From positions 8,711 to 47,242 of the forward strand of contig PMUN01000076.1 of the NCBI GenBank assembly GCA_003166875.1: a DNA stretch of 38,532 bases, in the 5' to 3' direction. The notes beneath the pieces were generated by a model. That model did no database searches and was not told where the DNA came from. It saw only the letters and a list, made by a program, of their open reading frames with translations. The stretch is from Bryobacterales bacterium (lineage in GTDB: Bacteria; Acidobacteriota; Terriglobia; Bryobacterales; Bryobacteraceae). How positions within the stretch are numbered: position 1 is the stretch's first letter; the number at the start of each line of letters is the position of its first letter. The translations under genes were made by a program, and so were the position numbers. Below, piece after piece: positions 1 through 38,532 of this stretch.

Positions 1-3000
1 ACGGTGATGGTGGTGAAGCTTTCTCCTTGCGTGATTTGAAGCGGAAATTGGGTGGGCTTCGAAATTGCAATCCAGGGGACCTGAAAATTGACTTGCAACG
101 GAGAAACATAGAACAGCGGTGCTGGAGAATTCGCCACCGTCATAGATGTTCCGCCCAGCAGGAGCGGCAGCGGAGCACCCGCAAGAATCTTCGCGCTCGA
201 CAGATTCGTTCCGTAAAGCGATGCTATGCTGCCGGGCGAGATTGCAGAACCGGGCGCGGGATTGGCGTTGCTCACCAAGCCTGCTGCGGTGGCTGCGGGA
301 GCGGGGCCGACAATTGGCTCGGCGGCGATGCTGGAGCCGGAGCCTGGCGGGGTGCACGTGAAAGTAAGTTCGTCGCCCACATTTTGAGCTAGCGCGCGCA
401 AGGCGGCATCCGAGAAAGTTGCGAAAGTCTGGGCGCTGGTAAATGAATTCTGCTGGGGATTGTAGAGAAGGCCAGCAGCTTGCCCATTCACCATCCCCTT
501 CGCCACAACATCGCACTCGCCGGCTGCCGCGCGCGATTCCAGCAGATCGATGCGCGGACCTGCGACCGCCGTGTTGGTTTGCGTCAAGGTGATTTGCTGG
601 CCCACGATCGGCGCCAGATTGCTGTCAAAAGCCAATACGAAGGCAGTAAGCTGGTTGCGAATCGTATCGCCCGCGGCGCCAGTGGGGATGCCGCCAGGGT
701 TGATCAGGGATTGCTCGAAAACTTTCGCGCCATGGAATCGAAACAAAGTGTCGATGCTTCCATCGTGCAGGAATCCGAAGCCTCGGACTTGGTCGCCCAT
801 GAACGGGGTGGGCTCGCTGGGGAAGAGCGGGTCCGGCGACATGCCGAACTTTCCCACCTTTTGATACAAGTTGCGGAGGTGGGGGATTTTGAAGAGCTGC
901 GTTTCGTTCTCAAACGAAGATTGTCCATCGGTGCCAAAGAATCCGGGCCGCGCCACGCCGTACTGGCTGTTGCCATTGGGATCCAGCACGTGGCAGCCGT
1001 TGCAAGTCTTCAAGGTGTCGGAAGGCAAGCCGTTGTTGGTTAGCCCCAAGAAAAAATTCTGACCAGCCTGCTGGTCGGAGGTTAATGAGTTGTCGAGGTT
1101 GCGAATCGGGTTCGGAGGGTAGGTGAGCTGGAGAGCGAAATCGGCGAACGCCTGCATGTCCGCGGTGGATAGCTGCGCGGCGCTTCCGAGCAGATCCTGA
1201 AAAGCGGGATTGAACTTCATGAATCCCGCAACTTCGTTGAAGCTGCCGCTGTCGGGTTGAACGCTAGGAGCATCGTTGCCGCCAGTGCGGTCGCCACGCC
1301 AGTGCATGGGTCCGTGATTGGCCATGCCGCGCAGGCTCTGCACGGTAATTGGTCCTTTCATGGGATGGAAGGGAGTATCTGGGCCGACCAGCACCGCGAA
1401 TGGTCCGGGATCGTTGAGCGTAGTGTCGTCGGGATTGCCGAGGTCCCACGCCAAGCCGTCAAAATCGCCGAAGATGTGGCAACTGGCGCAGGCGGAATCG
1501 CCGTGACTCGAAGTGGTGGCGTCATAGAGGAACGGGCGTCCGTTGATCACGCTGGCGGGTTCAGGATTCAACATGGCCAGGTGCGCGGTTTCCTGCTGGC
1601 TTGCGAGATCGACAATGGAGATGGAGTTATCGAATCGCGTCAGCACATACAGTAAGTGCCGCGTCTGGTCGAGAGCGAGACCGCTGGGTCCTCCGCCGGA
1701 CACTGTGATCTGATCCGCCGTGTTTGGAACGAAGCTATCGTTTTCGAGTGCGGCGGTATTGAAGATGCCGATTTTGCTGGAACCGAACGCAGCGACATAG
1801 AGCGTCTGGCCGTCGCTTGAAATGGCCATGTCCGTTGGAAACGCCAGGCTCTTCATGCTCTCGACGTTCGGACTAGGAGCGCAACAGGAAGCGTAATTGA
1901 TGTGCTTGTTCAGGTGACGCGGGAGAACCTGGCCGCCCGAGAGCACGGTGATGTGGCTCTCCACCAGATGGCCCCGCAAGCTGTGTCCGGCGTATGTGCC
2001 AGGACCTTCGAAGCGATGATCGTTCTGCGCGTCGGTGTTGCTGACGTATACCGTGCCGCTCACGGGATTCACAACCATATTGAAGAGAACGGTGCCGACT
2101 CCGGCGAAGAAACCGCTCGATCCGGGTTGTTGGACCGGAGGGTTGGCCGCCGCATTGATCACGAACACATCCTTATCGGGTAGCGAGAGATTTACGGCGC
2201 TGTCCCAAACTGTGTTGGCTTCATCCTGCCAGTGCATCTTGCTGTCCGCGCTCGGGCGATATTTCACAATCAATCCGGTGGCCGGCGCGGGAATGCCCTG
2301 GTAATTGGTGTGCGGAGGAGGCGCGCCATTGTTGGGAATGGAGCCGGCCGAAATGGTGGTGGTGCCGTTACCCGATCGAAACGCCGCCGCGTAGACGGTG
2401 TTCCCGTCCGGCGTGACGGCCAACGCGCGAGGTGTGTCCGCGAAGAGCGTGAGGATGGTCAACGGCTGGCCGCCGAGCGTCGCACCCAGGTTCGTCGCGT
2501 CGAACACCCAGACATCAGCGCGGCCGACACCCGGCGTGGTGAACTGCGGATCGATGGATGAGTTCTGACCGCGATGCGCGGTGGTGATGAAAGCGCGGTC
2601 ATGTGAGGGTCCTGCAAAAACGATATCGCGCGGCTCGTCGCCTACTAGAAGAGTGCGAACTACGCGCGCCGTTTGAAGATTGCTGATGTCGACAATACTC
2701 ACGCTGTCGGAGAGGTGATTGACTACCCACACTTCGGTTGGAGATCGAAGCGCCACCGCGACCGGCTCCAGGCCTACGGGCACGGAAGCCATCAGCGAAA
2801 CGGTTTGGGCGGCTTGACCGGAGATGGAAAAAATCTCCAAACGGTTCGCGGGAGTGTTGGTGGCAAAGAGCAGCGTGCCGTCGGCGGAGAGGGCCAGGGG
2901 GCGAACCTCTCCGCTCTCGAAAAGAGTGTAGGATGAGGCCGGATTGGTTGCGCGAGGTGTCGCGCGGGGTTTTGCGGAAGCGATTCGGGACGACGCCAAG

Positions 3001-3119
3001 GCATTCGCTGGCGCCCGACGCGAAGTCCGTGGCTTTGCGCCGCTGGCCGCCACGATTACGCCGAGCATGATACACAGGGAAACGCATGCGGATGCTAAGA
3101 CGCGGGGGGAAATCGACAT
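1..3119 (-). CDS. YncE-like beta-propeller / c-type cytochrome fusion with TIGR03437-like (Solibacter C-terminal) domain; partial, C-terminus beyond left edge
   Basis: Manual minus-strand translation from ATG at 3119 (MSISPRVLASACVSLCIMLGVIVAASG...) is open to base 1. Two CxxCH haem motifs: CASCH (codons at 1476-1490) and CNGCH (990-1004). Repeated 'ALSADGTLLFATN', 'AVTPDGNTVYAAAF', 'AISSDGQTLYVAAFG' propeller motifs. C-terminal 'VSNANPAPGSAISPGSIASLYGTNLS...VNFQVPW' resembles TIGR03437. Absent from the supplied ORF track because no stop lies in the window. Confidence 0.88.
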   Translation of the reverse strand, partial: MSISPRVLASACVSLCIMLGVIVAASGAKPRTSRRAPANALASSRIASAKPRATPRATNPASSYTLFESGEVRPLALSADGTLLFATNTPANRLEIFSISGQAAQTVSLMASVPVGLEPVAVALRSPTEVWVVNHLSDSVSIVDISNLQTARVVRTLLVGDEPRDIVFAGPSHDRAFITTAHRGQNSSIDPQFTTPGVGRADVWVFDATNLGATLGGQPLTILTLFADTPRALAVTPDGNTVYAAAFRSGNGTTTISAGSIPNNGAPPPHTNYQGIPAPATGLIVKYRPSADSKMHWQDEANTVWDSAVNLSLPDKDVFVINAAANPPVQQPGSSGFFAGVGTVLFNMVVNPVSGTVYVSNTDAQNDHRFEGPGTYAGHSLRGHLVESHITVLSGGQVLPRHLNKHINYASCCAPSPNVESMKSLAFPTDMAISSDGQTLYVAAFGSSKIGIFNTAALENDSFVPNTADQITVSGGGPSGLALDQTRHLLYVLTRFDNSISIVDLASQQETAHLAMLNPEPASVINGRPFLYDATTSSHGDSACASCHIFGDFDGLAWDLGNPDDTTLNDPGPFAVLVGPDTPFHPMKGPITVQSLRGMANHGPMHWRGDRTGGNDAPSVQPDSGSFNEVAGFMKFNPAFQDLLGSAAQLSTADMQAFADFALQLTYPPNPIRNLDNSLTSDQQAGQNFFLGLTNNGLPSDTLKTCNGCHVLDPNGNSQYGVARPGFFGTDGQSSFENETQLFKIPHLRNLYQKVGKFGMSPDPLFPSEPTPFMGDQVRGFGFLHDGSIDTLFRFHGAKVFEQSLINPGGIPTGAAGDTIRNQLTAFVLAFDSNLAPIVGQQITLTQTNTAVAGPRIDLLESRAAAGECDVVAKGMVNGQAAGLLYNPQQNSFTSAQTFATFSDAALRALAQNVGDELTFTCTPPGSGSSIAAEPIVGPAPAATAAGLVSNANPAPGSAISPGSIASLYGTNLSSAKILAGAPLPLLLGGTSMTVANSPAPLFYVSPLQVNFQVPWIAISKPTQFPLQITQGESFTTIT

Positions 3120-3157
3120 ACTGTTTCCTGATGGTAGCGTATCGGGGTGGTGCTCGA

Positions 3158-3550
3158 TTATTTCGTCCAATCGGAGAGCCGAAGACCTTTTACGCGGGCG
3201 AATTCCTTGGTATTGTTGGTGACCAAGACCGCGCCGCGGCTTACGGCGGTTCCCGCGATGAGTAGATCCATCGGACCGATCAGCAAACCACGAGCTTCCA
3301 GATCGATGCGGATTCGAGCGGATTCGAGCGCGGCCTCGCGATCAAACGGAACCTGTTGGATGCCCGCCAGAAGGAGGGAAGCAATTTCCCGCCGGCGCGA
3401 CGAGCCGATCTTGAGCGTTCCATATTCGATTTCGTAGGCGACAACGCTGGGGATGGCGAGCTGGCGAGGAGATGCACTTTGGAACCGGGAAACCACCAAT
3501 GGCTGTCCCCTGAGGTAGTGAATGACGGTATTGGTGTCAAGGAGCGTCAA
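3158..3550 (-). CDS. vapC: PIN-domain ribonuclease toxin, VapC family
   Basis: MTLLDTNTVIHYLRG (PIN acidic motif), AYEIEYG, PMDLLIAGTAVSRGAVLVTNNTKEFARVKGL. Confidence 0.92.
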   Translation of the reverse strand: MTLLDTNTVIHYLRGQPLVVSRFQSASPRQLAIPSVVAYEIEYGTLKIGSSRRREIASLLLAGIQQVPFDREAALESARIRIDLEARGLLIGPMDLLIAGTAVSRGAVLVTNNTKEFARVKGLRLSDWTK

Positions 3551-3780
3551 CGGATCCGCTCCCTGGTGGAGTCCTTTCCGTAGCCCGCGCGAATCTTTTC
3601 CACGTCAGGAAAGTCAGTGAGGGCGCCCGCGGCATCGAGCACGCTCTTCGGCCAGGCGTCCTCTAGAGTGTCTACCACCCGCTCCGCGATCCAACGGCTC
3701 ACTGACGTTCCTTTCACTTTAGCGGCCTTGCGTGCCTTGTTCTCGATATCGTCGGGCAGATAAATCGTGATCTGTGCCAT
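3547..3780 (-). CDS. vapB: Ribbon-helix-helix-type antitoxin, VapB-like
   Basis: MAQITIYLPDDIENKARKAAKVKGTSVSRWIAERV is RHH-like; 4-nt overlap with the downstream PIN toxin. Confidence 0.82.
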   Translation of the reverse strand: MAQITIYLPDDIENKARKAAKVKGTSVSRWIAERVVDTLEDAWPKSVLDAAGALTDFPDVEKIRAGYGKDSTRERIR

Positions 3781-3799
3781 ATACTATACAGTATACTAT
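3781..3799. promoter_or_regulatory. Candidate VapB autoregulatory site (repeated ATACTAT)
   Basis: ATACTATACAGTATACTAT directly abuts the vapB start codon: two ATACTAT copies flanking ACAGT, with the palindrome AGTATACT inside. Confidence 0.5.
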
Positions 3800-4200
3800 G
3801 AATCGATCGGCTCCAATAAATAGTACGCTTCGCCGACAGCCGGCAGCACTTTAATCACGAACCCGCGGCGATCGAGAACGCGGCGGAGCTTCAGGTTCGG
3901 CTTTGCGCAATGGACTGCGTCCACAATCCACTCGATTGCTGTGAGCTGATTCAACTGTGCGAATCTTCTGGCTAGCGCCCAGATGGACAGAAGAACGCCT
4001 TCGCCGCCACCCTCGATCTGGGCCAACTCGATCCGAAGCCGGTTGCCTTCCACGCGAAACTCCCCGAGGATGGTGGCAGAGCCGGCGCGGAAAACAACCG
4101 GCTTACCCGTGAGGATCATGGCCTGAATCTGTTCCCTTGGCAGAGCTAATAGTTCATCTTCGGTGTACCCTTCGAATAGGACTTCTGATTTGCCACCCAT
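3796..4200 (-). CDS. Conserved hypothetical protein, possibly GNAT-like C-terminal half
   Basis: ATG at 4200 (MGGKSEVLFEGYTEDELLALPREQIQAMILTGKPVVFRAG...). The ORF-track start 4281 overlaps the divergent gene and is unlikely. 'NLKLRRVLDRRGFVIK' resembles a GNAT C-terminal motif. Confidence 0.7.
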   Translation of the reverse strand: MGGKSEVLFEGYTEDELLALPREQIQAMILTGKPVVFRAGSATILGEFRVEGNRLRIELAQIEGGGEGVLLSIWALARRFAQLNQLTAIEWIVDAVHCAKPNLKLRRVLDRRGFVIKVLPAVGEAYYLLEPIDS

Positions 4201-4224
4201 GGGGACTCTCCTGATGATAATTCT

Positions 4225-5364
4225 ATGAGCGAACCCGCTTATCCGGCCGCGCGAGCCGTTGCCACGCAGGTGCGGCTGCACTTTTCCCGGCAGCTCGCGG
4301 AGGAACGTGAGCGCGGGACCGACGACTTGGCTTCCGAGCCGGACGCCGCCGCGATCGAAGCCATGCTCGACGCCGCGTTCTGGGCCAGCCTTCTACGCCA
4401 GGAGCACCAACCCCCAAGGTTCTCGCTTGCATTTCTTTCCGCCGAACAGTCGCACCTTCCTTTGACTTTCGAGCAGCGGCTTCCGCTCACTCCCGAGAAT
4501 ATCGCGCGGCTAGCGCCCGCCGTCGAGCGTCCATCAATCCACTTGGGCGTCTGGCAAGAGAACGGAGAATTTCATATCTGGGGCGCCACGCGGACGCTGC
4601 CGGTGTTGTGCTTCGTAGTGGAGGTAGTGGATCCGGGCCTGATGGTGATCAAGCATCGCCGCGGTACGGAGTCCGGCAAATTCGTGAACGTCGCGGTGCT
4701 GGAAGGCGATCAGATCAAAATGCTGGATCACAAATCGGTGAGCCTTCAAGATCCGCCGGCGCTGGTTGCGTCGTTGCTCGGTTTGGATTTACCCAGTTCT
4801 TCGGCTGACTCGATACAGGTACTGATCCAGATTGCAGCATCCATGCGCGCGCACGGACGGGGCGGATCGCTGCTGATCGTTCCGCATGGTACCAAGGAAT
4901 GGCGAGAATCGATAGCCGGGCCGACGCCATATTCGATCCAGCCGCCTTACTTGGAACTGGCCGCGCTGATACGCGAGGAACCGGGCGAGAAGAGCCAGCG
5001 GCGATGGCAGGAGGTGCTTCGCCGGGCGGTGGAGGCGGTGGCGGGTTTGACTGCAGTGGACGGAGCGATGGTGATGACCGATCGATGCGAATTACTGGCG
5101 TTCGGCGCTAAAATCGGACGCCGCGATGGATGGCCACGGATCGATCAGGTGATTGATACCGAATTGATGGGAGGCGCGATTGGCCGCACGCTGCACCCGG
5201 CTGATTTCGGAGGCGCGCGCCACTTATCGGGGGCGCAATTCGCGCAGGATCAGAACAATTCCGTTGTACTGGTGGCGTCGCAAGACGGGCGGTTTACGGT
5301 ATTTGCATGGTCGGCGGCGAGGGCAGCGGTGTGCGCGTATCGGGTTGAGGCGCTGCTGCTGTAA
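4225..5364 (+). CDS. Putative sensor domain (DACNV-type) / DisA_N-like diadenylate cyclase family protein
   Basis: C-terminal third contains 'VDGAMVMTDRCELLAFGAKI' (DGA motif) and 'GGARHLSGAQFAQDQNNSVVLVASQDGRFTVF' (RHxSGA motif plus VV.VS..G.I-like strand), the signature pair of DAC/DisA_N domains. Confidence 0.72.
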   Translation: MSEPAYPAARAVATQVRLHFSRQLAEERERGTDDLASEPDAAAIEAMLDAAFWASLLRQEHQPPRFSLAFLSAEQSHLPLTFEQRLPLTPENIARLAPAVERPSIHLGVWQENGEFHIWGATRTLPVLCFVVEVVDPGLMVIKHRRGTESGKFVNVAVLEGDQIKMLDHKSVSLQDPPALVASLLGLDLPSSSADSIQVLIQIAASMRAHGRGGSLLIVPHGTKEWRESIAGPTPYSIQPPYLELAALIREEPGEKSQRRWQEVLRRAVEAVAGLTAVDGAMVMTDRCELLAFGAKIGRRDGWPRIDQVIDTELMGGAIGRTLHPADFGGARHLSGAQFAQDQNNSVVLVASQDGRFTVFAWSAARAAVCAYRVEALLL

Positions 5365-5581
5365 TTCGGCGCGAATCAGTTGGACAGTTAAGCTGCTTCG
5401 TGGAGTGGCTGGTGATGCAGACGCAACAGGTCGTTGGATTTGAGGGCTAGCTAGGGAGGCATAGGTACGGCCACTGTCCGCGATAGGCCAGCAACTGCAT
5501 CACCCGTTTTCGCGGATTCCGGCAAGGCTGTCTGAATTTCCGCGGCCTCCGCGACGTGAAGGCCAGTGCTGCCAGAAAATT

Positions 5582-5629
5582 GCGCCGATTGGCAATCGGC
5601 GCGCAGGTTGGCAACAGTTGGCAACCTGC
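5582..5629. repeat. REP-like double hairpin (GCCGATTGGCAATCGGC + GCAGGTTGGCAACAGTTGGCAACCTGC)
   Basis: Two adjacent inverted repeats; both modules recur at 23094-23189. Confidence 0.75.
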
Positions 5630-5728
5630 CCACATCGCAAAATGACCCTGGCACATTTGGATCTAGTGGGCTGTCCGCGCACGAACTTTAGCATCGAAAT
5701 CCCGTGCGTTCGCAGTGCGTGCGCTACG

Positions 5729-8700
5729 TTAGAACTCGATGTTCGCCCGGAGTTCGATGTTTCGAGGACCGTTACTGTTATAGGCTTGCCCGAAGGTGGT
5801 CGACTGGAGGTTGTTGGCGCCACCGCCGGTATTAAAGGCGAACACCGGATGGTTGAAGGCGTTGAGAAACTCCGCTTGCAACACGAAGCGGATCCTCTCC
5901 GTGATCGCAATGCGCTTAGTCAGCGACATGTCGTTGAAGGTTTGATGCGGTCCGTACATGTAGAAGATCTGACCAAAAGTACCCGCCGTCGTGTTGGGTT
6001 TGAGATAGGCGGTGTTGGCGCCCACCCCCGGGGTAATGTACGCCGGGTTGATGGCGTTCACGTAGCCTGCGTTGCCGACAGAATACACGCCGACCGAGCT
6101 CTGCAATTGGGACCGCGTGACGCCATTGAGAATCACGCCGCCGTCGCCATAATCGTTGAACGTGGAATTGCCGCCCAGGATTACCTGGGGCGCGCCGGTC
6201 TGGAAGGTGAAGATATCGCCCAAAGTCCAGCCGCCTAGAATCGCATTCGTCACACCGCCGTGGTTGAGCCACTGGCGGCCTTTACCAAATGGAAGATCGT
6301 AGGTTCCATTGGCATGAATCACATCGTGAAGGTCGAACAAGGTCGGGCCATAGCTCTCTCGCAGATCGCGCAGAGTGTACTGCGTAGACTGACTCGTCCA
6401 ATTGTTTGGCGTGGCCAGACCGAGCGTGTGGCTCCAGGTGTAATTCGCGTCAAATTGAAGACCGTGCCAGGGCTTTTGCCGGTAATCCACCTGCAGCGCG
6501 TTGTAATTCGAATAGCCAATGGCGTCCATGTAAAAAACCGGCTGGCCGGCCGAATAGGGATTCGTCTGGAAGAAGTTGATAGGATAACCGGCGCCTTTTC
6601 CGGTGAATCCGGCGTTGGTGGCACAAGGCTTGAAGCTGGAACCCACCAGGTTGCAGAAATACTGCGGGTTATAATTAGCGCCTGCCAGGATGTTCGCCAA
6701 GGCTCCCACTTGCCCGGTGTTCAGGTCGTTGATGAAGCTGGTGTTGCCGTAGTCTGCCAGCGGCACACCTGCGCCGCCGGAACCCTCTCCGGCGAATGCA
6801 GCATTGAAAATCGGCGTCTGCGTCTGGCCAGAGTACCCGTTGTCGGCAAAGGAATTGATATTGTGTTGCTGGTTAATCTTCAGGTTTTGCTGCGCGGCCT
6901 GGAACTGAGTGAGGAATCCGTTCTCGAACACGTTTACCTCATTGGTGTTCTCAGACAGCCACTGATGGATGGTGTGGCTGCCGTTATAGCGGACCTCGAA
7001 TACTCCAGCCCCGGGCAGTTCGCGCTGGATGCCGAGGTTCCACGATTGCGTGTAGGGTTGGGCAATGTTCGGATTCAGGCCGTTGACGTCGTTTCCGAGA
7101 TATGTCAGGGATTGGAATGTGGCATTCGATTCCGGATTGGTGGGCGAATACGCGGCAGGATTGTAGGCGAATGGCGGTAACGACTGACCGAGCGAAAGAG
7201 AACCTGGAGCGAACGATCCGGTTGTGCCGGTGTTGTTCGAATACAAGTTAAAGTTCTGGTAGTAGAACGAGCCATAGTTGGTGGCTTGGTTCCAGAAATA
7301 TTGCTGCGGTTCAGTGAAGCGGCGGAGCGAATAGCCGGCGCGAATAACGGTCTTGCCGCCGCCGGTGAGCTTTCCGAGGATGCCATCCTTATAATCGGGC
7401 GACCAGGCGAGGCCGATGGAAGGTTGCGGACTGATGTCCCAGGGTTTGTATTGATGCGAGCGCGCCACCAACTCCGGATTCGTGTTGCTGCCCAGAACGC
7501 CTGGCGCGAAAAGATCGCCGACCGGAGTGGGACCGTAGATCGCCGCCGGCAGCGCGCCGGAGTATTCGTTGGTCAGATCGTGGTTGTCGCCGGTGAAGTC
7601 CCAGCGCAGGCCGTAGTTGATGGTGAGATTCGGACGCAAGCGGAAGGAATCCTGCGCGAATAATCCCCAGGCCCCGATCAGCTCGTCCAGATTGTACGAG
7701 CTGCCGGGCTTCTGAATGTAGGATTTCGTTGCCGGGTCCACACCGTACTGGCCGTTTACACCCGATAGGCGTCCAGTGAGGACGGCATACAACTGCTCGG
7801 CTTCCCCGAGCTGGGCGGAAGTTGCCCCGGGCAAGCTGGCCGACGATCCAGAATTCGAGAAGGCCGCCTGAGCCGGGTCGCCGGTGGTGAGCCCGAAGTT
7901 GTAGGTGGGCCACCCGGCCGGCGCGTTATAGTAGTGATCCTGTTCACGCCACCAGGAGAAGCCGAATTTGATGTTGTGTTTGCCGGTCTGCCAGCTTACC
8001 GAGTCGGAGGCATTGAAGACGGGATAGTAAGTATTGATACCCAAATTGAAATTCTGGCCCGACTGGGCGATACCCCAGTTGACCAGCCCAATCGAGGTAA
8101 CGTACAACGGCGCGGCGTTATATCCGTACCAAGTCGCGTTGTAGAGGAAGCCCCCTTTGAACTCATTCACCAGCTTGGGAGATATTATCCAGTCGAATCC
8201 GAACGAGGCCGTGTAGTTGTTGTTCTTGTTGCCGGCAATTTGATCCGCGAAGGCGGCCCCCGGGAGGTACGACGGCGCAACGGCAGGCTGGATCTCTTTG
8301 GTCTCATTGAAAGCGAGATGGAACCGGAGCTTGTCCGTCATGTTGTAGTCGATGCGGAACGTCGGGTAGTAGAACGTGGTTGGGGATCCCTGTAGCCAAT
8401 TCAGAGTCGCGAGATTGGGATCAGAAAGACCGGAAATAGAGCCGTACTTCAGCGCGCCATTTACCCCCGTCAGCTCGTTTGCGATCGTCGGATTGATCGT
8501 ACCCGGAAGAGCGGAATTGAAGCCATGCGCCAAGTTCAAGACATTGACAGTGCGTGTGACGCCGTCGGATCCCGTGTATTGGAAGTTGCCCGTTTGCGCC
8601 GCGGGCTGGAGCACGGTTTGGGACGTACTGATGGTGCCGGGCGATTTGGACATACTGAAGCTTCCGAAGAAGAACAGCTTATTCTTGATAACCGGTCCTC

Positions 8701-9586
8701 CAACGCTCCCGCCAAAATCGTTGAGGATGAGAGGTGGCCGCGCGATGCCCTCGCCGTTGTTGGACCATGAGTTGGCGTTGAGGTCCGCATTTCGGAAATC
8801 TTCATACACGCGTCCGTGGAAGGCATTGGTTCCGCGCCGGGTGATGAAGTTGATCTGCATGCTGGCTTGACCGAAACCCTGGTCCAGATCCAGTTGGTCG
8901 GTTTGCACGGTCATCTCGCCGATATCTTCCAAACGAGCGGACACGACGGGCTGCGCATTCCCGGTGAACTTCATGCGGCTGGGGCTGCCGATCACGCCGT
9001 CGATATTGTTGCCCTGGTCGATGGAGGGGAGCCCATTCCACGTGCCGTTGTAGCCGGGCGTCAGATTCGCCAATTGGGTCAGGTCGCGTCCGCCCAGCGG
9101 GAGATCCTCGATCTGCTTAAGGTCGATGGTGGTGCCGATCATATTCGAGGAGGTTTCGAGTACTGTCACGCCTTCGCCGCTCACTTCCACCGTTTGGTTG
9201 AGCGCGCCAACCTTCAGCGATACGGTTATGTCAGTGACACGGGCGACCTGCACGAGGAGGGGGCTAACCACTTCTTTCGAAAAACCCTCTTTCCCGACGG
9301 TCAAAGCGTAGTTGCCGTTGTTCAGGTCGACGAACCGATAGGTGCCGGCGTCTGCCGTCGTAGCATTTCGCAGGTCGTTGGTACCGAGATCGCGAAGCTC
9401 CAGCTTGGCGCCCGGAACGGTGGCGCCTCCAGGATCGATTACCGTAATACTCATGGTCCCCTGGGAGGACTGGGCCCAGACGCTCGGAGCAATCAGCAGA
9501 AACATTCCAAGCCAAATCGATGTGGTGGCAAAGAGCGAGCGGGCTGCTCTGCTAAAAACGGCCTCGACACAATTCATAGGCGTCAT
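5729..9586 (-). CDS. TonB-dependent receptor, Oar-like with N-terminal carboxypeptidase-regulatory-like domain
   Basis: 1285 aa; N-terminal 'GTMSITVIDPGGATVPGAKLELRDLGTND...TYRFVDLNNGNYALTV' (CarboxypepD_reg-like), plug-like 'IEDLPLGGRDLTQLANLTPGYNG', C-terminal 'NIELRANIEF' beta-strand ending. Confidence 0.92.
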   Translation of the reverse strand: MTPMNCVEAVFSRAARSLFATTSIWLGMFLLIAPSVWAQSSQGTMSITVIDPGGATVPGAKLELRDLGTNDLRNATTADAGTYRFVDLNNGNYALTVGKEGFSKEVVSPLLVQVARVTDITVSLKVGALNQTVEVSGEGVTVLETSSNMIGTTIDLKQIEDLPLGGRDLTQLANLTPGYNGTWNGLPSIDQGNNIDGVIGSPSRMKFTGNAQPVVSARLEDIGEMTVQTDQLDLDQGFGQASMQINFITRRGTNAFHGRVYEDFRNADLNANSWSNNGEGIARPPLILNDFGGSVGGPVIKNKLFFFGSFSMSKSPGTISTSQTVLQPAAQTGNFQYTGSDGVTRTVNVLNLAHGFNSALPGTINPTIANELTGVNGALKYGSISGLSDPNLATLNWLQGSPTTFYYPTFRIDYNMTDKLRFHLAFNETKEIQPAVAPSYLPGAAFADQIAGNKNNNYTASFGFDWIISPKLVNEFKGGFLYNATWYGYNAAPLYVTSIGLVNWGIAQSGQNFNLGINTYYPVFNASDSVSWQTGKHNIKFGFSWWREQDHYYNAPAGWPTYNFGLTTGDPAQAAFSNSGSSASLPGATSAQLGEAEQLYAVLTGRLSGVNGQYGVDPATKSYIQKPGSSYNLDELIGAWGLFAQDSFRLRPNLTINYGLRWDFTGDNHDLTNEYSGALPAAIYGPTPVGDLFAPGVLGSNTNPELVARSHQYKPWDISPQPSIGLAWSPDYKDGILGKLTGGGKTVIRAGYSLRRFTEPQQYFWNQATNYGSFYYQNFNLYSNNTGTTGSFAPGSLSLGQSLPPFAYNPAAYSPTNPESNATFQSLTYLGNDVNGLNPNIAQPYTQSWNLGIQRELPGAGVFEVRYNGSHTIHQWLSENTNEVNVFENGFLTQFQAAQQNLKINQQHNINSFADNGYSGQTQTPIFNAAFAGEGSGGAGVPLADYGNTSFINDLNTGQVGALANILAGANYNPQYFCNLVGSSFKPCATNAGFTGKGAGYPINFFQTNPYSAGQPVFYMDAIGYSNYNALQVDYRQKPWHGLQFDANYTWSHTLGLATPNNWTSQSTQYTLRDLRESYGPTLFDLHDVIHANGTYDLPFGKGRQWLNHGGVTNAILGGWTLGDIFTFQTGAPQVILGGNSTFNDYGDGGVILNGVTRSQLQSSVGVYSVGNAGYVNAINPAYITPGVGANTAYLKPNTTAGTFGQIFYMYGPHQTFNDMSLTKRIAITERIRFVLQAEFLNAFNHPVFAFNTGGGANNLQSTTFGQAYNSNGPRNIELRANIEF

Positions 9587-9601
9587 GCGGGGACCCTCCC
9601 A

Positions 9602-9615
9602 AGTAAGCGCTTACA
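9602..9615. promoter_or_regulatory. Candidate LacI-family operator (AGTAAGCGCTTACA) upstream of TonB receptor
   Basis: Contains the perfect 12-bp palindrome GTAAGCGCTTAC; a minus-strand -35-like TTGACT lies at 9661-9656. Confidence 0.8.
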
Positions 9616-9680
9616 TCTGGATACAGTGACCAATACTCTCATGAAACATTAATGGAGTCAAGGTGTTTTTGTAACCTGTT

Positions 9681-9694
9681 TGCCACCGCTTACA
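9681..9694. promoter_or_regulatory. Weak second operator-like site (TGCCACCGCTTACA)
   Basis: 11/14 match to TGTAAGCGCTTACA; one intact half-site CGCTTACA; 79 bp centre-to-centre from the strong site. Confidence 0.35.
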
Positions 9695-9751
9695 GAGCTT
9701 CGAAGGTTTATGCGCTGGTTCTAAAAAACTGACTGCGTCCACGGCGGCCGG

Positions 9752-11422
9752 GTGTATACTGTTCGAAAATTGAAAGCCCCACTACGAATCCCGGATGTCT
9801 TGTTCCTGGCCGCTTCCTTCGTTTTGGCGACAGGCCACGCGTTAGCGCAATCCGGCGACAATGTCACTTTCAAAACCGGCGTGCATTTAGTGATGGTCCC
9901 GGTGGTGGTGCGCGATTCGAAGGGACAGGCCGTCGGGAACCTGACGAAAGAAGATTTCCAGCTCTTCGACAAAGGCAAGCAGCAGCAGATCACGAAGTTC
10001 ACCGTGGAAAAACCCGGCGGGCAGGTGACAGTGTCCGAGGGCCGTCGAGACCGAAGAGCGGAGCAACCGGCGGTTGCGCCCGAGAGTTTCATCGCCTACC
10101 TTTTTGACGACATCCATCTGAATTTCGCGGACATCGCGCGAGTGCGTAACGGCGCTGCGCGAAACATCGGCCAGCTCAAACCCACTGACCGCGCCGCGAT
10201 CTTCACTACGTCGGGGCAAGGCATGCTCGATTTTACGAATGACCGCGCGAAGCTGGATGCCGCTTTGCGCAATCTGCGGCCACACCCGCTCCCCGGATCC
10301 AGTGCGGAGGATTGCCCGGACGTGAGTTATTACGTCGCGGACCTGATCCGGAACCAGGGCGATCAAGCAGCATTAGAGGCGGTCACCGCGGAAACCATGG
10401 GTTGCATGCGCCTGCGCTCGAAGGCCATCGACATGGCACGCGGCATTGCCAGGGACGCGGCCAGGCGTGCACTCGCGCGAGGACTGGATGAAACCCACAC
10501 TTCGCTGTTGGTGCTGAAGGACGCGGTGCAGCGCATCTCGATGATGCCCGGACGGCGACTCATCATTCTCGCTTCGCCCGGATTCCTGGTGGGTGAGGAT
10601 TTGCGGGAAGACGAACTGGACGTGGTAGATCGCGCTACGCGCGGCAGCGTCATCATCAGCTCATTGGACGCGCGCGGCCTTTATACAATCAACACGACGG
10701 GCGGCCTTGACGAGGAGAGTGACGCGAACAAGGGCGCGGGGCTGGCGCAATACCAGCAAGCCGAGGCGAAGGTGCGTTCAGGCGTGCTAGCGGAAATGGC
10801 CGCTGGGACCGGAGGGACGCTCATTCAGAACAGTAACGATTTCGACGGCGGCTTCCGGCGACTGGTGACGCCACCCGAGTACATCTACATGCTTGGCTTC
10901 GAGCCGGAGAATCTGAAAGCGGACGGGACCTTTCATCCGCTGAAGGTAAAGCTGAAGCCCTCGGGAAGACTGAGCGTGCAGGCGCGGCACGGATACTTTG
11001 CTCCGAAGGACCAGGAAGGCGAACTGCCGATTGCGAAGAAGGAAATCGACAGCGCTGTTTATTCGCGGGAAGAGATTCATGAGCTGCCGGTAGAGTTGCA
11101 CACCGAGTTCTCGAGGTCCAGCGAGACGGAGGCGAAGCTGAAAATGTTGGCCAGCGTGGGGTTAAAGGAGTCGCTGAACGGGAGCGCTTTGACGTTGGTG
11201 CTGGCGCTGTTCGACAACAACGGCAATGTTGTGGGCGGCTGGCAAAAGACGATGCAGGTACATATGACCGATGAGGCTGCAGATCGGGCGAAGCAGGCTC
11301 CCACGATCAAGGTCACTTCCAGCTTTGACGTGAAACCGGGGAGTTATCTGATGCGGCTGGTAGTACGCGATGCCGAAGGCCATCTGATAGCCACCGGGAA
11401 CAGCGCGGTCCAAATTCCGTAA
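9752..11422 (+). CDS. VWFA-related (TIGR03436-type) secreted acidobacterial protein
   Basis: Signal-like N-terminus '...DVLFLAASFVLATGHALAQ', then 'VVVRDSKGQAVGNLTKEDFQLFDKGKQQQITKF' and 'FIAYLFDDIHLNFADIARVRNGA'. Start is GTG; an alternative TTG at 9770 is possible. Confidence 0.85.
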   Translation: MYTVRKLKAPLRIPDVLFLAASFVLATGHALAQSGDNVTFKTGVHLVMVPVVVRDSKGQAVGNLTKEDFQLFDKGKQQQITKFTVEKPGGQVTVSEGRRDRRAEQPAVAPESFIAYLFDDIHLNFADIARVRNGAARNIGQLKPTDRAAIFTTSGQGMLDFTNDRAKLDAALRNLRPHPLPGSSAEDCPDVSYYVADLIRNQGDQAALEAVTAETMGCMRLRSKAIDMARGIARDAARRALARGLDETHTSLLVLKDAVQRISMMPGRRLIILASPGFLVGEDLREDELDVVDRATRGSVIISSLDARGLYTINTTGGLDEESDANKGAGLAQYQQAEAKVRSGVLAEMAAGTGGTLIQNSNDFDGGFRRLVTPPEYIYMLGFEPENLKADGTFHPLKVKLKPSGRLSVQARHGYFAPKDQEGELPIAKKEIDSAVYSREEIHELPVELHTEFSRSSETEAKLKMLASVGLKESLNGSALTLVLALFDNNGNVVGGWQKTMQVHMTDEAADRAKQAPTIKVTSSFDVKPGSYLMRLVVRDAEGHLIATGNSAVQIP

Positions 11423-11441
11423 GGTAGAGTGAGGATTGAGA

Positions 11442-12398
11442 ATGCATAGCAATCGCAGTTCGCTGCTGCTCTTGTTTGCGTATCCCGTCGCGTTCGCAAG
11501 CGCTCAGACGGCTGCGAAGCCGGCGGGTGCCGACAGCTCAGCTTCCACGCAACACGCGATCGAGCTGGTGGAACAGGGGCGATGCAAGGAAGCGCTGCCG
11601 ATGCTGGAGCATTTGATGCCGCACCTGGCGGACAAACAGCTTCGGTATCATGCGGCGATGGCGGAGGCACGCTGCGCAATGGCTCTGGATCGTGAGCCCA
11701 CCGCGATTACAGCGCTATTGCAACTCAAACGCGAATTTCCAGACGACCCCGAGGTCTTGTACATTACCGTGCATTACTTTTCCGAATTGGCCAGCCGGAC
11801 GTCACAGCAGTTGGCCGCGAAAGCGCCCGCATCGTCCCAAGCCCGAATGCTCGAAGCCGAAGCTTTTGAATCGCGCGGCGCTTGGGACGAAGCTGCCGGT
11901 ATCTACAAGGCCATTCTCGAGCAGAATCCCAGCGCACCTCGCATACACTACCGGCTGGGTCAGGTTTTGCTTTCGAAGGCCGGAGAGATTGGGCCGGTGG
12001 ACGACGCGCGCGCGGAGTTTCAAAGGGAGCTCCAAGTTGATCCGCGCAACGCCTCGGCCGAGTTTATTCTTGGCGAGCTGGCCAGGCGGGCAGGCCAGTG
12101 GGATGAAGCGGCCCAACATTTCTCGCGCGCCTCGACTCTTGACGTTGGATTCTCGGAGGCGTATCTCGCTTTGGGAATTTCGCTGACCTCCGCCAGGAAA
12201 TTCGCCGAAGCGGTTCGTCCACTCGAGACCTACGTGCGCATGCAGCCCGAAGATCCCTCCGGGCACTATCAGCTCGCGATCGCATACGAACGCACCGGCA
12301 ACAAAGAGGGAGCCGCGCGACAGATTACGCTTCGAGATCAGGCTGCCGCCGCGCAGGGGCAGAAAGCTACGGGACCCGATGGGCGCCCGGTTCGTTGA
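11442..12398 (+). CDS. Tetratricopeptide-repeat protein, secreted
   Basis: ATG at 11442 (track start 11436 is TTG). Signal peptide-like N-terminus and TPR-like helices 'WDEAAGIYKAILEQNPSAPRIHYRLGQVLL', 'WDEAAQHFSRASTLDVGFSEAYLALGISL'. Confidence 0.85.
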   Translation: MHSNRSSLLLLFAYPVAFASAQTAAKPAGADSSASTQHAIELVEQGRCKEALPMLEHLMPHLADKQLRYHAAMAEARCAMALDREPTAITALLQLKREFPDDPEVLYITVHYFSELASRTSQQLAAKAPASSQARMLEAEAFESRGAWDEAAGIYKAILEQNPSAPRIHYRLGQVLLSKAGEIGPVDDARAEFQRELQVDPRNASAEFILGELARRAGQWDEAAQHFSRASTLDVGFSEAYLALGISLTSARKFAEAVRPLETYVRMQPEDPSGHYQLAIAYERTGNKEGAARQITLRDQAAAAQGQKATGPDGRPVR

Positions 12399-14080
12399 TG
12401 AGGGATTCGATCGCGCGGCGCCGTTTTCTGCAGCTATTGTGCAGCTCGGCGACCGGCTTGGCTGCTCCCGCTACGGACGTAGCTCCATTTTTCGAGGAGA
12501 TCCCGCCCGCCGCCAGCGGCATTCAGTGGAAGCATGTCGCCGGGCTCTCTTCGAAGATGTATGTTCCGGAGACCATCGGCCCGGGCTGCGCGTTTCTCGA
12601 CTACGACAACGATGGATGGATGGACATCTATCTGGTCAACAGCGGCCCTTGCGATTTTTACTCGCCATCCACGCCGCTGAGCAACGCCCTCTACCGCAAC
12701 AATCGCGACGGCACCTTCACGGATGTAACCGAAAAAGCCGGCGTGCGCGGCAACGCATACGGGATGGGCGCCGCTGTTGGCGACTTTAACGGCGACGGTT
12801 TCGCGGACCTGTATGTCACTCAGTACCCGCGCAGCATCCTTTATCGCAACAATGGCGATGGCACCTTTACGGACGTGACCGAGAAAGCGGGAGTCGCGGC
12901 GCCCGGCTGGAGCAGCAGCGCCGTCTGGTTCGATTATGACAACGACGGCCGGCTGGATCTCTTCGTCTGCCGCTTCGGCGATTTCGATAAATCGAAGATG
13001 GTGTACTGCGGCAATCGCGATACCGGCGCGCATTACTATTGCAGTCCCAGCGTCGTCAAACCCTTTACCTGTTGGTTGTTTCACAACAATGGCGACGGCA
13101 CTTTCACGGATGTCAGCAAGGAGTCCGGGATCGCCGGAAAGCTGACGCGGGCGTGGGGCGTGGTTGCCGCGGACATCAACAATGACGGATGGATAGATCT
13201 TTTCGTAAGCAACGACGGCTTGGCTAATTGTCTGTTCGCCAATCGCGGAAGGGGCAAGTTCGAAGAAATCGCCCTGATCGCGGGCGTAGCCTACAACTCG
13301 TTTGGCGCGGCCCGTTCCGGAATGGGCGTGGACGCGGCCGACTACAACGAGGACGGAAACGTCGATCTGTTCGTCGCCAATATCGATCACGAGTCGTATT
13401 CGCTGTATCGCAACAACGGGGATGAGAGCTTCGACGACATGGCGATTCCATCCGGTATCGCTGCGGCAACCCGATTCCTGAGCGGCTGGGGTTTGAAGTT
13501 TTTCGATTTCGACAACGATGGAAATCTGGATCTCATCCTGTGCAACGGACATCCCGATACGATGGTGAAGCTGTACACGCCAACCGTCGACTACCGGATG
13601 CCGATGGTGCTATTTCAGAACACGGGCGCAGCATGGAAGAACGTCAGCGCGCAGGCTGGGCCTGTGTTTCATAAAGGACTCGCGGGCCGCGGGCTCGCTT
13701 TGGGCGATTTCGACAACGACGGGGCAGTGGATGTTCTGGTGGCTGTGAACGATGGCGCGCCGATACTGTTGCGGAACAATGTGGGACGGCGGAATCACTG
13801 GCTGGGAGTGCGACTGATTGGACGCAAGGCGAATGTGGATGCCATCGGGGCCATTGTCAGCTATCAGGCCGGAGCATTAAAGCGCCGCCGCGTGAGGGTT
13901 GGCGGAGGTAGCTTTCTATCGTCTCACGATCCGCGCATGGTGCTGGGAATCGGGCAAGCCGCGAAGATCGATTGGTTGGAAGTGCGATGGCCACAGCCGG
14001 GCGGGGGCGTGGAGCGGTTTCATGATCTGCCGCTGGATCGCTATGTTACGATCACCGAAGGTCAGGGCACCTGGAAGTAG
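12395..14080 (+). CDS. CRTAC1 family protein (FG-GAP/VCBS repeats + ASPIC/UnbV C-terminal domain), Tat-type signal
   Basis: ARRRFLQLL Tat-like motif; repeated 'DYDNDGWMDIYLVN', 'YRNNGDGTFTDVTEKAGV'; C-terminal 'NHWLGVRLIGRKANVDAIGAIV...DWLEVRWPQPGG'. 4-nt overlap with the upstream TPR gene. Confidence 0.92.
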   Translation: MMRDSIARRRFLQLLCSSATGLAAPATDVAPFFEEIPPAASGIQWKHVAGLSSKMYVPETIGPGCAFLDYDNDGWMDIYLVNSGPCDFYSPSTPLSNALYRNNRDGTFTDVTEKAGVRGNAYGMGAAVGDFNGDGFADLYVTQYPRSILYRNNGDGTFTDVTEKAGVAAPGWSSSAVWFDYDNDGRLDLFVCRFGDFDKSKMVYCGNRDTGAHYYCSPSVVKPFTCWLFHNNGDGTFTDVSKESGIAGKLTRAWGVVAADINNDGWIDLFVSNDGLANCLFANRGRGKFEEIALIAGVAYNSFGAARSGMGVDAADYNEDGNVDLFVANIDHESYSLYRNNGDESFDDMAIPSGIAAATRFLSGWGLKFFDFDNDGNLDLILCNGHPDTMVKLYTPTVDYRMPMVLFQNTGAAWKNVSAQAGPVFHKGLAGRGLALGDFDNDGAVDVLVAVNDGAPILLRNNVGRRNHWLGVRLIGRKANVDAIGAIVSYQAGALKRRRVRVGGGSFLSSHDPRMVLGIGQAAKIDWLEVRWPQPGGGVERFHDLPLDRYVTITEGQGTWK

Positions 14081-14083
14081 CGC

Positions 14084-15154
14084 ATGATTGGTCTTCGAAT
14101 TGGTCTGGCATTGCTCGTAGCCGGCGGTTTGTTCTGCCAACAGACGGACCAGCAGGCGGAGAGCGATCTGCGCATTGGGATCGCTTTGACGAAAGAAGGC
14201 CGGTTCCAGCAGGCCGTCCCTTACTTCCTGTCGGCGCGCGGGCGGGTTGCGGAGACATTCGCGGTTGAATTCAACCTGGCGCTCTGTTATGTCGGAACGC
14301 GTGACTTTAAGCAAGCCGTTCAAATTCTGACCCAACTCAAAAGCTCCGCCGAAGTGAATAATCTACTTTCGCAAGCGTTGATCGGCGATGGCCAACAAGA
14401 TGCGGCACTGAAGGCTTTTCAGGACGCGGCCGAGCTAACGCCGAAGAACGAAAAGCTCTATCTCCTGGTTTCGGAAGCCTGCATGGATGAGGGTTTCCAC
14501 GAGCTTGGCATTCACGTGCTTGAAGTTGGATTGCGAAATCTGCCGGAATCCGCACGGCTGCATTTCGAGCGAGGATTTTTCCGATCCCAGATGGACGAGC
14601 GCAATCTTGCCGATCAGGATTTCGAGCTCGCGCAAAAGCTATCGCCCGGTTCCGACATCGCGTATATCGCGGCAGCTCAGCAGGCGTTCTTGTCCGGAGA
14701 CGTGCAGAAGGTAATTCGAACGGCGCGCGAAGGGATCTCTCGAGGCCATACTCACTACCTTCTGTTGACGATGCTAGGAGAAGCGCTGCTGCGCGCAGGG
14801 GCGACACCAGCCAATGCGGATGAATTCCGCGAAGCGCAGGAGGCGCTTGAAAAGGCTGTGGCCGCACGTCCCGGTTATTCGAGCGCGCACATCGCGCTGG
14901 GCAGGATTTATCTGGCTCGCGAGCGCACGGAGGAAGCTGTCGCTCAACTCGAATCCGCGAAGCAGCTTGACCCGCGCAATCGGGCGGTTTACTCCGCTCT
15001 CGCTATTGCGTATCGGCGCGCTGGGCAGGCGGAACAATCTCGCGAGTCGATCGCCATCCTGGCGGAGTTGAATCGGCAGGAGGCTGCGAGAATCGGCTCC
15101 GCAAGTGGGGGACATGCGGGATACGCGGGCGGTCGGGATAAGCCGCCCCGGTAG
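14084..15154 (+). CDS. Tetratricopeptide-repeat protein, secreted
   Basis: Signal-like N-terminus MIGLRIGLALLVAGGLFCQQ; repeated TPR motifs such as 'YSSAHIALGRIYLARERTEEAVAQLESAKQLDPRNRAVYSALAIAYRRAGQ'. Confidence 0.85.
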   Translation: MIGLRIGLALLVAGGLFCQQTDQQAESDLRIGIALTKEGRFQQAVPYFLSARGRVAETFAVEFNLALCYVGTRDFKQAVQILTQLKSSAEVNNLLSQALIGDGQQDAALKAFQDAAELTPKNEKLYLLVSEACMDEGFHELGIHVLEVGLRNLPESARLHFERGFFRSQMDERNLADQDFELAQKLSPGSDIAYIAAAQQAFLSGDVQKVIRTAREGISRGHTHYLLLTMLGEALLRAGATPANADEFREAQEALEKAVAARPGYSSAHIALGRIYLARERTEEAVAQLESAKQLDPRNRAVYSALAIAYRRAGQAEQSRESIAILAELNRQEAARIGSASGGHAGYAGGRDKPPR

Positions 15155-15164
15155 TCTTAAAACA

Positions 15165-15212
15165 GGCGTCGGCATGAGTGCCGACGCGGCACGCACGAGT
15201 GCGTGCGCCACG
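15165..15212. repeat. Paired-hairpin REP-like element, copy A, between convergent genes
   Basis: GGCGTCGGCATGAGTGCCGACGCGGCACGCACGAGTGCGTGCGCCACG: two adjacent inverted repeats with tiny GA-type loops; same architecture as 38486-38532. Confidence 0.8.
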
Positions 15213-15216
15213 ATGA

Positions 15217-16926
15217 TCACCGGTTGGGCACGCGCGGGAATGAGTACTGGATAATTCCGGCACCCTCTTTGATCGCGAGGATCTGATCGCAGCCAATATC
15301 GCTCAGTCTGGTTACGATTCCACTAGGCCACCGAATCTCGATCAGATCGATCTTGGTACGATTCCCGAGGCCGAAATGGAGCCGCGGGTCCTGGGCCGAC
15401 TGGTAGCTCATGCCCCCTTTCTTTTGCTCATAAAGTGTCAGATCGCCAGCGGAAACCTTCACGCGGGAGCCCACTGCATCGCGATTCGAACGCGTGCCGA
15501 TCAAAAGAAGCTGCAGCCAGTGGCTGGCATTGCCGCCATCGTTGCGCAGGAGTTGGGGCGGTCCGCCGTTATTGCTTACCAGAATGTCGAGGTCGCCGTC
15601 GTTGTCAAAATCGCCGACGGCCGCGCCCCGGCTGACCGAAGGCGTCTGGAAGTCCGGCCCCAGTTGATCGCTGACGTTTTGGAACACGCCGCTACCCACG
15701 TTGCGGAACATCAACTTCGGCTCGGCGTAACCGGTGCCCGGGCGATAGCGATCGATGTTGTCCAGCACATGGCCGGCCGCCATGAAGATGTCCCGCCGCC
15801 CGTCGTTGTCGTAGTCCAGAAACCGCGCGCCAAACACACTGGTGTGAAAGGTCGCGTAGGATAGCTTCGCGCTGAAAGTGGCATCCTCGAACAAGCCGTG
15901 TCCGAGGTTGCGGTAGAATCGCGCCATTTGAAGATCGAGATGCCCGACGATCAGGTCCATGCATCCATTGCCCGAGGCGTCGGCCGCGTCCGTTCCCATA
16001 CCCGATTCGGCAACGCCATCCTCGCTCACGGCCACGCCGGCTTCGTAGGCCACTTCCGTGAAAGTGCCGTCGCGGTTGTTATGGAATAGCGAGTTCGCCA
16101 GAGCATCGTTGGCAATGAAAATATCCTGCCAGCCGTCGTCGTCGTAATCGAACGTGACTACGGCTAGGCCGTTGGACGGTTTCGCCGCGAGCCCCGACGC
16201 TTTGCTGACGTCGGAGAAAGTGCCGTCGCCATTATTGTGGAAGAGCACCGGCGCTTGGCCGTGGTAATCGTCCGGGTGGCAGTAGCTACGCATCCCCGCA
16301 CCTTGGCTGCCGCAATAATAGTTGCGTTCAGGGGACCAATCCACGTAGTTGGCAACTACCAGGTCGAGAAAGCCATCGTTATCGTAGTCGAACCAAGCCG
16401 CGCTCGACGCCCAGTGGCCCGTGTTCGCGACTCCGGCGTGAGCCGTCACATCGGTAAAAGTGCCATCGCCATTGTTGTGGTAGAGAATGGATCTTCCGTA
16501 TCCGAGAACCAGCAGATCCGGGAGTCCATCATTGTCATAATCTCCCACCGCGACTCCCATGCCGAACAGCCCCTCGGCGCCAACGCCAGCCTTCGCAGTT
16601 ACGTCCGTGAACGTGCCATCTCCGTTATTCCGGTAGAGTGCGCTTCGTAATGGCTGCGTTGGTTTGAAGACTTGTGTCGCGGCGCTATTCACCAAGTAGA
16701 GGTCAAGCAGACCGTTCTGATCGTAGTCGATCCAGGCGCACCCTGAGCCCATGGTTTCAATCAGGTATTTCTGATTGCTGGCAGCATTCTCGTGACGGAA
16801 AGTTATGCCGGCGGATTTGGTGATATCCACGAAACGGACCGAGCTGCGCGGAGTGGCGAACAAGGCGGCGGACGCGCCCGCCAGAAAACCTCGTCGCGTG
16901 ATGAGGGAGCCCAACTTCACGAACAC
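15217..16926 (-). CDS. CRTAC1 family protein (FG-GAP/VCBS + ASPIC/UnbV), Tat-type signal
   Basis: SLITRRGFLAGASAALF Tat motif; repeated 'YRNNGDGTFTDVTAKAGV', 'WFDYDNDGFLDLVVANY'; C-terminal 'IDLIEIRWPSGIVTRL'. Paralogue of 12395-14080. Confidence 0.92.
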   Translation of the reverse strand: MFVKLGSLITRRGFLAGASAALFATPRSSVRFVDITKSAGITFRHENAASNQKYLIETMGSGCAWIDYDQNGLLDLYLVNSAATQVFKPTQPLRSALYRNNGDGTFTDVTAKAGVGAEGLFGMGVAVGDYDNDGLPDLLVLGYGRSILYHNNGDGTFTDVTAHAGVANTGHWASSAAWFDYDNDGFLDLVVANYVDWSPERNYYCGSQGAGMRSYCHPDDYHGQAPVLFHNNGDGTFSDVSKASGLAAKPSNGLAVVTFDYDDDGWQDIFIANDALANSLFHNNRDGTFTEVAYEAGVAVSEDGVAESGMGTDAADASGNGCMDLIVGHLDLQMARFYRNLGHGLFEDATFSAKLSYATFHTSVFGARFLDYDNDGRRDIFMAAGHVLDNIDRYRPGTGYAEPKLMFRNVGSGVFQNVSDQLGPDFQTPSVSRGAAVGDFDNDGDLDILVSNNGGPPQLLRNDGGNASHWLQLLLIGTRSNRDAVGSRVKVSAGDLTLYEQKKGGMSYQSAQDPRLHFGLGNRTKIDLIEIRWPSGIVTRLSDIGCDQILAIKEGAGIIQYSFPRVPNR

Positions 16927-16956
16927 CAGCTTACATCAGCGAAAGAGAGCCACGCG

Positions 16957-16970
16957 TGTAATCGCTTACA
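16957..16970. promoter_or_regulatory. Candidate LacI-family operator (TGTAATCGCTTACA) upstream of GH31
   Basis: 13/14 match to TGTAAGCGCTTACA; followed by an extended -10-like TGTCATAAT at 16985-16993. Confidence 0.8.
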
Positions 16971-17008
16971 GCGCAGTACAGACGTGTCATAATGTTCAAA
17001 GTCTTCCC

Positions 17009-19228
17009 ATGAGAATCTCTCGACGGAACTGGATGCAAGCGGCCGGAGCGGCAGTTTTTGCGCACGGGCAAGCTGACGCGGAAGAAAAACGATTACAGAT
17101 CGCAGGCCGCGAAGTGGAGATCCAACTCGCGCCTGTGAGTGCATACACCTTCCGCCTATCTGTCGTGCCAATCCAGGATGGGAAGGCTGCCGAACTTTCC
17201 TCAGATGGGTCACTAGTGGAGCGATCCTGGGCTGCTCCCGCGGCCAAACTCCGCGAGGCGTTTCGAAAGCAAACCGTGAAGCTGGGCGCGCTGCGCGTCA
17301 AAGTGACGCTTGACCCATTAACGTTCGCCGTCGAAACATATTCCGGGGAGTTGGTACAACAGCTCAAGATCGATAACGAAAGCGGCTCCGTCACTTTCGC
17401 TACCCTCAGCGTGCCAATTCTGGGGTTGGGCGAGGGCGGACCGCAATTCGACCGGCGCGGATCAACCGATCGGATGCGTAGCGGACAGGGCGGCTATCAG
17501 TTGCGAACGCATGGCGGCCGAGTCCCGATTCCTTGGCTGATCGGAACTTCCGGCTGGGCGATGTTTTTCCATCAGCCTTTCGGCACGTTCGATTTCACCG
17601 GCGCTGAAAGCAGCTTCCATCCCGCGTCGCCCGCTGCAGCGCTGCCGCTCGACATTTTTGTTGTTGCCTCGCGGGACCCGCAAACTATCATGTCCGAATA
17701 CGCCGGATTGACGGGTCATCCCGAATTGCCACCGCTGTGGAGTCTTGGCTATCAGCAATCGCATCGCACACTGGCCGGGCCCGAGCAGCTCCTTGAGGAA
17801 GCCCGCACGTTTCGTGAAAAAAAGCTGCCCTGCGACGCCATGATCTATTTGGGTACGGGATTCTGTCCTTCCGGCTGGAATACCAACAACGGAGAGTTTC
17901 AGTTCAACCAAAAGGTCTTCCCGGATCCAAAGGCGATCTTCGAGCAACTGCATCAGGAGCATTTCAAGGTGGCGCTGCACGTGGTGATTAAAGCGCGGGC
18001 GATGCATGGCACGGTGCATGATGCCTGCGATCCGAAACAGCCGGTCGAGGAGCAGCCAAGCTGTTATTGGGCTGAGCACCGCGACATTTTTTCGCTCGGT
18101 GTGGATGGCTGGTGGCCCGACGAGGGCGACCCGTTGAACATTGCTTCGCGCTTGGTGCGGAACCGAATGTACTGGGAGGGGCCGCAGCTCGATCGTCCCA
18201 ACGAACGGCCCTATGCGCTGCACCGCAACGGCTACGCGGGCATGCAGCGCTACGCTTCGTTCCTTTGGTCGGGCGACGTGTACTCCACGTGGGAGACGCT
18301 GCGCACTCACATTCCGATCGCCGTCAATACGGGGCTAACCGGCATTCCTTATTGGGGCACCGATATCGGCGGTTTCGTCCCCACCAAGGAATTCACGGCG
18401 GAACTTTATGTCCGGTGGTTCCAGTTCGGGGCATTTTGTCCGTTGTTCCGATCGCATGGCCGCAACTGGACGCTGCGACTTCCCTGGGGTTGGAACACCG
18501 GTGATTCGGGCCCCCTGGAAATCAACAACTACAATGGCGCCGCGCTGCCGGATGCGAGTGAGTTGCACAACGCTCAAGTGGAGCCGATCTGCCGCAAATA
18601 CCTGGATCTGCGATATCGCATGCTGCCCTATTTATACAGCGCGGTGCGGGAGTGTACGGTGTCGGGGCTGCCGGTAATGCGCGGATTGTGGCTGCATTAT
18701 CCCGACGATCCTGCCGCGGTTGCGCGCGCGGACGAGTATTTGTGGGGCCGCGATATCCTGGTGGCGCCGGTGACCGAGCAAGGGACGGCTTCGCGGCGTA
18801 TCTACCTTCCCCGCGGAGTTTGGTACGATTTCTGGACCAATGAACGGCAGGATGGCGGCCGCGAAATCCCTCGCGACGTGGATTTGGAGACCATGCCGCT
18901 CTACGTGCGCGCCGGAGCTATCCTGCCGCTTGGTCCGGTGAAACAGTACACTGGCGAGCAGGTGAACGAGCCGCTCACGTTCTCAATCTATCCGGGCGCC
19001 GATGGTTCGTTCCTGCTATATGAGGACGATGGCAGTTCGTTTAACTATCGCAAGGGTGAATGGATGGGAATCGAGATGAATTGGAGCGATCGCCAACGCT
19101 TGCTGCGCCTCACTTTGGCCAAAGGCTCTCGCATGCTACCACCATCGCGCCGTGATCTCGTCGTGAAGTTGGGCGACGCCACGCGCCGCGTCGTTTTCGA
19201 TGGACATCCCGTGGAGGTTCGATTCTGA
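17009..19228 (+). CDS. GH31 family glycoside hydrolase, Tat-type signal
   Basis: ATG at 17009 gives [24 protein letters not shown]; the track start 16805 would overlap the divergent gene. GH31-like '[15 protein letters not shown]', nucleophile region '[14 protein letters not shown]', '[11 protein letters not shown]', '[34 protein letters not shown]'. Confidence 0.9.
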
Positions 19229-20739
19229 TGCATCGCATTCTTCTCGTTCTCATTGCCGGTGGGCTGATGGCGCAAACGCCGCCGGCTCGAATCAAGATCG
19301 ATATCGACCGCACTATTGGCGAAGTTGATCCGCTGCTGTTCGGAAATTTCGCCGAGCACCTGGGCCGCATGATTTACGGCGGCATCTATGAAGAGGGCAG
19401 TCCGCTCTCAGACAAAGACGGCTATCGGACCGATGTGATGGATGCGGTGAAGAAGCTGGGCGTGTCCATTCTTCGATATCCCGGCGGCAATTTCTCATCC
19501 GGCTACAACTGGACGGATGGAATCGGTCCCAAGGACCAGCGGCCGGTGCGCGTCGAGCTGGCCTGGAACGCTCTGGAGAGCAATCGCTTCGGGACCGACG
19601 AGTTTCTTCGCTATGCAGAACGCATCGGCGCGGAGCCTTACATCTGCATCAACGGCGGCCTGGGCACCGTCGACGATGCGCGGCACTGGGTGGAGTACAC
19701 CAACGAGTCGCGCCATACTTACTGGGCCGACCAGCGCCGCAAGAACGGGCGTGACGAACCGTACAAGGTGAAATATTGGGGGCTCGGTAACGAGATCGAT
19801 GGTCCGTGGCAACTGGGACACAAGAACGCTGAGGATTATGCCAAGTTCGCGCTCGAAGCGGCGAAGGCCATGCGACTAGTGGATGATTCCATCAAGCTGG
19901 TGGCCAGTGGATCGAGTAATTACGGCGCGGACTGGATCGGATGGAATCGCACCGTGCTGAACGCTTTGCGTAACGAAATCGACTATATCGCGCTGCACAC
20001 CTACATCAACAACCGCGACAACGATCTGGAGAAGTTCCTGGGCTGGTCGCAGAGAATCGACTATTACATCGAAACCACCGCAGGCGCCATTCAGGCCACG
20101 CAATCCGGACCGAATCCCCGGCCGATTTACATCGCCTACGACGAATGGAATGTCTGGTATCGCGCCGGGAACAACGAACATCTTGAGGAGACTTACAATT
20201 TCGAGGACGCTTTGGCCATGGGGATGTTTTTCAACTCGTTCTTCCGCCATGCGGACGTGGTGAAGATGGCGAACCTGGCGCAATTGGTGAACGTGATCGC
20301 GCCCATCATGACCAACAAGCAGGGTTTGTTCTTGCAACCGATTTATTTTCCAATCCTCGAGTACGGCAAACAGCGCGGCAACGTGGCGCTGAACGCGTGG
20401 GTGGCATCGCCAAAATACACTTTGAATCGCCGCGAGCTTCCCTATCTCGATGTTTCGACGACGTACAATTCGAAAGATCACGCCGTGTACGTGAACGTTT
20501 TAAATCGCAGCAAGTCGCAGGACATTGCTACGCGTATCGAAAACCAGGAGGGAATACTGACGCCGGATGTCGCGGTCTGGCAGATGAACTATCCGGATTT
20601 GAAGGCGACGCACACATTCGGCGACGACAAAAAGGTCGTGCCTAAGACGAGCACGCTGACGGCGTCGTTATCGAAGAACAGCCTCGTTTACACGTTCCCG
20701 GCACACTCGTTGACGATCCTGCGCCTGCGGTTGGAATAG
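19228..20739 (+). CDS. Alpha-L-arabinofuranosidase, GH51-like, secreted
   Basis: '[68 protein letters not shown]', '[19 protein letters not shown]' (acid/base), '[13 protein letters not shown]' (nucleophile). TGATG start/stop overlap with GH31. Confidence 0.95.
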
Positions 20740-20746
20740 AAAGGCA

Positions 20747-20790
20747 CCGACTCCCTTACGGTCGCGGTTCGGAAACACCCTCGACATACA
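20747..20790. repeat. Possible REP-like/terminator sequence between convergent GH51 and araD
   Basis: ACCGACTCCCTTACGGTCGCGGTTCGG... with short inverted repeat CGAC/GTCG; only one copy seen here. Confidence 0.3.
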
Positions 20791-20806
20791 CCGCGGTTCT
20801 TTGGCC

Positions 20807-21496
20807 CTACGGCTGGCCGTACGTCGCTTTCGGCCCGTGCTTCCGGAAATGGTGCCTGTCGCGCAGCGCTTCAGAGATCGGTTGCGCGGCGGGATTGATG
20901 GCGAGAGTCTGCCAGGCCATCGCCGCGAGTTCCTCGACAATCACAGCCGCATGCGCGGCATCGGCCACTGATTTTCCCCAGCAGAACGGTGCGTGTCCGG
21001 CCACCAACACGGCCGGGCAACCCAGCGGACCGTGCCCCTCCATCGCGCGCACGATCGCGAGACCGGTGTTGGCTTCGTATCCGGATTCGATTTCGTCGGG
21101 AGTAAGCGGCGCCGTCACCGGAATGGGACCGTGGAAATAGTCGGCGTGCGTGGTGCCGAAGCACGGAATCTCACGGCAGGCTTGCGCCCACGCGGTAGCG
21201 TGACGGGAATGAGTGTGCGCGACGCCGCCAATGGATGGGAAGGCCCGATACAGCGCCAGATGCGTTTCAAGATCCGTGGAAGGCCGCAGAGTGCCCTCCA
21301 CCACGCGACCTTCCAGGTCCGCGATCACCATGTCGGCCGCCGTAATTTTCTCATAAGGAACGCCGCTGGGCTTGATGACCACGAGACCATCCGGGCGCGA
21401 AATTCCGCTGGCGTTTCCGAACGTGTAGATCACCAAGCCGCGGCGAACCAGTTCGAGATTCGCTTCGAGAACTTCAGCCCGCAGCGCTTCCAGCAC
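20807..21496 (-). CDS. araD: L-ribulose-5-phosphate 4-epimerase
   Basis: GTG start at 21496 preceded by GAGGAGG; 'YTFGNASGISRPDGLVVIKPSGVPYEKI', 'GGVAHTHSRHATAWAQACREIPCFGTTHADYFHGPIP', terminal 'HGPKATYGQP'. The first 82 residues of the track ORF overlap araB and look like non-coding frame. Confidence 0.95.
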   Translation of the reverse strand: MLEALRAEVLEANLELVRRGLVIYTFGNASGISRPDGLVVIKPSGVPYEKITAADMVIADLEGRVVEGTLRPSTDLETHLALYRAFPSIGGVAHTHSRHATAWAQACREIPCFGTTHADYFHGPIPVTAPLTPDEIESGYEANTGLAIVRAMEGHGPLGCPAVLVAGHAPFCWGKSVADAAHAAVIVEELAAMAWQTLAINPAAQPISEALRDRHHFRKHGPKATYGQP

Positions 21497-23057
21497 TCTG
21501 GCCTCCTCGTGCACTGGCTGTGATCCGGCGGAGTTCCGGCAAACTATTGTCGCTCTGCCCAAGAGTGAAATACAGCTTTCGAAAGAGCGGGTACAACTCG
21601 CGGTACACCGCGGCAGCCGATTCCTCCGGAGCGACGATCTCGTAGCCGGGGCACAGCGCATCCTGCGCTTCCTCGATACTGGCGAAAGCGCCCGCGGCGA
21701 GAAACGCGAAGATGGCCGAACCGAGACTGGTCGCGTCTCCACTCGGAACCAGGATGGGCTTTTGCATCACGTTGGCGTACACCTTGTTCAGCACGGGATT
21801 CTTCTGCGGAATACCGCCGCCATTTATGATGCGGCGCACCGGCACACCGTGCTCCTCCATGCGCTCCAGGATCACGCGAGTATGAAAGGCTGTGCCCTCG
21901 ATGGCCGCGAACAGTTCGTCCTGGGCCGTGTTCGTCAGCCGCCAGCCGAGCGTGACGCCGCTTAGCTCCGGGTTCACCAGCACGGTACGGTCGCCGTTGT
22001 CCCAAGTGAGGCGCAGCAGGCCGGTTTCGCCGGCGCGATAATTTTCTAAACCTCGTGACAGTTCCGCGACGGTGGTTCCTGCGCGCCGCGCGATGGCATC
22101 GAAGATATCGCCGGTGGCCGAGAGGCCGGCTTCGATGCCAGTGAATTTGGGATGCACCGATCCCGGCACTACGCCACAGACGCCGGGAATCAGCGCCGGT
22201 TTCTCGCCGATCGCCATGATGCATGTGGAAGTGCCGACCACGTTTACGACATCGCCAAGCCGCACGCCGGCACCGATGGCATCCCAATGCGCGTCGAAAG
22301 CACCGACTGGAATCGGGATGCCCGCGCGAAGCCCAAGTTTTTCCGCCCACGCCGGCGCCAGATGGCCTGCGATCTGCTCCGACGTTGCATAGCGGCCGTC
22401 CAGCTTGGCGCGAACTCCGGCCAACAATGGATCGAGAGAAGTCAGGAAGTCCTCCGGAGGAAAACCGCCGAGCGACTGGTTCCACATCCACTTGTGGCCC
22501 ATGGCGCAAATACTGCGCGACACTTGCCGCGGATCGCTGATTCCGCACAGAACGGCCGCGACCATGTCGCAATGTTCCAGAGCAGTCGCAAAGCGGTCGC
22601 GTTTTTGCGGATTGCCCCGCAGCCAGTGCAGCAGTTTCGCGAAACCCCATTCGGAGGAATAGATGCCGCCGCACCAGTTGATTGCGTCCAGCTTCCGTTC
22701 GCGCGCGAGGGCGGTGATCTGGGCGGCTTCCTTCCAGGACCGATGATCGCACCACAGATAATAATCGTCGAGCGGTTCGAGATTTTCGTCTACTGGGATG
22801 ACGCTGGAACCGGTGGTGTCGAGCGCGATGGCTTCAATCGCGCGGCCTGGTACGCCGGCATCCGCGAGGGCTCGCCGCGTAGCTTCGGCCAGGGCACGCA
22901 TGTGATCCGCGTGACTCTGCGTAGCGTGGTCGGGATCGTCCTTCTTGCGGACCAGCGGATACTCCGCTATTCCGGCGCCCAGCCTGCCGCGTGCGCTGTC
23001 GAAAATCGACACCCGCACGCTGAGCGTTCCGAAATCGACACCTGCGACAACACTCAT
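21474..23057 (-). CDS. araB: Ribulokinase (FGGY family)
   Basis: MSVVAGVDFGTLSVRVSIFDS...; 'ALDTTGSSVIPVDENLEPLDDYYLWCDHRSWKEA', 'GAFDAHWDAIGAGV', 'IINGGGIPQKNPVLNKVYANVMQKPI'. Confidence 0.95.
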   Translation of the reverse strand: MSVVAGVDFGTLSVRVSIFDSARGRLGAGIAEYPLVRKKDDPDHATQSHADHMRALAEATRRALADAGVPGRAIEAIALDTTGSSVIPVDENLEPLDDYYLWCDHRSWKEAAQITALARERKLDAINWCGGIYSSEWGFAKLLHWLRGNPQKRDRFATALEHCDMVAAVLCGISDPRQVSRSICAMGHKWMWNQSLGGFPPEDFLTSLDPLLAGVRAKLDGRYATSEQIAGHLAPAWAEKLGLRAGIPIPVGAFDAHWDAIGAGVRLGDVVNVVGTSTCIMAIGEKPALIPGVCGVVPGSVHPKFTGIEAGLSATGDIFDAIARRAGTTVAELSRGLENYRAGETGLLRLTWDNGDRTVLVNPELSGVTLGWRLTNTAQDELFAAIEGTAFHTRVILERMEEHGVPVRRIINGGGIPQKNPVLNKVYANVMQKPILVPSGDATSLGSAIFAFLAAGAFASIEEAQDALCPGYEIVAPEESAAAVYRELYPLFRKLYFTLGQSDNSLPELRRITASARGGQSAGSAAG

Positions 23058-23093
23058 GTGCGTCTTCGCTCGTGGGGCAGGTTGCTGACCATC

Positions 23094-23189
23094 GGCCGAT
23101 TGGCTATCGGCCCCGCTCTGTGTTGATGATGGCCTTTCGCACTCGCCACGCCAGGCCGATTGACAATCGGCCGCAGGTTGACAACCTGC
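23094..23189. repeat. REP-like hairpin cluster in the araA-like/araB intercistronic gap
   Basis: GGCCGATTGGCTATCGGCC (23094-23112), GGCCGATTGACAATCGGCC (23154-23172), GCAGGTTGACAACCTGC (23173-23189); same modules at 5582-5629. Confidence 0.82.
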
Positions 23190-23198
23190 CCTACAGTG

Positions 23199-24602
23199 TC
23201 AGGTAGATGCATGCTGAAGCACGCTCCAACCCAGGTAACGCGTGGCAGCTTCGTGCACGGCAGGCGCTACCTGCGACAAGTTGGCCGCGACGTGATGTTC
23301 AAAGCCGCGCTCGCAAATATATCGCAACAGCTCCTGCAGCTTTGGAATGCGGACCACTCCGGCCCCGCCGAACGTATCCAAGGGGTCGTCAGTGAATTCG
23401 CCTTCGCCGACGTAGCCGCGGATCGACCCGGTGCGATCGTCGGTTGAAAAACGCGCGTAGCTCATTGGCCCGGATTTTACGCGTCCCACACAGGTCCCAA
23501 AAGTGTTCTCTTTACCCACCGTGCCGGCGATGATCTCTTGAAAGTCCATGCGCACTTCCTTGAAGAAGTGCTTGGGAAGATTGCTGCAATGGAAGCACAC
23601 GGCCTTATCCGGATCGTCACCGTAATTGTTGTTCCAATCGAGCAACGCGCTGGGCGTCTGCGATGCAAGCTGCAGAGCGTGCATGCCCACTACGCCGCAA
23701 ATATCCACCTCGCAGGCGCTGGACATGAGGTTCTCACTCATCATGCTCATGACGGTGCACGGCACGACACCGAAGTACTCTTCGAGCGACGTCCAGCACT
23801 GGACGGCGCTGATGGAGACATCAGTTTCCTTCATCCACCCGTCCACCACCGCGCCTAGCTTAGCCATCTTGAGCAGTGCTTCAGCGGGGACGCGATCGGT
23901 GGACACGTAGCGCTGGATCTGGTCCAGCTTGGCCTGGGCGGCGGAGTCCTGGTCTTTCATGCGCGCGATCCTGCCGAGAATTTCGGAAAGATCGATGGTC
24001 TCAACCGAGATCCCGTTGGCTTCCAGGATTTTTTCGCTGTAGCGTACGGTGTTGAAAGCCGCGGGGCGCGCGCCGATGGCTCCAATGCGCAAGCGGCGAA
24101 GACCTCGCGCGACGCGGCATACCGCCGCGAACCAGTCCAGATCTTTGCGAAAGAAATCGGAATCCGGCGCCTCGGTGTGACGAGTGGTCAGCGAGTACGG
24201 GATGCCGTACTGCGTCAGGTTGTTGCACACCGACATTTTGCCGCAGAAGCTATCGCGCCTATCGCGAATGGTCATGCGCCCCGGTGTGTCCGGCGTCGCC
24301 TGCACCAGAACCGGCACGTTCAGGCCCGCGATTCTCAGCGTGTCCGCGACCGCGCGTTCATCGCCGAAGTTGGGCAGCGTGACGATGACGCCATCAATCT
24401 GATCGCGATGCCGCTGAAACAGCTCCGCGCATCGCACGGCCTCCGCTCGAGTCTCCACGGCTCCGAATTTAGTCTCTTCCGGGCTGACTGCAACCACGCC
24501 ATGGCCCGACTTTTCTATGGCTGCGATCATTTCCACCCGGCCACTTTTTGCAAGATGGTCGGGAAAGAAGCCCCGGTTTCCCACGATCACGCCAAAGGTC
24601 AT
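23199..24602 (-). CDS. L-fucose/L-arabinose isomerase family protein (non-classical, FucI/AraA-type fold); probable sugar isomerase of the pathway
   Basis: ATG at 24602 (MTFGVIVGNRGFFPDHLAKSGR...); 'NFGDERAVADTLR', 'CWTSLEEYFGVVPCTVMSMMSENLMSSACEVDICGVVGMHALQLAS', 'DWNNNYGDDPDKAVCFHCSNLP'. Immediately upstream of araB-araD. Confidence 0.82.
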   Translation of the reverse strand: MTFGVIVGNRGFFPDHLAKSGRVEMIAAIEKSGHGVVAVSPEETKFGAVETRAEAVRCAELFQRHRDQIDGVIVTLPNFGDERAVADTLRIAGLNVPVLVQATPDTPGRMTIRDRRDSFCGKMSVCNNLTQYGIPYSLTTRHTEAPDSDFFRKDLDWFAAVCRVARGLRRLRIGAIGARPAAFNTVRYSEKILEANGISVETIDLSEILGRIARMKDQDSAAQAKLDQIQRYVSTDRVPAEALLKMAKLGAVVDGWMKETDVSISAVQCWTSLEEYFGVVPCTVMSMMSENLMSSACEVDICGVVGMHALQLASQTPSALLDWNNNYGDDPDKAVCFHCSNLPKHFFKEVRMDFQEIIAGTVGKENTFGTCVGRVKSGPMSYARFSTDDRTGSIRGYVGEGEFTDDPLDTFGGAGVVRIPKLQELLRYICERGFEHHVAANLSQVAPAVHEAATRYLGWSVLQHAST

Positions 24603-24606
24603 CGGA

Positions 24607-24819
24607 TTACCGGCCTCTCCACGGTGAAAATCGGACTGAATAAAGCGTACCAAGCAAGATTAGGAGCAGCCCCCACCAGATTCCCGCGTGCAATTCGGCC
24701 AGAACCACCGCCGGTGGATGCGACAAGCCGTAGAGACCGGCGCCGAGAATCAGGATTCCATAGATCAGCAGCAGCGTGCCCACAAAAAACCAGATGGAAA
24801 TCATTCCGGAACGATGCAT
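24607..24819 (-). CDS. Small two-TM membrane protein
   Basis: 70 aa with two hydrophobic stretches (ISIWFFVGTLLLIYGILILGAGLYGL; IWWGLLLILLGTLYSV); packed between the symporter and isomerase genes. Confidence 0.72.
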   Translation of the reverse strand: MHRSGMISIWFFVGTLLLIYGILILGAGLYGLSHPPAVVLAELHAGIWWGLLLILLGTLYSVRFSPWRGR

Positions 24820-24826
24820 GTTTCCT

Positions 24827-26557
24827 TTACCAGAAAATGATATTCAAGATCACGAACACTACGCCGACTACGCATGCCCAGAATATCGGACGCTGATAAA
24901 CTGGGACACCGCTTTCCGACGGCAGCTTGGTGTACCCGTAAACCAGCCCGGTCAGCTCTTCCACAGGCTTGGGCCGAGTCATGTAGCTGACCACCACGGT
25001 AACTATGACGCACACGATCCACGACCATAGCGCGCGATACATATTCTCCGCCATATCCTTGGCTTTCGGCGACAGCGCGACGTACTGCAAGGCAGCCGGA
25101 TTGATCTTCACCCAAGCCCACAGGCCAATCGCCGAACACGTACCCGACAGCAGGCCCCAGAATCCACCAGCCGGCGTTGTGCGGCGCCACAACATCCCGA
25201 GCAGCACTGTGCCGAAGAGCGGCGCAACAAAAAAGCTGAATAGCGCCTGGACGTAGTCCATGATGCTGTGGAACTGCATCACGAAATAGGCCGTGCCTAT
25301 GCTCACCAAAACGCCCAGCAGAGTACACCAGCGTCCTACTGAGACATAGTGCGCGTCGGGGGCTTCTTTCCGGAAAAACGGGCGATAAATGTCGTAGGTC
25401 CAGACGGTTGCGAATGCGCTCACGTTTCCAGCCATGCCGGACATGAATCCAGCCATCAAAGCCGTGATGCCGAGGCCGAGAAGACCAGGGCCGCAATATC
25501 GCGCCAGCATGATCGGCAGCACTTCATTATAGCTGTGGCTGCCAGTAGCCGAGGCCTGGTCTGCCCCAACCAGGTGCTCAGGAAGCACCGCCAATCCAAG
25601 CAGTCCCGGTAGAATTACGATGAAGGGGACCATCATCTTGAAGCCGGCGCCGATGATGGGCGCCATTTTCGCCGCGCGGAGATCCTTGGCCGCAAGAACA
25701 CGTTGGACCACCAGGAAGTCCGTGGTCCAGTAGCCGAACGAGATCACCCAGCCGAGCCCGAACACGATCCCGATCCAATGAATGCCCATTGGATTATCGC
25801 CGAAGGAGCCGAGGGTGCTCCACAAATGGGTGTAGCTCGGTCCCGGAAAATTATGCGCAATTCGCGCCACCATGCCGTTCCAACCACCCGTCTCGATCAA
25901 GCCGATGATGGAGATCAGCAGTGCGCCAAACCAGATCAAAACGAACTGTAACACCTCATTGAAAATGGCAGACAGTAGACCGCCGAGAAATACGTAGAGC
26001 CCTACGGTAAGCGACGAGACCCAAATACTGAAGTGGATATCCCAACCAAGCACTACTTTCAGAACCAGCGCCATGGAATACATGTTGATGCCGCTCATGA
26101 GTACGGTCATCAACCCAAAACAGACGGCGGCCAGTACGCGGGAGGATTCTCCGAAACGCAGCTTCAGATAGCCCGGAACGGAATGAGTTTTCGAAATGTA
26201 ATAGAACGGCATCATCACCAGGCCCAGAAAGAGCATGGCCGGTATGGCGCCGATCCAGTACCAATGCGTGGCCAGAATCCCGTACTGATATGCAGCGGCC
26301 GCCCAACCCATCATCTCGAGCGAGCCCAGGTTGGCTGCCAGGAAGCTGAGACCCGCGATCCAGGCTGTCATTTCCCTGCCGGCGAGGAAAAAATCCTCGC
26401 CGGTCTTGGTGTATCGCTTCAGGTAGAAGCCGATGCTGAGGACAGCGACGAAGTAGAGGGCGATGATCGCCATGTCCACGCCGGAGAGCGAAACCAGGCG
26501 CGAGGCGCTTTGAATGAGGATGGCTGGGAGCAAGGGCATGGTGTCGGATAGAGTCAA
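24827..26557 (-). CDS. Sodium:solute symporter (SSS) family sugar transporter
   Basis: 'DFFLAGREMTAWIAGLSFLAANLGSLEMMGWAAAAYQYGI', 'GGLLSAIFNEVLQFVLIWFGALLISIIGL', 'GYWTTDFLVVQRVLAAKDLRAAKMAPIIGAGFKMMVPFIVILPG'; many hydrophobic segments. Confidence 0.93.
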   Translation of the reverse strand: MTLSDTMPLLPAILIQSASRLVSLSGVDMAIIALYFVAVLSIGFYLKRYTKTGEDFFLAGREMTAWIAGLSFLAANLGSLEMMGWAAAAYQYGILATHWYWIGAIPAMLFLGLVMMPFYYISKTHSVPGYLKLRFGESSRVLAAVCFGLMTVLMSGINMYSMALVLKVVLGWDIHFSIWVSSLTVGLYVFLGGLLSAIFNEVLQFVLIWFGALLISIIGLIETGGWNGMVARIAHNFPGPSYTHLWSTLGSFGDNPMGIHWIGIVFGLGWVISFGYWTTDFLVVQRVLAAKDLRAAKMAPIIGAGFKMMVPFIVILPGLLGLAVLPEHLVGADQASATGSHSYNEVLPIMLARYCGPGLLGLGITALMAGFMSGMAGNVSAFATVWTYDIYRPFFRKEAPDAHYVSVGRWCTLLGVLVSIGTAYFVMQFHSIMDYVQALFSFFVAPLFGTVLLGMLWRRTTPAGGFWGLLSGTCSAIGLWAWVKINPAALQYVALSPKAKDMAENMYRALWSWIVCVIVTVVVSYMTRPKPVEELTGLVYGYTKLPSESGVPVYQRPIFWACVVGVVFVILNIIFW

Positions 26558-26568
26558 GTCCTAGCCCA

Positions 26569-26582
26569 TGTAATCGCTTGCA
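26569..26582. promoter_or_regulatory. Candidate LacI-family operator (TGTAATCGCTTGCA) upstream of symporter
   Basis: 12/14 match to consensus; on the minus strand TTGACA (26619-26614), 18 bp, TACGAT (26595-26590) lie just upstream, placing the operator near +1. Confidence 0.75.
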
Positions 26583-26615
26583 TCCGGGTATCGTAGAGGG
26601 TTGAGATCAAGCGTG

Positions 26616-27635
26616 TCAAGTTGCATGCCTCTTGCGGGCCGCCGTAGGCGCCGGTCCGGTGGATTCCCTCACCACAAACTCAGGATCGATCACAATCTCG
26701 TGTTCGGCCGGGGCCACTTCACCCGGCGGCGGAATCAGACAATTGCAGATGATGTGACCGATCCGCTCGCGTGGAATATGCAGCGTAGTAAGAGCTGGAT
26801 AACAAAACTCGGAGAGCTTCACGTTGTCAAAACCAGTCACCGACATATCCTGGGGCACACGAATCCCGCGCTCGCGCAGCTCCCGGAGCGCGCCCACGGC
26901 CATGACATCGTTGACGCAGATGATCGCGGTTGGCTGATATCCGGACGACAGCAGCGCGCGCGTAGCTTGCCTGCCCCCTTCCAGCGTGTCGGCGTCGGCG
27001 GCCGTCTTCACCTCCAGCGAGGAATTCCGCGCCACTGCGTCCAGCACGGCTTTCATCCGCTCGTTGATCGGTCCGAGCATGGCATGATGTCCGACAAAGC
27101 CCAGGCGGCGGTGTCCCATGTTGTGCAGATAATCCGTCACTTTATCGATGCCGCGCCGGTAGTTGACGCGGATGTTGGTGATATTCTGGCGGGGTTGTCC
27201 TACGTCGTAGAACACAACGGGAATGCGGCTTTCGGTGAGTTCCTTGATTAACGCGGGTTCCATCTCGGACACAATGGCAGCCAGACCCGCTACCCGCCGG
27301 CCGATCATCAAGCGGATGCTCGCGACCAGTTGCTCGGACCGGTAGTCGGTATTCGCCACCACCACTTCGTATCCGCGGGCGTGCGCATCCGACTCGATGG
27401 TTTTATAAATATCAAAGAAGAACGGATTCTCCATATTGGAAGCGATCACCCCCAAGGTGCGGCTCTTGCCGCCCGCTAAATTTCGCGCGTGGAGATTGGG
27501 ATGGTACTTCAGCTCCTCGATGGCCTTTTCGACGCGGGCACGAGTGGATGTCTTCACGACGTTCGCGTTGTTCAAGACGCGCGACACCGTGGCCGTAGAT
27601 ACCTTCGCCCGCCGGGCAACCTGTTCGAGGTTCAT
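26616..27635 (-). CDS. LacI/GalR-family transcriptional regulator
   Basis: MNLEQVARRAKVSTATVSRVLNNANVVKTSTRARVEKAIEELKYHPNLHARNLAGGKSRTLGVIASNMENPFFFDIY: classic HTH, hinge and periplasmic-binding fold. Confidence 0.97.
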   Translation of the reverse strand: MNLEQVARRAKVSTATVSRVLNNANVVKTSTRARVEKAIEELKYHPNLHARNLAGGKSRTLGVIASNMENPFFFDIYKTIESDAHARGYEVVVANTDYRSEQLVASIRLMIGRRVAGLAAIVSEMEPALIKELTESRIPVVFYDVGQPRQNITNIRVNYRRGIDKVTDYLHNMGHRRLGFVGHHAMLGPINERMKAVLDAVARNSSLEVKTAADADTLEGGRQATRALLSSGYQPTAIICVNDVMAVGALRELRERGIRVPQDMSVTGFDNVKLSEFCYPALTTLHIPRERIGHIICNCLIPPPGEVAPAEHEIVIDPEFVVRESTGPAPTAARKRHAT

Positions 27636-27678
27636 GGCAGAATTAGCTATTCTATCGTAAAGGAAGTGTGGATGAGAC

Positions 27679-27692
27679 TGTCAGCGCTTACA
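27679..27692. promoter_or_regulatory. Candidate LacI-family operator (TGTCAGCGCTTACA) upstream of lacI
   Basis: 13/14 match; lies between the GH127 stop (27698) and the lacI start (27635). Confidence 0.75.
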
Positions 27693-27697
27693 GTTTC

Positions 27698-29686
27698 TTA
27701 CGATACCTGCCAGTACACCGAGTAACGTTTGTCAAAAATACTGTTGAGCGGCTGGAGCGTTACATCCTTGGCCTGATTGGCTGTGCGGAACGTGAGCGGC
27801 TTATCATCGCGCTTGATCCATGACGCGGGATCCGCGCCAGCGGCCCGGAAAGCTGGAACATCCATCGGATGCCGCCGCATCGGAGGCCCTTCAGGACCAA
27901 CGATCATTTCCTTGGTCAACCCCTCCGACCCCAGATCGCCCGCCAATACCAGCGGACCATACAGCACCGCCTGCAACTGAGGATCGTCCGGCATGGCTTG
28001 GATGTGCAGGCGCATGGGTAGATCCGTCTCCACACGATCGCCATTCTTCCAGGTCCGCGAAATCGCGAGATAGCTGCCGGGGCTGGCCGAAGCATCCAGC
28101 GCTTTGCCATTCACGCGTACTGATGCACTGGAACCGAGCCACTCGGGAATTCGCAGGCGCAGGGCCAATTGTACCGGCCGATCCACTTTCACCACCAGCG
28201 TGGTACGCTCGCTTTCCGGGAACTTCGTCTCCTGGCGCAAGCGGAAACCCTTCTCGGCGAAATTCAACTCCGAAGGGATGAACAGGTTCACGAATACTCC
28301 ATCCGCATCGTGCCAGTAAATGCTGTCATTCAGCTTGGAGTATTCTTCCACGCCCGTTCCGGTGCAGCACCAGAAGGATTGGTCTTCGGTGCCGAAGGTC
28401 TTCCAAGCACCCGGCGTGAGCGACAGATAGTATTGTGTTGCGCCGGTCTCGGGATGGATGGTCCCGAGGCGATGGTTGAACAGCGTGCGTTCGTAATAAT
28501 CGAAATAACGCGGGTCGGCAGTCCAGCTATAAAGATGACGCGTCAGTTTCATCATGTTGTACGCGCAGCAGCACTCAGCCGTGTCCACGCTACGTTTGAG
28601 CTCTGCTGCAAGCTGGCGAGGCTGCACTAGCCAACCTTCCCCATTGCTGGTTCCCCCGGTTACGTAGCAGCGCGCGCTAGTGACTTCGTACCAAAAGAAA
28701 TCGGCAACATCGTGGAAACGCAAATCGCCTGAGATTTCGTAGCGCCGTGCCGCACCGATGACTTGCGGGATGTGCGTGTTTACGTGCAGGCCGCGCAGCT
28801 CGTCGCGGCGCAGCGCCAGCGGATTGAAAAAACGTTTCTTGGTGAAGCGGTCGCCCGCCTTGGCCCAGCGATCCTCGCCGGTGGCGGCCGCAAGATTGTA
28901 CAGAACCTCGTTCATGCCGCCGTATTCTGTGTTCAAAATGTCCTGCATGTGCTCTTCGGTTTTGGATGCGGACCATTCGTCGGCCCAGCCCGACATCCCT
29001 TCCAGCACTTGAAGCGCCTGCTTGTTGCCGGCGAACTGGTACATGTCGAACATGCCGGCCATGATTTTGTGGATGGTGTAAAACGGCGCCCACACTTGCT
29101 TGCGGGCGTCCAGGCGGTCAAACCACTCTGTGGGAAACGCGCTCAAGTACCCACCTCCCCACTTCTGCTGAACCTTGGCGAGCTCGGCCACCATGTAGTC
29201 GCCTTTGGCTTTGATCTCCTGATCGCCCGTGGACGCGTACAGCAACGCAGCGGCCGACAGATAGTGACCCGTGAAGTGGCCGCGCAATTCGGCATCCCTT
29301 CCCGCACCGTTCTTCTCCCAGCCACCCAACGGCTGGGCCGAAGAGGGAAGTCCGGAGTTCACGCGAAAGTTGTGAAGCAGGCGGTCCGCCGGCAATCTTT
29401 GCATGTAACCCCGATTCCATTCCATTGCTTCTTGAAATGGCCCGGGCAGGAGCCGCACTTGGGTCATCGGGAAAGGCTGAACCTTGGCAGGCACGTCGCG
29501 GCGCGCGAACTCGATGGTCGCCTGGAACGGCGGAACCTCGGGCGTTGTTCCGTGACGTTGTTCATTGGCTGGCGGCGGTGTCGCAGGAGCAGGAGCCGGA
29601 GTCTGCTGTGCAAGCAAAGGGCTCGCGGCGAAAGCTGCTGCGAAACTTCGACGGCTAAGCGCCCCGCTGTTCTTCGGTTCATTCAT
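27698..29686 (-). CDS. GH127/DUF1680-family beta-L-arabinofuranosidase-like protein
   Basis: 'GWEKNGAGRDAELRGHFTGHYLSAAALLYASTGD', 'GGGYLSAFPTEWFDRL', 'VDTAECCCAYNMMKLTRHLY', 'QSFWCCTGTGVEEYSKLNDSIYW'; Tat-like N-terminus LSRRSFAAAFAASPLL. Confidence 0.9.
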   Translation of the reverse strand: MNEPKNSGALSRRSFAAAFAASPLLAQQTPAPAPATPPPANEQRHGTTPEVPPFQATIEFARRDVPAKVQPFPMTQVRLLPGPFQEAMEWNRGYMQRLPADRLLHNFRVNSGLPSSAQPLGGWEKNGAGRDAELRGHFTGHYLSAAALLYASTGDQEIKAKGDYMVAELAKVQQKWGGGYLSAFPTEWFDRLDARKQVWAPFYTIHKIMAGMFDMYQFAGNKQALQVLEGMSGWADEWSASKTEEHMQDILNTEYGGMNEVLYNLAAATGEDRWAKAGDRFTKKRFFNPLALRRDELRGLHVNTHIPQVIGAARRYEISGDLRFHDVADFFWYEVTSARCYVTGGTSNGEGWLVQPRQLAAELKRSVDTAECCCAYNMMKLTRHLYSWTADPRYFDYYERTLFNHRLGTIHPETGATQYYLSLTPGAWKTFGTEDQSFWCCTGTGVEEYSKLNDSIYWHDADGVFVNLFIPSELNFAEKGFRLRQETKFPESERTTLVVKVDRPVQLALRLRIPEWLGSSASVRVNGKALDASASPGSYLAISRTWKNGDRVETDLPMRLHIQAMPDDPQLQAVLYGPLVLAGDLGSEGLTKEMIVGPEGPPMRRHPMDVPAFRAAGADPASWIKRDDKPLTFRTANQAKDVTLQPLNSIFDKRYSVYWQVS

Positions 29687-29690
29687 GACT

Positions 29691-32123
29691 CTATTTCACC
29701 TTCCATTTTTGAATGCCGGCCGACCAGTTTGGCTGCATGGTTACTTCCAGGCGCAGACCTGTGGTGGCGACGGGCTGGAACGTAATCGTGTTGTAGACGT
29801 CCCTGGCAACGCCGTAAGGATTGAGTGCGGCCACCGGCTTCCAGGCATCTCCGTCTTTGTATAACAGACGCCACGAAGCGGGAACGCGGACCTCACCGCG
29901 GCCAGTGTCGTCGAACCAATAGAGCTGGCACTGGGAGACCGTGGCCGGCTTTTCGAAAGCGTATTCCACCCATTCGGCCGTGCCTTTGGTGGGCCACCAG
30001 TCGAAGTAGGACGATGAATCATTCGACGAAGCTGGTTCCTCGCCGTCGTTAATCGTCCGCGGACTCCTGCGCCTGGCGCCCGACACCGTCACCTGCGCCG
30101 TGGTGGCAAGGGTTGGGTACGGGGCCGGTTTCGCAAAGCCCTCGGTCTCTGGGAACCACACCATCATTTGTCCGCGACCGCGATTCGCCCAGGCGTAATA
30201 GGGGATCGCGGTGAACTCCTGCTCGGTCTTGGTGACCTTTCCTTGCGCATCGTAAGCCAACGCGATCGCCCGGCCTTTTACCACGGTGACCCCGCGCAGT
30301 AGATCGGGTTTGAACTCGGCCAGCAAACGTTCGCTACGTGGCAGCATCAAATTCCGGACCTGTCCTTTGGGATTATCAGGCCACTCCGCAGCGTAAACGA
30401 TGGGACCTCGTTCCAGCGCGACGCGTCCGCGGTCCGCCGCAACGTGATCGTTCGCGATGACGCGCCGGATCGGCATCGGCAGGCTGAGCTGGATGACGTC
30501 GCCTTGCTTCCAGTTGCGAGTGAGCGCGACGTAGCCTTTGTCGAGCTGAATAGGCACCGTTTTGCCGTTGACCTTCAGAACCGCCGCATCCGGGGACTCG
30601 GACTCGAAACGATAAAGGTCGCTCGCCACCGGTTCGTTGCGGGCCCAGCCGGGAATTCTCACATGGATCGTCATCGGAGCCGTCGCGTCCGGATTCACGG
30701 TCATCTTTACCGTACCGTCCCACGGGTAGCGGGTTTCCTCGGTCATCTTCACGGTTCTACCGTTGTCGAGTTTGATTTCGGCTGTGTTGGCAACGTACAG
30801 ATTCACCCACACCGAATCGCCGCGCTGCGCGTAAATGTAGCCGGGCACCGATGCCATGAAGCGCGTGATGTTCCCAGGACAGCAGGCCACGCCGAACCAC
30901 GGGCTGCGCTGGTCCTTGCCCGCAAATCCAGTCGCCTCCAATGGGTTTTGATAAAAGAATGTCGTGCCGTCTAGCGAGACGCCCGAGATCAGGCCATTGT
31001 AGAGCGTTCGCTCCATCACGTCGATGTATTTTGCATCGGCGTGGAGCAGGAACAAACGGTGGTTCCAATAATCGTTGCCTACGGCCGCGCAGGTTTCGTT
31101 GTAGGCAGTGAGATTGGGCAGCTCGTAGTCAGCGCCAAACGCTTCGCCCGCGCCGCGAGCCCCGATCCCTCCGGTGATATGCAGCTTCCGACCCGCCACG
31201 TTCTCCCATATCTTGTCGAGTGCTTGCACATAGGCGGTGTCGCCGGTGAGCGCGGCCACGTCCGCCATTCCCGAGTACATGTATGTGGCGCGCACCGCGT
31301 GCCCGCCGGTCACTGCTTCGGTCTGGTCAACGACTCTCTGCTGTGCCTCGACGTAAGGATTTCCGGCGCCTTTTTCGCTACTCTGGGGACCACGCGAATC
31401 CAACATAAACTTGGCGAGGTTGAGATAACGCGGATCGCCGGTAACGCGGTACAGCTTGGCGAGTCCCATTTCGACGATCTGATGGCCGGGCCAGATTTCC
31501 TGCTTCCCGGGGCCGAAGGTGCGGTCCAGCAGATCCGCAGTGCGGAGGGCGATGTCCAAAAGTGTTCTCTTGCCGGTGGCTTGATAGTGCGCCACGGCCG
31601 CTTCATAGAGATGGCCCAGGTCGTACAACTCGTGGCTGTCCACTCCTTCAAGAATCCAGCGCTGATTGCCGGACCAAGGATGTGGATGCGCCGGATCGAT
31701 GGTGCGTGCAGTGTAGAGATAGCCGTCCTTTTCCTGCGCCGCGCCGATCTTCGCGATCAGGTCGTCGATATACGCTTCAAGCTGTGGATCGGGATGAACA
31801 CTGAGGGTGTAGGAAGCGCCCTCGATTACTTTGTAGACATCGGTGTCGTCGAAAGGGTAGGGCGGATACTTGTGGTTCTCGAATGGTTCGCCCCGAAGCG
31901 CTTTCGCGGCGCGGATAAAATTGTCGACGCGTCCAGTCTCTTCATCCTTTTTGAAGGCGAACGGAATGGTCACCGTGCGATTAATCTCGATGCGCGGCGC
32001 CCAGAATTCGTCGTTCACATGGACCGCCGTGAAGGGGACTGGTTTTACCGGGTAGTCGCGGTTCTGGGCCCACACTCCCTGGCCAACGAACAGCCATGCT
32101 GTCGCTACTGTAACCGCTTTCAT
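29691..32123 (-). CDS. GH127 beta-L-arabinofuranosidase with C-terminal discoidin/F5-8-type-like domain, secreted
   Basis: 'NETCAAVGNDYWNHRLF' and 'FGVACCPGNITRFMAS' match the E-x-C and CC Zn/nucleophile motifs of HypBA1-type GH127; C-terminal 'NDSSSYFDWWPTKGTAEWVEYAFEKPATVSQCQLYWFDDTGRGEVRVPASWRLLYKDGDAWKPV' is discoidin-like. Confidence 0.92.
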   Translation of the reverse strand: MKAVTVATAWLFVGQGVWAQNRDYPVKPVPFTAVHVNDEFWAPRIEINRTVTIPFAFKKDEETGRVDNFIRAAKALRGEPFENHKYPPYPFDDTDVYKVIEGASYTLSVHPDPQLEAYIDDLIAKIGAAQEKDGYLYTARTIDPAHPHPWSGNQRWILEGVDSHELYDLGHLYEAAVAHYQATGKRTLLDIALRTADLLDRTFGPGKQEIWPGHQIVEMGLAKLYRVTGDPRYLNLAKFMLDSRGPQSSEKGAGNPYVEAQQRVVDQTEAVTGGHAVRATYMYSGMADVAALTGDTAYVQALDKIWENVAGRKLHITGGIGARGAGEAFGADYELPNLTAYNETCAAVGNDYWNHRLFLLHADAKYIDVMERTLYNGLISGVSLDGTTFFYQNPLEATGFAGKDQRSPWFGVACCPGNITRFMASVPGYIYAQRGDSVWVNLYVANTAEIKLDNGRTVKMTEETRYPWDGTVKMTVNPDATAPMTIHVRIPGWARNEPVASDLYRFESESPDAAVLKVNGKTVPIQLDKGYVALTRNWKQGDVIQLSLPMPIRRVIANDHVAADRGRVALERGPIVYAAEWPDNPKGQVRNLMLPRSERLLAEFKPDLLRGVTVVKGRAIALAYDAQGKVTKTEQEFTAIPYYAWANRGRGQMMVWFPETEGFAKPAPYPTLATTAQVTVSGARRRSPRTINDGEEPASSNDSSSYFDWWPTKGTAEWVEYAFEKPATVSQCQLYWFDDTGRGEVRVPASWRLLYKDGDAWKPVAALNPYGVARDVYNTITFQPVATTGLRLEVTMQPNWSAGIQKWKVK
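32109..32122. promoter_or_regulatory. Operator-like sequence at the GH127 start codon (TGTAACCGCTTTCA)
   Basis: 12/14 match to TGTAAGCGCTTACA, overlapping the first codons of the GH127 gene. Confidence 0.35.
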
Positions 32124-32145
32124 AAATTCCTATTGTAGTCTGCCG

Positions 32146-32198
32146 CGTAGGGTAAGCCTCCGCTTGCCCGTTCGGACAAGCCGGAGGCTTGTCCTACG
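32146..32198. repeat. Imperfect long hairpin / REP-like element between S9 and GH127 genes
   Basis: CGTAGGGTAAGCCTCCGCTTGCCCGTTCGGACAAGCCGGAGGCTTGTCCTACG; arms GTAGGGTAAGCCTCCGCTTGCCC / GGACAAGCCGGAGGCTTGTCCTAC pair almost throughout. Confidence 0.75.
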
Positions 32199-34520
32199 TC
32201 AAAAGAACGATGCCGCTTCGTCAATTTCGATCGGTTCATTGGCAAGCAACGAAGCTACCAGCTCCGCGATCTTGGAATCCCGGTTCCAATCCGGCGGCTC
32301 AACTCCCAACAGGTGGTGGACGAAGAAATCATATCGCTTGCGGTCTCCGTAGGGTCCACCGTTGCCATGATTCGCCCCGGGGATCACAAGCAGATCGAAT
32401 GTCTTCTTGTTCTTGATGAGGGCGTTGACTACCTGCATGGTAGACGAGGGATCTACATTGGTGTCCATCTCGCCGACAAGCAGCAGCAAGTTGCCTTGCA
32501 GCCGGTAGGCATTCTCGGTATTCGAGCACGCGATGTACTCGGGCCCGAGAGGCCATCCCATCCACTGCTCATTCCACCAGATTTTATCCATGCGATTGTC
32601 GTGACAACCGCAGGACGCGACGCCCGCTTTGTAAAACTCGGGATGAAACAACAAGCCACCCAGAGCGCTCTGCCCGCCTGCGGACGTACCGTAGATGCCC
32701 ACGCGACTGATGTCGTACCAGGGGTATTTGGCTGCCACCGCCTGGTGCCAGAGAATTCGATCGGGGAAACCTGCATCAGCCAGGTCCTTCCACGCCACGT
32801 CGTGGAACGCCTTAGATCGGTTCGAGGTGCCCATGCCGTCGATCTGAACGACGATGAAGCCCAGCTCTGCCAGGGATTGCATTTGGCTATAAGCGCTGAA
32901 GGACTTGGGAACAAAAGAATCCTGCGGGCCGGCGTAGATGTTTTCAATCACCGGATATTTCTTGGAAGGATCGAAGTTGGACGGCTTTACGATCACACCC
33001 CAGATGGCGGTCTTGCCGTCGCGGCCGGCCGCGGTGAAGACTTCAGGCGCACGCCAGCCGGTTTTCGGCAGCCCTTCGATATCTCCACGCTCGATTTCCG
33101 TAACCGCCTCTGGATCATCCAACCTGTGCAGTTCGGATACAGGCGCCGTATCCACGCGCGACCAGGTGTCGACGAAATACTTGCCGTCCTCTGAAAAAGC
33201 TGCTGTGTGATTGCCATCGCCAGGCGTCAGCAGCGTGAGGCCGGAACCATCGAAGTTAATGCGGTAGTAGCTGACGAAATAAGGATCCTTGCCCGCATAC
33301 ATGCCGCTCGCGTGAAACCAGATTTGCCGTTTCTCGTCATCGACATGATCCACGCCGCGGACCACCCAATTGCCTTTCGTGATCTGGTTCTTTACTTTGC
33401 CGGCCGCGCCATCGTACAAGTAAAGGTGATTCCATCCGTCGCGCTCGGACATCCACACGATTTCCTTGCCGTCGGCGGCATCGTGCCGATATTTCTTGCC
33501 GGAATAACAGAAGAACGTCTTGGATTCCTCATTGATGATCGCGCGTGCTTTTCCGGTAGCGGCGTCCACTTCGATGACGCGGTAAGCCTGGTGTCCGCGT
33601 TGGTTGTACTCGAACGTAAACGCGCGGCTGTCCTTCCACCAAACGGGTGGCGAGAGTTCGTAAGGATTCGGAAACAGGCCGTTGTCGATTGCGATCTGCT
33701 TCTTTTCGTCGACCAGAAAAAGCATAGGTTGCTCGAGATCCAGAACATCGCCGGGTTTCGCGTACTCGATGGTTGCGTATTTCGGTTGCAACTGATCGGC
33801 CGGCGAGGATTCGACGTAGTGCACTTCGCGGCGATATCCGGGACGCACACGATAGGCCACCAGCTTCTTGGAATCGGGCGACCACGCGACGGAGATCGAC
33901 GCATAGTAGTTGTCTTCCGAACCATCCAAGCTCAGCATCGTGCCTTCCGTCTTACCCTTGGGCCGGACATAGATGTTGAAGTTTTTGATCAGGGCTTCCG
34001 AGTTCCCATCTGGTGAAGCCACTGGGCGATTCTCTTCCTGCACCACTTGCGCCCGATTCCGAAAAGGCTCACCCGCGCGGCGTCCCAGCGTGCCAGCTTT
34101 TTCGCAAGCGTATTCCGCAAGCGAGCACTTCCACCTGAATTCAGCCGCTACGACTTCGATGAAATGCTCGTGATCCACGAATCTGATGGTGGAAAAGGGC
34201 AGCGTGACGGAGGTGAAGCTGGCTCCGGCAGCTTTGGAAAGCGACGCCGCTAGTTTCTCATGGTCGAAGGCGGGAGATTTCGCGTTGGTACCCGCATCCA
34301 CCATCACAAAGGCGTGCCCGCCTGGCACGGACTTCCGGTACCAAAACCGGTTGCCCTCCAACCAAGTCGTTTTCTCGGGGATGTTCAGCGCTGCCGCCTC
34401 ATACTTGGCTCGAAGCCCGGCCGCGCGTTGGTAATCGGCCAGCGTTCCTTGCGCGTGGGTGTCTCGCGGCAGGGATAAAGTGAGGACCACTGTTGTCAAA
34501 AGCAGTAGCGTGTAATTCAT
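32199..34520 (-). CDS. S9-family (DPP-IV/prolyl oligopeptidase-like) serine hydrolase, secreted
   Basis: ATG at 34520 with SD GGAGG ([24 protein letters not shown]). DPP-IV-like propeller '[46 protein letters not shown]'; '[37 protein letters not shown]', '[24 protein letters not shown]', '[10 protein letters not shown]' provide Ser/Asp/His. Confidence 0.9.
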
Positions 34521-34569
34521 GCAGCCTCCTTTATGTCCCCTTGCTGACGCGCGGGGCTCCAAATAGCGA

Positions 34570-36300
34570 TCACCACTCCAGTTCCAGCAAGGATACAGCT
34601 TCCCGCGGCAATTCGAAATTGATGTCGACGGCTCCGCCGGTGCTGCGCAACCAACTCGGTGATTCGAGCAGCGTCAACTGGCCGGCAGCTTCCAGTTCCG
34701 CGTATTGCTTGGGCGTTGGCATTTGGGGCGACCCCATTCGCTTCCAGGTTGTGAATGCATTGCTGTGGCCGCTGTCGATGCGATAGTGACGGAGCAGCAC
34801 AGGCGTCGTTCCCACAGGCAACCCTGCAACGTGGAGCTTCACGGAAGACGGTGGGGCTTCGACGTCATCATCGTGGTAATTCCAAACCAACACCGCGGCA
34901 CGGGATTGCGCCTTGCTCGCAAGAGCGTTGATATCCGGCTCTGATCTAACCCCTGCCTCTAAGACACGCCCGGTATTCACGGCTCCATCACTCGATGCTT
35001 CCACGCGTTCTCCCGTCATCAGGCCGAGCATCCGGAACAAATTCATCACCGGCTTCGAGACACCATTGGTCGCGAGCGTTCGGAAGCCTTCGAACCAAGG
35101 CTGATCTTCAAATTCGAAGGCCCAGGTGACAGTTCCGGCCAAGCGCACCTTGTGGAGCGCGGCGAGTTCGAGCGTGTGGTGGAACATCGCCGCCGTGTAG
35201 CTCGAATACAGAGGCCCGTTGCGATAGGCATTTTGCGGATTGGTTTTGGCCGAGCAGGCGGCGCAGCCCTCGGGATCGGACTCGCCGATAATGATTGGTT
35301 TGTCTCGCAACTCAGGGAAACTAGCGACGATCTCAAAACCACTCGAAATATTTCGGGCCTGACTGCGAATGCCCATCTCAACGTACCCATCCAGCATGCG
35401 CGGATTGCCTTTGGCGTGAAACCCGACGTAATCGAGAGGCGATCCCGTCTTTCCGGTCGCTAGATTCTTTCCGTGCAGCGCGTGTTCCAGAAAACCGCGC
35501 AGGAAATTGGCCGCCTGCGGAGATGCCGGCCCAGTGCAATGCGGTCCGCCGATGCGCGCCGTGGGTAGGGCGCGCTTCACGGCGTCGGCGGCGAAGTCAT
35601 AAAGCTTGTAATATTCCTGGGGAGTTCCTTGCCAGTAACCGATGTCCGGCTCGTTCCACACTTCCCAATACCAGCTCTCTACTTCCCGCGCGCCATATCG
35701 TTCCGCGCAATGACGCGCCCATTGATAAACCAGCTCCGCCCAGGCGTGATAATCTTTCGGCGGGTAGGCCCAGCCACTCCACAACGAGCCGACGGGGAAG
35801 GTGTGCCGGTAAGGCTGGGGATGCGTGGACAATGCCTCCGGCATGAAACCAATCTCCACCAGCGGCTTCACGCCGGTTTGCTGATAGGAGTCAAAGATCC
35901 GGTCAAGTATGCTCCAGTCATAGACAGGATGCCCGGCGGCATCTTCGGTATATGCATTGGTAGATCCCCACTTCAAGGAGGCTGCGCCATCGCCGGATGT
36001 AAGCAAATTGTGAGTGCGGATGTAAACGGGCGAAGGGCTGGCCGCTGACAGCGCTCGGAGTAGCTTGCGGCCGTTCTTCGCATAGGTATAGTTTGGCTCG
36101 TCGTAGCCGAAGAAGGTCCAGGCTGGGTTCCATGTCCCGCGCGAGACCGCCAGGTCGACAACAATCGAAACCGGTTGCTGCCCGAACAGAGACACTCCCC
36201 CGGCGAGCAAAGCTACGAGATAGGTCGTCGTGAGCAAGCGCTTACAAATTCTCTCTGATGTGATGGTTCCTGTCAATGGGCCCCTGGAAAACTGCTGCAC
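34570..36300 (-). CDS. GH39-like glycoside hydrolase, secreted
   Basis: '[43 protein letters not shown]' (acid/base E) and '[40 protein letters not shown]' (nucleophile E). Track start is GTG at 36300; TTG at 36237 would give the tidier signal peptide [20 protein letters not shown]. Confidence 0.85.
36233..36246. promoter_or_regulatory. Candidate LacI-family operator (AGCAAGCGCTTACA) at GH39 start
   Basis: 12/14 match; 88 bp centre-to-centre from the site at 36321-36334 in the divergent region. Confidence 0.7.
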
Positions 36301-36320
36301 GCTCTGCTACGCTAGAACAC

Positions 36321-36334
36321 TGTAAGCGATTACT
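36321..36334. promoter_or_regulatory. Candidate LacI-family operator (TGTAAGCGATTACT) upstream of FAD oxidoreductase
   Basis: 12/14 match; reverse complement AGTAATCGCTTACA is near-identical to the GH31 site. Confidence 0.75.
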
Positions 36335-36368
36335 TTGCACCTCTCTTCAAGTTTCGTACCTTAAATTC

Positions 36369-37529
36369 ATGACCACGGCAGATGTAGTGATTGTCGGCGG
36401 CGGTATCGTCGGAGCCAGCATCGCCTATCAACTTACCAAGGCTGGCTGCCGCAACGTCCTGATCCTGGAACGCGAAGCTCACCAGGGCAAAGGCTCGACG
36501 GGCAAAAGCATGGGCGGCGTGCGAGCCCAGTTCTCTACCGACGTCAGTATTCAGATGTCGCTTTACTCTATTCCTTTTTTCCGTGACTTCGAAGACGCGC
36601 TGGGCCATCCGTCCGGTTACTGCGCCCAGGGCTATTTGTTCGTTGCGGCCAGCTCTACACACCTCAATTATCTGCGCGCCAATCACGCGCGGCAGGCCGC
36701 GATGGGTCTCACCACGGCGCGACTTCTCGATCCTGAGGACGTAACGCGGATGGTGCCGCAGTTGCGCTCGGACGACATCGTAGGAGGCAGCTTCTGCTCC
36801 ACAGACGGGTTTGTGGATCCGTACAGCATCATGACCGGATTCACGCTGCGCGCCATCGATCAGGGCGCCCGGTTGGAGCGCGATGTCACCGTAACCGGCA
36901 TCCAAAAGGACGTGCGAGGGATCACCGCTGTGGAGACGTCTCAAGGTGGTCCAGTGGCGACGCGGATCGTAGTGAATGCCGCCGGAGCTTGGGCGTCCCA
37001 GATAGCTGGCATGGCCGGACTGGATCTTCCGGTTGAGCCGCTGCGGCGGATGCTGGTTCCCACCGAGCCCTTCGACAAAATCGCCCATAGCGCGCCCATG
37101 ATCATCGACATGTCCACCGGCTTCCACTTTCGTCCGGAAAGTTTGGGGCTGTTGCTGGCCTGGAACGATCCTGAGGAGACACCCGGATTCAAGACTAACT
37201 TCGATCGAGCGTTCGTAGAGAAAATCTTGACGCACGCGGTAAGCCGCGTACCAGTGCTCGAAGAGGTGGAGGTGAATCCATCACGAGCCTGGGCCGGGCT
37301 GTATGAGATGACGCCCGACCATCATCCCATCCTGGGCGAAGCGCCGGGCATCGCTGGATTTTACTGCGCCAACGGATTCAGCGGGCACGGAGTGATGCAT
37401 TCGCCCGCCACTGGGAAAATCCTGGCGGACCTGATCCTGAAGGGCTCGACGGAGCTGATTGACGCGCGGCTCTTGAATTATTCGCGCTTCGCGGAAGGGC
37501 GCCTGATCGAAGAAACCGCTGTCCTATAG
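36369..37529 (+). CDS. FAD-dependent oxidoreductase, DAO / sarcosine oxidase beta / proline dehydrogenase-like
   Basis: ATG at 36369 (MTTADVVIVGGGIVGASIAYQLTKAGCRNVLILER: GxGxxG Rossmann); 'GSTGKSMGGVRAQFSTDVSIQMSL', 'GAWASQIAGMAGLDLPVEPLRRML', 'WAGLYEMTPDHHPILGEAPGIAGFYCANGFSGHGVMHSPATGKILADLI'. Confidence 0.9.
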   Translation: MTTADVVIVGGGIVGASIAYQLTKAGCRNVLILEREAHQGKGSTGKSMGGVRAQFSTDVSIQMSLYSIPFFRDFEDALGHPSGYCAQGYLFVAASSTHLNYLRANHARQAAMGLTTARLLDPEDVTRMVPQLRSDDIVGGSFCSTDGFVDPYSIMTGFTLRAIDQGARLERDVTVTGIQKDVRGITAVETSQGGPVATRIVVNAAGAWASQIAGMAGLDLPVEPLRRMLVPTEPFDKIAHSAPMIIDMSTGFHFRPESLGLLLAWNDPEETPGFKTNFDRAFVEKILTHAVSRVPVLEEVEVNPSRAWAGLYEMTPDHHPILGEAPGIAGFYCANGFSGHGVMHSPATGKILADLILKGSTELIDARLLNYSRFAEGRLIEETAVL

Positions 37530-37539
37530 GAGAAATCGA

Positions 37540-38460
37540 TTGTCTCTGCTTGAGGGAGTATTCTCGGTCTTACCAACTCCGTTCTTGGACGATGGAGCGC
37601 TCGATATCGAGAGCTTGTGCCGCGTGGTGGATCTGTTCATCGCCGCTGGAGTGAACGGTCTCACGGCACTGGGCGTTACGGGCGAGGTAGCGCGGTTGAA
37701 CGACGTGGAGCGCCACACCGTTCTTGAGGCCGTGATCGATCAAGCGGCAGGGAGAGTAGCTGTGGTGGCCGGCGCCACTTCCGACGGTCTCCGCACTTCG
37801 ATCGAATATACACGCGCTGCAAAGGACACAGGCGCAGCCGCGGTGATGATCAGTCCCCCGCGCATGGCGAAGCTCAACTCGGACGCAGTGGTGCGTCACT
37901 TCGCCGGTGTGGCTGAAGCGGTGGACATTGAGATCGTGGTCCAGGATTTTCCGCCCATCTCCGGATTTACCATGGAGCCGGCTCTGTTGGCGCGCATCAC
38001 CCGTGAGATTCCTCGAGCGCGGACCATCAAGCTGGAAGATCCTCCGACACCTTTTAAGACAACGCGGATTCTCGAAGCCACGAAAGACATCCCGGTTCGT
38101 ATCTTCGGCGGACTGGGCGGCGTGTTTCTGCTGGAGGAATTGCTCGCCGGCGCGACCGGAGCCATGACCGGCTTCGCTTACCCCGAGATCCTAGTCGAGA
38201 TCATAAGTGCATTCCGTTCTGGCAACGTAGACCACGCCGCGGATGTGTTCTATCGGACCGTCCCTCTGATGAGGTTCGAGTTTCAAGAAGGTATCGGGAT
38301 GGCTATACGCAAAGAGGTGCTGCGCCGGCGAGGGGCACTGGCGACCGGCGCGCTACGGGCTCCCGGCGCCAAGCTGGATGCTGTCACTATCGCCGCACTC
38401 GATCGGGTACTGGCCTGGGTGCATTCGAGCTATCCCATGAAAATGGAAGCTTCGAAATGA
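37540..38460 (+). CDS. DapA / N-acetylneuraminate lyase-superfamily protein (dihydrodipicolinate synthase family)
   Basis: TTG start with AGGAGA upstream; 'GVFSVLPTPFLDDGALDIESL', 'LGVTGEVARLNDVERHTVLE', Schiff-base Lys region 'ARTIKLEDPPTPFKT', 'GATGAMTGFAYPEILVEI'. Confidence 0.9.
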   Translation: MSLLEGVFSVLPTPFLDDGALDIESLCRVVDLFIAAGVNGLTALGVTGEVARLNDVERHTVLEAVIDQAAGRVAVVAGATSDGLRTSIEYTRAAKDTGAAAVMISPPRMAKLNSDAVVRHFAGVAEAVDIEIVVQDFPPISGFTMEPALLARITREIPRARTIKLEDPPTPFKTTRILEATKDIPVRIFGGLGGVFLLEELLAGATGAMTGFAYPEILVEIISAFRSGNVDHAADVFYRTVPLMRFEFQEGIGMAIRKEVLRRRGALATGALRAPGAKLDAVTIAALDRVLAWVHSSYPMKMEASK

Positions 38461-38485
38461 AACTCGCGAGATGTCGAAATTCGAT

Positions 38486-38532
38486 GGCGTTCGCATGAGT
38501 GCGAACGCGGCAAACACGAGTGTTCGCGCCAC
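38486..38532. repeat. Paired-hairpin REP-like element, copy B (reaches window end)
   Basis: GGCGTTCGCATGAGTGCGAACGCGGCAAACACGAGTGTTCGCGCCAC; aligns to 15165-15211 without gaps. Confidence 0.8.

What the first reader, a model, noticed from the sequence alone, without database searches (positions are those of the whole stretch)
16957..38460. Candidate hydroxyproline-rich glycoprotein (extensin-type) utilisation locus: arabinoside hydrolases, S9 peptidase, araBD pathway, FAD dehydrogenase and DapA-type lyase under one LacI operator
Seen: two tandem GH127, GH51, GH39, GH31, an S9 peptidase-like protein, SSS transporter, isomerase, araB, araD, then a divergent FAD-DAO-type oxidoreductase plus DapA-family gene. 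The divergent pair carries its own copy of the operator (36321-36334). Established: characterised GH127 HypBA1 acts on the beta-L-arabinofuranosides attached to hydroxyproline in extensin; Hyp-Araf4 carries a terminal alpha-Araf that an alpha-L-arabinofuranosidase must remove; bacterial hydroxyproline catabolism uses an FAD-dependent D-hydroxyproline dehydrogenase followed by a DapA-family deaminase. Inference: the locus may take both the glycan (Ara to xylulose-5-P) and the Hyp backbone of plant cell-wall glycoproteins. No endo-arabinanase is evident, consistent with side-chain or oligosaccharide targeting. Competing reading: FAD + DapA act on an oxidised sugar acid; the DapA protein also resembles L-2-keto-3-deoxyarabonate dehydratases (VQD..., GATGAMTG..P).
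Basis: partly seen in the sequence, partly recalled or inferred. Interest (0 to 1): 0.85.

Follow-up and report, generated by a model that had tools for sequence, protein, structure and literature searches.

The report
Arabinoside regulon with proline-pathway enzymes
A soil acidobacterium keeps, under one sugar-sensing switch, enzymes that strip arabinose from plant material together with two enzymes whose relatives keep turning up beside proline and hydroxyproline breakdown genes, which suggests (but does not prove) that it eats both the sugar and the protein part of plant cell-wall glycoproteins.

Summary
In detail: a LacI-operator regulon of arabinosidases (GH31, GH51, GH146, GH127, GH39), an S9 peptidase, transporter, isomerase and araBD, with a divergent FAD-DapA pair under its own operator. 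One 'GH127' is a GH146. Of 10 near-perfect operators in the 8-Mb genome, 6 lie here (chance about 8 genome-wide); one precedes a TonB receptor at 9602. The genome shows no hydroxyproline epimerase, and the DapA has the Gln signature of L-2-keto-3-deoxyarabonate dehydratase. Yet comparative genomics points back to imino acids. Of 37 orthologous DapA loci in several phyla, 24 carry proline dehydrogenase, 21 an SDR directly downstream, 7 cis-3-Hyp dehydratase, 3 trans-3-Hyp dehydratase and 2 trans-4-Hyp dehydratase. The same SDR is adjacent to GH127 in three genomes, and to Xaa-Pro peptidase, GH51 and arabinose genes in a fourth. I favour hydroxyproline-rich glycoprotein use through a non-canonical imino-acid route (about 0.5). 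No step after arabinose release is shown biochemically.

The parts
5729..9586 (-). TonB-dependent receptor (CarboxypepD_reg + OMP_b-brl_4), likely outer-membrane importer of the regulon
   Evidence: Pfam; operator 9602-9615 16 bp upstream of its ATG
9602..9615 (.). LacI-type operator, 1 mismatch
16957..16970 (.). LacI-type operator, perfect, upstream of GH31 (ATG 17010)
16805..19228 (+). GH31 alpha-glycosidase (start more likely ATG 17010)
   Evidence: PF01055 etc.; best PDB 6jr6
19228..20739 (+). GH51 alpha-L-arabinofuranosidase
   Evidence: PF06964; PDB 1pz3 7e-118
20807..21592 (-). AraD, L-ribulose-5-phosphate 4-epimerase (exact start unsure)
21474..23057 (-). AraB, ribulokinase
23199..24653 (-). 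L-fucose-isomerase-like protein, presumed L-arabinose isomerase
   Evidence: PF02952; no AraA_N in genome; beside araB/araD in G168
24827..26557 (-). Sodium:solute symporter
   Evidence: PF00474
26569..26582 (.). LacI-type operator upstream of the symporter operon
26616..27635 (-). LacI-family repressor
   Evidence: orthologue 84% in G150 cluster
27679..27692 (.). LacI-type operator upstream of lacI
27698..29686 (-). GH146-type beta-L-arabinofuranosidase
   Evidence: ExC at 371 and CC at 440 as in the GH127/146 zinc site
29691..32123 (-). GH127 beta-L-arabinofuranosidase
   Evidence: ExC at 343, CC at 414
32109..32122 (.). LacI-type operator overlapping the GH127 start
32199..34562 (-). S9 peptidase (DPPIV_N + Peptidase_S9)
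   Evidence: next to DapA in G150
34570..36300 (-). GH39 glycosidase (start probably inside, near 36240)
   Evidence: next to or near DapA in G122, G155, L190
36233..36246 (.). LacI-type operator, 2 mismatches, at GH39 start
36321..36334 (.). LacI-type operator upstream of the FAD-DapA pair
   Evidence: sites before FAD or DapA also in G150, G122, L190
36369..37529 (+). FAD-dependent oxidoreductase of the DAO/SoxB family, candidate imino-acid dehydrogenase
   Evidence: PF01266; best PDB 1y56_B 1.7e-53; tree
37540..38460 (+). DapA-family protein, Gln-type (VQD) with Schiff-base Lys
   Evidence: PF00701; tree; signature; contexts

Best explanation
The locus is a LacI-repressed utilisation regulon for plant arabinosides, most likely of hydroxyproline-rich glycoproteins (extensin or arabinogalactan protein). 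Proposed working: a TonB receptor brings glycans or glycopeptides in; GH127 and GH146 remove beta-L-arabinofuranose, GH51 alpha-arabinofuranose, and GH39/GH31 further caps; the S9 peptidase cuts the peptide. Arabinose enters by the symporter and goes through a FucI-like isomerase, AraB and AraD to xylulose-5-phosphate. The divergent FAD-DapA pair is co-regulated and handles the imino acid: the FAD enzyme oxidises proline/hydroxyproline (the role PRODH has beside the DapA elsewhere), and the Gln-type DapA enzyme dehydrates a Schiff-base-bound 2-keto-4-hydroxy product towards the 2-oxoglutarate level. Shown by sequence: gene families, operators, clade positions, gene linkages. Inferred: substrate, every reaction of FAD and DapA, and the order of steps.
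For: Regulon confined to this locus and including FAD-DapA; operator-like sites also precede FAD or DapA in three other genomes (G150 2 mm, G122 1 mm, L190 1 mm). DapA orthologues (58-95% identical, one clade 100/100) lie beside PRODH in 24 of 37 loci, an SDR in 21, OCD in 10, AcnX (cis-3-Hyp dehydratase family) in 7, a trans-3-Hyp-dehydratase-type protein in 3, and a glycyl-radical trans-4-Hyp dehydratase (above cut-off) in 2. The SDR of the same family is next to FAD in G193 and G180, to GH127 (69-79% to the window's) in G122, G155, G172, to P5C dehydrogenase in G155, G046, G198, and to an M24 Xaa-Pro peptidase + GH51 + araD + SSS + isomerase in G142. FAD lies just upstream of isomerase-araB-araD in G168. 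The nearest solved relative of FAD is 1y56_B, which I recall as the P. horikoshii L-proline dehydrogenase beta chain; the entry calls it sarcosine oxidase. GH146 includes Araf-beta1-Hyp enzymes (PMC10850190), and the Xanthomonas HypBA cluster has an adjacent prolyl oligopeptidase gene (PMC6085000).
Against: The own genome (94.7% complete) lacks the SDR orthologue and any PF05544 protein; its PRODH is the common 41% type. FAD orthologues are often solitary, and no operator precedes FAD in G166 or G168. GH127/GH146 also act on arabinan, AGP and RG-II, so the glycan target is open. GH121 (HypBA2), part of the known extensin systems, is not among the regulon genes. Many linkages come from related genera, so independent events are fewer than loci. 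The P5CDH-SDR link is absent from the window. No biochemical or expression data.
Confidence: 0.5

Rival explanations
1. Arabinan/AGP side-chain utilisation locus; FAD-DapA process an oxidised sugar acid, the DapA being an L-2-keto-3-deoxyarabonate-dehydratase-like enzyme feeding 2-oxoglutarate semialdehyde.
For: DapA shares the Tyr-to-Gln exchange described for Gln143 of the A. brasilense enzyme (PMC9795676) and lies with it in one 100/99 superclade. Sister DapA genes in the order sit in MFS/GntR/enolase-superfamily operons (read by eye).
Against: No arabinose dehydrogenase or arabonate dehydratase family among the window genes scanned; AraB-AraD already serve arabinose. The GxxGE-type motif (GVTGE) is kept, unlike ANFSE in the A. 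brasilense enzyme. Orthologues sit with PRODH and Hyp dehydratases, not with sugar-acid genes.
Confidence: 0.2
2. Ordinary arabinoside locus; FAD-DapA are captured bystanders with an unrelated role.
For: FAD orthologues in 37 of 200 genomes are mostly solitary. FAD and DapA are adjacent only in the window lineage; they are 9 kb apart in G150 and on different contigs in G122 and G155.
Against: Own operator copy, operator-like sites at FAD or DapA in three other genomes, DapA-GH39 linkage in several genomes, SDR-GH127 and FAD-araBD links.
Confidence: 0.2
3. Canonical bacterial trans-4-hydroxyproline route (HypE, D-Hyp dehydrogenase, Pyr4H2C deaminase) fused to an arabinoside locus, as first proposed.
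For: DAAO + DHDPS pairing is the textbook neighbourhood of HypE (PMC4113996).
Against: Both proteins excluded from the clades found in true HypE operons (AU p 0.0003 and 2e-5). All 11 Hyp-operon DapAs carry Tyr (YNxP), the window clade Gln. No PF05544 protein and no other DapA above 29% to the Hyp type in the genome. G133 carries both FAD types.
Confidence: 0.07

Closest known systems
Hydroxyproline-rich glycoprotein arabinoside systems: B. longum HypBA1/HypBA2/HypAA and Xanthomonas euvesicatoria XCV2724-2729
   Same: GH127/GH146 beta-L-arabinofuranosidases, an alpha-arabinofuranosidase, and (Xanthomonas) an adjacent prolyl-oligopeptidase gene (PMC6085000, PMC10850190)
   Different: Here GH51 instead of GH43, no GH121, plus arabinose catabolism, a LacI operator series and an FAD-DapA pair
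L-hydroxyproline gene cluster (LhpA-LhpL; HypE-DAAO-DHDPS-ALDH)
   Same: FAD oxidoreductase plus DapA-family partner; orthologues sit near AcnX, OCD and trans-3-Hyp dehydratase types (PMC5144071)
   Different: No epimerase seen; DapA and FAD from other clades; Gln instead of Tyr in DapA; SDR and PRODH as the usual partners
L-2-keto-3-deoxyarabonate dehydratase of Azospirillum brasilense (7c0c, 3fkk)
   Same: DHDPS fold family, Schiff-base Lys, Gln replacing the aldolase Tyr, GAMTG motif
   Different: Distant (phmmer E 1.4e-35), GVTGE motif retained, different gene neighbours
Predicted HRGP use in Latescibacteria single-cell genomes (PMC4454575)
   Same: GH127 taken as a sign of extensin use
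   Different: In the passages read, no regulon and no imino-acid step tied to the arabinosidase

Membership tests
Canonical trans-4-Hyp pathway (LhpA/B/C type) | Proline-racemase-family 2-epimerase (PF05544) in the genome | tested here: not met
   0 matches in own genome (94.7% complete) while 93 of 200 relatives have one
Canonical trans-4-Hyp pathway (LhpA/B/C type) | DapA in the clade of Hyp-operon deaminases | tested here: not met
   Tree and AU test p 0.0003; Gln versus Tyr signature
Canonical trans-4-Hyp pathway (LhpA/B/C type) | FAD protein in the clade of Hyp-operon dehydrogenases | tested here: not met
   Tree and AU test p 2e-5; long branches present
Canonical trans-4-Hyp pathway (LhpA/B/C type) | 2-oxoglutarate semialdehyde dehydrogenase | not tested
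   None within about 19 kb downstream by eye; genome not searched
HRGP arabinoside degradation system | GH127/GH146 beta-L-arabinofuranosidase with ExC...CC zinc/nucleophile site | tested here: met
HRGP arabinoside degradation system | Alpha-L-arabinofuranosidase for the terminal residue | tested here: met
   GH51; the known systems use GH43
HRGP arabinoside degradation system | GH121 beta-L-arabinobiosidase | tested here: not met
   Not among regulon genes scanned by Pfam; not searched genome-wide
HRGP arabinoside degradation system | Activity on Hyp-linked arabinosides | not testable with these tools
   Needs enzyme assay
L-2-keto-3-deoxyarabonate dehydratase | Schiff-base Lys and Gln in place of Tyr | tested here: met
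   with PMC9795676
L-2-keto-3-deoxyarabonate dehydratase | Replaced substrate-binding motif (ANFSE in place of GxxGE) | tested here: not met
   GVTGE in the window protein
Canonical araBAD pathway | AraA-type L-arabinose isomerase | tested here: not met
   PF02610 absent from genome; FucI-like protein in its place
Dipeptidyl peptidase IV | Glu motif binding the free N-terminus | tested here: inconclusive
   That stretch of DPP4 is gapped against the window protein

The most novel reading that the evidence does not exclude
A previously undescribed proline/hydroxyproline route uses a Gln-type DapA dehydratase, an SDR and a PRODH or SoxB-like FAD dehydrogenase. In Bryobacterales-type acidobacteria this route has been placed under the arabinoside repressor, so that one switch controls use of both the glycan and the imino-acid backbone of plant hydroxyproline-rich glycoproteins.
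Probability: 0.4. Interest if true: 0.75.

Novelty: new variant of a known kind. Interest (0 to 1): 0.6.

Why it matters
Plant hydroxyproline-rich glycoproteins are abundant, but the bacterial systems I found described take their arabinose. A regulon that pairs arabinosidases with imino-acid enzymes would be a whole-molecule route, and it gives an uncharacterised DapA-SDR-PRODH gene set, found in several phyla, a concrete substrate class to test.

Tried and rejected
Rfam on the window: nothing. Filing FAD-DapA as LhpB/LhpC: rejected by trees, signature and missing epimerase. Treating all neighbours of the second-layer DapAs (38-42%) as informative: they are sugar-acid-type operons or solitary genes and not orthologues. 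First clustering called antisense ORFs of dapA 'OCD'; corrected by tblastn with true references. An early reference called RACE1 was a wrong ORF and was replaced. Rhizobial DapA relatives (41-44%) lie with amidase/hydantoinase-type genes and gave no function, though two show DapA followed by an SDR.
Full report
OBSERVATION. The window lies in an 8.0-Mb, 485-contig genome (94.7% complete) at contig C70:8711-47242; a 95% DapA match on a Bryobacterales MAG (palsa_89) shares the same gene order over about 10 kb. Two names change: 27698-29686 is GH146-type (5opj 1.4e-106, HypBA1 1.6e-10), while 29691-32123 is GH127 (6ex6 2.4e-230, HypBA1 1.3e-103). The isomerase is FucI-like and no AraA_N domain is found in the genome.

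REGULON. The operator occurs 14 times (strand matches, one mismatch, pattern TGWAANCGNTTNCA) in the window against 1.1 in shuffles. With the stricter TGTAANCGNTTACA there are only 10 sites with at most one mismatch in the whole genome, 6 of them here; the reversed control gives 8, so the regulon is essentially this locus. Sites lie before a TonB receptor (9602, outside the stated coordinates), GH31 (16957), the symporter operon (26569), lacI (27679), at the GH127 start (32109) and before FAD-DapA (36321); a weaker one overlaps the GH39 start (36233). Operator-like sites also precede FAD in G150 (2 mismatches) and DapA in G122 and L190 (1 mismatch each), but none precedes FAD in G166 or G168, or DapA in G155.

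TEST OF THE HYDROXYPROLINE CLAIM AS STATED. Downstream of the window there is a convergent amidase and no racemase or semialdehyde dehydrogenase. The genome has no PF05544 protein, although 93 of 200 genomes of the order do. In those relatives, Cys/Cys epimerases lie beside an FAD and often a DapA gene, i.e. genuine hydroxyproline operons, including same-genus G133. A Thalassospira DapA 56% identical to that of G133 is next to an annotated 4-hydroxyproline epimerase, matching the published neighbourhood (PMC4113996). The window DapA is outside that clade (AU p 0.0003), the window FAD outside theirs (AU p 2e-5; long branches, so read with care). All 11 Hyp-operon DapAs have Tyr in a YNxP motif; the window clade has Gln (VQD), the exchange described for Gln143 of L-2-keto-3-deoxyarabonate dehydratase (PMC9795676). 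G133 holds both a window-type FAD and a Hyp-operon FAD, so they are different enzymes. No other DapA of the genome exceeds 29% to the Hyp type. The canonical route is therefore not supported.

WHERE THE ORTHOLOGUES POINT. A scan of about 85,000 species genomes found 40 DapA loci in Acidobacteriota, Ignavibacteria, Bacteroidetes and (a fragment) Gemmatimonadetes. In the 37 usable loci PRODH occurs in 24, an SDR directly downstream in 21, OCD in 10, AcnX in 7, a trans-3-Hyp-dehydratase-type protein in 3, and a glycyl-radical trans-4-Hyp dehydratase in 2. The last scores 1244 bits against a cut-off of 1100; AcnX (423 against 700), OCD and the trans-3 type (364 against 550) match their families but stay below equivalog cut-offs. 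Apart from these, hardly any family recurred outside near-identical genomes except GH39. PRODH and hydroxyproline dehydratases are rare genes, so this is far above chance; I did not compute a formal probability, and the seven AcnX loci are near-identical. The members in the window's family (window, G150, G122, G155, L190) are the exception: there DapA sits with GH39 or the GH146/LacI/S9/GH31 cluster. On the tree they form two groups among the proline/hydroxyproline-linked ones.

THE NETWORK. The SDR family found after DapA elsewhere occurs in 20 of 200 genomes of the order. It is next to FAD in G193 and G180; next to GH127 (69-79% to the window's) in G122, G155 and G172; near P5C dehydrogenase (TIGR01237 above cut-off for G155 and G046; G198 by similarity) in G155, G046 and G198; on the same contig as the trans-3-Hyp-dehydratase type in G150; and in G142 next to an M24 Xaa-Pro peptidase, GH51, araD, a 75% symporter and a 64% isomerase. 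Each of these genomes has at most three GH127 relatives, so adjacency by chance is unlikely, though G122/G155/G172 share a genus and may reflect one event. FAD lies upstream of isomerase-araB-araD in G168 and near lacI-isomerase in G166. Thus arabinosidase/arabinose genes and imino-acid genes meet repeatedly through three different enzymes.

MECHANISM. Shown: families, operators, clades, linkages. Inferred: uptake by the TonB receptor; removal of beta-arabinofuranose by GH127/GH146 and alpha-arabinofuranose by GH51; peptide cutting by S9 (catalytic GTSAG present; the DPP4 N-terminus motif region is missing in the alignment); arabinose to xylulose-5-phosphate. For FAD-DapA I infer imino-acid oxidation (nearest solved relative 1y56_B) followed by Schiff-base dehydration. 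Two chemistries fit: C2 oxidation to Pyr4H2C with convergent deaminase activity, or C5 oxidation via P5C dehydrogenase to 4-hydroxy-2-oxoglutarate with DapA (and elsewhere SDR) acting last. I cannot choose between them.

LIMITS. The window genome lacks the SDR orthologue, FAD is often solitary, GH127/GH146 also serve arabinan, AGP and RG-II (PMC10850190), and GH121 is missing. Xanthomonas gives precedent for a prolyl oligopeptidase gene beside these arabinosidases (PMC6085000), and Latescibacteria for predicted HRGP use (PMC4454575).

VERDICT. Observation confirmed; interpretation partly supported, by a route other than the one proposed.

Noticed in passing
window 23199-24653: A FucI-like isomerase stands in for AraA in the arabinose operon; no AraA_N domain is found in the whole genome, and its orthologue sits with araB/araD in G168.
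   Followed up: partly
window 5729-9615: TonB receptor with its own LacI operator 16 bp upstream, outside the stated finding.
   Followed up: yes
window 9752-16926: Two FG-GAP/ASPIC-like secreted proteins, TPR proteins and a VWA-like protein lie between the TonB receptor and GH31 without clear operators (a 2-mismatch site at 9681).
   Followed up: no
L213 13229-16547, L215: Glycyl-radical trans-4-hydroxyproline dehydratase and activase a few kb from DapA-SDR in Acidobacteriota MAGs.
   Followed up: partly
L142-L155, e.g. L147 8651-11717: Canonical HypE-FAD(-DapA) hydroxyproline operons are widespread in this acidobacterial order.
   Followed up: yes
L162 7977-9670, L163 8001-9712: In alphaproteobacterial plasmids the sister DapA is also followed directly by an SDR, next to amidohydrolase and Asp/Glu racemase genes.
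   Followed up: no
L049-L054: Another Gln-type DapA group in the order sits in MFS/GntR/enolase-superfamily operons, likely sugar-acid catabolism.
   Followed up: no
L040 5459-7503: The GH146 gene of G150 is split in two overlapping frames (frameshift or assembly error).
   Followed up: no
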